Origin: Bacteroidaceae bacterium
GTDB taxonomy: Bacteria; Bacteroidota; Bacteroidia; Bacteroidales; Bacteroidaceae
Length of the DNA: 64,000 bases
Reading direction: 5' to 3'
Assembly: GCA_017965425.1 (NCBI GenBank)
Contig: JAGCPY010000057.1
Location: 1-64,000 of the forward strand
The notes beneath the pieces are model-generated. The model did not search any database, was not told the DNA's origin, and was given only the letters and a program-made list of their open reading frames with translations. The translations under genes and the position numbers were made by a program. Below are positions 1 through 64,000 of this stretch, piece after piece (position 1 is the first letter of the stretch; each line of letters begins with the position of its first letter).

Positions 1-580
1 TCAAATCTTGGCATTGTTTAATCAAATCAAAGAACATGGCTGGAGCCATGACTTGATTTTTATATTCGTGAGGAATATAACAATGGACACATCGCTCATT
101 ACACTTACTCACTATCTCTATATGAACGCTAACGGGAAAAGGATTGTCACCAAATCTCTTCTCAAAAAAAGTTTGAGTCGTAATTGTTGAATTATTGGTC
201 GCATTTGCTCCTATTGATTTATTTCCGACTTCGTGCGGAATAGAGCAACAAGAATTTGCTCTACATTCGTCTACCGATTCGCCAGTTATAATAAAACCAG
301 CTTCTGACAAAGACTGTAGTAATGCTTCAACATCACTTCTCAACTGATTTATATCGACATCAACAAATTCATTCATTGCCCTATCCACGATTTCTTGTAG
401 AGAGAGAGGCTTTTTTTCAAGGCAAGACAATATAACGGCACCACTTTCAGATACGATTTTATCTCCCAACACAAATGATGTATTGGAAAAATGGTATCCG
501 AAATTACGGTTGTCTGTTATATAACCGAAGTCTCCGTAATTACGGAAGATAACATCGGGTTTGATTTGATAGTATTTCAT
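1..580 (-). CDS. Radical SAM peptide maturase with N-terminal RRE (partial)
   Basis: Only the first 193 codons are in the window; the gene runs off the left edge with no stop. Residues 1-100 look like a PqqD-type RiPP recognition element: a short beta region (VIFRNYGDFGYI), then a helical part containing SLQEIVDRA and DVEALLQSLSEAGFI. After a linker with two adjacent Cys comes the radical SAM cluster motif C160-NER-C164-VH-C167 (CxxxCxxC), which in this family binds the 4Fe-4S cluster that cleaves SAM. It starts 48 bases after a 39-residue peptide gene on the same strand, the usual precursor-then-maturase order. A C-terminal SPASM domain is expected but lies outside. The chemistry installed cannot be told from this part. 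Confidence 0.85.
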   Translation of the reverse strand, partial: MKYYQIKPDVIFRNYGDFGYITDNRNFGYHFSNTSFVLGDKIVSESGAVILSCLEKKPLSLQEIVDRAMNEFVDVDINQLRSDVEALLQSLSEAGFIITGESVDECRANSCCSIPHEVGNKSIGANATNNSTITTQTFFEKRFGDNPFPVSVHIEIVSKCNERCVHCYIPHEYKNQVMAPAMFFDLIKQCQDL

Positions 581-593
581 ATATAAAATAATA

Positions 594-622
594 GTCAGAC
601 GATATTATGCATATCGTCTGAC
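594..622 (-). terminator. Hairpin between precursor and maturase (attenuator candidate)
   Basis: Perfect 12-bp inverted repeat (594-605 and 611-622) with a 5-base loop, just after the stop codon of the precursor gene and before the maturase start. In the minus direction the stem is followed by a T-rich stretch (TATTATTTTATATATG), which ends in the maturase start codon. This suits partial termination, giving more peptide than enzyme (inference). Confidence 0.6.
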
Positions 623-628
623 AACTTT

Positions 629-748
629 TTAGCGTCCGCCAGGTCCTGGAGGATTGCATGGTCTGCCACAAGGCCTTCTGTTAGGACGACAATCTGCCAT
701 CTTCACAGTGCTTTGGGCCAGCAATGTTGGAGTTTGATATTTCTTCAT
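629..748 (-). CDS. RiPP precursor peptide, 39 residues
   Basis: Short gene found by reading the minus strand upstream of the radical SAM gene. The leader starts MKKYQTPTLLAQ and carries a Y-x-x-P-x-L motif, the same spacing that RRE domains recognise in lasso-peptide leaders. The core half has Cys at 20, 27 and 31 and ends in NPPGPGGR; it is rich in Arg, Pro and Gly and has no aromatic residue after Tyr4. The codons CxxxC (27-31) could be thioether targets. The gene lies directly ahead of the maturase, behind its own promoter. The call rests on size, leader motif, Cys content and neighbour; no named family is recognised. Confidence 0.75.
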   Translation of the reverse strand: MKKYQTPTLLAQSTVKMADCRPNRRPCGRPCNPPGPGGR

Positions 749-911
749 ACTCAACTTTTTTAGGCCACGAAGGCAATTAATACTCTCCCCTTTGGGGGCT
801 TAACTAACACTGACCATTCTCTCTTATGATACAAGACAATGGTACTACATATTACAGAATAAATAATGTGCCAAATATGAATCTGCTAAGATGATGGATA
901 ATATTTAATTG

Positions 912-942
912 CAAAGATATGACAAATTGTCATAGTTCCAAT
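912..942 (-). promoter_or_regulatory. Promoter of the RiPP cluster
   Basis: ATTG (939-942), 19 bases, then TATCTTTG (912-919) on the minus strand, close to the Bacteroidetes consensus TTTG-N19/20-TAnnTTTG. Transcription would start near 905, leaving a leader of about 155 bases before the precursor; the leader contains a small GC-rich hairpin at 787-798. Confidence 0.6.
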
Positions 943-970
943 TAAATAATTATAGGACAGTAATAATTAA

Positions 971-1300
971 ACATCTCAGCTTCAGAAGGGTGAACGGAAC
1001 TCGGCTCGGACGATGAATAGAAAACAGGGTTACTTACTGCTCCATCTCGACCTGATGCGCAACCTCTACCTATTCCGTGGCTACGGAAAGGATGCACTGC
1101 TGCTCTCGGTACTAGCTTACAACGTCGGGCCATACGCCATCCTCGGCACCTCCAAGCGTCCTAAGAGCCGACTGCTGCGGAAGATAGAGCGTGGCGACAG
1201 GAACATCTACAATGACTACATTGCCTTCTGCCATAGCCGAACAGTGAAGTCCATCAAGTTCCGAAGGCAAGTAGAGTTTGACCTGTTCTTTATGAAGTAG
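971..1300 (+). pseudogene. Conjugative-transposon lysozyme remnant (5'-truncated)
   Basis: The reading frame is open from the stop at 968-970 to the stop at 1298-1300 and codes for the C-terminal part of the lysozyme-like protein found in Bacteroides conjugative transposons: KGERNSARTMNRKQG, then SVLAYNVGPYAILG and the KRPKSRLLRKIERGDRNIY block. In intact relatives (from memory) a signal peptide and the catalytic region come before this part; here similarity begins abruptly and no N-terminal part lies upstream. An ATG at 1013 could restart translation of 95 residues, but the active site would be missing. It marks the scar of an older element. A terminator follows. Confidence 0.7.
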
Positions 1301-1304
1301 ATAG

Positions 1305-1350
1305 ATGGAGGCAAATGGAAGATGGATTCTTCTATTTGCCTCCATTTTTC
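1305..1350 (+). terminator. Rho-independent terminator
   Basis: 12-bp perfect stem (1305-1316 with 1334-1345) followed by a run of five T, right after the lysozyme remnant's stop codon. Confidence 0.8.
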
Positions 1351-1360
1351 GTTGCTCGTA

Positions 1361-1436
1361 ACAACCTTTTTTGGTTGTAAACCTAAAATACAACCTTTTT
1401 TGGTTGTAAAAGACAAAAACAACCGAAAAAGGTTGT
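1361..1436 (+). promoter_or_regulatory. Three phased palindromic operators
   Basis: ACAACC-N6-GGTTGT occurs three times, starting at 1361, 1390 and 1419, exactly 29 bases apart. The centres are TTTTTT, TTTTTT and GAAAAA. The last copy overlaps the -33 box of the promoter for the SatD-like gene, so a bound protein would block that promoter. Confidence 0.75.
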
Positions 1437-1463
1437 TGTATTCCATTTTTTTTCGTAATTTTG
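1432..1463 (+). promoter_or_regulatory. Promoter of SatD-like/DUF3307 operon
   Basis: GTTG (1432-1435), 20 bases, TAATTTTG (1456-1463). Transcription should begin near 1470, which rules out any start codon at 1461 and supports ATG 1494 (or 1482). Confidence 0.7.
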
Positions 1464-1493
1464 CACCCGAAGCCACTAAATATGTTACGAAAT

Positions 1494-2138
1494 ATGGAGA
1501 TTAAGGCAATAATTACAGGCGATATAGTCCGTTCGGAGCAGATTGCTTTAGACAAGCGAGACTTGTTGATTAAAGTCTTGCGCGATATTGTTGAAGACCT
1601 ACAGAAGATAAGCCCTATGAAGATGGAGATGTTTCGTGGGGACAGCTTTCAGATTGTTGTTGAATGTCCTGAAACATCATTGAAAATCGCATCAATGATA
1701 AGGGCAGGTTTGAAATCGTATTCTCCGACAGATGCAAAAGAAGTGTGGGATGCACGAATATCCATAGGAATAGGAACGACAGACTATCAGGGTGATAGCA
1801 TAGTAACATCTGACGGCGTGGCTTTCAAACTGTCGGGCAGAGGACTTGATGCGATGGAGAAGAACAGGCTTGCAGTCAGTACCTGTTGGCATGATGTGAA
1901 TGAGGAATTGGATGCAGGTCTTGCATTTGCTGATGACCTCATTACTGGCTGGAGTGTCAATCAGGCGAAGGTAATCTATCTTTCTGTTGCCCAAGAACTA
2001 TCACAAGCCGTTATAGCAAATAGCATTGAGAAATCACAGCAGAATGTCAGTAAGATGCTGACATCTGCAAAGGAATCGCTGTTAGTGCGATTCTTAAACC
2101 GTTTTGAAACAATCATTATAAAGTATAAGGAACTATGA
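1494..2138 (+). CDS. SatD-family-like protein with C-terminal HTH
   Basis: 214 residues from ATG 1494; ATG 1482 is an alternative. It opens with KAIITGDIVRS, the N-terminal signature of SatD-like proteins. The middle (FRGDSFQIVV, then RISIGIGTTD) has strand patterns recalling class III nucleotide cyclase folds, but activity is not shown. The last 60 residues read as a sigma-region-4-like helix-turn-helix (SVNQAKVIYL, then QQNVSKMLTSAKESL). Its stop overlaps the start of the DUF3307 membrane gene (ATGA), so the two are translationally coupled. It may bind the three palindromes in its own promoter (inference). Confidence 0.65.
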   Translation: MEIKAIITGDIVRSEQIALDKRDLLIKVLRDIVEDLQKISPMKMEMFRGDSFQIVVECPETSLKIASMIRAGLKSYSPTDAKEVWDARISIGIGTTDYQGDSIVTSDGVAFKLSGRGLDAMEKNRLAVSTCWHDVNEELDAGLAFADDLITGWSVNQAKVIYLSVAQELSQAVIANSIEKSQQNVSKMLTSAKESLLVRFLNRFETIIIKYKEL

Positions 2139-2848
2139 ACATTCTCATTCTTATCAAGTTACTTGTAGCACATATTATTGGTGATTTTTTCCTCCAGACC
2201 GACACTATTTGTGAAGGAAAGAACTCGAAGGGCTTTAGGCGTCTTATATATCTGGCCATTCATAGCGGAATAAACGCTGCACTGGCATATCTTCTTGTCG
2301 GGATGTGGGAGTGCTGGCTGATTCCGGTTGTGGTATTTGTCACTCATTATATAATAGATTATGTGAAGTCATGTGTAAATAGCAAAGATACCTGGATATT
2401 CATTATAGACCAGTTGGCACATATTACGGTTATCGTTTTGTTATGGGCATGGATAACAGACACGCAATTATGCTTGAGTGGTGATTGGCTGTCGGACTAT
2501 CGGATTTGGGTGGTGGCAGTCTGTTACCTGTTGGCTTTGAAGCCTTCTTCCATCCTGTTGGGGACTTTTATTGCGAAGTGGACTCCCAAGGAAAATGAGA
2601 AAAACAGCCTTCCAAATGCTGGATCATGGATTGGCTATCTTGAAAGAGTTTTGATACTTACATTTATGCTGGTCGGCTGTATGGAAGGTATCGGGTTCCT
2701 GCTTGCTGCTAAATCCGTATTCCGTTTCGGAGAACTGACAAAGGCAAAGGAAGTGAAAATAACGGAGTACGTAATGATAGGCACGTTATCAAGTTTCACC
2801 ATTGCGATTTTGTTAGGTGCCGTTGCAGTGAAAGTGCTGGGCAACTAA
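2135..2848 (+). CDS. DUF3307 family membrane protein
   Basis: 237 residues and very hydrophobic, with about six membrane segments. It begins NILILIKLLVAHIIGDFFLQTD, the conserved first helix of DUF3307 with its buried HxxGDFxxQ group; HYIIDYVKS is a second conserved block. Function is unknown. It is coupled to the SatD-like gene by a 4-base overlap, and SatD and DUF3307 proteins are often paired in Bacteroidetes (from memory). One hypothesis is a sensor-effector pair; the sequence does not prove this. Confidence 0.75.
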   Translation: MNILILIKLLVAHIIGDFFLQTDTICEGKNSKGFRRLIYLAIHSGINAALAYLLVGMWECWLIPVVVFVTHYIIDYVKSCVNSKDTWIFIIDQLAHITVIVLLWAWITDTQLCLSGDWLSDYRIWVVAVCYLLALKPSSILLGTFIAKWTPKENEKNSLPNAGSWIGYLERVLILTFMLVGCMEGIGFLLAAKSVFRFGELTKAKEVKITEYVMIGTLSSFTIAILLGAVAVKVLGN

Positions 2849-3063
2849 CTTGTTGGCTCTCATTTCTGCGGTTTCTTTTTCGCTTCCTTGTTCTTTCCCG
2901 CAATCCGAAAGAAAAAGATTACAGGTTGTTCTTTCCATTACAGCCCAGGCCGTCCAAAGGTATTCCTTTCCGACTTTTCCTTCTTACAGTCTATTACAGG
3001 AGTGGTCGTCCCTTCAGCCTGTGCTGATTTGCCTTCTGGTACTTTTTCAAAGACAGACCGCTT

Positions 3064-4062
3064 TCAAAATCCCATTGCCATCTGGTCATACAGATAGAGC
3101 CGGTATTTACGGATGATGCCCTCGCAACTCTTCACATAGTCCTTTGCGCTGGCATAGCCTGCACGCTTTATCTCCACCAGCCAGTGATGATAGTCCTGGC
3201 TGTCGTACTGGCGACAGCGCTTGTACCTGTCTGTCATCAGCAGGCGTGAATGGTCGTCGATACTCTCCCATACCGTGGCGTAGTTCCTGAAATAGCCCGG
3301 CACGTCGTCGTCATGCCAGCTCTTGGCCCCTTTCCAGGTACGGCCCACCTTGATGCCAAAGAAGTTCTTACCCTTGCGGGCAAGCTCCGACTCGCCATAG
3401 GCGCTCTCCAAGGCCATCTGTGACAGCGTGACGGAGGCCGGTATGCCGTACTTCCGCTGTTGCTCCATGGCCACGTCGGCATAGAGTCGGAAGAACGCTT
3501 CCTTATCCTTTGGCACCACTTCCTCAACGGCCAAAGCCCTGACACATTCCTCGCGCGTATTCCTTATATATAATAACAGGTCGTAAGGGTTCACCAATTC
3601 ACCGTTACGCCTGGCGGTGATATGCAGGTGCGGGGCAGTGGAACGTCCTGTGTTTCCGCTGACGGCCACCGTCTCACCAGCATAGACGGTATCGCCTTTG
3701 CTGAAGAGAATCCTTGACAGGTGGCAGTAGCTGATGGTGTATTCCCCATGACCGAGGACGATGAAAAGTCCCGAGCGGTCATCGCTGCCGGTTCGCTCCA
3801 CCATGCCGTCGAACATGGCCATCACGTCCTCGTAGCTGGCTCTCAGGTCAAGGCCGGAGTGGTTTGCCTGTTCCCCTGTGAACGGGTCCTTGCGAACGCC
3901 GAAAGACGACGTTACCTCGATGCTGCCCAACGGGTAGCTGACGCTCAAATAGCGACTGGTCCAATACTGCCTGTCCGCCCCGCTCTGTTTCTTCTGGGCC
4001 ACAGCCGTGATGGCGAAGAGGATAGTGAGACCGACGGCGAGTGTCTTGCGTAAATGTTCCAT
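3064..4062 (-). CDS. Secreted M23 peptidase-glucosaminidase
   Basis: 332 residues with a signal peptide (LAVGLTILFAITAVA, cut near residue 22). An M23/LytM endopeptidase domain follows (about 45-165), with zinc ligands in NHSGLD and in HLHI. A glucosaminidase domain occupies about 180-330 (KYGIPASVTLSQMALES, then the catalytic-region pattern ESAYGESELA). It would cut both peptide bridges and glycan strands of peptidoglycan, as expected for local wall opening during transfer. The promoter is the divergent one at 4091-4164, with about a 22-base leader to this ATG. The hydrolase at 7077 has the same two domains in reverse order. Confidence 0.85.
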   Translation of the reverse strand: MEHLRKTLAVGLTILFAITAVAQKKQSGADRQYWTSRYLSVSYPLGSIEVTSSFGVRKDPFTGEQANHSGLDLRASYEDVMAMFDGMVERTGSDDRSGLFIVLGHGEYTISYCHLSRILFSKGDTVYAGETVAVSGNTGRSTAPHLHITARRNGELVNPYDLLLYIRNTREECVRALAVEEVVPKDKEAFFRLYADVAMEQQRKYGIPASVTLSQMALESAYGESELARKGKNFFGIKVGRTWKGAKSWHDDDVPGYFRNYATVWESIDDHSRLLMTDRYKRCRQYDSQDYHHWLVEIKRAGYASAKDYVKSCEGIIRKYRLYLYDQMAMGF

Positions 4063-4090
4063 TCCAATCTGAATACTTTAATAACCGGTG

Positions 4091-4164
4091 CAAAAGTACA
4101 TCAACGCCGCTGTACCATCAAAAACACCGCTATAAACCTCTTGATTTAACAGTTTGAAGACATG
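4091..4164 (-). promoter_or_regulatory. Shared-motif promoter, copy B
   Basis: Minus strand: TACTTTTG -7 box at 4091-4098; exactly 41 bases upstream lies the motif at 4140-4164 ending CTGTTAAATCAAG. The half nearest the promoter is conserved and the far half is degenerate (18 of 25 positions match copy A). It drives the hydrolase at 4062. Confidence 0.75.
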
Positions 4165-4165
4165 A

Positions 4166-4239
4166 GCGGTCTTAAATGTGTTAAATCAAGACTTTGTGCC
4201 GTTATAAATGCTGTGTCTTGCTGTTTTCATCTACCTTTG
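4166..4239 (+). promoter_or_regulatory. Shared-motif promoter, copy A
   Basis: The motif at 4166-4190 reads GCGGTC, one base, TAAA, one base, GTGTTAAATCAAG. Exactly 41 bases later comes TACCTTTG (4232-4239). Transcription starts near 4246, 23 bases before the gene at 4269. Copies A and B face away from each other and their conserved halves form an inverted repeat. Confidence 0.8.
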
Positions 4240-4268
4240 CAGCAGTTTAATGACAAAAAACAAGTATT

Positions 4269-5024
4269 ATGCCCAGATTAGAAAGATTCAAAGAGCAGGA
4301 GATTCCTTACGAGGACCTTGCCAGGTTCGGTCTCACCCAGGAGATGATTGACGACCTGCCGCAAAGCGTGATGACGCGCCTGTTGTCGTCGCGCGAGACC
4401 CCGCTTCTTCCCTTGACGACCAAGACAGAGGACGGCGAAAGCGTCGTTTCGTATGCCCGTCTGTCGCTTCTCCGTACAAAAGACGGCATGGTGAACGTGG
4501 CCTTCATCCCCCGATGGGAGTCTAACGAACTTAGCGAATATACCGCCGAGCAGCAAAAGATGCTGAAGGAGGGGATGGTGATGGCAAAGGACGGCTATTA
4601 CATCCAGTTTGACGATACAATCCAACAGGTCATCTCCGTCCCCACGGACATCATCAGGCAGAACCTGAACATTCTCTGCACGGAGGTGCCCATCGGCAGG
4701 GCAGACTATGCAAGGCTTGTCAACGGCGAGGTCGTCCAGCTGAACGGCCCGCAGAATCCGTTCTCAATAGGCATCGACCTCAACGACGACATGGGAATAC
4801 GCATCAGCAACGGCAGCCGGATGGCATGGAAGGAGGAAACGCAGGTGGAGCGCCTTCCCAAATACAATTTCGGCATCTACGGGTGCTGGATGGCCGATGA
4901 CCTCGGCAACCTGTCGTATGTGCCGGAGGACAGCTACACCCGGGAGATGGAGGCAGAACAAGTCCGGGCCGGGCAACAGCATGCCGCTTCGGCGCAGATG
5001 AGCAGCATGGGAATGGGGCGGTAG
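4269..5024 (+). CDS. DUF4099/DUF3945-like mobile-element protein
   Basis: 251 residues, soluble. The N-terminus (IPYEDLARFGLTQEMID, then SRETPLLPL) matches the DUF4099 type common in Bacteroidetes mobile elements; the middle (YARLSLLRTKDG, then FDDTIQQVISVP) resembles the associated DUF3945 region. The tail is Gln/Ala/Met-rich and low complexity. No catalytic motif is visible. It is the only plus-strand gene of this part of the element, transcribed alone from copy A of the shared promoter and ending before a small stem-loop. Related proteins often sit beside topoisomerase or helicase genes; its role here is unknown. Confidence 0.65.
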   Translation: MPRLERFKEQEIPYEDLARFGLTQEMIDDLPQSVMTRLLSSRETPLLPLTTKTEDGESVVSYARLSLLRTKDGMVNVAFIPRWESNELSEYTAEQQKMLKEGMVMAKDGYYIQFDDTIQQVISVPTDIIRQNLNILCTEVPIGRADYARLVNGEVVQLNGPQNPFSIGIDLNDDMGIRISNGSRMAWKEETQVERLPKYNFGIYGCWMADDLGNLSYVPEDSYTREMEAEQVRAGQQHAASAQMSSMGMGR

Positions 5025-5069
5025 CCAGTCAGCAGAAATGTAAGACAATCATATTAGAAAATACCTTTG

Positions 5070-5101
5070 CCATCGTATTGCTTGTGAAAGTAGTACGATG
5101 G
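5070..5101. terminator. Stem-loop between convergent genes
   Basis: 8-bp perfect stem (CCATCGTA at 5070-5077 with TACGATGG at 5094-5101) between two converging genes, followed on the plus strand by TTTCTCGTT. It is a weak bidirectional terminator at best. Confidence 0.4.
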
Positions 5102-5108
5102 TTTCTCG

Positions 5109-6422
5109 TTAATGGTGCCAGCGGCGGCCAGCCTGTCTGTGTTCCTCAGTCTCCACCTCCTCCACGTCAGGTCGTTCTTCGTTGTCGCCTTGCTTCCTGT
5201 CTGCGCCAAGGCTCTCGCCGTCGACAAGCCGGGCATCGCCCGTCTCATCGACGGCTACCGTCTGTGTCTCATCTTCGCGGATGTCAAGCTTGGACTCGCG
5301 GCTGCGGACGACCTCCTCAATCTTCGTGTCTATCATGTCGGAGGCCTTCTTCACGTCACTCAGTACGGTGTTCAGATACTTCGGCTTCTGGCGAAGATTG
5401 CCGAGCCACGCCTTCAGGTAGTTCAGCGAGTCGTCCTTGTCCTCGTTCTCGCCCTTCTCCTCCTTCAGGTATTTTACCATGCCGTACTTCTGGCAGAGGA
5501 CGGCGGCACTCATCTCGGCCACCAGCTCCTCACGACCGTAGGAGGATTCCATGTCACGACCGAGGCGGCCTTCTATGCCTGTGCTGTGGGCCATCTCATG
5601 GAATGCCGTCCCGTAGAACTTGCTCTCGTCACCCGCCTCGGCGAACTGGCGTTTCTCCGGCAGCGTGATGGAGTCGTTCAGCTTGGAATAGAAAGCCCTG
5701 TCCTGATATTTCAGGCTGATGGGGCAAAACCATTTCTGGCCCTCAATCATGGTGTCGAGCGGCTCAAACGCAAACGTCCTCGCCTCACCCTGTTCACACG
5801 GCCTGGCCTGATGGGCCTCCAGTATCTTGTTATACAGTTCCGGCCTTGCCTCCCTGATGTTCGTCTGCTCGATGTTGAACACGTTATAGACGCGGCGGTG
5901 GGGATAGACCTCATACTGCTTCTGCTCTTCAGGCGTCAGCCGCTTATAGTCATCGTAGCTGATCCGCTCCTTGGTGTCCTTGTCGACGACGGTGAAGGTG
6001 GTGAGGAAGACGGGAAAGCAGCTCTCTCCCTTGTTCACCCCCACATGAGGCAGGGACTGGCCATCGTCTCCAAGGGCGGGCTTCCATCCCTCCCTGGTCT
6101 TGACGGCATTCAGGCGGCTGATGCGGTCGAAGGTGGCAAAGACAGGCAGCCGGTAGCCGGCCCGCTGCATCTCCAAGAGAAGGAGGAAGGAGTTGCTGGC
6201 ATTGTAATGACGCCCGTCAAGGTTCTGCGGAAGGCCGACGATGCCGTCGGTGAACCACGGCTTCTGCCAGTTGCTCTTCTCCATGTCCTCCAGCTTCTCT
6301 ATCATCATGTCTGCGAAACGCTGCAGGGCGCGGTCCTCACTGTTAGGGGAGCCGTCGGCCTTGTGCCAGCGGCCCCTCTGTCCGGATGCCTGGGAGGCAT
6401 CCCTGTTGTAGCTCTGTCTCAT
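5109..6422 (-). CDS. ArdC-like antirestriction protein with zincin domain
   Basis: 437 residues. The N-terminal half matches the ArdC ssDNA-binding domain (MEKSNWQKPW, then LPQNLDGRHYNASNSF, then VFNIEQTNI). It is followed by a zincin-like metallopeptidase with HEMAHSTG (HExxH) and a downstream GREELVAEMSAA helix that supplies the third ligand and support. The last 80 residues are acidic and probably disordered. ArdC-type proteins bind incoming single-stranded DNA and protect it from host restriction. It is last in the long operon that starts at 25285, 9 bases after the OB-fold gene. An ArdC-N-like segment recurs inside the giant protein of the same operon. Confidence 0.85.
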   Translation of the reverse strand: MRQSYNRDASQASGQRGRWHKADGSPNSEDRALQRFADMMIEKLEDMEKSNWQKPWFTDGIVGLPQNLDGRHYNASNSFLLLLEMQRAGYRLPVFATFDRISRLNAVKTREGWKPALGDDGQSLPHVGVNKGESCFPVFLTTFTVVDKDTKERISYDDYKRLTPEEQKQYEVYPHRRVYNVFNIEQTNIREARPELYNKILEAHQARPCEQGEARTFAFEPLDTMIEGQKWFCPISLKYQDRAFYSKLNDSITLPEKRQFAEAGDESKFYGTAFHEMAHSTGIEGRLGRDMESSYGREELVAEMSAAVLCQKYGMVKYLKEEKGENEDKDDSLNYLKAWLGNLRQKPKYLNTVLSDVKKASDMIDTKIEEVVRSRESKLDIREDETQTVAVDETGDARLVDGESLGADRKQGDNEERPDVEEVETEEHRQAGRRWHH

Positions 6423-6431
6423 AGACCATCG

Positions 6432-7052
6432 TTAGTTATTCTGCAATGTCCAAGGCTGAATCTCCCTGACGCGGCAGCAGATATCGGGCTTGTTGTTGAA
6501 AAAGCCAAGCTGCAAGTCGCCTTTCACGTCGATGAAGGCCTCTGCCTTGACACATCCTTCATTTTCTGGCGAGAAGTTCAGGAACCTCACCCAGATATAC
6601 TCGCGGTTGTCCCCGTCCTTCTCTGACGAATAGGCCGAGAACGTCTGGAAGGGATTGCCTTTCTTGTCGGTGCGGTTCTCAACGGCGGGCCTGTCGTCAC
6701 GGTCTTTGCCGATCTTTCCCTGAAAGTGCATCTCCCCCTCGATGGCATCCGCCTCATCCTTGCCGATGACCTTCACATCCTCGGCACGCAGGTTGAAAAA
6801 GACGGTGTCGCCCTTCTTCCGTGGAGAGAGCGTTCCCTGAATCTCCACCCTGCGCCCGACCGTGAGGTCGGCGGCCTTCCCCTTGTCACCGTCCACGGAG
6901 ACGCTGATGAGGATGCCGGAGAGGGAACCGTCACGTCCCTCGACAGGCAGTTTTACACTGAACGACAAAAATGTCTGACCGTCCTTTCCTTTCTTCGGCT
7001 CCGCCTGACGGTCGATGACGGCACAGAGCTTGCTTACTTCACATTTGATCAT
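6432..7052 (-). CDS. Double OB-fold SSB-like protein
   Basis: 206 residues with two OB-fold-like halves. The first (about 1-100) has QTFLSFSVKLP and VGRRVEIQGTLSPRKK; the second (about 105-205) has GNPFQTFSAYSSEKDG and VRFLNFSPENEG. This is a single-strand-DNA-binding layout, though it is not a standard bacterial SSB and has no acidic C-terminal tip. It lies between the ArdC-like gene and the second hydrolase, in the same operon as the giant polyvalent protein, which suggests protection or processing of the entering strand (inference). Confidence 0.65.
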   Translation of the reverse strand: MIKCEVSKLCAVIDRQAEPKKGKDGQTFLSFSVKLPVEGRDGSLSGILISVSVDGDKGKAADLTVGRRVEIQGTLSPRKKGDTVFFNLRAEDVKVIGKDEADAIEGEMHFQGKIGKDRDDRPAVENRTDKKGNPFQTFSAYSSEKDGDNREYIWVRFLNFSPENEGCVKAEAFIDVKGDLQLGFFNNKPDICCRVREIQPWTLQNN

Positions 7053-7076
7053 AGCTGAATTGTTTGTTTTTGATGA

Positions 7077-8549
7077 TTATGCCAGGCGCACATTGTTGGC
7101 CTGTTGTTCTTCCGGATAATCAATGTCGAAATTGAGGGATGCCGTCTGCCGCAAGGCGTTCACATCGACACCGTTGCGCTGTCTTTCTATGACGGTCTGC
7201 CGGTCAGAAGGGCTGTCCGTAAGTGCCGGAATGACCTTCTGCCCGCTGTCCTGCTGTGCAGTTCCTCCTTGGTCGAGCTGCATGGCCAATGCGATGACGC
7301 CCATGAACAAGGTCGAGATAAGGTTGTCCAGGCCACCGCCCCGGCTTACGCCCTCCTCACCGTTGTTCATCATCAACAGGCTCAGCCAGTCTTTCGGGTC
7401 GGTGGAGTTGGAGAGATGGGCAAGCAGCTGTCCGTCGTCCTTGATTGGTTCAGCCAGGCGTCGCCCCGAATCATCTATCTGTATGCTCTCCTTTCGTGCT
7501 GCGAGCAAGTCCTCGCCAGTCCCTTTCCTGGTCACCGTACCTTCCAGCTGTCCGGCGACGGCAATCTCTGCCAGGTAGCCAAGAGGGTCAACGGCCTTGA
7601 AAGAGGTCTCTCCGGCTTCCTGCCGTTTCACCGTCAGGTGGAGATGCGGGCCGGTGCTGTTGCCGGTATTTCCCGAAACACCCACTTTCATCCCTGCGGA
7701 AACGGTATCTCCTTCAGACACGCTCTGCTCTGAGAGGTGACAGTAGGACACCCGCCACTTGGAGCCGTCAGGACGGTCATAGACCACGGTGACATACTTC
7801 CCGCTGGTGCTGTCGCTGCCTACGCCGACGACCTTTCCTTCATCCTCCGTTGCGAGGACATCCACATAGCTGGCCCGAAGGTCTATGCCGTTATGGGTAT
7901 GGTTCCTGTAGCTGGTAGGGTCTTTCCCGAAACCGTCGGACATCACAAGCTCACCGGCAAGAGGAAAGGAATAGTTGCCTGGCACGACGGCATAGCCACC
8001 GCCCTCGTTCACTCCGCTGACGCGGAAGTCCGCCCGCCCTCCCTTCATATATCCTATCTCTATGCCTTTCTGCCGGGCATCAGCAATGGCCATCTGGTCA
8101 TAACGCTCCAGATAGTTGCCGTTAATGATGGACTCTATGGTGTCCGCATAGCGGTTGGGATTACCCGGTGGCCTGTAGGCATAGCCAGCGTCGCAGATGG
8201 CCTGTGCCCAATGGGCATGGTCGTCACTCGCGTAGGTGAAACAGCGGGAATAGCGCTGGTTCTCCATCAGGAAGCGGGAATGGTGCTCAAAGCTCTCGGC
8301 CTCACTGCCATACTTGCAGAACTCCACCATGCCCATGTCGTTACGCACGACGTAAGGATTGTCGGAACTGATCCAGCCTTTGGTGGCATGGATGCCGAAC
8401 ATGTTCTTGTCCTCCCTTGACAGGGCGCTCTCCCCCCAGGAAGATTCAATGGCAGCCTGGGCCAGCGTGACGGAGGCAGGGATGCCATACCGCTGCTGCT
8501 GCTCCATCGCCCACGCTGCATATTTCTCAAAGAATGCCTGCTTGTCCAT
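7077..8549 (-). CDS. Glucosaminidase-M23 hydrolase without signal peptide
   Basis: 490 residues. The glucosaminidase domain comes first (about 1-150; RYGIPASVTLAQAAIESSWGE), then an M23 peptidase (about 195-330; HNGIDLRA and HLHLTVKR). The C-terminal 160 residues include a possible membrane helix (NLISTLFMGVIALAMQLD). There is no signal peptide at the N-terminus, so export would need another route, such as delivery with the transfer machinery. The domain order is the reverse of the secreted hydrolase at 3064. It starts 5 bases after the stop of the giant gene. Confidence 0.8.
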   Translation of the reverse strand: MDKQAFFEKYAAWAMEQQQRYGIPASVTLAQAAIESSWGESALSREDKNMFGIHATKGWISSDNPYVVRNDMGMVEFCKYGSEAESFEHHSRFLMENQRYSRCFTYASDDHAHWAQAICDAGYAYRPPGNPNRYADTIESIINGNYLERYDQMAIADARQKGIEIGYMKGGRADFRVSGVNEGGGYAVVPGNYSFPLAGELVMSDGFGKDPTSYRNHTHNGIDLRASYVDVLATEDEGKVVGVGSDSTSGKYVTVVYDRPDGSKWRVSYCHLSEQSVSEGDTVSAGMKVGVSGNTGNSTGPHLHLTVKRQEAGETSFKAVDPLGYLAEIAVAGQLEGTVTRKGTGEDLLAARKESIQIDDSGRRLAEPIKDDGQLLAHLSNSTDPKDWLSLLMMNNGEEGVSRGGGLDNLISTLFMGVIALAMQLDQGGTAQQDSGQKVIPALTDSPSDRQTVIERQRNGVDVNALRQTASLNFDIDYPEEQQANNVRLA

Positions 8550-8554
8550 AGTTC

Positions 8555-11500
8555 CTATCTGCGAAAGGAGCGGGTCTGAGTCTGCTCATCCTCCACGTCT
8601 TCTTCCTGTTCCTCGTCTGTCTCTGCGGTAACCTCCTTGTCATCTTTGACGGTCTCTTCCTGGTTCTGCTCCACGGCCTTTTCCTGTCCTTTGGTCAGTT
8701 CTGCCTCAAACAGCTTGGCGGCAAGGGCCACCTTGTAGCCCGCCTTGTCGTCAACAAGCCAGAAGCGCTGCCACTCCGGGCTGTCGCGGTCTATGCGGGT
8801 GTTCAGACGGCTGTTGTCATCGACGACGGCACTGACATAGACTTTCTTGTCGTCGTATTTGTCCTTGGAGATATGAACGCTCTTGATGCGGTCGAGATCG
8901 ACATTTTCCACCTTCGGTATCAAGAAGTCCTGTTTCAGCTCCGGATGCTGCTGGGCAAGCATATAATACTTCTGTCCCATCTCCTCGCGCACGGCATCGG
9001 ACTTCTCTGTCTGAATGGCAGAGAAGAACTTGCCAAGGTCGGCAGCCTCCGGCTGTATGGTGACAGCCTCACCCCCTGCGGGCTTCACATAGAACACCCA
9101 GTCGTTCTGGTCGTTCTTGATGGCGCTGACCTTCTCTATCTCAATCTTGCCGGTACGTGCAATCTCTTCTGACAGGTCAACCGTCTCGTCCGGGACAAGG
9201 TCGTACTGCTTCAGGTGAGCCACCTCCACCTGCTTGTCGGCAAAGAATTCATTGGACTGGTTTAGGCCGAGGGCGCCACCGGCATTGTAGAACTGCACAT
9301 CGTCGATTCCCTGGCGCTTCAGGGCAATGACGAAGCGGTTCTTGTTCATGCCAGGCACCTCGTTGTTCTTCTCCAGTGAGGCTCCGGCAGGAAGGATGAC
9401 GGCGGCACTCCTGTTCTTCTGGTCGCGCACTATCACGACCTGTTTGTTCTCGACATTCGGGATGGTGGCCAGTTCGCTGGCGATGGTGTACATCCTCGGA
9501 CATACCGATGTGGCTGGCCTTTCGCCACGGACGACCGCATAGTCCACCTCCTTGCCTGCGGAAATCTTGTCAAGAACCTCGACGGCTTTGTTGACATCAC
9601 GCTCTACGGCATCCAGCAGCTTCGGATCTTCCTTCAGCTCACGCTCCCAATAGGGTATCAGCGGGCGGTTGTCCCTGCTGATGGTGGCAGGAAGCCCCTG
9701 ACGGGTCATCATCACTCCTGCCGTCAGCTCCTGGACAAGGCGGTCATACTTGTCACGGTCTTCAGGGAGCATGTTCAGGCGCGCCCCCCGATTCAGACGG
9801 TCGGGCGTGCCGGTATATGCCACGGCAGCACGGTATACATCACCGGCACGCTCCATGGCAAGGGTCATCCCCTGACCTGGCACAGATGACGTATGGCTGG
9901 CAACATTGAGGACATTCTTCTCACGGTCGTACTGCGTGAAAGCCATGCCTGTATTCACCGTTCCGCCAGACTGCCGGATGGCTTCCGCCAGCCTGTCCGA
10001 GGCGGCATAGACTTCGCCCTCCGTTGTATGCAGGCCCAGACGGGCGTCTTCCACCTTGTCGCAGATGGCGACTTGGTTACCGACCTGTACGAGCTTGGGC
10101 AGATGGCTGTCCAGCTCCTCTGCAGGGAAAGAGACGGACATCGTCTGCGATTTCACGGTGTCACCGTCGGGCCTGACGAGTGACAGGCCGAGTATTCCCG
10201 CCGCCTTCTCTGCCTCGGCACCGTATATCTCGTAATTGTCGCCGACACGGAAGAGTTTCATGGTGTCGGGATTCTCTGCTGTCATCTTTTCAAGCAGCTT
10301 CATGCGCTCAGCCTGAACGTCTGTTGCGGATTCTATCATGTCAGGCCGGACAAGCTGCTTATACTCTTCCTTCTTCACCACCAGAAGGGTTGTCTGGTCT
10401 ATATTGAAGATGGGCTTCATGTTCTTCTTACCCTGTGCGTGATACAGTTCACGCTCCTGTGGGGGCAGGGCAAGATAGGCTGTCCTGTCGATGACATCGT
10501 TCTTGTTGTACTTGTTGACAAACTTATCCCAGTCATACCAGTTGTATGGTAGTCCTTTCTCCTTGCCCCGGACGCTGATGCCCTCCCGCTTGGCGGCAGC
10601 AAAAGAGGTGTAGATATTAGACCTGTAGCCGTTGGCATCGGAGTGCAGGGCCATCATCATGCTATTGAAGGGGCTGACCTTGGTGCCCTTGGACAAGAAG
10701 GCCGGAGCCTGCTTGCCGTCTTTGTTCATCCAGACACCGTCACGCTCTGATGCTGCATGGAGCGCACCGGCAAGGAGGGCGGTTTGGAGCGCGAGGCCGT
10801 CGGACACGTCCTGCTTCTCCTCTTTCTTCTCATCTTCCTGCTGTTTCTCCTCCTTTTCCTTCTGTTGTTCAGAGGCTACCTGTTCCTCCTCAAGGTTCTC
10901 GCGCACCTCGGCCTGGGCACGCTCCACCTTCTCCACAAAGCTGTACACATCGACCTTGACCGTCTCACCGGCGCCGCCAAAGGCCGGAGTCTGGTTGAAC
11001 TCGTTCTTTTCTTCCATGTGGATGTCGAAAGACAGGGAGCCGTCGAACTGTTCCTGGAAATGCTCTATCTCGGCAATGTCGCTCTCCTCCAGGCCATCGT
11101 AGGCATCTGTCCCGTTCTGTAAGGCTGCCAATGCCCAGACAGGCACATCGTATGTGCCAAGATGCCTTGTCTCCTGTTTCTGCTGGGTCTGTTCCTGAAT
11201 GGCTTGCCGGGGTTGTTGCTCTTCAACTTTCTCTTCCTTGACAGGAATGGGCTGCTTCAGGGTGTTAGGGGAGAAATACTTGGCCACCAGCTGCTCGGCA
11301 GTGGCCTTGCGGCAGCCCTGCTCATCCTTGCTGAAATAGGCATCCACGTCGTTCTTGTACAAGACCTGTGTCTTACGCTGGCCGTCAATGACAGCAGAGA
11401 CCGCATACTTTCCGGCATTCTCGCCCTTGTTGAGCTTGAAGACCTGGGCCTTCTCCACATTCACGCCTTCTGGCATCGAATACTTCGCGTAGTCGATGTT

Positions 11501-14500
11501 CCAGCCTCTCTTCTTCCGTTCAGTCTGCTGCTCTTGCTGCTGTTCCTGAACCTCTTCTTGTTTCATTTCTTCCATGGTTTTGTCCTCCATTTGTTTAATG
11601 TTATCTTTTAATATTTCTACGAAATACTCTCCGTCGGGACCGGAAGCGAGGCGGTTGACATCAATGGCCTGCTCACCATTGCCGGCCACATAACCATCAC
11701 CGACATGCTTGATATATTTCACGTCGTCAAGCTCCTGCCAGCCGAATCCCCTGTACTGCAAATCAAGGTGGGCACCGCCCATGTCAAGCTCCAGCACATC
11801 ACCATCGTGAGGGATGGCCTTGTCAAGCAGCAGCCTTACGGCATCGACAGGTGGCAGCTGGTCTGGGTCGTTCATCATTTCTATTTCCGCGAGTTTCTCT
11901 GCCGTCGGCATGATATGATGCTTCTGCAGGGCCAGTTCCGGCTCCATCCCTTCCATAAGGTCTTTCTCCACGGCATCATAAAGACGGTGCTCTTTGGCTA
12001 CCATCAATGCCTGGTCAATAGTAAGATTCAGTTCAGGCTGCCATTGGACGGCATTCCTAACCTCGGCAAAGAGATTGCCGATGCCATCGGGACAAAGGTC
12101 GTCGAGTCCCTTGATGTATGAAGGCACGCCGTCATTGTCAATGGCGCCGTCAATGCTGACGTGGCCGCCTCTGCATGTAATCTCCTTGATGTATGCCATC
12201 TGACAGGTGTCCATGTCGTTTATCACCTTCAACGGCGCACCAGTCCTTTGAACAAAGTCAATGCCGCCATTGCCTAACAAATCTGCCAACTGTTTCTCAT
12301 GCTGTGTCATATATCCTGTATCTTGCTCCTTGGCATAATAGATTCCTTCCTGGAAAGCGCTGCGGCTGACGGACATCACATCCTCAAGGCGCACGCCGAA
12401 AGTCTTCAACTGTGAAGACAGCTTGGTCATCGTCCTGGTGTCAGTCATACGCACCCCATCTTCACTGCCGTAGATGATACAGCGGTTACCGCCCATCTGA
12501 TGGACATAGGCTGCAAGCACGCCGACGGAATCGTCCTTGACAATATCCCTGGTCGTATTCCAGGGAAGGAACACATTACCCGTAATATGCTGGGCTTGGT
12601 CTATCACGATCAGGCTCAGCTTGTCGCGCTCACCCAGACGGTGGCTACTGATGAAAGACGCGACAGATGCTGCAGAAGATGCAGTGGATTGCTCCGGATT
12701 CCAGCCTTTGGAGAACACCTGACGGTCAAACTGATAGGTAGGCACGGGAACCATCCGGCTCTCGTCACCAACAGAGAGTGACTGGTCGATACAATAAGCA
12801 TCGGTATATTCGCCGTATTTCCCCGATGTGGTGTCGATGATGATGCTGGGCTGGACGGCCGAGCCGAACACCTCCTGCATACGCTGGTGCATCTTCATGT
12901 CGAGGAAGCTCGCCTTCAGCGAACCGCTCGGATGGTTGTGGACGAACCATACTTTCTCAGGCTTCAGCTCGTTGAAAGCGACGAGGGCCTTCTCAATGGG
13001 GGCTGGCACCTCGTTATAAGTGCCTATGCCCAGGTGAATGACAAGCGGCTTCCCGTCCTTCACCATCGCCAGGAAGCTGTTCTCCACGCTCTGGTCTTCA
13101 AGGCTCTTGAAGATAAAGGCTATGTCTTCGGCTGAGTCAATCACATCGCCCCCGACAAAGCTGAAGAAGCCGTTCTCACGATAACGGCGCTCCACATAGC
13201 ACTGCTCTCCGTCAGAGAGAGTGCGCAGGTGTAATGCTGTCAGGTCGCGTGAAGCGTCCTTGGCAGGATGCCCAACCGTCTGGATGGTGACAGGCTCCCG
13301 GGCATTTCCTTTCGTCATCGGGGGATCACTGAAAAGGTCGAGCTGTACGGCACTGCGAACGGTGGGGTGAGAGAGGCTTTGCAGCGTCTCATGCTCTCCC
13401 ACGGATAGCAGCTCTTTCACTTTCTCCTTGCCGATGAAGGCTATCTGGTAGCCGTCACGGATGAGCCTTGGAGAGAGGGCGTCCAGCGAATGATAGCCGT
13501 CACCTCTCTCGTCCAGGCGGAACACGGCATCATTGCCGATGCCGTCCGTCCGGGCGAAGTGCCCGCTGTTCTCCTTGTCGTAATGGTGTATGACAAGTGC
13601 ATGTGTACCGACAAAGACAAGCTCTTTGGCGTTGGGGTCCTCATACCCGGCAATCGTCTTCTGACGGCTGCCAGCCAAGGACTGGACGGCATCAAAGACA
13701 GCCTTCGAGCCAAGATAGCTCTCATAGCCAGGACTACTGCCGCGACGGATGTCGACGACCAAAGGCTCGGCAGCGACTGGACTCTCCTGAAAGGCGGCCT
13801 CGCCCAGGGGGCGGTAGTTCATCACCCTTCCAAGATATTTGTTCTTCAGGCTGAAACGCTCGCTGAGCGGCACAAGCTCCCCTTTCTTGTCATAGACGAC
13901 AGGCTCCAGGCTCTTCAGTGAAGAGACGTGGCACTCCTGGCTCACGGCACTGGCAAGCGTCACGACGACGCCCTTGCCAAGCGCCTTGACACAGGCCTCG
14001 GCGGTGTTCCCGCTGTTCACCACATTGTCGATGACAACGGGGAGCCGGTCATTGGGCAGGTCGCCGGAGAGGCGGACACCCAGGATACCGGAGCCGAGCG
14101 GCCTGCCCGTGCGCCGCTTCACGTCATACTGACGCTCGCGGGCATCCCCTGTGAGCACATCGACGACAGGCACGCCGGTACGCCCGGAAATGGCGTTGGC
14201 CAACAGGAGCATGTCGGTAGCATGGCCGGAATGGCTGGGCGCCGGGACGAGCACGGCATTGTCGGGTATCAGGGGAGCCATCAGTGAGGCAGCCTCGCTG
14301 ACGGCACTCTCAGCGCCATGCTTCACCTCACGGGCGAGGCGGTCAAGCTTGCCGCGATAGCCGTCAACGGCGATAAAGGGCGTGACGCCATTGCCCACAT
14401 GCTCCCGCAGGGCATCGTTGAACAGGGCCTTCGCTTCTTCAATGTTTCCTGTCTCCACTGCGTTGGCATACTGCCTGTCACGGTCTTTCAGCCACTTCTC

Positions 14501-17500
14501 CGTCTTTGCTACAGGATTGACGTGCCGGGCGAAATCGTTCAGGATCTGGTCATAGACATCCTCCGCACTGCTGTAGCGGATATTCAGGGAGTCCCCTGTG
14601 TGTTTCCAGAAATCCTGGATGGCCTTGCTGATGTTCTGGAAGATGTTCCCCCAGCGGCTGCCGTAGTTGGCATCACGCCTTGACATACGCTCCAGCTCGT
14701 CTTGCAGTCGCTCGGCCCCGCGTTTCCCGCTGTACCGGGCAATGACCTCCTCGGCGATGTCGTCGGCATCGTGCAGCTCGGGGTATGCTGCCCTGACGAA
14801 CTGCCAGGAGGCGGCATCGTCCTTTATCACAGACACGACGCTGTTCCAGTTGTCGGGATTGATGCGGCGCATGGCCTCACACCAGAGGTGGGCATATTCG
14901 TGGAGAGGCAGTTCGGCATCCATCTTTCGGAGGTCGAGATGAAGCTCACCCTTATAGGCAAAGCCGTAGGTCGTTCCGTTCCGGGTCTTGAAATGCCGTA
15001 CCCTGCCTTCCTCGCTATGGTCTTGCTCTGCCGCCTTCAATATGCGGCGGTTCTCTCTGTAGTCGGTATGGACGGCAATGCCCATCTTCGCCAGATGGTC
15101 AACCAAAGCGCCGCCGGCCTCACGGTCGGCAGCCGTGAGACGACGGGAGGGGGCGACGGTGGCTTCCTGCGTCTCGATCAAGCGGTGTCCGAGCGGGTTG
15201 ACGCCTTTCAAAAGGTCCCTGAGTACCTGGTCTGCCACCTGCTCCTTACTGGTGTAATGGATATGCAGGAAATCGGCGACATATCCCCAAAGCCTGTCAA
15301 GGGCTTCGGATATGGTGTCAAAGATGGTCTTTCCGCTCTTTTCCTTCCGTCTCCCGACTTCCTCCGTCAGCCGTTCATGGCCGCGCTTGCCGCTGTAGTG
15401 GGCAAGGACTTCCTCGGCGATGTCGTTCTCGTCATGCAGATGGCTGTAGCGCTCCCTGACCTCCTGCCATAGTCCGGGGCAGTCTTTCATCAGGGATACG
15501 ATGTTTGCCCACTCCTTCGGATTCTGCTGGCGCATCACCTCGGCCCACAGGTGGGTGTATTCATGGATGGGGGCTTCGGATGTGGCTATCGACCTGTCAA
15601 CATATATCTCATTGTTACAGACAAACCCATAGACCTGACCATTGCCGGACTTGAAGAACATGGGCTGTCCCTTACGGACATCCTCCCTCATCCGGGGAGT
15701 GACGGCGACAGAGTGCATCTTGCCCTCGACGTTCAGCTTTCCCAACTCCACATCTTCGGTATGCACGCCCCATTGCCTGCCGTACTTCTCCATGAAGTTC
15801 ACGAGCATCACGTCGTAGAAGCCCTTCATGCCGTCAGCGCCTACACGCAGGTCCCCGCCATCGAAACGCTGCCGCTCCTGTGCCGCAAGAATCTTGTCGG
15901 AAAGTGACTTGCCGACAACTTTGGCGAGAGGCTGTCCGACAAAGTAATTCTCATTCTTCCCGTAGCCGCCGCTCCTTATGATGCCGTCCCTCGTCACGAA
16001 CAGGTCGACGGATGCCTTCTCCTGAGTATGGAGTCTCACGCCTATCCCGCTGACTTCTGACGGCGACATGGCTTCGTAAGGCTCGGCTGTCACATGGTCT
16101 ATATACTCACCAAGGCTGTAACGCTCCGCCTGCTGGTTGCCCGTCGTCCATGCCACGCGGTCATAGCCGTTCTCAGCGGCATAGCGCAGCATCCGCTTCA
16201 TGGCCAGCTCGTGCCAGTTCTTTTCAAAGGGAGCGGCCGGTATGCCACTGCCGCCAACGGACTGCCTGAGCCGTTCTGCCAGGGAAGCATCATAACGCTG
16301 GATGGCATTGGCGACATCATACGGGTCGTTCTCCACACGCTGGCGTGTGACGGAAAACCTCTTGACGACCTCATCGGCTACAGTGTTGAATGACTCCTTA
16401 TCATAGCCTTTCGCCCTGCCGTCCTGATGGCGCAGGCTTTGTATCTCATCAATGACCAGCGTCTTTTCTTCAATGAAACGGTCACGGCGGGCGACATATT
16501 CATTATAGGCGCCGACGGCATCACTGAGGCTTCCGAAAGCTCCGCCGACGCGCTTCAGGGCGGCAATGTTCTTTTCTCCATTCATCATTACCCGGGGACT
16601 CTCCCCGTTGAAATGAATGGAATACTTGCCGTCTTTCTCCAGGATGCAGTCGGAATATGACAGACTGCGCCGGTTCAGGTTATAGAAGTTCCTGTACCCC
16701 GGCACCTCGGTGTAGTATGTCACTTCCCGCCAGTTGTCTGCCGACGGCATCGACCTGATAACATCCTGTATCTCCCGTTCTGTACGCTCATGCTGGCCGA
16801 CAGTCTCGCCAAAGCGAATCCAGGCCACGGCGCGGCCATTGCCGGCATCCCCAAAGTGTATCTCGTCACTTTGCCCATAGGGTTCAATGCCCGGCACCGT
16901 CAGGGCAATCTCGCGTCTGTTCTCCAGCCCCTCAGTCGTATAGGCCAGGCGCGTCTCGTCAATCATGCGCTCGTCATAGCCGAGAATACGGCGGGCAGCG
17001 GCAGACATCACATAGTCGGCGTCCCGATACTCTTCCGTAGGCTGGATGTAATAATCGCCATAGTGGTCGCGTTTGACTTCAAAGGCTTCTTCAAAAGAGC
17101 TGCCATACTTGGCTGCCATCTGTTCAAATGCAAGATCACCCTCTGACTGGCCGCCACCGGGGCCGCCGTCATATTTGGCCCGTTCCTCATGAAGACGCGT
17201 CTCCTCATTGGCATCTTCTTCAGAGTAGTCATATTCCCACTCCTCGCCATACTTGTCCCGCATCCGGGCCACAAACTCGGAATAGCGTGCATCTGCTTCA
17301 TCATAGAGTCGTGGAAACTCGCTGATAATCCCCTTGAACTCCCGCAGATATGCGGCATAAACGGGGTTGTCCATCCAGTCGGCTTCTATGTCTGCCGCAT
17401 AGTGGACTTTCTCAATCTGTATGCGGTTTTCTGCAATGTATTCCAGCACCTGCTGCCTTGTCAGCGTCCTCTCCTCAGAGTTAGACAGCCATTCCGAGAG

Positions 17501-20500
17501 ACCTGTCCACCTGTCCTCGCCAGCCTTGATGCCGCCGTTCCGCTCTATCATGTGAAGCCACTGGTCAGGGGTGGCCCTGTCCTGACGTATGCTTTCGACG
17601 GCACGTTGGGCGTTGCTGAAGAATATGGGAGCATCCGAAATCCCGTCCTTCCCTCCACTCATAAGGCGCAAGCCGGTGGGGTTCCGGGCAAGCACGCTCT
17701 CGCCTTCTGCAACATCCGTGTTCACCTTTATCCCTGCCTCACGCATACGTTCTATCAGGGCATCGCGCAGCATGGCATCGAGGGGCAGCGCAGTCCTAAC
17801 GTCATCCATCGTCTCCACCATCTGCAAACGTACAGAGGCACTCGGCTGCATCACTTCCGTACTGCCGCGCCTGGCAGTCTTCTTTGGGGCTTCCAGCTGG
17901 TCACAGATGGCGACACGCTTTCCTGCCCGTATCAGCTTGGGGAGATAGACGTCAAGGGCATGGTGAGGGAATCCCGCCATAGCCTCTTTCGGTGAGTCGG
18001 CCTTGTCCGTCGGATGGCGATGCATAAGGGTGACGCCGAGAATACGGGCGGATTCCACGGCATCCCCCTCATAGCTCTCATAGAAATATCCCACGCGGAA
18101 GAGGAGCATGGCGTCGGGATGCTTGGCCTTCAAGTCGTGATACTGGCGCATCATGGGACTCTCCTTCGGCTCATGTGCCTGACGTTCAATATCCCTCACA
18201 TGTTGCTCGAACTGTACCGCTTCGTCCCATGTGCTGAAATCAACATAGTGGCCACGCTCTCCATGCAAGCCGACATTCACGCCTTCCTTCTCCAATTCGA
18301 CAACAATCTTTGCCGGGGTTTCTGCCTGATGGTCGTCAACCCAGACACGTGCGAAGGCATGGCTGTCTTCCTCTCTTTCGGCCTTGTAGAACACAAGGTC
18401 GATGTCATCATTCAGAGTGGAGCCGTAAATCTCACGGATTCTGTCCGGCTCCCCGTTACAATAGACCTTCATGTCAGATGGGATGCCGCTCCACTTGTTT
18501 GCGGCCACGTCATAATGCAGCTTGCCGTCCTGTTCCTGGCGGAGGGCTTCTTGCTTCATTCCCGCCGCTGCCTTCTCCTTCAGGTATTCGTAGACGACCA
18601 TGAGGCGGCGCTTGTCGCCGAGGTGCTGATAGCTGTAGCTATGCTTTGACTTCTCATCGACATCCTTGACAAGCTCATCGAAGGAATCCCTGTCTTCCTT
18701 TGACAGGTGATGCAGTTCTTCTTTGGTGAAAATGTTGTCCGACGACCCTTTTGCCGTCAGTTCCGTAAGGGGTGCTTCGAGTTCATCTGAAAAAGCCATG
18801 TCCCATTTCCCGGTGATATGCTCAACGAGATAGCCCGGCTGGCCTGTGTACCAGTCAATGCCCTTCCTCCTCAGCTCGCGTCTGGCATCGTACTCCTCGC
18901 CTGACCGTGCCCTCTGTAGCATATCGTCCAACTCATCACGCGAAAGGCCGGTAAGCCCGACACCTTCCGGCGTACTGGACTTGATATATTCAAGGCCTTT
19001 CGGGGACACGCCGACTTTTATGTCATGTCCTTCCGTGCCCTCACGGCCTGTGCTTCCAATCGTTAATAATACCGGCTGCGCCTCCAGGGCTTCCATGGCG
19101 GCCCAGGCCGTATGCCCGGTGTCGATCACATTGTCAATGATGACAGGCGTCTTACCCTTGGGGATTCTATACTGTTCGTCCTCCGTGAAGAACAGCTCCG
19201 GCATCGGCTCACCGGGATGTTCCTTCTTCCACTCATACAGGCTCTCATGCTCGCCGCTGTTAAGGGCTTCGACATATTTCACGCCTGTCAGTTCCGAGAC
19301 ACGGCGGGCAAGCCGCTGGGCATAGCCTCCATAGCCCTTGTGTCCTGGTATTCCGACAAGGACGGCCTTCTTGAACTCTGGCATTTCCTGAAGTGCCTTG
19401 GCCATGGCGGCTGCCGCCACGTCCATGGCCACGCTGTTGCCGTCCTTGACACCGTGGGCCAGGGCTCTCACCGTCTCTTCCTTATAATCGCCAAGGCTGA
19501 CGACATTCAGATGCTGCCTGTTCTTGCCTCCTATCGGGCGGCCGAAACGGTCATAGCCCAATACCCGCAGACGGTGGACGGAAGGAATACAGGAGTCGTC
19601 CCTGGCATCCTTTGCGGCGGCCTTCAGCCATTTCACATCATCCCTGTGGGTCGCATTGAGCTTCGACAACACTTTCATGGCTTCCTCCGCACCGTACTGA
19701 TGACGGAAACGACCTGTCACCACACCTTCGGAGACGCGGAAAGAGCCATGGTATTTCTCTTCCATCGCATCGCGGTCGACATGATTCAGATAGGGATAGT
19801 CACTAACCTTGAACTCTAGTTCCCAAGGTTCACGGCCTCCCGACCTCTGTGTAATCTTGAAGGGCATGTCCTCCGGCTTCATGCCTTCCGCCGCCTGTAT
19901 CAGCTTGCCGTCCATGTCCTGCTGGATTTTGCGGTCGAGAGCCTGCAGCTGCTCTTTCAGATCCTTCAGCTGTTCGCTCTTCTCCCATTGCTTGTTGGCG
20001 ATGCGCTCCAGTTCCGGTATCTGGCTGACGTATGACTGGCGCTGCTGCTCCTGGTTCTTGATGACATCGGGAATCCGGGCAAGGGCCTCGTAAGGATAGC
20101 TGGCGGCAAGCCGCTTGTCTGAGTAGGGTATCTTGCCGTTGTTGATTGTATAGTGAAGGCCGCTCTCACCGATGACGGCAAACTTGTTTCCTACCCAACG
20201 GCTGACACCCGTGGCAGGGTTGTACTCCGTCTTTGAGGACACCACCAACGGCCAGTCCAAACCGCGTGACACCAGTCGGGCCACCGTGACCTCGCCGTTG
20301 ACTTCCTGACGGGCGACCTTCTGCAAGTAGTCGCCGTATGGGTTTTCCTGTGTCAGGTCGAAACGGATTCTGGACAGTTGCGGGTCGTTGGTGTTATGGA
20401 AGCTGATGACGGCATGATTCCTTCGCAGCTCTGCAAAGGCATCGGCACTGCCATCGATGACTCCTGCCAAAGCATGCTCAATGGCCGCCTTGTCGGTATT

Positions 20501-23500
20501 CAGCCTTTCAAGGGCAGCATCGAAATGCTGGATCTGCTCATTGGAGAAGTTCAGCTTCTGGAGGACGACCTGCTGCTGCTTGTAGAAGGCCTTGCGCTCT
20601 GCATCCATGCCGAGGATGCGCTTCTCCAGTTTGGCACGCTCCAGCAGGTCGGTGTTTCCGCTGGTGATGGCCACGTACTCGGCAAAGGGCATACCGTTGT
20701 TCTCATCTTCGCCGCCCTGGTCGAAGCTGCGCTTGCCTAATGCGCCCGTCTTCATCTGGCGTATGAACTCGCTCTTGGCCTGAAGCAGATAGAAATTGTA
20801 GCTGTCAAGGCTGCGCTCGACGGCATAGACGAAGACTTTCACTTCATTGTTGGCGTAGTCCCTGGCCACCTCGTTGCCCTTTCTCCTGGCACGTCCGTTG
20901 CGCTGCTCCATGTCGCTGGGACGCCAGGGCAGGTCGAGATGGTGGACGGCGACGGCACGCTGCTGCGCATTGACACCCGTACCGAGCATGGTGGTGGAGC
21001 CAATCATCACCCTGATGTCACCACGGTTCATCCTGTCGATGAATTCCTTCTTCTTCTTTTCCGTACCGGCATCCTGGATGAACTGTATCTGGTCGGCAGG
21101 TATGTTGTACTGGCCGACAAGCCTGTCCTTCAATTCCTGATAGACGCTCCATTCGCCTTTCTTGGGCGTGGAGAGGTCGCAGAAGACGAACTGGGTGCCC
21201 CGCTGCTCATTATACTGATAATAGATGTCGCTGATATTCTTTGCGGCAACGCCTATCTTGGTGTCATCTCCCTCACGGTATTCGGGATTGACAAGCCTCG
21301 GGCTGAGTGAGCATTTCTTGCCAAGGTTCGTGACAATGAGCATCTTCGCCTTATCCTCGTTATCACTAAGGGAGTCACGGAAGATCAACTCTGCGTCGCC
21401 GCTTTCTGCAAACTGCAGGAGGCGCTGCTGGAAGTCCTGCTGGTCTTCCGTGGGCTGGATGTTCACCAGCTGCACATCCATGCCCGGACGCTCCAGTCCC
21501 ACGTCGGCAGCCGTCTTATAGTCGGTAATCTCATTGTAGAAGGCTCCTAGCTCCGGCACCTTGATAAACTGGCGGAAGCGCTCTTTCATCACGATGCTGC
21601 CCGCGACGTTGATTTCGTAGTCACGGCTCTTACGCGCGAAGACGGCGGCCCAGGCATCGAAGCTGTTGATGTCCTGCATGGACATGGCCTTCGGACGGAG
21701 GTACTTGAACAACAGGTACAGCTCGGTAAGGCTGTTGCTGATGGTCGTGCCGCTGAGGAACGTGGCGCCAAGGTCGCGGCCCGTGCGCTCCTGAATGGTA
21801 CGGATGGCATACTGGAGGTTACGGGCACGCTGGCTGCCCTTCGGGTCTCCGAGACCGGCGACACGGCTGTCACGGGTGGTGAAGGCGAGGTTCTTGAAGG
21901 CCTGGCTCTCGTCGATGAAGATATGGTCGATGCCCATCGTCTTGAAGTCGACGACATCATCGGCGCGATGGGCAAGGACGGCATTGAGGGTCTGCAGCTG
22001 GGTCTCAAGGTTCTGCTTCCGCTTCTCTAAGCCGGAGCGCATCCTGCTGCTGACGGAATGCCCCTGGTGCTCATAGACCTCCAGGGCTTCGTCAATGGCC
22101 CATATCTCTTCATACAGGACTTTCCGCTGAATGTCGGCTGACTGTGGAATCATCGTGAACTGGTCGTGCGACATGATGATGCAGTCATAGTCGTTGTTCT
22201 TCATCCTGTTGAAGAAGTTCTGGCGGTCGGAGAAGTCCTTCTGCGTGGCATAGAGGATGCGGTCGGCGGGATAGGCCGCCTGATAGGTGGCGGCAATCTC
22301 CGCGACGTTGGCCTTCATGCCGATGATGATGGGCTTGTGGGCCAGGCCGAGTCGTTTCATCTCATGGGCAGCGATGCACATCGTCATCGTCTTGCCAGTG
22401 CCGACCTCATGGTCGCAGACGCCGCCGCCGTTCTGCAGCAGCATCCACACGCAGTCCTTCTGCGACTTGTAGATGTCGCTAATCTTGTACTTGCTGACGG
22501 CCAGCCCCTTCAGGTCAAGGCCGGGAAACGTCTGATGACCGCCGTCATAGCTGGCACGGACAAAACAGTTGTACTTTCTGTTGTACATATCGGCCAGGTC
22601 CTTCTTCCACTCGTCCGGATGACGGTCAATCCACTCGGTGAAGCCGTCGCGAATCTGGTCAATCTTGCTGGCCGCCAGCTGTATCTTCTCATGGTCAGGC
22701 CCCATGATGGGGTCGCCGTTGGGCTTGTAGCCGATGCACTTGTTGATGACTGGAACAGTGTTATACAGGGCATGGCGCAGCAGGTCCTCGCCGTCGTAGG
22801 TCTTCGTCTCGCCCGTCACGGCAAACTCCTGTGTGAGCTTGGCACTTTGGTCCGACACGTCCACCACGAACTCGTCGAGCTGCGGGGCATAGCCTATCTT
22901 GATGTCGGCTTCGAAGAACTCGGAGGCGAACTCGGAGAAATAGCTCTTGGGCATCCAGCGCTCGCCGAAGTTGAAGTCCAGCTCATCATAGGCAATAGGA
23001 CGTGGGCGCACGGACAACAGGGCATGATACGAGCGGGCCACCTCATCATCATCACTGTCAAGATGCTCTTTGCCATAGTTTCTCTCAAAAAACTCAATCT
23101 TTTCAACGACATTGCCGGCAAGGAACTTGTCGGAGATTTCATACTCTCCGTCCATCGGATTGTAATATATGCGCTCCTTCAGCTGGTCGCGCAGCTCGTC
23201 CCCGGTAAAGTCGCTGATGGAGGCCATGTATTCCAAGTCCACGCTGCCTGTACGGTTCAGCGAGGCGGAGAGCGCATCAACAGCCGTCTCCACATGTCCG
23301 TCCTGGTTGATATTGAAAGAGACGGGACGGAGGAAGATGTCAGCCTTCACGAAGTGGCCGTTCTCGCTGTTCTCCAGTGTGAGCGTATCACGGCCCTGAA
23401 CATCCATCAGGAAAAGCCTGGCATTCTTTCGCTCATTCAGGTTGCCGTACTTGCGGATGAAGCTGTCATAGTGGGTGTTCAAGTCCTTGCGAAGGTCGGG

Positions 23501-25063
23501 CTGTTCCTCCCGCTGTTCTGCCTCCTTCTTGTACAGCTGCTCGTAGGCATCCCTTATCTTCACGTAGAGCTTCATGCGCCCGGACTGGTCTTCTGACAGT
23601 TCTATGGGCGTAAAGGTGATGTCGTGGCCGATATTGGTAAGATGGCCCAGCTGGCCGTCGTCCTCGACGACAATGCCGTTCCGGTAATGGGGCAGTACCT
23701 CGCCTTTGTACGGGCGCGGCTCCATCGGCGGCCCTTGCTCTTCCTGTGAGGCGGTATCGTCTGCCCAGAGATCAAAGAGGCTCAGCTGCACCGGCTGTTC
23801 CTGACGCGCAGGATGCTGCTGCCGTGGCTTGGGCGGCTCCAGTTTCATCTGTTCGGACTTCGTGACATTGCTTTTATAATAGTCCACATAGTCGCCATGC
23901 AAGTCGCGGGACATGTATTCCGTGAGCAGGGAAGAGACGGCATCCATGCCGCCGTCATGGGTGAACACGAGCGTTGGCTTCCCGTAAGGGTCGGTGCCGC
24001 GCTCTTCCCTGTTGGAGATGAAGGCCTCGGAGTCGGGCGCCATCATCGACTTCCACCAGTGACTGTTCAGGCTGATGTCCGAATAGTCCTCGCCGTCGAT
24101 GGTCTTGAAGCCTTTCTCCACTTCACAGAAGGCGAGGCTGTCGGGGTCCAAGGTGGAGTCGTAGCCAGTGTACTTCTGAAGAATCACGAGGTCGCTGCCG
24201 ACCTCCGTGCCTGCCTCGTCGGCAAAAAGGCCGTCGGGCAAGCGGTAGGCCCCGACAAGGCGGGCGTTCTTTATCAGCTCCTCACGGATGGAATTGTTGG
24301 AGGGGGAATCCATGAAGCCGCGGGACGTGATGAAGGCGACAAAGCCTCCCTCGCGCACCTGTTCAAGGGCTTTCAGGAAGAAATAGTTGTGGATGGTCTT
24401 CGTTGATGCTGCCTTCACGGCATTGCCGGAACGGGCGAAGCCATCGTCGAATACTGAGATGTCGCCAAACGGGATGTTCGACGACACCAGGTCATACTTG
24501 CCCTGCTGGGAGACGCCGACGGTCTCAAAGCCATCGACGTGCACCTGCTCGCCGGGATATAGGGCTTTCAGCACCTTTCCTGTGATGATGTCCTTCTCGT
24601 AGGCTGTTGCCTTCATATTGGGATAGGACTGCTTGAAGGCTTCCACGAAAGTGCCCTTTCCCGCCGACGGGTCGAGATAGCTCTTCACTTCCACGCCCTG
24701 CCTCCTGAACACCTGCGCGATGGCCTGAACCACTTTGACAGGGGTATAGAATGCTGAGAGTATGGAGTTCCTGATGCTTGTGACGAATCTCTTGTACTCT
24801 GCAACGTCCCTGGCATTCTCCTTCAGCAGGGCATACAGCTCCCTGGTGGCATTGAACAGCGGGCGGTCGGAACGGCTCCATTTCGCCACGTCATCCTCTT
24901 CACCGCAGGGATTCAGGATGAACTTCAGCCCGCCAAAGCCACTGTACTTCCGCAAGGTGGCCTTCTCCTTTTCTGTCGCCTCACGCCCGGAACGCTCAAT
25001 CTCGAAAGCCGTCCTGATGGCAGAGATGTTGTCCTTCAGTTTCTCCGATTTCCTGTATGCCAT
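8555..25063 (-). CDS. Giant polyvalent protein, 5502 residues (methylase-helicase-MutS-I-zincin-RadC)
   Basis: A single unbroken 16.5-kb frame. Domains in order (residues approximate): adenine-type DNA methylase (DPSAGKGTF 133; SNIPFG 195); SNF2-like helicase (VGTGKT 889; DESQ 1050; [10 protein letters not shown] 1390); phosphoribosyltransferase ([10 protein letters not shown] 1980); MutS domain-I-like (F2327-Y-E2329); polyvalent-protein modules (FFSNAQRAV 2480; [14 protein letters not shown] 2870); two tandem zincins (HEYTH 3167, HEYAH 3388); a second phosphoribosyltransferase ([10 protein letters not shown] 3680); RadC/JAMM (HNHPSG 4042); Gln/Glu-rich linker near 4500; ArdC-N-like part near 4815; a second MutS-I-like domain (N4943-Y-E4945). 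Polyvalent proteins of phages and conjugative elements are thought to enter the recipient with the DNA and counter host defence. It follows DUF1896, as in Bacteroides BmhA-type modules (from memory). Confidence 0.9.
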
Positions 25064-25072
25064 CTTTGTCTG

Positions 25073-25285
25073 TCAGTTAGTGTCCAAACCTGATGTCAGC
25101 GTATGTATGGCCCGTTCATGGGCCTGCCAGACGGCAAGGCCTTCACGACGGCCCTGCTCATAGACTTCCTCTGCCTTGTCAGAACGGTCATTGATGAAGT
25201 CGTCATCATTGGCACGGCTGTCGCCCTGCTGCAGCAGATAGTCCTTCAGATAGAGACGGTAGTATGTCATTTCCTTGTTTGTCAT
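25073..25285 (-). CDS. DUF1896 family protein
   Basis: 70 residues from ATG 25285 (MTNKEMTYYRLYLKDYL), matching DUF1896, a small protein seen ahead of methylase-helicase genes in Bacteroides elements. A longer frame begins at a GTG at 25309, but that codon overlaps the -7 box, so the ATG 17 bases after the expected transcription start is preferred. It is the first gene of the operon that runs through the giant gene to the ArdC-like gene at 5109, about 20 kb. Function unknown. Confidence 0.8.
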   Translation of the reverse strand: MTNKEMTYYRLYLKDYLLQQGDSRANDDDFINDRSDKAEEVYEQGRREGLAVWQAHERAIHTLTSGLDTN

Positions 25286-25308
25286 TTTGCAAATGGATTT
25301 ATTCCGCA

Positions 25309-25382
25309 CAAAGTAACTAAGATTCTGTCCGACCTGCGAATTTGGAAACGCAAATCTCTTGATTTAACACGTTTACGACCGC
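25309..25382 (-). promoter_or_regulatory. Shared-motif promoter, copy C (giant operon)
   Basis: The minus-strand motif at 25358-25382 (GCGGTC, then TAAA, then GTGTTAAATCAAG) lies exactly 41 bases before the -7 box TTACTTTG at 25309-25316. It drives DUF1896, the giant gene and the three genes after it. Confidence 0.8.
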
Positions 25383-25383
25383 A

Positions 25384-26325
25384 TCACTTCTTTTTCGACA
25401 GGATTTTCTCCAGTTCCGCCTTGAAATGCTCCTCATACTTGTCGTATTTGTCCTTTATTTGCTTCCAGTTGGCCGCCACCTCCTTCATGTCCTCCTGCTG
25501 CTGCCGGAGGGCTGACATGTTCATCTTCAGGCGCTTCATTTCCGACGTGTGCTGGGCCTTCGTCTCCTTATTGCTTTCCTCCAGCTTCCTGATGGTCTTC
25601 TGCAGCCTCATTTTTTCCTTTATGGTGCAAAGCCCGAGGAGTGCCAATATCCAGGAAACGAAAGACGGCTTTCCTGCACCTTCATCCTCTGCTTTTGCGT
25701 TCTCTTTCCCGGGCTTTGGGCGATGAACCGTCTTCAGCCTTCTGAACGATTTGGAAAACAGCCTGATTCTCTTGCTGTCGTCCACGGCGAGGAACAGCTC
25801 GTATGTCTTCCTGGAAATGTCAACACTCTCCTCCTTACCGTTGATGACAGCGGACATGCTGTAGGTGTTCCCGTCTTTCCTGTCAACCCTGATTTCCGAG
25901 ATGTCCACCTCCCTGCCTTGGTTGACGTTATAGTAGAATCCGATGTCTTTCTTCATGGCGGCCAGCGTCGGGCCATCCATCCTGTTATAGGAGTCTTTAC
26001 CGTCTGCGCTCTTTATTTTCACCTCGGGAAACAGAGCGTCAAACAGCTTCAGCCTGTTGGCGTCGTCCAACTGGAGAAAGAGGTTGTAGTCGTCTGACGA
26101 TATTTCATGCGTAGCCTGACTCCCGTCGATGTGGGCTTGCATCACAAAACGTCCACCGTCTCCTTTTGCAACCGATATTGTTCCCACATCCATTCTCCTC
26201 CCGTTCTCTATAGGCTGGAACCAGTCCCTGTTGTCAAGGATTTTTGCAATATCCTTGCCGTCGATGGAGCAAGAATCATTGGAGGTGTCAGTGTTCTGAT
26301 TATTTATTTTCTTATTTTCTTCCAT
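25384..26325 (-). CDS. Repeat-containing protein with membrane helix and coiled coil
   Basis: 313 residues. Two copies of a 60-70 residue domain (GRFVMQAHIDG, then NLFLQLDDANRLKLFDALF; and NTYSMSAVINGKEES, then ELFLAVDDSKRIRLFSKSF). The same domain appears in the C-terminal part of the giant protein ([12 protein letters not shown], then [19 protein letters not shown]). A membrane segment (FVSWILALLGLCTI, about 215-230) precedes a long coiled coil to the end. No enzyme motif is seen. The gene sits 48 bases after the relaxase and probably shares its transcript; it might tether the DNA-processing complex to the membrane (inference). Confidence 0.6.
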   Translation of the reverse strand: MEENKKINNQNTDTSNDSCSIDGKDIAKILDNRDWFQPIENGRRMDVGTISVAKGDGGRFVMQAHIDGSQATHEISSDDYNLFLQLDDANRLKLFDALFPEVKIKSADGKDSYNRMDGPTLAAMKKDIGFYYNVNQGREVDISEIRVDRKDGNTYSMSAVINGKEESVDISRKTYELFLAVDDSKRIRLFSKSFRRLKTVHRPKPGKENAKAEDEGAGKPSFVSWILALLGLCTIKEKMRLQKTIRKLEESNKETKAQHTSEMKRLKMNMSALRQQQEDMKEVAANWKQIKDKYDKYEEHFKAELEKILSKKK

Positions 26326-26374
26326 AACAAAATGATTAAATAGTTCAATGTGTATTTGATGGAGTATATGACAG

Positions 26375-27886
26375 CTATCGGTGTATGCCCGTCTTTCTCT
26401 TGATGTTCATGCCCAGCGTCCCGCCGTCGGGAGTGAGCATGTTCCTGGCCAGAAGGAAGCACCTGCGTCCGAAGGCCATGTCGTCCTCGTCATTCTTCCT
26501 GCCCCACCCGGAGCCAGGGCCGCCACTGCCTCCGGCACTCTCCGCATACTGGGTAGCCTGGTCGATGTAGCCGAGGAAGAGCGCACTGGCCACGGCTGTT
26601 ATCTCTGCTGCCCGTGTCGCCATGACCTCAAACATCGAGCCGTCGAAGATGCTGTTAAAATGTGTTTCCTGCGTTGCTGTCAGAGAGTCGCGGAAAGAGG
26701 CAATCTGTTCGCTTCGCCCGATGGCATCCTCGGCGGCAATCCTCCATCCGACGGCCTCCATGTCGTGCAGCGTCTTGTTGTGGAGGGCCGGCATTTCCCT
26801 GTTGATTTGCCGCTGCATCTCGTCGTAGTCCTGTTGTATTTCCGCACGTCGGTGGCCAAGCTCCTTCAGCTGCTCGGTGGCAGTCCTGAGCTGTTCCTTC
26901 CTCCCCGAAATCTTGTCTTCCGTAAGTTGCAGTTCGGTCTTCAGCTGCCTGATCTTCGCATCCAGCTCTTCTTTCTCCGCCTCGTTGCCGGTGACCTCGT
27001 TTTCCAACAGTTCTATTTCCGCAAGAATATCCAGTCTGTGTTTCTCCAGATTGTCCAGCATGGTGTTCAGGCCTTTCAGCCGTGTCTCGGCCTTCTTGAC
27101 TTCCCTGTTGATGTCATGGAGCAGCCGACTCTGCTCCTGGATGTTCTCGTCGTTTTCCGCTATCCGCTCCTGTAGCCACTGGAGATAGGACTTGTGCTGT
27201 GCGCCCGTGCGTGCCACGCTCTCTCCTCGGGCCAGCCCGTACTTCTTGTTGACTTCGGCCAGCTCGTCGTGGAGTTCCTTGTACTTCCTCCTGGCATCCT
27301 CCTTGCTCCCGCCGAAGAAATGATTGTATGACACTTTGTCCTTTTCAGTTATCGGGAGCAGTGTACAGTGGATGTGTGGGTTGGACTCGTCGAGGTGTAC
27401 GACGAAAGCTGCAATGTTCTGTTCACCATATTTCCTGGCCATGAAGTTGTACATGTCGACGGCCCACTGTTCAATGGCGGCGTTCCGGGTGACGCGGGAG
27501 TTGTCTGCACCTCGTCCGTAGTCCACTTCCTGGCCGCCGTAGGCCAGCTCCCTCATCCTCTCGCGTGACCCCTGGAGGATGATGTCGGCCACAGACCGCC
27601 GCCTTCTCGGGTCGTTTGCTGACAGTCCGATGTTCGGGTCCTTTATTCCCCGCTCTTTATATATCTCCCTGATCCGTTTCGTGACGGACGTGTCTTTGTC
27701 AACTTGCCTTATCACGCCGCCTCTGCACACCTCAAAATTCAAGTGCTCGCGGGTGGGGTCATACGTGCCGGCAATTTTCGACTTCCATGCTTTTCCTTCG
27801 CCCACGCGAAGGTGTTCATTGCTCTGTGCTATCGTCATCCCTTTGGATGCCCGGACGTCACAGACTTGTTTCTGTTCCTTTTCCAT
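26375..27886 (-). CDS. MobV-type relaxase
   Basis: 503 residues. The N-terminal 200 residues form a Pre/MobV relaxase: the metal-binding triad motif HLDESNPHIH is clear and is preceded by an N-terminal block (SKGMTIAQSNEHL, then NFEVCRGG). From about 230 to 400 the protein is a long coiled coil, and the end has a Gly-rich linker (AGGSGGPGSGWGRK). Relaxases of this class nick one strand at oriT and lead it into the recipient. A structured gene-free stretch of 227 bases lies directly upstream, the usual place for the origin of transfer. Confidence 0.85.
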   Translation of the reverse strand: MEKEQKQVCDVRASKGMTIAQSNEHLRVGEGKAWKSKIAGTYDPTREHLNFEVCRGGVIRQVDKDTSVTKRIREIYKERGIKDPNIGLSANDPRRRRSVADIILQGSRERMRELAYGGQEVDYGRGADNSRVTRNAAIEQWAVDMYNFMARKYGEQNIAAFVVHLDESNPHIHCTLLPITEKDKVSYNHFFGGSKEDARRKYKELHDELAEVNKKYGLARGESVARTGAQHKSYLQWLQERIAENDENIQEQSRLLHDINREVKKAETRLKGLNTMLDNLEKHRLDILAEIELLENEVTGNEAEKEELDAKIRQLKTELQLTEDKISGRKEQLRTATEQLKELGHRRAEIQQDYDEMQRQINREMPALHNKTLHDMEAVGWRIAAEDAIGRSEQIASFRDSLTATQETHFNSIFDGSMFEVMATRAAEITAVASALFLGYIDQATQYAESAGGSGGPGSGWGRKNDEDDMAFGRRCFLLARNMLTPDGGTLGMNIKRKTGIHR

Positions 27887-28113
27887 GTCTGGTGAAATAT
27901 TGTTTGGAGATGGGGTACTTAGGGTGGCATCCTAAGCCTGATACCATGCCGCTGAGCTTGCTCGTTATAAGTGCGGCATTGCATGTTTTGGTGTGCCTCC
28001 GGCCACGAAACTGCGTATTAGGCTACACCCTAACTGTACAGGGCGTTGAAACTCGCGCAAGCGCCTGTCTGTGGTTTTCAACGGACTGGCAGTCAGGGTA
28101 CCGCTCTCTGCCG
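27887..28113 (-). other. Candidate origin of transfer (oriT)
   Basis: Gene-free stretch between the relaxase and a winged-helix gene. It holds a 6-bp stem with 7-base loop (27918-27936), a 7-bp inverted repeat ATGCCGC/GCGGCAT with a 20-base gap (27946-27979), and further GC-rich small repeats near 28050. Position and structure suit oriT; the nick site cannot be assigned. Confidence 0.5.
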
Positions 28114-28614
28114 TCACGGAGTGGCGGCTGGTTCCTCGTCAGGCTCATGGCTGACGGCAACACCCCCTGGGGTGACCGAAGAGAGGTCTGAGGTGTCTGT
28201 GACATGCCGTTCCCCGTTCAGGAACATCCGGGGGCCTTCACCCACGATGTTGTTAAGTCTGACGACGGTTCTGTTCCCCATTGGTGTCAAGGTAATGGCA
28301 CCTATCTCTTCGAGTCTGTCAAGGAACTTCTTGGCAGTAGGACGCATCCAGCCCCAGGCATTGGCCAGGAGGAGGACGCTGCTGTTCATGTAGCCGTCGT
28401 CGAAGGTGGAGTCGGAGATGCGCTGACGGTCCAGCAGGTCGAAGAAGGCTTCGGCCTTCGTGTAGCGGTGCTTGCCGCCTTTTGACAGGTTGGCTATCGT
28501 GCGGCCGTCCAGGAGATATTCCCACAGTTCGAAATTCGTGACCACCTCCAGGGTGGATTTCTGTGCTGACGATGTGTCAGGCTTATTGGATAGTCTGTTG
28601 TTCTGTATCATCAT
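28114..28614 (-). CDS. Winged-helix DNA-binding protein near oriT
   Basis: 166 residues. The central part (KAEAFFDLLDRQ, then LLANAWGWMRPTAKKFLDRLEEIGAI, then NRTVVRLNN) is a typical winged helix: recognition helix, then beta wing. Similar proteins are common in Bacteroides plasmids and phages as replication or mobilization accessories. The tail is Pro/Ser-rich. It may bind the adjoining candidate oriT, or act as a regulator of the relaxase (inference). No family name is assigned. Confidence 0.6.
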   Translation of the reverse strand: MMIQNNRLSNKPDTSSAQKSTLEVVTNFELWEYLLDGRTIANLSKGGKHRYTKAEAFFDLLDRQRISDSTFDDGYMNSSVLLLANAWGWMRPTAKKFLDRLEEIGAITLTPMGNRTVVRLNNIVGEGPRMFLNGERHVTDTSDLSSVTPGGVAVSHEPDEEPAATP

Positions 28615-28656
28615 AGAAAATGTTTTAAGTGTACAAAAATGATTGCATTATTTGAT

Positions 28657-29373
28657 TTAGCATTGCTGGTGTATCATCGATTGGACAGGCAAGGTGTCCG
28701 TCCGTTTCCTGTAGAGTCTTTCCAACACTTCTCTGGAAACGGCATGAGCTGTCCGTTGAACATATCTGGGATAGATGGCCGCGGCACCCAGGATGATGTA
28801 GAGCATCTGGACGATGACAATGTTCCGTCCTGAAGAGTGAAAGGCGCATGATCCGAGAAGGAGCAGTGTCAGGCTGCAGATGGCAATGAACCATCTTCTG
28901 TTCAGGCTCAGCTTCAGCAGGATCTTGTCCGTCATCCTGTAGAAGAAAAACGGGATGACCATCAATCCGGCAAGCAGTGTCGCGTATCGAAAGGTGAGAT
29001 AAGGCGAATATACAGTATAGAGTCCTGTCAGCCTTTCAACCTGGCTGTCATTATCGTGTGCAATCTTCATCACCTTTCTTGCGACGCTTGCCGATGCGTT
29101 GAAGTCAACCATGACGACCGTCAGCAGCACGAGGAGGAGGGTGAAGGAGAAGAGCTTCCTGGCCTCCATGCTGTGCTTCATGGCATTGTAAATACTTATT
29201 GAAATATTGAATGATTTACGCCGCCACTTCTTCAAAGCGGGTCTCGCTGAGATGACAGCAGAGAAGAGGTTCCGGCAGGAAGGTGAGGTGTCTTTCTTCG
29301 GCAAGACGAGATGCTTGAATACGAATGGAATGGCCGACAGGAAGAGGGCAAGCAATATCTTGAAGTACAACAT
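28657..29373 (-). CDS. Multi-pass membrane protein, unknown
   Basis: 238 residues with about four or five hydrophobic segments (start; KLFSFTLLLVLLTVVMV; ATLLAGLMVIPFFF; WFIAICSLTLLLLGSC; IVQMLYIILGAAAIY). A basic cytoplasmic stretch separates the first two. No family is recognised. It follows the 151-residue gene by 23 bases in the operon that starts with the lipoprotein at 30906, so it probably works at the envelope with that protein; entry exclusion is one possibility. Confidence 0.6.
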   Translation of the reverse strand: MLYFKILLALFLSAIPFVFKHLVLPKKDTSPSCRNLFSAVISARPALKKWRRKSFNISISIYNAMKHSMEARKLFSFTLLLVLLTVVMVDFNASASVARKVMKIAHDNDSQVERLTGLYTVYSPYLTFRYATLLAGLMVIPFFFYRMTDKILLKLSLNRRWFIAICSLTLLLLGSCAFHSSGRNIVIVQMLYIILGAAAIYPRYVQRTAHAVSREVLERLYRKRTDTLPVQSMIHQQC

Positions 29374-29396
29374 ATCTTTGGATTGCTTTACAATTA

Positions 29397-29852
29397 TTAA
29401 AAGAAGTCCTGCACTATCTCCGCCTCCTGTCCGACCCCTTCCAGAAGGATGCCTTCAAAGAAAAGGGAGTCGAGCCAAAGCTGTCTGACATGGCGGAACA
29501 TGGTGTCAAGGGAGTCGAAGAACTGCACCCTGATGCTGTCTATGAGGCCATGCTGGAGGGAGTCCATCATCACTACGGCCATCTCATGCTCGAAGGGCCG
29601 GGAATAGAGCGCGACATGGTAGACGCTGCCGTCATCGCTTGTCCTGGCATATAGGACGTGGAAGTGCAGATATGTGACAATCTCATCCGTCATGTCCTCT
29701 GCCAGCTGTTGGAAGGCGAGGGGGATAATCGTCTCAAAACAGTCCTCCCTTTTTGTAACTGCGCCGCTGTCGTCAACAAAATAGGCGGACAGGTAGCCGT
29801 GGAGCTTTCCTTGAAATGACTCCATGCTTTTTGTCAAATATTCTTCATTCAT
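29397..29852 (-). CDS. Conserved-looking unknown protein in lipoprotein operon
   Basis: 151 residues, acidic, without signal peptide or clear membrane segment. Not recognised. It begins one base after the stop of the lipoprotein gene, so the two are translationally coupled. Aromatic and hydrophobic patches (VTYLHFHVLYART, VYHVALYSRPFEHEM) suggest a compact alpha-beta domain. Confidence 0.55.
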   Translation of the reverse strand: MNEEYLTKSMESFQGKLHGYLSAYFVDDSGAVTKREDCFETIIPLAFQQLAEDMTDEIVTYLHFHVLYARTSDDGSVYHVALYSRPFEHEMAVVMMDSLQHGLIDSIRVQFFDSLDTMFRHVRQLWLDSLFFEGILLEGVGQEAEIVQDFF

Positions 29853-29853
29853 A

Positions 29854-30906
29854 TCACAGGACAGATTTGAGGTAGGAACTGAGGAAGAAGTCAGACAGTA
29901 TTTCCTTCATCTTGTTCAGGTCGTCGGAGCCTTCGGGGGTGCCGTCAAGATACGCAAAGAGTGACGGCAGCTCTTCGGCCAGCCGCAGGAAAGACTCTTC
30001 CTGGTCGGTGGTCAGTGAGGCCATGGAATAGTTGTCAATGGACATGAAGGGCTGGATGAGCATCCATCTGTAGTTGTTTCTCTGCTGCCCGTCCAGTTGC
30101 TTCATGGCCTTTATGTCCCTCATGCAGGCTTCGGCGTTCTGGAGGATTCTGCGGTTGAAACGCATGGTGAGAAAGAGCGTCATCCGCTCGCTGACCTCAT
30201 TCTTGCTGTCAGATACGACTCTCGCATACAGGTCGTCGAAGAGCTGGGACGTCTTGTCGGTGATGGCGGCAAGGTGCTCTTGGTCCACCTCGCTCAGGTG
30301 ATTCATCAGCGAGCGGAAGCACCGGTCTTCCTCTTTCAGGAACATGACCACGTCGTGTTCCTTGGAAAAGGCGGCGGTAGTGTCAAGCAGGGCATTGTAT
30401 GTCTCTATCGTTCTCCTTATGTCATCGTAGGCATGGCACTTGTCCATGTCATTGAACATCTTGCAGGCCTGCTTGTAGTCCTGGGAGTCACGTGTCTTGT
30501 CACGGCCGATGGCTGTGTGAATCTTCAGGAAGGTCACATCGTGCAGTGAGCGCGGCCGCGTCTTGGCTATCCGCAATATCTCGCCCCGTATAGAGTCGGC
30601 GACGGAGTAATAATCAGTGGTCAGATGGCTATGCGAGTGTATGGTCGTGTCATTGGACAGACAGGTGTACACCGAGTCTTGCAGTTCGAGCCAGGTGGAG
30701 ACGACGGATGTCAGCTTCCCGGTGTCGGCATTCTTCACCTCGCGGAAGGCTGCCAGTTGCTTTTGGCACGCGGCGACTGCTTCTTCTGACGAGTGAAACA
30801 CGAAACGGTTGCTCTCTTGTTTGCTGCACGAGGTGTGCAGCATGATGGCAAACAGGGCCATAGCGGCCCAGGCCATCCCTTTTGTCTTGTTCGATTGATA
30901 CTTCAT
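29854..30906 (-). CDS. Element-encoded lipoprotein
   Basis: 350 residues from ATG 30906; a longer frame from 30981 would start ahead of the promoter and is rejected. Signal peptide MKYQSNKTKG plus hydrophobic stretch, with a lipobox ending LHTSC, then SKQESNR. The rest is mostly helical and charged, with no enzyme motif. Transcription starts near 30929, 23 bases before this ATG, from copy D of the shared promoter. It is likely anchored in the outer membrane or periplasm and may help mating contact or exclusion (inference). Family unknown. Confidence 0.65.
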   Translation of the reverse strand: MKYQSNKTKGMAWAAMALFAIMLHTSCSKQESNRFVFHSSEEAVAACQKQLAAFREVKNADTGKLTSVVSTWLELQDSVYTCLSNDTTIHSHSHLTTDYYSVADSIRGEILRIAKTRPRSLHDVTFLKIHTAIGRDKTRDSQDYKQACKMFNDMDKCHAYDDIRRTIETYNALLDTTAAFSKEHDVVMFLKEEDRCFRSLMNHLSEVDQEHLAAITDKTSQLFDDLYARVVSDSKNEVSERMTLFLTMRFNRRILQNAEACMRDIKAMKQLDGQQRNNYRWMLIQPFMSIDNYSMASLTTDQEESFLRLAEELPSLFAYLDGTPEGSDDLNKMKEILSDFFLSSYLKSVL

Positions 30907-30935
30907 GTTGATAACGATTTGGTGAATTGTGCAGG

Positions 30936-31009
30936 CAAAGGTATAGTTGTTTGACTGCACAAAAGAACATGGCAGGGACAAACTCTTGATTTAACACTTT
31001 TATGACCGC
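30936..31009 (-). promoter_or_regulatory. Shared-motif promoter, copy D (lipoprotein operon)
   Basis: Minus-strand motif at 30985-31009 (GCGGTC, then TAAA, then GTGTTAAATCAAG), exactly 41 bases upstream of TACCTTTG at 30936-30943. Confidence 0.8.
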
Positions 31010-31074
31010 GAGATGTTAAAAGGCCCTTCCGCCTTATGGTGAAAGAGCCTTTTAACAATGCGTGTATGATGTCT

Positions 31075-31314
31075 CTACACTTTACCTGCAATGGGCATGT
31101 CGATGGTATGATTCTCTGCCGTTCTGAAGTCGTTCCAGGCATTTATGGCATTCTCTATCTCATACTCCTGCCACCTGTCATTCTTCACATCCGGGTCTGC
31201 TGCAAGTGCTGCATCCCGTCCGAGAGCATGCTTGATGGCATAGAACTCTTTCGAGGTCAGTCCCATGATATGGAACTGATTCTCATTGTTGTTGTTACTT
31301 CTCAGGATTTTCAT
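31075..31314 (-). CDS. Small unknown protein
   Basis: 79 residues from ATG 31314 (MKILRSNNNNENQFHIM); the longer frame from 31386 would overlap the stop of the preceding gene. Helical and acidic, with the block LTSKEFYAIKHALGRDAALAA. Not recognised. Last gene of a cluster of four small genes in the same direction, ending just ahead of promoter copy D. Confidence 0.5.
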   Translation of the reverse strand: MKILRSNNNNENQFHIMGLTSKEFYAIKHALGRDAALAADPDVKNDRWQEYEIENAINAWNDFRTAENHTIDMPIAGKV

Positions 31315-31348
31315 AGACAAGTGTTTTATGATGTTGTTTAATGGTGGA

Positions 31349-31786
31349 TTACCGGGCTTCAAGCGCAAGCAGTTCCTCGTATTCACGGGTTACTTCCTCC
31401 TGGTCGTACTCGTCATTGCCAATCATTTCGCGGTATGGCTTGATGTCGTCGTCCCATGGCTCGTCAGCGGCGATGCTCACTCGCTCGAACCGGTCGTCAT
31501 AGATACGGCGAAAAGCCTCAATGATGACGTCACGCTGTCTGTAGTTCTCGTAACTCTCCAGGCACAGCTCCTTGGTCCAGAAGTCAAAGTTAAAGCAGAT
31601 TTGCGAGTGTCCGTCGTAGATGGTCACGTCAACAAAGTCACGGGTTCCAGAACTGAGGACTACTTCGCGTCCGTAGTAACTGAAACAATTATTGTTAGGG
31701 CAGTCGGTCTTGGTTATTCTGTCGATAAGACGTGCCAGCCAGTTATAATTCTTCGATTTCATATTATTGCTTTTTGGGGATTTCAT
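31349..31786 (-). CDS. Small unknown acidic protein
   Basis: 145 residues; ATG 31762 (MKSKNYNWLARLIDR) is an alternative start. The middle contains SSGTRDFVDVTIYDGHSQICFNFDFW, broken here by family-free sequence, followed by a helical acidic end. No function recognised. It lies 12 bases after the 56-residue gene and so probably shares its transcript. Confidence 0.5.
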   Translation of the reverse strand: MKSPKSNNMKSKNYNWLARLIDRITKTDCPNNNCFSYYGREVVLSSGTRDFVDVTIYDGHSQICFNFDFWTKELCLESYENYRQRDVIIEAFRRIYDDRFERVSIAADEPWDDDIKPYREMIGNDEYDQEEVTREYEELLALEAR

Positions 31787-31798
31787 TTGTCCTTTACA

Positions 31799-31969
31799 TT
31801 ATAATTTGAGAACTATGAGGTTAAAGTAAGCGCCATTGAGTATGATGCGTTTGTTTGTGCGATGTCGGTGCCACGGGTCATCGGCTATGAACCTGTTGCA
31901 GTCTTTGTCACGGTAGTATCTGGTGCCGTGGTTATAGGGCTTTCCGTAAATTGTAGGTAGCTGGAACAT
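31799..31969 (-). CDS. Small unknown basic protein behind repeated leader
   Basis: 56 residues from ATG 31969 (MFQLPTIYGKPYNHGTRYY). This start is chosen because a 33-base leader repeat ends 9 bases before it, exactly as another copy ends 8 bases before the start at 32424. Rich in Arg, Tyr and Asn. Not recognised. Confidence 0.45.
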   Translation of the reverse strand: MFQLPTIYGKPYNHGTRYYRDKDCNRFIADDPWHRHRTNKRIILNGAYFNLIVLKL

Positions 31970-31978
31970 GTATCGTAG

Positions 31979-32011
31979 TGGCTGTTTGTATCGCGCCGCC
32001 TCCGCTTCTTG
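31979..32011 (-). repeat. 33-base leader repeat, copy 2
   Basis: Matches 32433-32465 with one mismatch; the minus-strand core reads GCGGAGGCGGCGCGATAC. It ends 9 bases before the ATG at 31969. Confidence 0.8.
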
Positions 32012-32028
32012 GTTACTGTTGTCTCTTT

Positions 32029-32424
32029 TTAGTCTGTCATTTGGTAGAAATAGTCGCACTTCTCCCTGTCATTCTTGTATCTCTCATAGAAATCCTGTAT
32101 TGCCTGATGGTAGAGGTTAGAGTATAGTTCGATGAACACATCACGCCCGGAATAGCCCTGCTGTTTAAGGTTGTAGTGTGCCCATGAAAGCATGTTGATT
32201 GCGATGACGGCCTCGGTGAAGGCCTTGTAGTTGCCCAGCCAGCTTTCTTTTACCCGCTTGTAGGTGTCCATCACTCCATCCTTGCCGCTTACCCAGTCGG
32301 CGATGGCGAAGTCGCTGGCAAATGTGTACTGTAATGGGCCGTATGGCAAACTGTTGTTGACCCACTTCTCCATGCCTGCTGCATAGGTGAAAACATTCTT
32401 GAAACCTTGATTCAGCTGTTTCAT
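32029..32424 (-). CDS. Conserved mobile-element protein, unknown
   Basis: 131 residues, helical. The block VKESWLGNYKAFTEAVIAINMLSW broken by a short stretch, then YSNLYHQAIQDFYERYKN, resembles a family of hypothetical proteins met in Bacteroides mobile elements (from memory, no name). It starts 8 bases after the 33-base leader repeat. It heads the small-gene cluster 32424-31075. Confidence 0.6.
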   Translation of the reverse strand: MKQLNQGFKNVFTYAAGMEKWVNNSLPYGPLQYTFASDFAIADWVSGKDGVMDTYKRVKESWLGNYKAFTEAVIAINMLSWAHYNLKQQGYSGRDVFIELYSNLYHQAIQDFYERYKNDREKCDYFYQMTD

Positions 32425-32432
32425 TGTCTGTC

Positions 32433-32465
32433 TGGCTATTTGTATCGCGCCGCCTCCGCTTCTTG
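32433..32465 (-). repeat. 33-base leader repeat, copy 1
   Basis: Partner of 31979-32011; the only difference is one base near the gene-proximal end. It lies 8 bases before the ATG at 32424. Confidence 0.8.
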
Positions 32466-33377
32466 TTGTGTTGCTGTCTGAGGGTTATCGGCTTTTCCTG
32501 ACTCATATCCTTTTTACTTGAAGGAAAATTTTCCATTGTGTCAGTCCGAGCTTTTTTTATTGTCATCGACTAATCCGTCGTCATAGAGCCTTTTTACTTG
32601 CATGTATCATGGAGCGACCGACAGGAGGATAAGCCAAGAAATTCCATCGCTGTTTTCGTGGAATACCCAGATTGTATGCAATCTGTGGATGGCTGCCGCG
32701 AAAAGAGTCATGGAATCGTGCAATGGTTCTTGGTGTTCCTCCGGGTTGCCCTACCTTTGCAAGGTAAAAAGGCGTTTCTGTGGCGACATCAGCAATGGAT
32801 GACAGCAAGAGCGAGGAAAGGCGGGGATAATGGAAATGGAAAGTAAAATGTGGATGATGAACGGGAGGGTAAGAGACTATTACCATGAATATGGATAGCA
32901 GGATGACGGTTGAGCCATTTCACCGTACAAGTATGAAGAGGGATCGCTTGCGCCCTCGGTACTTTACAGTGAAATGGCCCAAGGGTCCTCATCCATATCT
33001 CCTGTGTCAATGCCTTGTGTTCCAAAGCCAGTCATCCTTTATGGTGACTCGTGGAAAACAAGGCTGTGACATAGGCTGGCAATGTCTCTTGGCGGGTGCA
33101 ATTTAGTTAGTTGGAGAAGCGTGGCCGGTGATACCCATGTCATCGGGTGTGCAACACCCCGGAATTACTTTTGAGGTCAGATATGTTTCGGGAAAACTTG
33201 TGGAAGAAGTGTCGGGCCGAGAATATTGTTGGCGGTGCGCTGACTGAATCAAGAAGCCCACAAAAGGGTGTGTGCCCTGGCACTTGCCCTTTTGAGACAA
33301 CGACATTCCCGGCACAAGCCTGACGACGACTCTTCGGAACAAGAAAGGTAGAAACATACGACCGAGAATATGTTCCT
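32466..33377. other. Gene-free structured stretch
   Basis: About 0.9 kb without a convincing gene on either strand. It holds a strong extended hairpin (32914-32978) and small palindromes, such as TACCTT-TGC-AAGGTA (also a -7-like box, near 32750) and a 6-bp stem AGATTG/CAATCT near 32670. A 12-base direct repeat CCTTTTTACTTG occurs near 32510 and near 32590. Confidence 0.55.
32914..32978. ncRNA. Extended hairpin, possible structured RNA or origin
   Basis: Ten perfect pairs (32914-32923 with 32969-32978), then eight pairs with one bulged C (32925-32933 with 32960-32967), then GAGGG/CCCTC (32938-32942 with 32953-32957) and three more pairs around a two-base turn. Either strand could form it. 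Confidence 0.4.
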
Positions 33378-33401
33378 AAAATGTTGGGAGAACAACATTT
33401 T
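33378..33401 (-). terminator. Terminator after the AAA/DUF4143 gene
   Basis: 9-bp perfect stem AAAATGTTG/CAACATTTT with a 6-base loop, 47 bases past the gene's stop; the minus-strand arm ends in a short T run. Confidence 0.55.
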
Positions 33402-33447
33402 GATGACATGAGGGAGGTGGCGGGTGCTGTGGCTATTTCTCAGCCTG

Positions 33448-34797
33448 TTAAATCTCTAAATTGCTCAGCGCATAGAGAGGAACGATGTCCACATGCCGCT
33501 GCTCGAAATTATCGTCTGGGTCATAGCGGTCGAAATGGCCGAAGTTCTCTAATGAGGTTCTGATGGCTTCGTGCAGTCTGCGCTTTCTCATGAAGATCCA
33601 GAGGCTCTGCATGCTGCCCTGCGTGTTGGCTTTCACTTCAACAGGCAGGACCTTCCCGTCACGAACCCTTAGATAGTCCACTTCTGCATTGCTCCCCTTG
33701 GCCGTGTTCTGCCAGTAGTGCATCTCTGGCTTCTGGAAACAGTCGCGGTATTTCTTCATCTCCAGTCCAGCAAACATCTCCGACGTGCCGCCCTTGTTCA
33801 CCAAATCCACATCGGATGCCGTCAGGATGTCTGCTGCAGGAATGTCGAGCATGGTCAGCATCACGCCCAGGTCGAAGAACAGGTACTTCACATAGCTGTT
33901 GTTCTCCTCAGCTCCGAGGGGTACGCCTGTGCCGTCCGTATGTTTCACAGGTGTTATCAGCCCCGCCAGTGTCAGCAGGTGCAGTGCCTCTCTCACGACA
34001 GAAGAGTGTACATCCCTTGCGGCTTCAGCATAGACAAACTTATTGCCGACCTGAAGAGCCACCGAACGGAGTACCTGACGGAGCAGGACGGGAGACACAC
34101 GCTTCTTGTATTTGTTGAAGTCGTCCTCGTAGGTCTGTATGATGTCCGTGTGGACATGCGACACCTCGATATAGCTGTGCGACTCTACCCATTCTGTCAC
34201 GGCAGCGGGCAGACCGCCAACCAGATAGAATGTGCGCAGCTGGTCGGTCAGGTCTTTATGAGCCTTCGTAGGCAACGGCTCCTCGCTGGTGGCATTCTTC
34301 TTGTAGCTGACGGTCAGGTCAAGCCCTTGTGCCATCAGAAATTCGTCGAATGAGAACGGGTACATATAGAGTGACCGTATTCTGCCTACGCCGAAGGATG
34401 GCAGCTGTTCGAGCGCAAACTCCAGCAGGGAACCGGCTGCTATGACGTGCAGCTCGGGGTAGTCCTCCTTGAAGTATCGCAGTGACATAATGGCCTCCTT
34501 CGAAACCTGTATCTCATCGATGAACAGGAGTGTCTCGCCTGGCACGATGGGAATGCCCAGCGTACCGCTCAGCTTCTCACACGTCTTTTTCACGTCAATG
34601 TTCTCTGGAAACATCTGGAGCAAGTCGGGCTGCTTCTCCAGATTGATCTCCACGAAGTATCGGAACTGTTTGCCAAGTTCCCTGACAGCTGTTGACTTGC
34701 CCACCTGTCGGGCACCGCGAATCAGAAGCGGTTTACGGCGTGGCGATTCTTTCCACGCAATCAACTGTTCGTCTATATGTCTCTTATAATATGCCAT
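33448..34797 (-). CDS. AAA-14 ATPase with DUF4143 domain
   Basis: 449 residues. Walker A GARQVGKST and Walker B LLFIDEIQ lie in the N-terminal AAA-14 domain; the middle has YPFSFDEFLMAQGL and LVGGLPAAV, typical of this family. The C-terminal DUF4143 part ends with a restriction-nuclease-like strand pattern (NAEVDYLRVRDGKVLPVEVKA: an E-V-D then VEVK arrangement). Such proteins are widespread and their exact role is unsettled. It has its own promoter with palindromic operators and a terminator, so it is a stand-alone unit within the element. Confidence 0.85.
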   Translation of the reverse strand: MAYYKRHIDEQLIAWKESPRRKPLLIRGARQVGKSTAVRELGKQFRYFVEINLEKQPDLLQMFPENIDVKKTCEKLSGTLGIPIVPGETLLFIDEIQVSKEAIMSLRYFKEDYPELHVIAAGSLLEFALEQLPSFGVGRIRSLYMYPFSFDEFLMAQGLDLTVSYKKNATSEEPLPTKAHKDLTDQLRTFYLVGGLPAAVTEWVESHSYIEVSHVHTDIIQTYEDDFNKYKKRVSPVLLRQVLRSVALQVGNKFVYAEAARDVHSSVVREALHLLTLAGLITPVKHTDGTGVPLGAEENNSYVKYLFFDLGVMLTMLDIPAADILTASDVDLVNKGGTSEMFAGLEMKKYRDCFQKPEMHYWQNTAKGSNAEVDYLRVRDGKVLPVEVKANTQGSMQSLWIFMRKRRLHEAIRTSLENFGHFDRYDPDDNFEQRHVDIVPLYALSNLEI

Positions 34798-34827
34798 ATT
34801 CTTCTCCGTTTTAGTTCAAAAACGGGG

Positions 34828-34949
34828 CAAAGGTACGAAAAATATCCAAAAGTCAGGGCAAAAAACCGAAAAAATAATCCAAAATACCACCCCAAACCAA
34901 AAGTTTGGGCAAAAATATGGTATTTTTTACTATAAGTTTGGGCAAACTT
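34828..34949 (-). promoter_or_regulatory. Promoter and operators of AAA/DUF4143 gene
   Basis: TACCTTTG at 34828-34835 puts the start near 34821, 24 bases before the ATG. Upstream lie two palindromes sharing a GTTTGGGC half-site: CCCAAAC-N5-GTTTGGG at 34891-34909 and AAGTTTG-GG-CAAACTT at 34934-34949. The 13-base string AAGTTTGGGCAAA repeats at 34901 and 34934. Confidence 0.55.
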
Positions 34950-34965
34950 TTTTATAGACAAAACA

Positions 34966-34995
34966 TTTGGAGCCTGACTTCTGCCAGACTCCAAA
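34966..34995 (-). terminator. Terminator after SSB gene
   Basis: Stem TTTGGAG/CTCCAAA, extended by four more pairs with one mismatch, 30 bases past the SSB stop; a short T-rich tail follows on the minus strand. Confidence 0.6.
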
Positions 34996-35025
34996 CTAAG
35001 TAACGATGGAGAAGAGTGAAGGAGG

Positions 35026-35388
35026 CTACTTGCCCTCCTTCCCTGCATTTTTCTCTTCCGGCTTTTCTTCGACCGGAGCGACAGACTTGGCTACCAGAAT
35101 GACGTGGTTGTGCTTGACACCGTCCTTGTCAGTCCACTCCTCGGGCTTGAAGAAGCCGTCGATAGCGACTCTGTTACCCTTGGCCAGCAGCTCGAAGTCT
35201 GCAGTGGACTCGTTCTTACGCCAGCACTCGATTCTCATAATGGCTGACACTCTCTTCTCCTCGCCCTCCTGCTTCTCTGTGCGGGCTACTGCCAGTGGGA
35301 AGCGTGCCACTGAAGCAGTTGTGAACTGACGAATCTGAGCGTCCTGGGCGATGAAACCTGAAATCTGGAAATTGTTGTTGTTTTGCAT
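35026..35388 (-). CDS. ssb: Single-stranded DNA-binding protein
   Basis: 120 residues, one OB fold: NFQISGFIAQDAQIRQF, then ARFPLAVAR, then a KGNRVAIDGFFKPEEWTD strand and HNHVILVAKSV. It is shorter than chromosomal SSB and lacks the usual DDDIPF-like tip, ending in a Lys/Glu/Gly tail instead; this is typical of element-borne copies in Bacteroidetes. It would coat the element's single strand during transfer or replication. It is separated from the ATPase gene by a terminator. Confidence 0.75.
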   Translation of the reverse strand: MQNNNNFQISGFIAQDAQIRQFTTASVARFPLAVARTEKQEGEEKRVSAIMRIECWRKNESTADFELLAKGNRVAIDGFFKPEEWTDKDGVKHNHVILVAKSVAPVEEKPEEKNAGKEGK

Positions 35389-36046
35389 AAGACTTTAATT
35401 TTTAGGGGTTATTAAATAAATTTTACGTGCAATATGGAGCAGGCAAGAGGAAGGCATGAAAAGGTCAAGGAATTACAAGGAAAATTTTGAATAACCACAT
35501 TTTCTTTAGCCACTACTTGGCGTCAAGAAGAAAATGCGGAAAGCGTGTCGAAATTTTGTGCGGGAATAAGGAACCTGTGACTGGTACTTGCCGAATGCCG
35601 CTTGCGCTAAATTTGCAAAGGAAAATTAGTAATAACACCGGCTGAAAATGTGTCCGGCAAAACCACCAAAATGTAAGGAAGATGATGGTCATCTGTCAGG
35701 TGCTATTTTCAGTAAACCACACGGGATGAATGTACGATTATTGGCCCTGCCAGGAGATGAGCTAATAGGAGGGCGACAGGAAGAGTTTATTATACAAGAA
35801 TAAATTAGGCGTTGAAATGAACGGTCATATAGAATACGAATTGTTGAGGGCCGTTGATTCATAGTAGTTATGTAAAGCGAAATGGCTGACATAGGTGTCA
35901 AGCATATACATTATATTATAGGTAAGGCCTCACGTGTCTGTCAAAGAAAAGCCAATATTTAATGGAAGGAAAAAGGTGATGCTCTACCCGAAACAGAGAG
36001 CACCACCATCGGCATAAGGAGGCTTAGCAGGGAAGAATCAGGCTTC
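35389..36046. other. Gene-free stretch before the integrase
   Basis: About 650 bases without a supported gene. A 70-codon frame on the minus strand near 35700-35900 has no family resemblance. A TAAATTTG box (35608-35615, plus strand) could be a -7 element, but no matching -33 box is clear. I see nothing else definite. Confidence 0.4.
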
Positions 36047-37207
36047 TTATGTCTTTGTTTTGCTTGTTTTACAAATTCTTTTCTCCAAGCCCTTCATAGC
36101 AGTTGCGACAGTCGTATCGAGCAACTTAGCGTATGTATCACGGGTTTGACGAGTACTTGTATGTCCTAAGATACGCGCTATGATTTCCATATCGACTCCG
36201 CCATCATTTAATAATAGCGTAGCACCTGTATGTCTGGCCCAATGGCTTGTCACAGGCTTGTCAATTTTGGCAGCCTGTGCGACCAACTTTAGATAATCAT
36301 TGTATTTCTCATTGGAGATAAGCGGCAGTTTGCCGTCATATTTGATTAAAATGTCTCTTGCTGGCTTCATGACATAAAAGGTGAACTCCACACCTGTTTT
36401 GCCTCGCTTCGCGGTGTATACTCCCGTCTTGTTTATCTGGCTGGTATCGAATGATTCAAGATCTACGTAACTTAGGCATGTATATGTCTGGAATACGAAC
36501 AGGTCTCGGACACGTTCCAATGATTGGGTTGGCATTTCTGCCTTCCTCAATCTATTGAATTCCTCTGGTGTAAGATGCTTCTTCAGTCCATTGTTCTTCT
36601 CTTTATTTATTTGAATCCATTTATATGGATTTCTTTTCAGGCACCCTTCTTCAATGGCATCAAGAATGAAAGAGTTAAGGAAACGATGGTAATTGTTCCA
36701 CTTCGAATAGGGCTTCATACCTGTTTTAGCCAGTTCTTCGTCCATGCTGATGATTTTCTTGTCTGTGACATCGGAGAAATAGATAATCTTCCCCCAGTCT
36801 TTGAGCCATTTAAGGAATCTGTCATACCTCTCTGCAGTGTCTTTGCTTTTTCCATATATACGTACTTTTGTACGTTCAACACAGAAGTCATAGAACAGAC
36901 GCTTGTCTGTTGTCAGTTCTTCCATACGGCGCGGAATCTCGTCAAGGTTTAGGTTCCCTGTTTCAACCATCGCATTGACTACTTTTCGTGCGCGCACCAT
37001 AATAGAGCCGAGTAATTCATTTAGTTCTGCTGAATCAGGGCGGTTGACAACTGTTCCTCTATGCCATTCTTTGGGAAACAGACGAATTCCCGTTGAGACA
37101 TACTTGGATTTCCTTTCAAGTGTGATTCTTAACTCCACAGAAACAGACTTCTTTGGAGTTGCTTTCTTTTTGCGGTCATATACAAAGACCAAAATTGGTA
37201 CAATCAT
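36047..37207 (-). CDS. Tyrosine recombinase (IntDOT-like integrase)
   Basis: 386 residues. N-terminal arm-binding part, a SAM-like core-binding domain (about 105-200), then the catalytic domain with HWARHTGA (H-x-x-R), LGHTST and the nucleophile region DTYAKL. The first catalytic arginine expected in the block FQTYTCLSYVDLESF is Ser instead; the same change is known in CTnDOT integrase. It catalyses insertion and excision by strand exchange with a Tyr-DNA bond. It sits at the right end of the element, pointing inward, with repeats (37263-37308) upstream that look like arm sites. Confidence 0.9.
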   Translation of the reverse strand: MIVPILVFVYDRKKKATPKKSVSVELRITLERKSKYVSTGIRLFPKEWHRGTVVNRPDSAELNELLGSIMVRARKVVNAMVETGNLNLDEIPRRMEELTTDKRLFYDFCVERTKVRIYGKSKDTAERYDRFLKWLKDWGKIIYFSDVTDKKIISMDEELAKTGMKPYSKWNNYHRFLNSFILDAIEEGCLKRNPYKWIQINKEKNNGLKKHLTPEEFNRLRKAEMPTQSLERVRDLFVFQTYTCLSYVDLESFDTSQINKTGVYTAKRGKTGVEFTFYVMKPARDILIKYDGKLPLISNEKYNDYLKLVAQAAKIDKPVTSHWARHTGATLLLNDGGVDMEIIARILGHTSTRQTRDTYAKLLDTTVATAMKGLEKRICKTSKTKT

Positions 37208-37262
37208 ATTAAAAATAGTTAAATTTGTTGCTCTTGCATTTTTTTAGTTCATTTTTATCCAA

Positions 37263-37308
37263 GTGGTAAAACATCCGAAGTAGGGTGGTAAAACATGTGG
37301 TAAAACAT
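37263..37308. repeat. Three direct repeats beside integrase (arm-site candidates)
   Basis: GTGGTAAAACAT occurs at 37263, 37285 and 37297, in perfect copies 22 and 12 bases apart. A second short repeat, TCTCAYGTTA, occurs twice at about 37320-37340. Repeats of this kind at an integrase-proximal end often bind the integrase N-terminal domain. Confidence 0.6.
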
Positions 37309-37444
37309 TTCGTTCACGTCTTCTCATGTTATCTCACGTTATCACATGGATTTTTCGAGAGGTTTCTATCCCCTTATAAGGGTTGAAACAGAGGCACTTA
37401 CAAGAGCTAAAAAAATAAATGGCTGATTTTCAGCAACAAAAAAA

Positions 37445-37466
37445 GGAAGCCGCTTTAACGGTTTCC
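37445..37466 (-). terminator. Bidirectional terminator-like hairpin near element end
   Basis: GGAAGCCG/CGGTTTCC stem (one G-T pair) with a 6-base loop; seven T follow on the minus strand and a TTTCAGTTTT stretch on the plus strand. The nearby TTTTGC at about 37475 recalls the core of CTnDOT-type attachment sites. Confidence 0.5.
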
Positions 37467-37550
37467 TTTCAGTTTTGCGGAGAGTGAGGCTCCTTTGGCG
37501 GAAGGTGAGGGATTCCTTGCAAATGGTGCAAAAAACGCAGGAAAATAAAA

Positions 37551-37660
37551 ACCCTCACCATCCCTCACCTATTCCTCACCAATCCCTCACCTGCAAATCG
37601 CTGTATGTCAGTGTTGTATCTAAAAAGGTGAGGGATTGAGGGATTTTTTATAAAAAAGAC
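37551..37660. repeat. CCCTCACC-array dispersed repeat, single arm
   Basis: Four spaced CCTCACC units, a 40-base middle, then an inverted AGGTGAGGGATTGAGG and a T run. The first 45 bases match the right arm of the element at 57541-57900 almost exactly. Confidence 0.75.
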
Positions 37661-37702
37661 ATGTACAAGAGGTGTGGTGAGTCTCGTTTTAGCAATCCGC
37701 CT

Positions 37703-37742
37703 GGAACGTGTACACCTTATGTAAAGAAGGTGTACACGTTCC
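37703..37742. repeat. 16-bp perfect hairpin following the repeat
   Basis: Arms 37703-37718 and 37727-37742, core GTGTACACC, 8-base loop. A like hairpin follows the copy at 57.9 kb. The 37743-37920 stretch holds nothing else supported. Confidence 0.75.
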
Positions 37743-37923
37743 CGACAAATCATGTGTGCCTGTTCGCCTTTTTCAGTTGCTACAGCCAGTGATGTCCAAG
37801 CAGGAATCGGCATTTTCCTATGGTTGGTGGCTCAGATTCATCAGTGAAACAACCGAAACGTGAGTTTATAATTGTGATAAATGCGGCTCACGGAAAGGAA
37901 AAAGGCCAAAAAAGTTGAAAAGA

Positions 37924-37955
37924 TTTGCGGCATTGGTTGAATTAGTGTACTTTTG
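37924..37955 (+). promoter_or_regulatory. lptD promoter
   Basis: TTTG (37924-37927), exactly 20 bases, TACTTTTG (37948-37955): a full match to the Bacteroidetes housekeeping consensus. Start near 37962. Confidence 0.85.
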
Positions 37956-37994
37956 CACGCGTATTTGCGGGCCATGCCCGTTTGATAGCTTGTA

Positions 37995-40900
37995 GTGAAT
38001 AGAAGAACTACCTTTATATGCCTCTTTGCCATCGTGTTGGCACTCATCATTGTCTCTTGCGCATCATCCCGTGGTGCGAAGGAGAAGGATAGCGTGAAGG
38101 CCATTCATCCCGCCGCCGTCGCCTTGTTTGATTCTCTGCGCGACCATCCTTTCACTATCCAGGTGAGCGAAAAAGTGAAGAATGTTAAAGATTCTTCGGT
38201 CCTGCAAGATCATCTGGCCCTGCCTGCCTTCAAGGAAAAGGAGATAAAGGAACAGGTGAGGCAAGTTGCCCTTTCTGTCAAGACAGACTCGTCATTTCAG
38301 TTAGCGCCATTGAAAGTTAGCGGCTTAGATTCCACCGATGTTGACTTAAAGACGATCCAATCTTTGATTGAGGAAGAAGGCAAAGACGTTGTTCCCGATT
38401 CCGTCCCTTTCCTGTCCGATAGTATCCCGTCTGTTCCCGATACCCTCCAGACTTTGGCCGATTCCATTTTGGTCGATACGGCCCGCTACATTATCCATAA
38501 CGGCGATACAATCTTCCTCGGACGTGGTGGCCACACAGGGCCTGACACCTTGAAGATAGACTCTTCGAAGCAGAGCAAGAGTGCGCTGGATGCGCCCGTG
38601 GACTTCAAGGCCAAGGACTCCATCGTCTTCGACTACGGTGCCAACCGCGTCAATTTCTACGGAGAGGCGAATGTGAAGTACATGAATCTTGAGTTGGAGG
38701 CCGATTTCATTACGATGAGCGTCGATAGCAGCGTGGTCCACGCGCTGGGTACAAAGGATTCCACGGGGCAGGTGACAGTGCCGCCCGTGTTCCGTCAGGG
38801 TGAAGACGAGTATGAGCCAGACGCCATCGCCTACAACTTCAAGACGCGAAAGGCATTCATCAACAACGTATTCACCCAACAGGGAGAGGGCTACATGACC
38901 AGCAACGAGAGCAAGCGAGACAGCAGCGGAACGATGTACGTAGCCAATGCCAAATATACCACTTGCGATGCCCGTCACCCGCACTTCTATCTCGCGCTGA
39001 CACGCGCTAAGGTGAGACCCGGAAAGGATGTGGTCTTCGGGCCGGCATACCTTGTGCTGGAAGACGTGCCTTTGCCGTTGGCCATCCCCTATGGTTTCTT
39101 CCCCTTTACGAGCAGTTACAACAGTGGATTGATTATGCCGACCTACGGCGACGAGACCAACCGCGGTTTCTACCTTCGCGACGGCGGCTACTATTTTGCC
39201 ATCAATGACAAGATGGATATGAAGATTCTCGGCGACATCTATACCAAAGGCTCGTGGAGGCTTGCCGGGCAGAGCACATACCGCAAGCGTTACCGATTCA
39301 GCGGGGCGTTCAACTTCGAGTACCAGTACACCAAAGAGGGCGAGAAGAACATGCCCGATTACTCGGTATCAAAGAGCTTCAAGATCCAATGGAGCCATCG
39401 CCAGGATGCAAAGGCAAACCCCGTGCAGTCGTTCTCGGCCAGCGTCAACTTTGCCTCGTCAAGCTTCGAACGCAATAACCTCACGTCGATGTACAACCCA
39501 CAAAGCTACACGCAGAGCACCAGAACCTCCAGTATCTCGTATAGCCGCAGTTTCTCGGACATCGGGCTGACGCTCTCGGCCACCATGAACCTTTCCCAGA
39601 ATGTGCGCGACAGCAGCATCTCCATGACATTGCCATCGCTCAATATCTCGTTGGCACGCTTTAATCCCTTCAAGCGAAAGAAGATGGTCGGCAAGGAACG
39701 TTGGTATGAGAAGATTGCCATGAGCTACACCGGAACCTTCTCCAACAGCATCTCCACGAAGGAAGACAAGATTTTGAAATCCAATCTCATAAAGGATTGG
39801 CGTAACGGTATGCGCCACTCGGTGCCCATCAGCGCCTCGTTCTCGATTTTCAATTACATCAATGTCACCCCGTCCTTTAACTTCCAAGACCGCATGTACA
39901 CCTATAAAGTAAAGCGTTCGTGGGACGAGGCGGCACAGGTTGAAAAGCGCGACACCACCTACGGCTTTCACAACGTCTATGACTACAGCATGAGCGTCTC
40001 GGCCAGCACGAAGCTCTACGGCACGTATCGTCCGCTCATCGGCCACAAGATCATGGCCATCCGTCACGTCCTCACACCCACCGTCAGCTTTTCCTATACG
40101 CCCGACTTTGGCGCTGCCCGCTTCGGCTACTACGACACATACGTCAAGACCGACCGCAATGGCAACGTCTCGACTGTCAGCTATTCGCCCTACCAGGGAA
40201 TGCTTTATGGCGTTCCTGGCAAAGGCATGACGGGCAGCATTTCAATGGACATCGGAAACAACATCGAGATGAAGGTCAGAACCAGTAACGATTCTACCAA
40301 GAAAATCAGCCTCATCGACGAACTCGGAGCTTCCATGTCCTACAACATGGCTGCGAAGTCACGCCCCTGGAGCGACCTGAACATGCGCATCCGCCTGAAG
40401 CTTACCAAAAGCTACACCTTCTCGCTGAATGCACAATTCGCCACCTACGCCTATGAGCAGGATGCCGACGGACGTGTCTATGTCGGCGAACGTACGGAAT
40501 ATAGCTATGGGCGGTTCGGACGATTCCAAGGAATGAGTCAAAACATCTCCTACACTTTGAACAATCAAAAGATCATGCAGCTCTTCGGCAAGGGAAAGAA
40601 AGACAAGAATAAAAAGAAGGATCAGGAGGATGAAGAAGACGACCTTGAGGACGAGAATAAAGATATTAACGAAACGAACCTTGACCCCGAACTGACGCGT
40701 GGACAGAGAGGTGCACGCCGACGAGAGCAATCAGGCGAACTCGACGAGGACGGCTATCTGAAGTTCTCTCTCCCGTGGTCGATTTCCGTGTCATACGGAG
40801 TCTCGATGCGCGAGAACACAGCTGGGACGTTCAATCCCCGACGAATGCGCTATCCTTATAAATTGACCCATACGCTCAACTTCTCGGGGAACTTGCAGAT

Positions 40901-41141
40901 AGCGGAAGGGTGGAACATCCAATGGTCTTCAGGCTACGACTTCAACTATAAGAAAATATCCATGACAACGGCATCGCTGACCCGCGACCTCCATTGCTTC
41001 AGCATGTCGTGCAGCATGGTGCTTTCACCCTATACGTCCTACAACTTCACCTTCGCCTGCAAGGCTTCTACGCTGGCCGACGCACTCAAGTGGAAGAAAC
41101 AGAGCAGCTACAGCAACCAACTCAAGTGGTATGACGACTGA
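37995..41141 (+). CDS. lptD: LPS-assembly outer-membrane protein LptD (Bacteroidetes type)
   Basis: 1048 residues from a GTG start; the upstream frame closes at 37986, and the promoter gives a 33-base leader. Signal sequence ends in a lipobox-like LIIVSC. A Ser/Asp-rich linker (about 40-190) precedes the LptA-like jellyroll (SIVFDYGANRVNFYGEANV, then EADFITMSV) and the beta-barrel (LVLEDVPLPLAIPYGFFPF onward). Residues about 870-915 form a Lys/Glu/Asp-rich loop (KGKKDKNKKKDQEDEEDD). LptD inserts lipopolysaccharide into the outer leaflet with LptE; this form matches the Bacteroidetes LptD family, longer than the proteobacterial one. Confidence 0.9.
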   Translation: MNRRTTFICLFAIVLALIIVSCASSRGAKEKDSVKAIHPAAVALFDSLRDHPFTIQVSEKVKNVKDSSVLQDHLALPAFKEKEIKEQVRQVALSVKTDSSFQLAPLKVSGLDSTDVDLKTIQSLIEEEGKDVVPDSVPFLSDSIPSVPDTLQTLADSILVDTARYIIHNGDTIFLGRGGHTGPDTLKIDSSKQSKSALDAPVDFKAKDSIVFDYGANRVNFYGEANVKYMNLELEADFITMSVDSSVVHALGTKDSTGQVTVPPVFRQGEDEYEPDAIAYNFKTRKAFINNVFTQQGEGYMTSNESKRDSSGTMYVANAKYTTCDARHPHFYLALTRAKVRPGKDVVFGPAYLVLEDVPLPLAIPYGFFPFTSSYNSGLIMPTYGDETNRGFYLRDGGYYFAINDKMDMKILGDIYTKGSWRLAGQSTYRKRYRFSGAFNFEYQYTKEGEKNMPDYSVSKSFKIQWSHRQDAKANPVQSFSASVNFASSSFERNNLTSMYNPQSYTQSTRTSSISYSRSFSDIGLTLSATMNLSQNVRDSSISMTLPSLNISLARFNPFKRKKMVGKERWYEKIAMSYTGTFSNSISTKEDKILKSNLIKDWRNGMRHSVPISASFSIFNYINVTPSFNFQDRMYTYKVKRSWDEAAQVEKRDTTYGFHNVYDYSMSVSASTKLYGTYRPLIGHKIMAIRHVLTPTVSFSYTPDFGAARFGYYDTYVKTDRNGNVSTVSYSPYQGMLYGVPGKGMTGSISMDIGNNIEMKVRTSNDSTKKISLIDELGASMSYNMAAKSRPWSDLNMRIRLKLTKSYTFSLNAQFATYAYEQDADGRVYVGERTEYSYGRFGRFQGMSQNISYTLNNQKIMQLFGKGKKDKNKKKDQEDEEDDLEDENKDINETNLDPELTRGQRGARRREQSGELDEDGYLKFSLPWSISVSYGVSMRENTAGTFNPRRMRYPYKLTHTLNFSGNLQIAEGWNIQWSSGYDFNYKKISMTTASLTRDLHCFSMSCSMVLSPYTSYNFTFACKASTLADALKWKKQSSYSNQLKWYDD

Positions 41142-41176
41142 ACCAACGAAGATATAAATCCAAAAATAAAAACAAA

Positions 41177-41896
41177 ATGAAGAAAACGTTTTACCTCATG
41201 GCAATGGCCGTCCTCATGCTGGCGGCTTGCAGTGGAAAAGACAATGGCGCGCACTCCCTGGCCGTGCTTACTCCCAACCGTATCTTATTTGCTGATGCCA
41301 CATGGGACAGCATCTGGTTCGAAACCACCGACAAACCCAGCTTCAGTTCCGATTCGTGGTGGTGCCAGCCCTCTCCGACCTACGTCCGTGACATCGCGAA
41401 CACGACGTTCCACGAAAACAGCATTTACACGCTGGCATTGCCTGTTGATATTGAAGCCAATACGACGGGAAAGGTCAGAACAGCCATCCTCACCTTCAAG
41501 ACCAGTGAGTTCACCGTAACTACCGCCGTTCGTCAGCTCGCAACCCTCAATATCATACGTCCTGCAAGATTCTATCTGGACGAATACCTCTCAGACACAC
41601 TTACCTCACTCACGGACAGCGCTTATGTCACTCTCGACAGCGTTTCCTTCCGCGTGGCTGGCAATTGGACTCTGACCGCCAAGGAAGATTCGTGGATTCA
41701 TCCGGAAAAGCTTCAAGGCATGGCTGGGCAGCATGTGGTGAAAGTCAACCTGCTGCCCAACACCACCGGCGACCAGCGCCGCGACACCTTGTGGCTCACT
41801 TCCACCGTCGAAGTCACCAAGCAGGATGGAACCACTTCAACGATGGCCGTCAAGGATTTCATTCCTTTCCTGCAGCTGAAGCCGAAAACACATTAA
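41177..41896 (+). CDS. Lipoprotein with BACON-like repeats
   Basis: 239 residues. Lipoprotein signal MKKTFYLMAMAVLMLAAC. Two beta-rich segments, each ending in the RTAILTFKTSEFTVT or RRDTLWLTSTVEVTK type of strand, resemble the BACON/Ig-like domains of Bacteroidetes surface lipoproteins (NTTGKVRTA and NTTGDQRRD align). No catalytic motif. It is 35 bases after lptD and ahead of the arabinofuranosidase, so it may be on the same transcript; a role with LptD is possible but unproven. Confidence 0.65.
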   Translation: MKKTFYLMAMAVLMLAACSGKDNGAHSLAVLTPNRILFADATWDSIWFETTDKPSFSSDSWWCQPSPTYVRDIANTTFHENSIYTLALPVDIEANTTGKVRTAILTFKTSEFTVTTAVRQLATLNIIRPARFYLDEYLSDTLTSLTDSAYVTLDSVSFRVAGNWTLTAKEDSWIHPEKLQGMAGQHVVKVNLLPNTTGDQRRDTLWLTSTVEVTKQDGTTSTMAVKDFIPFLQLKPKTH

Positions 41897-41933
41897 CCCA
41901 TCCACATCTCTCCTCAGCTAATTCTTACTCCTC

Positions 41934-44399
41934 ATGAAATCACTCAGACAACTTTCCACAGCGCTGATAGGTCTTTTCTTTGTGTGTCCAGTTAGTGCCA
42001 ATGAGCCAGACTCTGTCTTCCTCTTCTCCTATAATCCCCATCCTTCTCAAGGACTTGCTTTTGCCTACTCAGCAGATGGCAAGAACTGGAAAAGCGTGGC
42101 CGACGGTGCCTCGTTCATTCGTAGTGATTTCGGCACGTGGGGAGCTGAGAAGAAAATGCATACCCCCATCCTTCGCCGTGAAAGCGACGGGAAGTGGGCG
42201 TTGATTTTTCGTGTGAACGACCGTGTCCGTCAGTTCGCGATTTCGTCATCCTCCGACCTCATTCATTGGAAGCCGCAGGATTATCCTTACTTGCAGCGTG
42301 TTGAAGATGTGCGCAACCTGTTTAGCAAAGCCGAAAACGAGCTTTATCAATCGGCAGAGGTGAATGGACAAGCATACAAGGGATGCATCCATCGTGTTAG
42401 TTTTGCAGAAGTGGAAAATATGATTCGTTTTCAAGAATCTGCGTCCTTCCGTGGTCGTCTGAATGGAGAAACTTTGGCAGATGATGAAGGACGTTTTGCC
42501 TTCCTCAAAGACAATCCCCCTCACGCCACGGTTAGCATCGACCCGTCTGGAGCCAAGTCCATTTCAGACAAGCTCATAGGCATTTTCTTCGAAGACATCA
42601 ATTACAGCGCCGACGGTGGACTCTATGCAGAGCTCCTTCAGAACCGCGATTTTGAATATACCGAGGCTGACCGTGGGCGTGAACCGAACTGGACACCCAC
42701 GAATTCCTGGCGTCTTGTCGGTGAAGGCACCACCTTCAGCATAGCGACAGACGACCCCCTGCATCCCAATCAGTTGCACTACGCCGTCTTGGACGTTCAA
42801 GCCGTTGGAGCGGTGCTGGTCAACGATGGCTTCGACGGTATTGTGTTGCGCAAGGGCGAGAAATATGACATCAGCCTTTTCGCTCGTCAGTTGCGGGGTC
42901 GCAAAGGAGAAGGCGAGATTTGCGCGATGTTAGTGGCAGACAAAGAAGTGGTCGCAACCACCTATCTGAAGGCTCCAAAGGCTGGTTGGACACAGATGAA
43001 AGGCGTATTGACCTCTAAGGCAGACGTCGCCAATGCTGAGCTCCACATCGCTTTCCGCGACGAAGGCACCTATGCGCTGGACTTTGTCAGCTTGTTCCCA
43101 CAAAAGACTTTCAAGAACCGCAAGAATGGTATGCGGCGTGACCTCGCAGAAACTCTTGCCGCCCTGCATCCTAAGTTCATGCGTTTCCCAGGAGGCTGTG
43201 TGGCTCACGGTGATGGCCTTGGCAATATTTATCATTGGAAAGAGACCATTGGCCCTCTTTGGCAGCGCAAGGGTGCACGCAATATCTGGGGGTATCACCA
43301 GACGCGCGGCCTCGGTTATTTTGAGTATTTCCAACTATGTGAAGACCTTGGCTGTGAGCCTCTTCCTGTGTTGGCTTCCGCCGTGCCCTGTCAAAACAGC
43401 AGCACTGGAGGCGACGGGCAGCAAGGCGGCATTCCCTTTGGCCCTGAGTTCGAACAATACAAGCAGGACGTTCTTGACCTGATAGAGTGGGCCAATGGCG
43501 ACCCGAAGAGCAGCACGTGGGCCAAGATGCGTGCTGAAGCTGGTCATCCGAAGCCATTCAACCTCAAGTATATCGGCATAGGCAATGAAGACCTTATATC
43601 CGACGTTTTCACCGAACGTTATCTGCAACTGATAAAAGCTGTAAAGGAGAAATATCCTGAGATAATTGTTTGTGGGACGACAGGACCGTTCTATGAAGGA
43701 TCGGACTACGATGAAGGTTGGCGTTTAGCGAAGGAGAACCATATTGACATGGTAGATGAGCATTATTACGTCTCCCCTGGTTGGTACATGCATCATCAGG
43801 ACTTCTATGACCAGTATGACCGCGCGGCATCAAAAGTCTATTTAGGTGAATATGCCAGTCACGGTGCAGGTCGCCGGTCAACCATAGAGACGGCGCTGAC
43901 GTGTGCAATGCACATCTGCAATCTGGAACGGAACGGCGACATCGTGGCCATGAGCAGCTATGCGCCTCTCTTGGCGAAGCACGGCCATACGCAATGGAAC
44001 CCCGACCTGATTTATTTCGATAATGAAAAGGTCTTCCCGACCGTCGATTACTATGCTCAGCTCCTCTGTGGACAGTCGCAGGGAGACGAGTACCTACCCT
44101 CTAAGATTCGTTTAGACTCTTCGCGTGGAGGAATGGAACGACGACTGGCCGTTAGCACGGTTCGCTCCAGTGACACGGGCAAGACGTACGTGAAAGTGGT
44201 GAACCTGCTGCCTTCGTCTATGGAAACTCGCCTTGACTTGCGTGCCCTGAATGCCAGTGGCAAGCGATGTGTCGTGAAGACGCTGTCTGGTGCATGGAAT
44301 GACAGTGGTGCCGTTCCTGTGGAGACTTTGAAGGAGTCATTGGAAGAAGAACTGAATATCGTGCTTCCTGCCTATTCCCTAACGATCTTGGAGTTTTGA
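41934..44399 (+). CDS. GH51-type alpha-L-arabinofuranosidase with extra N-terminal domain
   Basis: 821 residues with a signal peptide (LIGLFFVCPVSA). Residues 25-185 are an added domain reminiscent of part of a five-bladed glycosidase (AFAYSADGKNWK, then ISSSSDLIHWK). The catalytic (beta/alpha)8 region starts at about 190 (SDKLIGIFFEDINYSADGG) and holds the acid/base in GIGNED near 548 and the nucleophile in LGEYASHG near 640; the alpha-L-AF_C domain follows to the end. It releases arabinose from plant arabinans or arabinoxylans in the periplasm or at the surface. Confidence 0.85.
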   Translation: MKSLRQLSTALIGLFFVCPVSANEPDSVFLFSYNPHPSQGLAFAYSADGKNWKSVADGASFIRSDFGTWGAEKKMHTPILRRESDGKWALIFRVNDRVRQFAISSSSDLIHWKPQDYPYLQRVEDVRNLFSKAENELYQSAEVNGQAYKGCIHRVSFAEVENMIRFQESASFRGRLNGETLADDEGRFAFLKDNPPHATVSIDPSGAKSISDKLIGIFFEDINYSADGGLYAELLQNRDFEYTEADRGREPNWTPTNSWRLVGEGTTFSIATDDPLHPNQLHYAVLDVQAVGAVLVNDGFDGIVLRKGEKYDISLFARQLRGRKGEGEICAMLVADKEVVATTYLKAPKAGWTQMKGVLTSKADVANAELHIAFRDEGTYALDFVSLFPQKTFKNRKNGMRRDLAETLAALHPKFMRFPGGCVAHGDGLGNIYHWKETIGPLWQRKGARNIWGYHQTRGLGYFEYFQLCEDLGCEPLPVLASAVPCQNSSTGGDGQQGGIPFGPEFEQYKQDVLDLIEWANGDPKSSTWAKMRAEAGHPKPFNLKYIGIGNEDLISDVFTERYLQLIKAVKEKYPEIIVCGTTGPFYEGSDYDEGWRLAKENHIDMVDEHYYVSPGWYMHHQDFYDQYDRAASKVYLGEYASHGAGRRSTIETALTCAMHICNLERNGDIVAMSSYAPLLAKHGHTQWNPDLIYFDNEKVFPTVDYYAQLLCGQSQGDEYLPSKIRLDSSRGGMERRLAVSTVRSSDTGKTYVKVVNLLPSSMETRLDLRALNASGKRCVVKTLSGAWNDSGAVPVETLKESLEEELNIVLPAYSLTILEF

Positions 44400-44432
44400 T
44401 GTGGTGGAACGAAGAGAGAGGAAGCTTGCATT

Positions 44433-45509
44433 ATGTTCATCTTATTCACGATTTCATTCTTCCTGTTGTTCATCTATGGCATTCGCTATATGCCCGAAGG
44501 CAACAATGAGTATGTGGGAAAGCAACAAGCCAATGCTATCAAAGGCTTCTTTATCCTCTACCTGACCATTGGACACATTGCCGGAATACTGTTAGCTTGT
44601 GGCTTGTATCCAGATGGGTTTTGGAACCATCTGGATGACCTTTTACACTCTGCCATGAACTCCTTGGTGGTCGTGATGTTCTTGTTCTTCAGCGGTTTCG
44701 GTATTTCTGAGAACCTCAAGACGAGAGAAGGCAATCGTATGGTTAATGAGGCTTATGTGCGTTCGATACCTCGTCGTCGCGTGTTGAATACCCTTGTGAA
44801 CTTAGGCGTGGTCGTGCTCCTCTATTTGCTCTGTTCTCCACTCACGGGTTGCGAAATAGAATGGTCGAAGTTGCCGCTCTATTTTATAGCTTTGGAATCA
44901 GCGGGCAATAGCTGTTGGTATATCTTTGTCATCCTTTCGTGTTATCTTGTTACTTGGGTTGCCGCGTCAATAGTTCGCGATTCCCGCTCTTGTCTTGTCG
45001 CGTTCCACACGTTGTTGACTGCCGCAGTAGGTGTTACCCTCTATCTGTTTAAAGCTGAGACAGATTACTATTGGTACACGACCATCATGAGCTATGCCTT
45101 CGGCTTTGTCTATTCTCAATACAAGGCAGAGCTTGAAGACATGTTCTCAAGAAGATGGTTGCTTTCCTTGACTCTTTCTGCAGTTCTGTTTGTGATACAT
45201 TACATCTTGGTATGGAAAACCTTTATTCCAAGGCTTGTTTCCTTTAATCTCATGTCCATTTGGTTTGTCCTCCTGTTCGTCATCATGGGCATGAAATTCC
45301 GTGTAGGCAATAAGGCCATCAATTGGTGTGGGGCTCATCTCTTTCCCATCTATACATATCAAGCCCTTTTCTACCTTTCACTGCTGAACATAGGAGGAAA
45401 TGTCCACTCCTTTGCTTCCTGGTCGCCGTTCCTCTACGCCCTAATCAGTCTGCTCCTAACCCTTCTTTTGGCCAAGTTCTACCATCTTTGGGAATTCAGA
45501 ATCAAATAA
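44433..45509 (+). CDS. Acyltransferase-3 family membrane protein
   Basis: 358 residues with about ten membrane helices. The conserved first-helix region of acyltransferase-3 proteins is visible (NAIKGFFILYLTIGHIAG, with the His of the catalytic area) and FLFFSGFGISENLK matches the second block. Such proteins transfer acetyl or other acyl groups onto surface sugars. It starts 33 bases after the arabinofuranosidase and may be co-transcribed. Its substrate cannot be told. Confidence 0.75.
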   Translation: MFILFTISFFLLFIYGIRYMPEGNNEYVGKQQANAIKGFFILYLTIGHIAGILLACGLYPDGFWNHLDDLLHSAMNSLVVVMFLFFSGFGISENLKTREGNRMVNEAYVRSIPRRRVLNTLVNLGVVVLLYLLCSPLTGCEIEWSKLPLYFIALESAGNSCWYIFVILSCYLVTWVAASIVRDSRSCLVAFHTLLTAAVGVTLYLFKAETDYYWYTTIMSYAFGFVYSQYKAELEDMFSRRWLLSLTLSAVLFVIHYILVWKTFIPRLVSFNLMSIWFVLLFVIMGMKFRVGNKAINWCGAHLFPIYTYQALFYLSLLNIGGNVHSFASWSPFLYALISLLLTLLLAKFYHLWEFRIK

Positions 45510-45547
45510 AGCCCGGTGATGCACCTTCTGTCCTCTGTCTTTGACAC

Positions 45548-45635
45548 GTATATACGAGTCGACCGTTTCGTATGTATGAGTTAGCCGTTTTGTATATACG
45601 ACTCGGCGGTGCTGTATTTACGAGTTATCCGTTTC
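45548..45635. repeat. Four tandem 22-base repeats
   Basis: Units start at 45548, 45570, 45592 and 45614, each beginning GTAT, with TACGAGT at the centre and CCGTTT near the end; copies differ at several positions. They lie right after the acyltransferase stop. Confidence 0.85.
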
Positions 45636-45978
45636 CTATAGATTTGTGTGGGGCGTAACCGTAATCGTAACCGCTTGTTGCATTATGTTCTGGCGAATGT
45701 TGGTCTTTCTATCCCAAGAATGGGTGAATGAGACAGTTGAGAAGTGGATAAACAACGAGAGGGGTTACATTTTTGCATGTTTTTCGTGTATGAATTCATA
45801 GAATTGAGCCTCTTTTGGGGCGAATGCCATTCCCTAAATAGTGAAGCTACACCTCTTTCTTCTTCCTCTTGTGACTACCTTATGAGGAAAAAAAGAGGAG
45901 TCTTAGACGTTCATAAAAAGAAAAAACAAGGCTTTTTGGTCTTTTTACCGCTGCAAACTGCATTTTCTGAGGAGATAG
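45636..45978. other. Gene-free stretch before tRNA-Asp
   Basis: About 340 bases. A 94-codon plus-strand frame (45744-46028) runs through the tRNA promoter, has a Lys-rich low-complexity end and no family resemblance, so it is not called. Nothing else supported. Confidence 0.5.
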
Positions 45979-46010
45979 TTTGCACGAATCAAGAAAAAGC
46001 CATACCTTTG
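45979..46010 (+). promoter_or_regulatory. tRNA-Asp promoter
   Basis: TTTG (45979-45982), 20 bases, TACCTTTG (46003-46010); perfect Bacteroidetes consensus. Confidence 0.85.
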
Positions 46011-46055
46011 CAACCGCAAAAAAGATGAACAGTCAAGGCGGGTGAGTTTACCACG

Positions 46056-46130
46056 GTGCGTTAGTTCAGTCTGGTTAGAATACATGCCTGTCACGCATGG
46101 GGTCACGGGTTCGAGCCCCGTACGCACCGC
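46056..46130 (+). tRNA. tRNA-Asp (GTC)
   Basis: 75 bases. Acceptor stem GGTGCGT/ACGCACC, anticodon stem CATGC/GCATG with loop CTGTCAC giving anticodon GTC at 46091-46093, T arm GGGTTCGAGCCCC. The CCA end is not encoded. A terminator follows 10 bases later. Confidence 0.97.
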
Positions 46131-46139
46131 GAAAACACA

Positions 46140-46174
46140 AAGAAAGGAGACCGTTTGGCCTCCTTTCTTGTTTT
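46140..46174 (+). terminator. Terminator after tRNA-Asp
   Basis: 10-bp perfect stem (46140-46149 with 46160-46169), 10-base loop, then GTTTTA. The convergent flavodoxin gene ends 13 bases further on, so it may serve both strands. Confidence 0.85.
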
Positions 46175-46186
46175 ATGAACTTCGCT

Positions 46187-46987
46187 TTATCGCACAACTT
46201 CGGTAAATTCAGGTGTAGCCCCTTCTTCCTTTGCGATTGTCACGTAGATGATGGACGTAGTTTCCTGACCGTTCATGTTGCTGCTGATGACCGTGAATTT
46301 GTAATCTGTGCTCTCTTTTGTCTCTCGTTTTCCTACGGTTTGCGGTGTGCCAAGAGGGAACTGATAGTTAGAGCAAGCGGCATTGAAGATTGCCGTTTCT
46401 TCCTCTCTGACAGGTCCTTGCTCGGAGTATTCCGGCAGAGGTTCGACGTTGCCGGCCTTGTAGCCGTTTTCTTTTAGGAAACGGTCGAGCTCCTTGGCGG
46501 CCTTTGCCACTCGTGCTGTGCGCACACCATAGCCCTGGCGTATGTCTGCCTTGGGAAGTGCCTGTTTCAGCGCTTCCGAAGACGTGTTCAGCCCGCCACT
46601 GCCGAAAGTGCAGAAGGGTACGATGGTCTTGCCTGCAAAGTCATTTGTCTTGACAAGTGTGGCAATGGGCATCGCGTATGTTCCGAACCAGATAGGGTAG
46701 CCGATGAAAATCACATCATAGTCGTTCAGGTTTGAGTGGATGGGCTGGATTTCAGGTGTCTCTCCGTTGCGTAGCTCTCTACCTCCACGATCAATGGTTG
46801 CTTGGAAGTCACCGTCGTACGGGGTTACGACTTCGATGCGTTCGATGTCTGCTCCAAGTTGTTTCTGCAACTCTTCTGCTACGGCTTGCGTTGTGCCTGT
46901 CTGTGAATAGTAAAGCACTAAGGTTTTCTTGGTGCAGCCCGTCAAGACGGAAGCCATGACAGTCAATGATAAAAGCATTTTTTTCAT
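46187..46987 (-). CDS. Flavodoxin-domain lipoprotein
   Basis: 266 residues. Lipoprotein signal ending VLTGC. The flavodoxin fold starts at once with the FMN phosphate loop LYYSQTGTTQAVA, continues with VIFIGYPIWFGTYAMP and PFCTFGSGGL (the second and third FMN loops), and ends near 190. The last 70 residues (YQFPLGTPQTVGKRE, then GQETTSIIYVTIAKEEG) are an added tail. It is an FMN-binding redox protein attached to the membrane in the periplasm; the partner is unknown. Confidence 0.85.
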   Translation of the reverse strand: MKKMLLSLTVMASVLTGCTKKTLVLYYSQTGTTQAVAEELQKQLGADIERIEVVTPYDGDFQATIDRGGRELRNGETPEIQPIHSNLNDYDVIFIGYPIWFGTYAMPIATLVKTNDFAGKTIVPFCTFGSGGLNTSSEALKQALPKADIRQGYGVRTARVAKAAKELDRFLKENGYKAGNVEPLPEYSEQGPVREEETAIFNAACSNYQFPLGTPQTVGKRETKESTDYKFTVISSNMNGQETTSIIYVTIAKEEGATPEFTEVVR

Positions 46988-47116
46988 AATCTTTGTTGTG
47001 ATGGTAATAACATGAAGTCATTTGTTGTTTACAAAGCTCGTTTTTAGAAGAATACAGATAAGAAAACGATGCTTATTAACAACAGAAACACGAATTCGTT
47101 CATGTCTCTTGTGCCA

Positions 47117-47878
47117 TTAGTCTCGGTTGCGACCGAGAAGGCGGAGAATGTAGAGGAAGAGATTGATGAAGTCGAGATAGAGGGTCAGGGCTCCCAAAAT
47201 GGCGATGCGTCGAGGCAAGGCCGTGTCAGTGGAATAGCCCATAGATACGCTCTGTTCGGCAGAAGCACTCATGGCTTTGATTTTCTGAGTGTCGTATGCC
47301 GTGAGCCCTACGAAGATGAAGACACCGATGTAAGTAATGATGGCATCCAATGTGGAGTTTGCCCAGAAGATGTTGACGACACTGGCGATGATAAGGCCGA
47401 TAAGCCCCATCATGAGGATGCCGCCGAGGCCAGAGAGGTCGCGTTTGGTGGTAGCTCCGAAAATGCTCATGGCTCCAAAGGTAAGTGCAGAAGCCGCAAA
47501 GGCTTGTGTGATGGAACCGATGCTGTAGGCGAAGAAGATGCTGGAAAGCGTCAGGCCGTTCACCGCTGCATAGAGAAGGAAGAGCGTGGTAGCGGTTGTC
47601 GGCGAGAGGCGGTTGATGCCAGCAGAGACGCCGAACACAAGACCGAGTTCAATGATGAACAATACCCAAATGGCGGCGCTGTTGCCATAGATGAGCTGGA
47701 GCATCGTCGGACTGCTGACGACGAGGAATGCAGCACCAGCGGTGATGCACAAAGCGGCGGTCATCCACACATAGACGCGCGTCATGACGTTCGAGAAGGA
47801 GAAAGTGCCTGTTGTGGAAGTGGAACGGGCATAGCTGCCACGATCAAAGTTGTCTTGGATTTCGATGTAGTCTTTCAT
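47117..47878 (-). CDS. Bax inhibitor-1/YccA family membrane protein
   Basis: 253 residues with seven membrane helices. Conserved features of the family: the first helix after a short hydrophilic N-terminus (VMTRVYVWMTAALCITAG), NGLTLSSIFFAY, and the final LTAYDTQKIKAM and LYLDFINLFLYILRLL blocks with the paired Asp residues used for pH-gated calcium leak in BsYetJ. Full length for the family. A single-gene unit by position. Confidence 0.9.
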   Translation of the reverse strand: MKDYIEIQDNFDRGSYARSTSTTGTFSFSNVMTRVYVWMTAALCITAGAAFLVVSSPTMLQLIYGNSAAIWVLFIIELGLVFGVSAGINRLSPTTATTLFLLYAAVNGLTLSSIFFAYSIGSITQAFAASALTFGAMSIFGATTKRDLSGLGGILMMGLIGLIIASVVNIFWANSTLDAIITYIGVFIFVGLTAYDTQKIKAMSASAEQSVSMGYSTDTALPRRIAILGALTLYLDFINLFLYILRLLGRNRD

Positions 47879-48012
47879 TGTTGTTAATGATATGAGTGAT
47901 TTGGAATGGTTCGTCTGTCCTTATGCCAGCTCAAGCAAAAAGAATGCCATTCTTAGAGAAGTGTTTGCCATTTTGCATGAAGTTGCCAATTTTTTTATTC
48001 ATGATGAGTCCT

Positions 48013-49476
48013 TCATTTTACTTCGTATTGCAGACAAGTCCAGTAACTACTGCTCTCCTCATCCATTTTGACATAGAGGAACAACGGACCTTCAACAGGC
48101 GTGACAGTCATGTTGTATAGACCTTCTGGCGAAATATCCCAGTCGTAATACCAAGTGCCAGCATTAACGATGGCCCACTTGACTCCAGATTCAGGATAAA
48201 AGCTGAAGGTGTAGGGTGTGGAAGCAGTGAGTTGTTTGGTCATGGGAACAGACACGATTCGCAGTCGCTGTCCTTGGCTGTCGAAGAAAAGGGGCATTTC
48301 TGTTATGTGCTGTTCCTTTACTATTTTTAGGAGCTGATGGCCGTCGATGCCTGCTTGTTTCCATTTCGCATAGTTCAAGTTTGTGATGTTCTTAAGTAAT
48401 GGCGATGCCTCTGGATAGGCTTCTGCTACCTTTTCCCAATCTTCTGCCGTCGGCTGTTCAATGTCATAGCGCACGATGATGTTCCATTGTGGGTTGGAAA
48501 CATCTCTGAGGCAGATGTTCAGTGCGGGTGTTTCGCGTGGCATGAAACGGACGCTGAAAATGCTGTCACCTTCGTCCGTCCACTCTTCTTGGTGGCAGTA
48601 GGTCTTTTCGTTGATGATGGAGAATGCTCGCTGGCTCTTCATGCGAATACGGAAATCATAGAATTCACCAATCTTGAGCGACCGTCGTAACGGCATCTTC
48701 AAAAGGTCAATGGCTCCTTCTCCTTGACTGAAGAAAGTGGGGAGGGTAAGCGTTTTTGCTCTTATTTCTTTTGCAAGTTCAAGGACATCTAAGCCATATT
48801 CCATCCACAGGTCGCTAACAGGTATGATGCTGTAGAACTCTTCTGTGGACATGGGCTGAGGAAGGAGTTGGTAGTCGCGATTCTTAGGGAAGTGGCTGAG
48901 AATCATCCATTCCGGATGTACATTGAACCAGAGCCAGCAGTTCTGGCAACGAGAATAATTGCCATTTCTGACAATGCCTGCTCCCCAAGTTGGATCAAGC
49001 AGAATGCCATGATTCTCACGCGTGTAGGCAAAGAGCCAGGCATGTCCGCTTGGGTCAACATTTCCATTGCTGTCACGTGACATGCCGTTGATGATTTCGA
49101 CTCTAACGCCAACTGCTTTAGCCAAGAGGTAGAAGAGACCACAATAGCCTCGACACGTGCCTTTGCGAGCTTCCATGGAGGCATCGGCATCCTGAATGCG
49201 AAAAGAGGTGTCGTAGGTAATGCTGTCACAAATCCATTTATAGATGGCTTTGATCTTCTGGTAGTTGTCGGTACATCCCGTGGTCAACTGTTTGGCAAAG
49301 TCGGTATAATCATAGCGTGTCTTCGGCAGGGCCACCTGTTCCTCAACGGCAGGAACTTTGTAGTAATCGACTATTGCAATTCCATCTGCGGTTAAAAGAG
49401 GTTCCTGGGCGTGGACAATGCACGCCCAGGAACATAACATGATAAGCAGTGGAATGGTTCCTTTCGGATGGTTCAT
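48013..49476 (-). CDS. Secreted transglutaminase-like protein
   Basis: 487 residues with a signal peptide (LLIMLCSWACIVHA). The transglutaminase-like core has the catalytic Cys in KGTCRGYCGL, His in SGHAWLF and Asp in LLDPTWG, in that order (about 90-180). The remaining 300 residues are beta-rich, with two Ig-like segments. In Bacteroidetes such proteins may be peptidases acting on surface or host proteins; the substrate is unknown. It begins 21 bases after the stop of the GH109 gene, so they are likely an operon. Confidence 0.8.
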   Translation of the reverse strand: MNHPKGTIPLLIMLCSWACIVHAQEPLLTADGIAIVDYYKVPAVEEQVALPKTRYDYTDFAKQLTTGCTDNYQKIKAIYKWICDSITYDTSFRIQDADASMEARKGTCRGYCGLFYLLAKAVGVRVEIINGMSRDSNGNVDPSGHAWLFAYTRENHGILLDPTWGAGIVRNGNYSRCQNCWLWFNVHPEWMILSHFPKNRDYQLLPQPMSTEEFYSIIPVSDLWMEYGLDVLELAKEIRAKTLTLPTFFSQGEGAIDLLKMPLRRSLKIGEFYDFRIRMKSQRAFSIINEKTYCHQEEWTDEGDSIFSVRFMPRETPALNICLRDVSNPQWNIIVRYDIEQPTAEDWEKVAEAYPEASPLLKNITNLNYAKWKQAGIDGHQLLKIVKEQHITEMPLFFDSQGQRLRIVSVPMTKQLTASTPYTFSFYPESGVKWAIVNAGTWYYDWDISPEGLYNMTVTPVEGPLFLYVKMDEESSSYWTCLQYEVK

Positions 49477-49497
49477 CTGCTGATGACAATACTCAAC

Positions 49498-51096
49498 TTA
49501 CTTCTTGGCAGCGTCGTACTTTTCCCAAAGTTGTTCGTTGATGCAGCGCTCTTTCTGTGCGGCTGTGCTGGCTTCTGCTGCGGCTTGTGCTGCGGCCTCT
49601 GCCTCGGGTTCAGCCCAAGCAAACTGGAAACCTTTGACTTTGTCCCAAGCTCCACGCGTGAAGTCGGGGAATGCTACGCTGGCGCAGTTGTTGTCCATTG
49701 AGAGTGATCCCAGTTCTGCGAGGCAACACCACTCAGCGAGGTCATAAACATCCATGTCAAGGGGAAGACCGTTTTGCAGGCAGTAAACGAGACGGGCATC
49801 CATGAAGAAGTCCATGCCTCCGTGTCCACCCACCTTCTGAGCCATTTCGCCATACTTGGTGATGATGGGATGCTGGTATTTCTCCATGAGAGCCTGCTGT
49901 TCGGGATAGGGCAGGAAACCGTGGCTGCTGAGATTGTCCACCTGAGGAGCAACGCCACTGGCGGTGAGCTGGCTCTGGTCAAGAGCGAAGTGCTGTTCAG
50001 GATACTTGGTAGCATAGCCTTTGGTGCCGATGAGCTTGTAGAGACGGTTGTAAGGTTGCGGGTTCATGACGTTGTGTTGAATCTCGACGACCTTGCCTTC
50101 TGCCGTGCGCATAAGTGTTGTTGTATGGTCGCCGTTGCGGAATTCCTCGCAAGGCTTGCCTGTCTTCTTTTCCACATACTCCTTGCCATGTACGCTCTTG
50201 GTGTCCATGGCGACGAGGGTCGTGAAGCGGTCGCCGCGGTGGATGTTGAGTGCCAATGCCACGGGGCCGAGGCCGTGTGTGGCATAGACGTCACCACGGT
50301 TCTCCATATTGTACTTCATACGCCAACCGAGACCAGTGGAGTCTTCGGGGTTTTTCCAGTAGTAATCCCAGAAGTCATCGAGGTTGTGGATGTAGGCACC
50401 TTCGGCACGGAGCACTTCGCCGAAGACGCCATTCTGTGCCATGTTGAGGGCGTTAAGTTCAAACCAGTCGTAGCAGCAGTTCTCGAGGATCATGCAGTGT
50501 TTGCGTGTTTTCTCGCTGAGATTGATCAGTTCCCAGCACTGTGCGAGGTTCATGGCTGACGGCACTTCGATAGCTGTGTGCTTGCCATTCTCCAGGGCGC
50601 ACTTGGCGACGGGGAAGTGGTGTTCCCAGTCGGTGGCGACATATACGAGGTCGATGTCCTCGCGCTGGCAAAGTTCTTTATAGCCATCCTCGCCACTATA
50701 GATGTCGGCAGGGGGCAGACCTGCGGCTCGGAGATAACCTTGACATTTCTTGGCTCTCTCGGCTTCATAGTCACAAAGGGCGACGATTTGCACGCCGGGA
50801 ATATAGGTGAAGCGTGCAACAGCACCAGGTCCGCGCATACCGAGTCCGACGAAAGCCACGCGAACTGTTTCGAGCTTCGGAGCCGTTAGCTGAAGCACAT
50901 CTTCCTGACCAGCAGGACGTTGTGGCGCGTTGATGACAATGGTTCCCTTTTCCCAGTGCCAGTCATTGGCTGTTACGGAGAGAGCCGTAGCGGTCTCAGC
51001 AGGAATACTCTGTTGAACTTTGGCGCAACTGATGGCAGCCGCGCTGATGGCAAATGCCGCAGTTGCGGCAATTACACCAAAAAGTAGTTTTCTCAT
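49498..51096 (-). CDS. GH109-type Gfo/Idh/MocA family protein
   Basis: 532 residues. Signal sequence with a lipobox-like AISC. An N-terminal Rossmann fold carries the NAD-binding run VAFVGLGMRGPGAVARF. Next come EVPSAMNLAQCWELI and the ILENCCYDWFELNALNM block, both typical of GH109 enzymes, which use NAD in the hydrolysis of alpha-N-acetylgalactosaminides. The C-terminus is Ala/Glu-rich. Export suits mucin-glycan breakdown, but the exact sugar is not shown by sequence alone. Promoter: TACCTTTG on the minus strand at 51169-51176. Confidence 0.8.
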   Translation of the reverse strand: MRKLLFGVIAATAAFAISAAAISCAKVQQSIPAETATALSVTANDWHWEKGTIVINAPQRPAGQEDVLQLTAPKLETVRVAFVGLGMRGPGAVARFTYIPGVQIVALCDYEAERAKKCQGYLRAAGLPPADIYSGEDGYKELCQREDIDLVYVATDWEHHFPVAKCALENGKHTAIEVPSAMNLAQCWELINLSEKTRKHCMILENCCYDWFELNALNMAQNGVFGEVLRAEGAYIHNLDDFWDYYWKNPEDSTGLGWRMKYNMENRGDVYATHGLGPVALALNIHRGDRFTTLVAMDTKSVHGKEYVEKKTGKPCEEFRNGDHTTTLMRTAEGKVVEIQHNVMNPQPYNRLYKLIGTKGYATKYPEQHFALDQSQLTASGVAPQVDNLSSHGFLPYPEQQALMEKYQHPIITKYGEMAQKVGGHGGMDFFMDARLVYCLQNGLPLDMDVYDLAEWCCLAELGSLSMDNNCASVAFPDFTRGAWDKVKGFQFAWAEPEAEAAAQAAAEASTAAQKERCINEQLWEKYDAAKK

Positions 51097-51168
51097 GTTG
51101 AATGTGAATTGAATAGGGTTAGATTATTGATTAGATAAGTTTCGTCATGGAAAGGTTGGCTTTCGGCG

Positions 51169-51280
51169 CAAAGGTAAGCATATTTTGTGATTTGGAACGA
51201 ATGATTGAGTAATATTTTTATTGTTCAGGGTGTTTTTCGTCTTTTTTTTGATGAAAAGCGGAAGAATATGCTTACCTTTG
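51169..51280. promoter_or_regulatory. Divergent promoters between GH109 and GT2-SpoIID genes
   Basis: Minus strand -7 box TACCTTTG at 51169-51176; plus strand -7 box TACCTTTG at 51273-51280 with TTTG at 51247-51250 (22-base gap). The plus start near 51287 lies downstream of the first possible start codon at 51221 and fixes the ATG at 51311. Confidence 0.7.
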
Positions 51281-51310
51281 TGGCAAGTTTATGATAGAAC
51301 CCGATATTGT

Positions 51311-54300
51311 ATGAATCAAATAGATTGCTTTCTGCCTTTTGAGAATGAATTGGAAGGTGCTCAAACAATCGATGTGTTGAAATCGGACAGCTGCGTGTCT
51401 GATGTTCATTTGATTGGCAACCCTTTTGAGACGAAGACGTTGCGACGTGTGTCTGAATTGGCAACGACACCTTATATATTATTATATACTAAACGTTTTG
51501 ATTTGCAGTTGGGTTATCATGCCTTGTCGCGCTTCCTGTGTGTAGCAGAGGATTGTGGCTCTTCGATGGTTTACGCAGACCATCGGATTCAATTACCATC
51601 GGGTCAGGTCCTTCCGCGTCCGTTGATAGATTATCAGCTGGGTTCAGTTCGCGATGATTTTGATTTCGGTTCGGTGTTGCTTTTGTGCACGTCAGACTTG
51701 AAGGCTTATTTCACCCAAGAGCGTTTGCGGGACTATCAGTATGCAGGTCTGTATGATTTGCGTCTGTTTCTTTCCCGTCGTATGCTTCCCACACATGTGA
51801 GTGAGATGCTTTACACGGAAGTGGAAACCGACACCCGCCTTTCAGGTCAGAAACAGTTTGACTATGTTGACCCTCGCAACCGTGCACGTCAAGTTGAAAT
51901 GGAACGTGCCTGTACTCGGCACCTGAAAGCCATTGGTGCGCTGTTGGCTCCAGACGAGTTTGACGAGATTCGCTTCGACGATGAGGCGTTTCCTGTAGAA
52001 GCTACCGTGGTGATTCCTGTGCGAAATCGCGTCAAAACTATAGAAGATGCTATTCGCAGTGTATTGAAACAGCAGACTACGTTCCCGTTTAATTTGATGG
52101 TGGTTGATAATCATAGCGATGACGGAACGACTGAAGTGATAGATCAAATCGCAGACAATCAGGACTCTGCTCTCATCCATCTCATCCCCGACCGTGACGA
52201 CCTCGGCATCGGCGGTTGCTGGAATCTGGCAGTGCATCATCCAGCGTGTGGCCGTTTCATCGTGCAGTTGGATTCTGATGACCTTTATAGTGGGGAAGAT
52301 ACGTTACAGCGCATCGTCGATGCCTTCCGTGAACAGCGTGCGGCAATGGTCATAGGTTCTTATCGGATGACCGACTTCCAGCTTCAAACATTGCCGCCAG
52401 GCCTTATAGACCATCGTGAATGGACTCCTCAGAATGGGCGAAACAATGCGCTTCGAATCAATGGGTTGGGGGCTCCACGTGCATTCTACACACCTGTGTT
52501 GCGCAAGATTCAGATTCCAAATACCAGTTATGGTGAAGACTATGCTCTTGGCTTGATGATTGGACGCCGCTACCGCATTGGACGCATCTTTGATGAGCTG
52601 TATCTCTGTCGCCGATGGGAAGGAAACAGCGATGCTGCACTGTCAACAGACAAAATCAATAAGAACAACCTTTATAAAGATCAGTTGCGTTCGACCGAGG
52701 TCTTGGCTCGTCAGGCGTTGAACCGTAAATGGCGTCGGGAGGCCACGGAGGAAGAAGTGGATGCGTTCTTCGACGAGGAGATGAATACGTGGGATGTGGC
52801 TCGTGGGCGTTATGAAGATTTGAGGGCACAAGTGCAGCAGAAGTCTTTGCCTATTGGTGACATTCAGTTGACCGCTCAATGGAATCCCGCGCGGATGGTT
52901 TCAACGGGAGCCAAGATAGACAAGGACAGCATTGCGGCACGTCCATGTTTCCTCTGCGACGAGAATCGTCCTGTTGAGCAACATTCGTTGATGATTTGTC
53001 ACCGTTATCAGGTCTTAGTGAATCCGTTCCCAATCCTGCCACGTCATTATACAATCCCCACTCGTCGCCATAAGCCCCAAGCCATTTGGGATCACTTTGG
53101 CACGATGAGGCATCTGGCGTGGACACTGCCACATCACATCATTTTCTATAATGGGGCACATTGTGGAGCTTCGTGTCCTGACCACATGCACTTGCAGGCC
53201 GGTTCTCGAGGCATTCTGCCTATCGAACGTGACTGGAGTGTGTTTGAGAACCAACTGGAGAAGCTGTATCCTCTGACGGGTGGTGAGACTCAGGTGATGG
53301 CCGATGCTGGCAATGACAGCTTGCGGTGTGGATTGTTCTTGCTCCACAACTATGTATGCCCCGTGTTCGTGATTCGTTCTCTGCCCGAAGAAACCGATAG
53401 CCTTCTTTGTCAACGTCTTTATCGTGCTTTGCCAATTGTTGACGGCGAGTTGGAGCCACGTATGAATGTTATCTGTTGGCGGCAGAAGGGCGATGAAAGC
53501 CGTAGCGATGAAATCGTCACATTGGTATTTCCTCGGAAGAAACATCGTCCGGATTGTTACCAGCAATCGCTTATGGTATCGCCAGGTGCTCTCGATATGG
53601 GTGGGCTTTTTATTCTTCCCCGTGAAGAAGATTTCCAGAAGATCACTCCTGAATGGGACGTGGAAATATTGAAGGAAGTGACAATGACTGAAGAGGAATT
53701 GCTGCCTGTCATCAGTCAAGTAACTGATAAGAAACAGACAACGGTCATAGAGCCATCTGTCAATGAGTCCGATGATGTATATGGTTCGCCCACTGTTTCC
53801 GTGGGTTTGCTCTCTGCTGATAGTGTCCGCTTCACGCTTAATGGGCAGTATTCGGCAAAGGGTGATACGCTTACGGGCGAACAGGAGGTGGCTTATAGTG
53901 ATGGTGGACTTCTCTGGAATGGTCAGGTCTATCGTTCTCTCACGTTCACCCCATTGACCGAGACCTCAAGTTTCACGATGGAAGCGATGGTCATTGGCAA
54001 GAATTTCCATTGGGAACGTCAAGAGCGTCAAACGTTCCTTGGCACATTACGTTTGGTGGTAGATGAGGGGAAGATCTTGTGCATCAATGTCATTGATGTA
54101 GAGTCATATCTATCGAGCGTCATTAGCAGCGAGATGAAGGCAACCTGCTCAGTGGAATTTCTGAAAGCATCGGCTGTCATCAGCCGCAGTTGGCTTTACG
54201 CTCAGATGGAAAAACGTCAGAAACTCAATGGCGGTGGTCAAGGCTTTTTTGCTTTCACAAAGACTGACAGCGAGCTCATTCGCTGGCATGACCGCGAAGA

Positions 54301-55033
54301 TCACACCATCTTCGACGTTTGTGCGGATGATCATTGCCAGCGTTATCAAGGCATCACACGGGCTTCGCGTCCGGAGGTACAAGCTGCTGTCGAAGCCACA
54401 CGCGGGCAGGTGCTGACCTATGATGGCCAAATTTGTGATGCCCGCTTTTCGAAATGCTGTGGAGGACACACAGAAACTTTTGAGACGTGTTGGGAAAATG
54501 AACATCGTCCTTACCTAGAAAGCGTCGAAGATCCTTTCTGCAACACCAGCGACGAAAGCGTGCTCCACCAAGTGCTCAACGATTATGACTGTGAGACTCA
54601 TGATTTCTACCGATGGACGGTCACGCTCACCCAAGCCGAGGCGCAGCAGCATATCACAAACCACTTGAAGATGGACTTCGGGCAAATTCTTGATCTCCAA
54701 CCCATCGATCGCGGGCCGGGCGAACGCATCATCCGATTGCGTATTGTGGGTAGCAAACGTACATTCATCATTGGCAAGGAACTAGAAATCCGAAGAGCGC
54801 TCTCGTCAACCCATCTGAAGAGTGCCGCTTTTACTGTTGAACGCAAGGACTTGGACCGCGATGGCGTACCAGCCAGCTTTGTGTTGCATGGAAAAGGCTG
54901 GGGGCATGGGGTAGGTATGTGCCAGATTGGAGCTGCCGTCATGGGCGAAAGGGGTTACGACTACGAGCAAATTCTAAAGCACTACTATCGAGGCGCCGAG
55001 ATCAAGGAGACCCACCCCTCACCCTCCCTGTGA
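51311..55033 (+). CDS. GT2 glycosyltransferase-DUF4922-SpoIID/LytB fusion
   Basis: 1240 residues from ATG 51311, 24 bases after the expected start. Three domains: a GT-A glycosyltransferase (about 225-480; VVIPVRNR 232, DSDD 321); a DUF4922 domain of the HIT/galactose-1-phosphate-uridylyltransferase superfamily (about 540-770; [10 protein letters not shown] 542, CPDHMHLQ 625 with the His-x-His-x-Gln catalytic pattern); and a SpoIID/LytB domain (about 900-1230; IDVESYL 930, [13 protein letters not shown] 1195). No signal peptide. The mix of sugar transfer, nucleotide-sugar chemistry and a peptidoglycan-binding/lytic fold is unusual. The last residues (THPSPSL) are read from a palindromic repeat. 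Confidence 0.8.
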
Positions 55034-55050
55034 GGGAGGGAGTGATTACC
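55009..55050. repeat. Palindromic repeat, copy 1 (gene end)
   Basis: CCCTCCCTGTGAGGGAGGG palindrome with GACCCACCCC at one side; it supplies the last codons and stop of the fusion gene. Inverted copy at 55151-55192 (about 38 of 42 bases match). Confidence 0.8.
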
Positions 55051-55087
55051 TTTGAAGGCTAAAAACATCAAATAATTAATTCATCCC

Positions 55088-57451
55088 ATGAAAAAACAAA
55101 TCATTTTTTGCCTCGCATCTGTCTTGGCATCATCATCACTGTTGGCACAAGTAACCACTCCCTCCCTCACAGGGAGGGCGGGGGGTGGGTCCGTTTGGGG
55201 AGAGTCATCCTTTACCTCCTACGTCGATCCCCGCATCGGCACCGGCGACCACGGTCATGTCTTCGTCGGTGCCAATGTTCCTTTCGGCATGGTCAATGCT
55301 GGCCCCACACAGATAGAGTCGGGTTGGGACTGGTGCTCTGGCTACCACGAGAGCGGCACCAAGATTGTCGGCTTTGCGCAGACCCACCTCAGCGGCACGG
55401 GCTGTTCAGACCTCGGTGACGTGGCCATCATGCCTGCTGTCAAGGACTTGCTGCTCTCGCGAGAAGGATTGGCCACGCCGTTTAGCCATGAACAAGAAGA
55501 AGTGCGACCGGGCTACTACAGCATCGTGCTGCCTGAGAGCGGCATCCGTACGGAAATCACCGCCACGCAGCGCACAGCGATGTATCGCATCACCTATCCC
55601 GAGGGTACACAACGCCACCTGTATGTCGATCTCGAGAATGGTGTTGACGACGAAGTCATCTGGGGCCGTCTGCAACAGGTTGACTCCTTCACCTATGTGG
55701 GTTATCGCATCAGCCACGGATGGGCTAACGTGCAGCATTGCTACTTCGTTATGCGCCTTAGCCAGAAGAGCCGCCTTTACAAGCAATCCATGTTGAAGAG
55801 CAAGCGTGGAGAAGGTTCTGCACCAATCTACCACCTGCAAGTCTTGAGTTCAGACGAGCCACTGCTCGTGAACATCGCCCTCAGCCCTGTTTCGGAGGCA
55901 AACGCCATCGCCAATCTCAAAGCCGAAGCTTGGGGAAAAGGTAATAAAACAAGGGACTTTGAGGATTTGCGTGCTGCCGCTGACGCCGCTTGGAACCGCG
56001 AGCTCGGACGCGTGCAGGCCACTTTCATCAACGACCGTGACCGCCGCATCTTCTACACCGCCATGTACCACTTCATGGTGGCACCGCAAACCTGGGACGA
56101 CGTGAACGGCGACTGGCGCGGTGCAGACAACCGCGTCTATCGCAGCACCGCCTCCTTGCTTCCCCAGTCGTCAGTAATCATCAAGGGGGCAGATGCGGCC
56201 AACGATGTGTCCAGTTCGGGTTCTCCTGTTGGCACGTCCCAGTACCTTACCACGCTTTCTCTTTGGGACACCTACCGCGCTGCAGCGCCCCTCTCCACCA
56301 TCATCCTGCCAGAAATGATGCCTGCCATTGCCACAACTTATCTCCGCATCTTCCGCGAGCAGGGCAAGCTGCCCGTCTGGCATCTGATGTCGCAGGATAC
56401 CAACTGCATGGTGGGCTGTCCCGCCGTGCCCATTCTTGCCGACTTGCTGTTGAAGGGATTTGTGGCTGACTCGTTAGCTGCCATGCAGGCCATGACAAGT
56501 AGCCTTCTCATGGATGAACGTGGATTGGACGACATGAAGAAATATGGCTACGTGGCCAACGACCATCATGGTGAAAGCCTCTCACGCACGCTGGAATACA
56601 TGCTGGCCGACTGGTCGGCGGTTCAGGCTGGCAAGGCATACCTCAAGAATCACGCCGACAATAGAGAACTCAGCCAAACCATCGACTTTCTCGACAATCG
56701 CTGCCACAGCTATCCCGCACTCTACGACAAGCGGGTGGGTTTCATGAGAGGCAAGAATTCCGATGGCTCGTTCGAGAGTCTCGATGGCTTTAATCCTCAA
56801 CACCAGACCCGTCCTTTCACGGAAGGCAATCCTTGGCAGTACCTCTGGCTCGTGCCACATGATGTCGAGGGTCTCATGCAGATGCTTGGCGGTCGCGACA
56901 TTGCCGTGAAACGTCTTGACAGTCTTTTCACTGCCGACAGCCAGCTCAATGCGGAAGCACAGCCTGATATTAGTGGACTTATCGGACAATATGCCCACGG
57001 CAACGAACCCAGCCATCACATCGCTTATCTCTATGCCCTCATGGGGCAACCCCGCAAGACAGCCAAGCTTGTTCACCAGATTCAGCGTGAGCTCTACACC
57101 GATCAACCCGCAGGACTCTGTGGCAATGAAGATGTGGGTCAGATGTCGGCTTGGTATATTCTTTCTGCCCTTGGCTTCTATCAGGTTGAGCCTTGTGGTG
57201 GTCGCTATGTCCTCGGCTCACCGCTGGTGAAAGAAGCGTCCATTCATGTTGGTGGCGGCAAGACTTTCACAATCCGCACACATGACCTTTCCGAGAAAGC
57301 CTTTTACATCAAGAAAGTTCTTCTCAATGGTCGGCCTCTTTCCGTCGGCTCCCAGTTCCAGAAACTGCCGAAAGGTTACACGGCACCCTTTATCCTGTGC
57401 CATGAAGATTTGGTTCGCGGTGGCACGTTGGATATTTACATGACGAAATAG
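55088..57451 (+). CDS. GH92 family alpha-mannosidase
   Basis: 787 residues, signal peptide (IIFCLASVLASSSLLA). Mature region opens SYVDPRIGTGDHGHVFVGA, then GPTQIESGWDWCSGYH and FAQTHLSGTGCSDLGD, characteristic of calcium-dependent exo-alpha-mannosidases of GH92. GLCGNEDVGQMSAWYILSALGFY and the catalytic-region acids near the end are also conserved. It would trim mannose from host or yeast N-glycans in the periplasm. Residues about 24-36 (TPSLTGRAGGG) are coded by an inserted palindromic repeat between signal peptide and enzyme. Confidence 0.93.
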   Translation: MKKQIIFCLASVLASSSLLAQVTTPSLTGRAGGGSVWGESSFTSYVDPRIGTGDHGHVFVGANVPFGMVNAGPTQIESGWDWCSGYHESGTKIVGFAQTHLSGTGCSDLGDVAIMPAVKDLLLSREGLATPFSHEQEEVRPGYYSIVLPESGIRTEITATQRTAMYRITYPEGTQRHLYVDLENGVDDEVIWGRLQQVDSFTYVGYRISHGWANVQHCYFVMRLSQKSRLYKQSMLKSKRGEGSAPIYHLQVLSSDEPLLVNIALSPVSEANAIANLKAEAWGKGNKTRDFEDLRAAADAAWNRELGRVQATFINDRDRRIFYTAMYHFMVAPQTWDDVNGDWRGADNRVYRSTASLLPQSSVIIKGADAANDVSSSGSPVGTSQYLTTLSLWDTYRAAAPLSTIILPEMMPAIATTYLRIFREQGKLPVWHLMSQDTNCMVGCPAVPILADLLLKGFVADSLAAMQAMTSSLLMDERGLDDMKKYGYVANDHHGESLSRTLEYMLADWSAVQAGKAYLKNHADNRELSQTIDFLDNRCHSYPALYDKRVGFMRGKNSDGSFESLDGFNPQHQTRPFTEGNPWQYLWLVPHDVEGLMQMLGGRDIAVKRLDSLFTADSQLNAEAQPDISGLIGQYAHGNEPSHHIAYLYALMGQPRKTAKLVHQIQRELYTDQPAGLCGNEDVGQMSAWYILSALGFYQVEPCGGRYVLGSPLVKEASIHVGGGKTFTIRTHDLSEKAFYIKKVLLNGRPLSVGSQFQKLPKGYTAPFILCHEDLVRGGTLDIYMTK
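55151..55192. repeat. Palindromic repeat, copy 2 (inside GH92 gene)
   Basis: Inverted copy of 55009-55050, in frame, coding TPSLTGRAGGG right after the signal peptide. Confidence 0.8.
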
Positions 57452-57540
57452 GAGAAATGGTGACTTCATTGCCGTCTATCCCCGCCAAAAGGAGTTGCCT
57501 ATCTTGCCCGAAAGGTTATTTCGCGCTTCAACACATGCTT

Positions 57541-57900
57541 TTTCAAGAAAAATCCCTCAATCCCTCACCTTTCGCTCTATTCAGCTGTAAACGAATGGGT
57601 TGTGGGTGAGGGATTGGTGAGGGATAGGTGAGGGATGGTGAGGAATTGAGGTTTCGGAGCTGAAGTTCCGAAGGTTGGGTCAGCCCACGGGCTGAACAGA
57701 CACTTGGGCAGGGGTTCGACCACTGCTATGTTGGCAAGCAACCAGTGAGTACCTTTGTGGCTCATTCTCAGTGCATTAGTGTTCCCGAAACATCAATTCC
57801 TCACCATCCCTCACCTATCCCTCACCAATCCCTCACCCGCAAACCATTCGTTTACAGCCGAATAGGGTGAAAGGTGAGGGATTGAGCCTTTTTTGAGAAA
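57541..57900. repeat. Large palindromic CCCTCACC element
   Basis: Imperfect inverted repeat: left arm about 57541-57660, right arm about 57782-57900, spacer about 120 bases. Each arm has four spaced GGTGAGGGAT/CCCTCACC units, a TGTAAACGAAT-type middle and a T/A run. No gene inside. The right arm recurs at 37551. Confidence 0.8.
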
Positions 57901-57973
57901 ACACATGGGAGGGGAGTGGGAGAGGAGCGCCTGCTGTCAACGAAAGAAAGCTGGAGGTATATACCTTATACCT

Positions 57974-58013
57974 GGAAGGTGTGCACCTTCCATGCGGAAT
58001 GTGCACACCTTCC
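57974..58013. repeat. 13-bp perfect hairpin following the repeat
   Basis: Arms 57974-57986 and 58001-58013 (core GGTGTGCAC), followed by AGCTTTTT; it resembles the hairpin at 37703-37742 and could also terminate transcription. Confidence 0.7.
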
Positions 58014-58067
58014 AGCTTTTTCGCTTTCGGCTAACTTATGATGAGAAGCCGGTTGTCAACCCCTTGT

Positions 58068-59501
58068 TTATTGGAGAGAGCCTCCGCCGAGGGTCTGGTA
58101 AAGATCAATGGTCGCCTGTACGGTGGCAAACTGATTGCTGATCTGTCCGAGTTGTGCGTTGAGGAGGCCTGTCTGCGCAGTCAATACGTTGAGGTAGTTG
58201 ACTTGTCGTGTGACATTGTCCTTGTAGAGAGCTTCGGTGGCCTCCACAGCATCGGTGAGCGACTGTACTTGTGAGGCAATGAGTGTTTTCTTGCCTTGAG
58301 CCGTCTGCAGCTTGATGAGTGCCGTGTTGACCTCGTTACCCGCAGAGATGAGGCTCTGCTGGAACGCCATCTTAGCTTCTTCCTGCTGCATGACGGCCAC
58401 CTTCTTTTGTGCGCGCAGTCGTCCGTTCTGGAAGATGGGCTGAGCGAGCTGGCCGAGTGCATTCCAGATCCATTTGCCAGGGTTCAGTTCGACGCTTCCT
58501 CCGTTGTTGGTGAAGCCAATGGTGCCGCTGATGGTGAGGGCAGGATAGAAGCTGGCTTGTGCGGAGTTGACATCATAGAATGCACTGGCCAGTTTCAGTT
58601 CGGCTTGCTTCACATCTGGGCGGTTCTGAAGGAGCGACATGGGCACACCCGTTTCGATGTTGGGTGCCTGGAAGGAAGAGAGGTTCGAGCGCTGGATGGT
58701 GTGGGGCGTTTCTCCGAGGATTGTGCAGAGGGCGTTTTCTGCTTCGGCTATCGCTTGCCGCAAGTCGTAGAGGCTGGACTCGACGCTGTAGCAGTTGGCC
58801 TGTGTCTGTGCGACGGCGGCCTTGTTGCTGCGTCCTGCTTCCATCAGGGTGCGGGTGTAGCGGACGGTCTCTTGCCAATTCTTGACGGTCTGCTGGCTGA
58901 GTTCGAGTTGAGCGTCGAGCATACAGAGGGTGTAGTAGAGATTAGCAATATTGGCTACGAGACTTTGTTGAACGGCCATGCGTGCCGTCTTGACTTGTTC
59001 GACTCCCACTTCAGCTTTTTTCTTGGCATTGCGTAGCTGTCCAAAGCTGCCGATTTGCCATGAGGCAGAGAGCGGTACGGTGTAGAATTTCAGCGGTTTG
59101 TTCCAATCCATGCTGGAGAGTTGTCCTTGCGGAGCAATGGCAAGACTGGGGATGTAGGCCAGCTTGGAACACTTGAGATATTCCTGTGCCTCCTGAATCT
59201 GAAGGTCGAGCTGACGTATGGACACGTTTTGCGAGAGTCCGCGTTCGATGAGCGCCTGAAGGGTGGGGTCGGTGAAGAATTCACGCCACGCCTTCGCTCC
59301 AATGCCTTGTTCGGAGGAACCTGTCTGTATGCTGCCATAGAGTCCGTCGGTCTTGATGTCAGTGGGACGCTCGTATGACTTCATGACGCCGCAGGAAGTG
59401 AGTATGAAACAAGCACAAATCAATAAAAGGAGAGACGCACCCATCGCCCTTCCTGCTCGGGAGGGCGTGGGATGTATTTTACAGGATGAATTCATGTTCA
59501 T
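58068..59501 (-). CDS. RND efflux outer-membrane factor (TolC/NodT family)
   Basis: 477 residues. Lipoprotein signal ending ILTSC, then GVMKSYERP, typical of OprM-like channels. Two repeated coiled-coil/beta units: VSIRQLDLQIQEAQEYL, then LYYTLCMLDAQLELSQQTV in the first half; GVPMSLLQNRPDVKQAELKLASA, then a matching coil in the second. It forms the outer-membrane exit duct for the pump encoded just upstream (19 bases). N-terminal residues PTPSRAGRAMG are read from a palindromic repeat. Confidence 0.9.
   Translation of the reverse strand: MNMNSSCKIHPTPSRAGRAMGASLLLLICACFILTSCGVMKSYERPTDIKTDGLYGSIQTGSSEQGIGAKAWREFFTDPTLQALIERGLSQNVSIRQLDLQIQEAQEYLKCSKLAYIPSLAIAPQGQLSSMDWNKPLKFYTVPLSASWQIGSFGQLRNAKKKAEVGVEQVKTARMAVQQSLVANIANLYYTLCMLDAQLELSQQTVKNWQETVRYTRTLMEAGRSNKAAVAQTQANCYSVESSLYDLRQAIAEAENALCTILGETPHTIQRSNLSSFQAPNIETGVPMSLLQNRPDVKQAELKLASAFYDVNSAQASFYPALTISGTIGFTNNGGSVELNPGKWIWNALGQLAQPIFQNGRLRAQKKVAVMQQEEAKMAFQQSLISAGNEVNTALIKLQTAQGKKTLIASQVQSLTDAVEATEALYKDNVTRQVNYLNVLTAQTGLLNAQLGQISNQFATVQATIDLYQTLGGGSLQ
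59440..59472. repeat. Palindromic repeat, copy 3 (inside efflux channel gene)
   Basis: GCCCTTCCTGCTCGGGAGGGC palindrome with flanks like copies 1 and 2, in frame near the start of the channel gene. Confidence 0.6.
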
Positions 59502-59520
59502 GTATATGATTAAAGTGTTA

Positions 59521-62500
59521 TTACTCGTTTCCGGCTTCTGCTTTCTCCTCCTCAGAACGTTGTTTTTCCTTGAGGAACTGCTGGTCGGCCTCGACCTTCA
59601 TGGCAGGTCGGATTTTCTCTTGCATCCACTCAAAGAAGATGAAGAAAACGGGGACGGTGAAGAGTATGGCGAAAGTGCCTACAATCATACCGCCTACGAC
59701 ACCGATGCCGATGGTGCGGTCGCCGTTGGCTCCTGCTCCGGAGGCGAAGATGAGTGGCAACATACCGAGCACACAAGTGAGAACGGTCATCAGGATTGGT
59801 CGCAGACGTGCCTCCGCAGCTGCGTAGGCGGCCTCGACGATACCCATTCCTTTGCGCCGACGCTCGAGGGCGAACTCGGTGATGAGGATGGCGGTCTTGG
59901 CGAGCAGTCCGATAAGCATGATGACACCAGTCTGGAGGTAGATGTTGTTTTCCACCTGGCCGATGACATACATGTCAGCCCCCGTAAAGAGGCGTCCGAG
60001 TCCGACGCTGACCTGATCCCAAAGCCATGCGAGTCCGAAGCTACCCATTAGGCCGGCAGGCACGGAGAGGATGACGGCGAAGGGAACGAGGAACGACTCG
60101 TAGAGGCAAGAGAGGATAAGGAAGATGAGGATGACACAGATGGCGTAGATGAGGATGGTCTGGTTGGAGCCCATCTGCTCATATTCTTCGCGTGAGATGC
60201 TACCATACTCGTAAGTGATGTGGTCGGGCAGTGTTTCAGCCTTTACCTCGTCAATGACGCGCATGGCATCGCTGGTGGTGAAGCCCTGAGCAGGTTGTAC
60301 CATGCAGGTAATCTCGGAGAAGAGGTTGAAGTGCTTGTCGATTTCGGGGCCGAGGATTGGGGTGAGCTTTGCGAATTGTGAGATGGGTGCCATGCCATTA
60401 GAACTGCGAACGTACATGTTTGAGAGGTCCGTGGTGCTGGTGCGGTACTTAGGATCAGTCTGAAGCATGACACGGTAAACCTTGCCGAACTGATTGAAGT
60501 TTGATGCGTAGGCTCCACCAAGATAGCCGCTCATGGCAGAGAGAACAGCCTGTGGAGAAATGCCAGCAAGTTTACATTGTGCGGCATCTACTTCGACCTG
60601 ATACTGCGGGAAGTTGCGGGCGTAGGAGGTCATGGCCATTTGGATTTCTTCGCGCTGGTTCAGAGCCGTGAGGAACTGTTGTGTCTGGTCAAGGAAGACA
60701 CCCTTGTCGCCGTCTGAACGGTCTTGGAGGTGCAAGTCAACGTTGGAGCCGAGGCCATAGCCAGGAATCATACCGGGCTCGAAGCAGAAGATTTGAGCCT
60801 CGGGGATTTCCTGCATGAACTTCAGCATGAGCATCAGCTTTTTGATGCTGGAACTGTGCTGGAGGCCTTTGCGCTCGTCCCAGTGTTTCAGACGGAGAAT
60901 GACCATACCGTTGGCAGCGCCCTGACCGCCCATCATTCCGTATCCTGCGTTACGTGAATAGGTGCGGATATCCTCGTCTTCATCGATGATAGCCTGTACG
61001 CGGTCGAGTACGCTCTCGGTGTAGGCAAGGTTGCTGCCTGGAGGACAAGTGACATCGACCATGAGCACACCTTGGTCTTCTTGAGGCACGAGACCCTTGG
61101 GCAGTGAGGTCATGAAAAAGACGAGCAGCACGATGGCGATGAGCAGTGCCAAAGGAGCCGCCCAGCGGTGATTGATGGAGCGTCGGAGGTCGCGGTTATA
61201 GGCGCGCATGGTGCCGCCATAGACCTTGTTGTAAGCCTTGCGTGTACCCTTATTAAGTCCGAGGAGAAAGCGGCTGACGGGATTCTTGGCCACGCGGTCG
61301 CTCTTGGCAGGACGCATGAGCATCGCGCAGAGGGCGGGGCAGACCACGAGGGCGGAGACACAGGAGATACCCACGGCCACGGCAAGCGTGACACCGAACT
61401 GGGTGTAGAACATTCCGCTAGTGCCAGACATCATCGTGACGGGGATGAACACGGCCATGAAGACGAAGGTACAGGAGAGCACGGCCATGGTCACGTCGGA
61501 CATGGCATCCTTGGTGGCTTGATAGGCAGAGGTGTAGCCCGCATCGAACTTCGCCTGCACGGCCTCGACGACCACGATGGCATCGTCAACCACTGTACCG
61601 ATGGCAAGCACGAGGGCAAAGAGCGTCAGTAGGTTCAGGGTGAAGCCTGCTATTTGTAGGGCGGCAAAGGTGCCCACGAGTGAGATGATGATGGAGATAG
61701 AAGGTATCAGCGTGGCACGGAAATCCTGAAGGAAGAAATAGACCACGAGGATGACGAGGAGAATGGCGATGATGAGTGTCTCCTCCACATTGGCGATGGA
61801 CTCCAGAAGGAAGTCGTTGGAGGACATCATCTGCTCGAAATGGAGGCCCTTAGGCAGGGTCTGCTGCATTTCTTCGAGGGCTGCCGTGAAGCGGTCGTTG
61901 GTTTCCTTGGCGTTGGCACCAGAGATTTGGAAAGCCATGAAGGTGATGGAGGGTTTGCCGTTGAGTTTACCGCTGAAGCCGTAATCTACCTGACCGAGTT
62001 CAAGGTCAGCTACGTCCTTCAGGCGGAGCAGCGATCCGTCGGCCTTGGCCATGATGACGATGTTCTCGAACTCCGTGACTTCCTTCAAACGACCCGTGTA
62101 GCGCAGGGTGTATTGATAGACGTTTTCCACAGCAGCTCCGTGGCCGCCTTGTGTGGGCTTTTCGCCCAGTTTACCTACGGCTGCCTCGAGGTTCTGCTCG
62201 GCCAGACAGCCAGTGATGTCGGATGGTACGAGGCCGTACTGGGCCATCACTTCGGGCTTGAGCCATACGCGCAGGGAGTAGTTGGCAGAGAGCGCGAACA
62301 CCTCGCCCACACCCTGAATGCGCTTCAGCTGAGGGATGATGTTGATGGCCATGTAGTTACCCATGAAGGCGGGGTCGTACTCTGGAACGTCGCTGACCAT
62401 GGCATCGATCTGCAGCATGGAGGTCTGGCGCTTGAAGGTCGTAACACCAATCATGGTGACTTCCTGAGGCAATAGACCCTGGGCCATGGAGACGCGGTTT

Positions 62501-62826
62501 TGAACGTTCACGGCGGCCATATCGGCATTTGTGCCTTGCTTGAAGAACACGGTGATGGTGGCACCGCCGGAGTTGCTGGAACTGGAGGTCATGTAGGTCA
62601 TGTTCTCCACACCGTTGATACTCTCTTCCAACGGCTGGATGACGGCCTTGGTGACCGTCTCTGCCGAAGCACCAGGGTAGGTGGCGCTGACAACGACCGT
62701 TGGCGGTGCGATGTCAGGGAACTGCTCCACGGGCAGGTTGAAATAGCTGATGGCACCGAGCAGTACGATGACGATGGCAATTGACATGGCCATCACCGGG
62801 CGCTTGATAAATATGTTTCCTTTCAT
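59521..62826 (-). CDS. RND multidrug efflux pump, inner-membrane (AcrB-like)
   Basis: 1101 residues, twelve membrane helices in the HAE-1 layout. N-terminal IKRPVMAMSIAIVIVLLGAI and FPDIAPPTVVVSATYPGAS match AcrB. The proton-relay Asp pair is visible in VDDAIVVVEAVQ, and the second-half helices appear in GLLAKTAILITEFA and PILMTVLTCVLGMLPL. About 60 residues longer than E. coli AcrB at the C-terminus, which is Lys/Glu-rich. It pumps drugs, bile acids or detergents using the proton gradient. Confidence 0.93.
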   Translation of the reverse strand: MKGNIFIKRPVMAMSIAIVIVLLGAISYFNLPVEQFPDIAPPTVVVSATYPGASAETVTKAVIQPLEESINGVENMTYMTSSSSNSGGATITVFFKQGTNADMAAVNVQNRVSMAQGLLPQEVTMIGVTTFKRQTSMLQIDAMVSDVPEYDPAFMGNYMAINIIPQLKRIQGVGEVFALSANYSLRVWLKPEVMAQYGLVPSDITGCLAEQNLEAAVGKLGEKPTQGGHGAAVENVYQYTLRYTGRLKEVTEFENIVIMAKADGSLLRLKDVADLELGQVDYGFSGKLNGKPSITFMAFQISGANAKETNDRFTAALEEMQQTLPKGLHFEQMMSSNDFLLESIANVEETLIIAILLVILVVYFFLQDFRATLIPSISIIISLVGTFAALQIAGFTLNLLTLFALVLAIGTVVDDAIVVVEAVQAKFDAGYTSAYQATKDAMSDVTMAVLSCTFVFMAVFIPVTMMSGTSGMFYTQFGVTLAVAVGISCVSALVVCPALCAMLMRPAKSDRVAKNPVSRFLLGLNKGTRKAYNKVYGGTMRAYNRDLRRSINHRWAAPLALLIAIVLLVFFMTSLPKGLVPQEDQGVLMVDVTCPPGSNLAYTESVLDRVQAIIDEDEDIRTYSRNAGYGMMGGQGAANGMVILRLKHWDERKGLQHSSSIKKLMLMLKFMQEIPEAQIFCFEPGMIPGYGLGSNVDLHLQDRSDGDKGVFLDQTQQFLTALNQREEIQMAMTSYARNFPQYQVEVDAAQCKLAGISPQAVLSAMSGYLGGAYASNFNQFGKVYRVMLQTDPKYRTSTTDLSNMYVRSSNGMAPISQFAKLTPILGPEIDKHFNLFSEITCMVQPAQGFTTSDAMRVIDEVKAETLPDHITYEYGSISREEYEQMGSNQTILIYAICVILIFLILSCLYESFLVPFAVILSVPAGLMGSFGLAWLWDQVSVGLGRLFTGADMYVIGQVENNIYLQTGVIMLIGLLAKTAILITEFALERRRKGMGIVEAAYAAAEARLRPILMTVLTCVLGMLPLIFASGAGANGDRTIGIGVVGGMIVGTFAILFTVPVFFIFFEWMQEKIRPAMKVEADQQFLKEKQRSEEEKAEAGNE

Positions 62827-62931
62827 TGTTCGATTATATGATTTAATGATTTTATATTTAAGAACGTAGGATGAACATGGCTATCCTCAAATCCTTAAAT
62901 CCTCAAATCCTCAAATGCCTAAATGGTCTGT

Positions 62932-64000
62932 CTATTGAACCAATGCTCCTTCCTTGACCATACCAGCTCCGTCGGCAATAATTTCATCACCTGCTTTCAA
63001 ACCAGATAGGACGATGAAATCCTTGCCTGTGCTATAAGGTGCGACCGTGATGTTGGTACCTTCGGCAACGCGTTGTCCATCCTTGTTGACAACCTTGAAG
63101 ACCTGGTGGACGGTCTGTAGTTGTTTGACGGCAGCGGCAGGTACGATGAGCTGTTGTTTGTAATGTACAGGGATGATGATATTGCCAGTAGATCCAGAGT
63201 GGAGCAATCCTTTGGGGTTGTTGAACACAGCTCGGAGGCTGACGCTTCCGGTGGCTTGATCAACGACTCCGCTGGCCGTTTCCACTTTTCCAGTCTGGTC
63301 GTATTCAGATCCATCGACGAGGAGTAGCCTAACGGGCGGCATGGCTTTGACTGCAGCTTCGGCGCTGCCCGCTTCGCGTGTCTTCTGCAACATCATGGCT
63401 TCGGTCATGGAGAAATAGACGTACATCTGATTGTTGTCAGAGACGGTGGTAAGTGGTGTGGGCATAGAGGGGCCGACGAGGGCACCGACGCGATAGGGCA
63501 GAGTTCCGACGACGCCGTTGGCAGGACTCTTTACGACCGTATAGGAGAGAGAGTTCTTTGCATTGACGAGCGCTGCGTTGGCTTGTCCGACGGCAGCTTT
63601 CGCCTGTAGGTAGCTGTTCTGTGCAGTCTGTAGGTCGAATTCGCTAACAACCTGTTTGTCGTAGAGATTCTTGGTGCTTTCAAAATTCAGCTTAGCGGTT
63701 GCCTCAGCAGCTTTGGCGGCTTCGAGGTTTGCTTCGGCTGTATTCAAGGCTGCCTGATAAGGGACTTGGTCGATGATGAACATGGCCTGTCCTTTGTTCA
63801 CGCGCTGTCCTTCCGTGACGAGCAATTGTGTGAGTTGTCCGCTCACTTGTGGAAGAACCTGAATGTCTTGTCGTCCACGAATGGTTGCGCTGTACTTGGT
63901 GTCGATGGTGCGGTCTTCAGCTTTCACCTTCACCGTCTTGTAGGCCTTGGGGGCGTTCTGGGCGTTCTGGCCGTCCTGCTTCTTGCTACAGGAAACGAAC
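62932..64000 (-). CDS. RND efflux periplasmic adaptor (partial)
   Basis: The 5' end lies beyond the right edge; a GTG at 63933 is not the real start because the frame stays open upstream and codes for FVSC, a lipobox, then SKKQDGQNAQNAPKAYKTV. About 355 residues are visible: the lipoyl-like half motifs (QVLPQVSGQLTQLLVTEGQ, then VVKSPANGVVGTLPYRVGA), an alpha hairpin between them, then the beta-barrel and membrane-proximal domains. It joins pump and outer channel. First of three genes in order adaptor, pump, channel. Confidence 0.92.
   Translation of the reverse strand, partial: FVSCSKKQDGQNAQNAPKAYKTVKVKAEDRTIDTKYSATIRGRQDIQVLPQVSGQLTQLLVTEGQRVNKGQAMFIIDQVPYQAALNTAEANLEAAKAAEATAKLNFESTKNLYDKQVVSEFDLQTAQNSYLQAKAAVGQANAALVNAKNSLSYTVVKSPANGVVGTLPYRVGALVGPSMPTPLTTVSDNNQMYVYFSMTEAMMLQKTREAGSAEAAVKAMPPVRLLLVDGSEYDQTGKVETASGVVDQATGSVSLRAVFNNPKGLLHSGSTGNIIIPVHYKQQLIVPAAAVKQLQTVHQVFKVVNKDGQRVAEGTNITVAPYSTGKDFIVLSGLKAGDEIIADGAGMVKEGALVQ

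Follow-up and report, generated by a model that had tools for sequence, protein, structure and literature searches.

The closest described parallels are the SetCD and AcaCD transfer-activation regulons of SXT/R391 ICEs and IncA/C plasmids, where, according to the available excerpts of these papers, unrelated mobilizable islands bear the same operator before their excision gene (PMC4344509, PMC4542580). Within Bacteroides, the accessible part of the CTnDOT literature describes RteA, RteB and RteC as one cascade for excision and transfer, with RteA/RteB also inducing the NBU1 excision gene and CTn4-bt genes in trans (PMC1976400). Sigma-ABfr promoters of Bacteroidota are characterized, in the excerpt at hand, by TAnnTTTG at −7 and TTTG at about −33 (PMC7366714).

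We analyzed a window of 64,000 nucleotides from a Bacteroidaceae bacterium, whose base 1 is the start of its contig. It contains an element that resembles the polyvalent-protein conjugative elements (PMC5512222, as excerpted) in its ArdC and MPTase-PolyVal domains and its giant protein. As in SetCD/AcaCD, to the extent that the excerpts describe them, several promoters of transfer, excision and unknown genes within one element are involved, operators stand back to back at divergent promoters, and related element families have diverged operators. The same excerpts place SetCD/AcaCD sites next to or across the −35 element (class II), whereas the present ones stop upstream of the −33 region, with 41 bases left to the −7 box. 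The two systems also differ in phylum, the one here being that of CTnDOT Rte, and in sigma factor. By analogy, the best reading is a regulon like SetCD/AcaCD in logic, differing in operator geometry and phylum. We consider it probable that the motif is an activator site through which a family of Bacteroidales elements turns on its genes for excision, mobilization and conjugation.

Operators and promoters of the window element

The refined motif, GTC-N-T-[AC]-AA-N-N-TGTTAAATCAAGA, is a 23-letter DNA signal. Three copies of GCGGTCNTAAANGTGTTAAATCAAG, which the sequence-only reading had placed at 4166–4190 (plus), 25358–25382 (minus) and 30985–31009 (minus), proved to be exact, and no other place in the window matched within three mismatches (100 shuffles gave 0). 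A further copy proposed at 4140–4164 is real, but not half-degenerate as thought, matching all 19 specified letters of the family-wide consensus GTCNTNAANNTGTTAAATCAAGA. The 41-base gap to the −7 box was exact at all four promoters. The features are as follows.

3064–4062, minus strand: Glucosaminidase and peptidase M23 protein (peptidoglycan hydrolase), downstream of an operator
4091–4098, minus strand: −7 box TACTTTTG of the hydrolase promoter
4139–4164, minus strand: operator of the peptidoglycan hydrolase promoter, 19/19 to the family consensus, N41 to TACTTTTG
4159–4171, unstranded: dyad GAC-N7-GTC common to the divergent pair, start-to-start spacing 8
4166–4191, plus strand: operator of the DUF4099 promoter, 19/19 to the family consensus, N41 to TACCTTTG
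4232–4239, plus strand: −7 box TACCTTTG of the DUF4099 promoter
4269–5024, plus strand: DUF4099 protein, 251 aa, downstream of an operator
5109–6422, minus strand: protein with ArdC N-terminal domain and MPTase-PolyVal
7077–8549, minus strand: second Glucosaminidase and peptidase M23 protein
8555–25063, minus strand: giant polyvalent protein, 5502-aa open frame
25073–25285, minus strand: DUF1896 protein, first gene after its operator
25309–25316, minus strand: −7 box TTACTTTG of the DUF1896-giant promoter, one mismatch to TAnnTTTG
25357–25382, minus strand: operator of the DUF1896-giant polyvalent operon, N41 to TTACTTTG
26375–27886, minus strand: Mob_Pre (MobV-type) relaxase
28114–28614, minus strand: winged-helix-like protein adjoining the relaxase gene, weak activator candidate
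29854–30906, minus strand: predicted lipoprotein, first in the mobilization operon (LHTSC lipobox read by eye)
30936–30943, minus strand: −7 box TACCTTTG of the lipoprotein promoter
30984–31009, minus strand: operator of the lipoprotein-mobilization operon, N41 to TACCTTTG
36047–37207, minus strand: tyrosine integrase

The gaps from box to ATG are 29 (DUF4099), 28 (hydrolase), 23 (DUF1896) and 29 bases (lipoprotein), so that leaders would be about 16–22 bases long if transcription starts some 7 bases past the box; on the same assumption the operator would occupy about −80 to −56. In the organism's own genome (3.73 Mb) these four operators are the only full matches; a fifth match has three mismatches, and the reversed-pattern control yielded one match.

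The element retains four operators, relaxase and integrase with no T4SS in view, and it would therefore depend on a helper for transfer. It appears to be a T4SS-less, left-truncated derivative. Homology to its closest relative ends at base 977, inside a lysozyme gene of the relative, which carries a PqqD-like gene further left. TraM from G532 had no match in the own genome, and the single TraG match, about 60% identical to that of G538, as with those of the more distant clade C, lies on another contig. A search for att sites found no common 10- or 11-base word between 900–1060 and 37100–38000; two 12-base words common to 1–4100 and 35300–38300 were judged unrelated.

Recurrence and fixed spacing across Bacteroidales

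A search with only the motif covered about 85,000 species genomes, and a −7 box was counted at a match of at least 5/6. At the Bacteroidales sites the box followed at exactly N41 in 46 of 51 cases (18 of these 46 matching TAnnTTTG 6/6) and at N42 in three more, leaving two boxless sites (L077, L104). Outside Bacteroidales only 1/53 sites had an N41 box (0/5 in other Bacteroidota, 1/48 in other taxa; background 0.56%), and the single site of unknown taxon has one as well. Clustering the spacers of the 50 boxed sites at a 60% identity threshold gave 38 dissimilar groups, and the geometry is therefore not inherited from one recent copy. Related elements carry the motif in the same N41-TAnnTTTG arrangement. 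The boxes match the −7 consensus of sigma-ABfr promoters as given in the excerpted description; unlike there, only a conserved WTTY is left of the −33 element, its TT being found in 33 and 32 of 36 spacer-cluster representatives and the final G of TTTG usually absent, and an upstream operator is added. The −33 box had been called weak or missing; degenerate yet conserved describes it better, and the hydrolase promoter even has TTTTTG in this region.

Allowing up to three mismatches gave 91 matches in 23 genomes, as against 25 with the reversed pattern. The motif is rare among the relatives searched: besides the own genome, three of 100 had matches, with an N41 box in one (G043). Three plasmids of Phocaeicola and B. 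fragilis with TraG homologues, one covered for the first 50 of its 125 kb, had no apparent operator series among the matches listed. A viral origin was rejected, as none of 14 stretches in viral contigs has the GTC-N-T-N-AA half intact, and these were read as chance. A variant, GTGTTAAATTCCGA, lies next to a relaxase in G143; as just 2 of 139 same-genus genomes have it, it was set aside.

The motif recurs before transfer, excision-like and mobilization genes of many other mobile elements of rumen bacteria, some of them small and apparently without a transfer machine of their own, which suggests a common on-switch for spreading DNA. The genes behind the sites include type IV secretion, relaxase-like, OmpA, topoisomerase, peptidoglycan-hydrolase, giant-polyvalent and HTH_17 genes; one operator stands before T4SS, relaxase, OmpA-type and HTH_17 genes alike, as in SetCD/AcaCD, with one to seven sites per contig examined. 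When the first downstream genes of 68 sites were grouped, the HTH_17 type led with 13, followed by DUF4099, lipoprotein, relaxase-like, first T4SS and giant-protein genes (4 each), hydrolase and OmpA-type genes (3 each) and topoisomerase (2). Pfam bore out HTH_17 in one member of each of two groups, and these genes are putatively excisionase-like. The giant-protein homologues behind operators measure 6594 (G538), 7176 (G552) and 10654 aa (G533). The proposed union of the giant polyvalent, hydrolase, DUF4099 and lipoprotein operons in one switch extends to many more transfer genes in other elements.

Inverted repeats near promoters are typical of the invertible promoters of Bacteroidales, and the motif could in principle serve DNA processing or recombination (as an oriT, an inversion site or an att-like repeat) and lie near promoters by chance. 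The sites are directional, tied to the −7 box at N41, flanked by dissimilar spacers and present up to seven times per contig upstream of different operons, making this reading hardly credible. A site through which a repressor or silencer holds the transfer genes inactive would likewise fit the dyad symmetry at divergent promoters and the existence of boxless operators within elements (for example G538 23563- and G543 61816-). However, with 41 bases between its end and the −7 box, the site leaves both core promoter elements uncovered; steric repression should need no fixed distance and face, and the poor −33 element would be in line with what is often seen at activated promoters. We therefore regard repression as very unlikely, though somewhat less so than a recombination site.

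For the favored activator reading, the divergent promoters provide a further constraint. In ten pairs the start-to-start spacing was 8 (eight pairs) or 19 (two pairs) and never another value, and the GAC-N7-GTC dyad is common to them, the two spacings differing by about one helical turn. The pairs of the window and of G532 are near-identical. A dimeric protein may bind the dyad and touch RNA polymerase from one helical face in a class I-like manner, which would make up for the weak −33 element.

Operator dialects and the host

The homologous plasmid pE2-28 of Prevotella sp. E2-28 (200 of 205 kb scanned) has eight diverged operators, with N41 preserved at 8/8 and none in the reversed control. 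MOB-suite types this plasmid as non-mobilizable. In the more distant clade C (G012, G126, G526) the GTC-type motif is absent, and palindromes of the form AGTATG...CATACT or GTACGAT...ATCGTAC lie 75–77 bases before the box at six promoters of DUF4099, hydrolase and lipoprotein genes. Since the pE2-28 operator diverged while N41 was kept, the operator type goes with the element and not with the host, each element family having one type. Such persistence of the geometry while the operator changes is to be expected of a site-specific activator at fixed face and distance.

These data also bear on whether the regulator could be encoded by the chromosome, the mobile elements having independently evolved sites for a conserved host activator that senses, for example, stress or growth phase. 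In its favor, 13 of 23 motif genomes have motif-bearing DNA and no match to the TraG ATPase of full elements, and no recognisable activator is common to the elements. Against this, G012 and G126 belong to the genus of the window's genome, yet carry clade-C elements of the CATACT type where the latter has the GTC type; pE2-28, whose host is a Prevotella, shows another operator at 8/8 sites, and the own genome lacks a full-match site outside the element. A host activator is thus unlikely, albeit the most serious of the alternatives. As most of the 13 genomes are incomplete MAGs, an apparent lack of T4SS may reflect missing assembly.

An activator carried by the conjugative (helper) elements would fit best, because it is with the element that the operator sequence varies. 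The same operator precedes HTH_17 (excisionase-like) and relaxase-like genes in elements where no T4SS was detected, and such mobilizable elements may have copied the operator, so as to wake when a helper is active. A possible likeness to the islands of SetCD/AcaCD, in so far as the excerpts portray them, would lie in the 13/68 operators before HTH_17 genes of putative excisionase role and the 13/23 genomes, mostly incomplete MAGs, without a TraG match.

Candidates for the activator and implications

The fixed geometry had been taken to imply an activator contacting RNA polymerase at every site. The geometry holds, also in pE2-28 despite operator divergence; the suggested element-encoded activator was sought and none was found, and contact with the polymerase is what we infer. 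Unlike in CTnDOT Rte, many promoters here have one operator in common, and RteC (PF09357) was rejected because it occurs in only 2 of 24 motif genomes, the own genome having none. Among the core proteins common to the compared elements only the winged-helix-like one looks DNA-binding (DnaD-like PHROG match, E 1.2e-4), with homologues in G538, G533, G552 and pE2-28. It is a weak candidate, because its likely recognition helix, identified by eye, does not follow the operator type: pE2-28 is closer to G533/G552 than the window and G538 are, although the window and G538 have the operator of G533/G552 and that of pE2-28 is different. A profile search against solved structures was uninformative, with three matches up to E 1, among which a designed protein ranked first. 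DUF4099 and a 151-aa protein were dismissed for want of a visible DNA-binding feature. A clade-C-specific protein of 224–253 aa was rejected as a common regulator, because the loci under study, translated in six frames, contained it only in G526, G126 and contig G000:C19 and not in motif elements.

More broadly, the data may reflect a class of transfer master activators in Bacteroidales, undescribed in the literature examined, with an upstream dyad at a fixed 41 bases from the −7 box and diverged dialects (GTC..TTAAATCAAGA; TGA..GTTAATTCACG in pE2-28; AGTATG..CATACT in clade C) acting as helper-sensing signals; we hold this to be an evenly balanced proposition. To our knowledge, what has been learned about how Bacteroidales control gene transfer comes mainly from CTnDOT and tetracycline. 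The regulon defined here by sequence takes in conjugative elements as well as small mobilizable ones and a plasmid whose dialect has diverged, and would predict which helpers can wake which elements. An operator-reporter offers a route to the activator, and pE2-28, residing in a named strain, provides a test system. Eavesdropping of satellites on helpers would thereby become testable in a phylum where the cases in the excerpted literature go through Rte.

Operator sequence and its spacing from the -7 box

The sequence-only reading had claimed a GTC-type motif of about 25 bp, a putative activator site (operator), exactly 41 bases (N41) before the -7 boxes of four promoters of the mobile element. 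Three copies in the window proved exact (0 in 100 shuffles), and the 41-base gap to a TAnnTTTG-like box was exact at all four, including the remaining copy:

4139-4164, opposite orientation: fourth motif copy, 41 bases before a TAnnTTTG-like box

In its own genome (3.73 Mb, 96 contigs, the window occupying the first 64,000 bases of a 76,932-base contig), only these four sites fully matched the family consensus; a different contig held a fifth match with 3 mismatches, and the reversed-pattern control likewise gave one match. The refined motif reads GTC-N-T-[AC]-AA-[TA]-G-TGTTAAATCAAGA-[GC]. Across the boxed sites a WTTY element occupies the -33 box position, and many sites carry an upstream inverted half, TTNANGAC: of 62 boxed sites, 28 match at least 5 of its 6 letters. 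The 62 include two retrieved stretches, L014 and L135, regarded as chance. The operator would lie at about -80 to -56, within the range of class I activators, provided that transcription begins some 7 bases beyond the box.

We scanned genome_contigs with a pattern limited to the left half and core, GTCNTNAANNTGTTAAATCAA, and lacking the box, which yielded 105 sites in 99 stretches; taxa were assigned by record title, one of the main risks beside MAG incompleteness and recent transfer between hosts. The expected recurrence of motif, N41 and box in related elements was borne out, as 46 of 51 Bacteroidales sites had, at exactly N41, a box matching 5 or more of 6 letters, against a background of 0.56% of positions in Bacteroidales loci. 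Three further sites exhibited a 6/6 box at N42, and the box was absent at two (L077, L104). An N41 box was found at 0 of 5 sites in other Bacteroidota, at 1 of 48 in other taxa (L135, titled Trichormus) and in the sole record of unknown taxon. Clustering the spacers of the 50 boxed sites (46+3+1) with a threshold of 60% identity gave 38 clusters, indicating that the spacing was not inherited from one recent copy.

Among 101 genomes (its own and relatives), four gave a match at up to 3 mismatches, and besides its own genome the N41 box was present only in G043, whereas it was absent from G076 and G080; the motif accordingly has a sparse and patchy distribution. Within the 23 genomes behind the scan matches, the consensus gave 91 matches (up to 3 mismatches) versus 25 for the reversed pattern, so that most 3-mismatch matches are likely chance. 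A near-identical 3-mismatch sequence, GTCGTAAAATTGTTAAAATA[CT]GA, occurs in three genomes (G000:C40:23060-23082, G541:C30:2455-2477, G548:C7:3328-3350).

Sites in the examined contigs were retained if they matched 17 or more of 19 letters or had a box; of the 55 that passed, 48 have a box. Ten divergent pairs, not all independent because those of the window and G532 are near-identical, showed a GTC-to-GTC spacing of 8 (GAC-N7-GTC; eight pairs) or 19 (two pairs), with no other spacings seen. As these differ by 11, about one helical turn, the arrangement suggests binding by a dimer, or by several dimers acting together, on the same helical face.

Elements and genes associated with the operator

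The retrieved motif contigs represent three kinds of element. The conjugative kind, exemplified by G538:C3, comprises a T4SS operon with a TraG P-loop ATPase and a coupling protein (Pfam), a relaxase, a giant polyvalent protein and an integrase homologue adjoining tRNA-Ser; related sets are present in G533 and G552. The second kind (G546, G550) has a partial transfer gene set in the stretches examined, TraG being unmatched in both genomes. The third consists of small sets of an integrase homologue, an HTH_17 gene and a relaxase-like gene (G543 and G549, with pieces in G544 and G545), the latter labelled by similarity to MobV relaxases; the protein tested had no relaxase match in Pfam. For 13 of 23 motif genomes, mostly MAGs, where absence is weak evidence, the TraG search gave no match.

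The open frame of the giant polyvalent homologue varies in length, being 10,654 aa in G533 (G533:C5 40417-72381; L164-L165), 7,176 aa in G552 and 6,594 aa in G538. The partial element of G550 mostly carries the operator subtype AAAATCGTAAATG..., often followed by ACAAAGTT (G550:C21 27721, 33070, 35325), and the same AAAATCGTAAATG subtype occurs in the full element of G552, another species (G552:C1 220, 8045, 19370); such a common subtype may mark helper-satellite pairs. In G546, a winged-helix gene upstream of the relaxase (G546:C30 96767-97822; L169) has an N-terminal part unlike its relatives and may be decaying.

The first downstream gene was taken at 68 sites, including the presumed chance sites L014 and L135, and grouped by blastp. 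Two groups of HTH_17-type genes account for 8 and 5 sites, followed by DUF4099, mobilization lipoprotein, relaxase-like, first T4SS and giant protein genes (4 each), peptidoglycan hydrolase and OmpA-type genes (3 each) and topoisomerase (2), the remainder being pairs or singletons. The HTH_17 assignment was confirmed by Pfam for one protein per HTH_17 group, as were OmpA for a single protein and topoisomerase for two, of which one is encoded by pE2-28, a homologous plasmid of Prevotella sp. E2-28. We infer that the HTH_17 genes adjoining integrases act as excisionases.

DNA homology of the window to G532:C44 (93.8% identity) begins at base 977, the counterpart of which in G532 falls within a lysozyme gene that neighbours CTnDOT-like tra genes (TraM, VirB8 family; L188 8232-15154). 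In the window this gene is truncated, and a PqqD-like gene is located to its left (region 1-976). A TraM search of its own genome gave no match, and the sole TraG match there, on another contig, is about 60% identical to that of G538, like those of the more distant clade C elements. Based on this cut and these searches, the window's element is best read as a T4SS-less derivative retaining relaxase, integrase and all four operators, although parts may be missing from the draft assembly. An AAA_14/DUF4143 ATPase gene at 33448-34797, possibly cargo, has a homologue on pE2-28 (134095-135459).

Operator variants and the candidate activator

A tblastn search of plasmids with TraG returned 834 records, the best being pE2-28 at 70% identity, a 205-kb circular plasmid with the same backbone as the motif elements. 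The GTC motif was absent from the 200 kb examined. Instead, pE2-28 carries a diverged operator series, TGANNNGTTAATTCANG, with exactly 8 matches, 8/8 with a box at N41, and 0 for the reversed sequence; the consensus was drawn from sites first spotted with the box in view, and the counting scan ignored the box. These operators precede T4SS, topoisomerase, mobilization, OmpA, hydrolase, DUF4099 and giant operons and one gene within the T4SS cluster, promoters largely the same as those of the GTC-type elements. The plasmid is classed as non-mobilizable by PLSDB/MOB-suite, yet its annotation (NZ_CP091789.1; L223-L226) lists a MobV relaxase, a coupling protein and Tra genes, and its family may be undercounted as conjugative.

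Clade C (G012, G126, G526), with core genes present, has AGTATG...CATACT-type palindromes in place of the motif. Searching the region 55-95 bases ahead of 6/6 boxes for CATACT or CGTACTA returned nine rows, of which six lay 75-77 bases ahead of the boxes of DUF4099, hydrolase and lipoprotein genes; the other three lay elsewhere. The palindromes at G012:C12, G126:C17 and G526:C21 (L044-L047, L203-L212) are AGTATG...CATACT or TAGTACGAT...ATCGTACTA, and a similar one lies upstream of the G126 tra operon. As judged from these sequences, the operator differs between element lineages, yet one persists at many equivalent promoters, which argues for an activator encoded by the element. In three further plasmids with TraG homologues, from Phocaeicola and B. 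fragilis (one covered over its initial 50 of 125 kb), no comparable series stood out among the top matches listed, so conjugation across the Bacteroidales probably does not always involve this system.

Comparing pE2-28 with G538, G533 and G552 left a shared set of mainly core transfer genes, in which the only DNA-binding-looking protein is winged-helix-like, encoded beside the relaxase gene (window 28114-28614). It has a PHROG DnaD-like match (E 1.2e-4), and its pE2-28 homologue has HTH-type matches below cut-off. Since its helix sequence does not agree with operator type, we consider it a weak candidate activator. RteC was rejected for this role, being present in 2 of 24 motif genomes and absent from the window's own.

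The whole analysis is sequence-based. Among the titles and abstract beginnings listed from CC-licensed PMC papers on Prevotella E2-28, Prevotella ICEs, Bacteroidales operators with satellites, and Prevotella/Bacteroidales excisionase regulons, none describes this motif. SetCD/AcaCD (PMC4344509, PMC4542580) similarly show many promoters, back-to-back operators, operator-copying islands and different operators in related families, but their sites adjoin or overlap the -35 element, and the geometry here differs. Trans-activation of other elements, including an NBU1 excision gene, is already known in Bacteroides from CTnDOT (PMC1976400), and a mobilizable-element review treats helper effects on NBU1 and SGI1 alike (PMC5704250).
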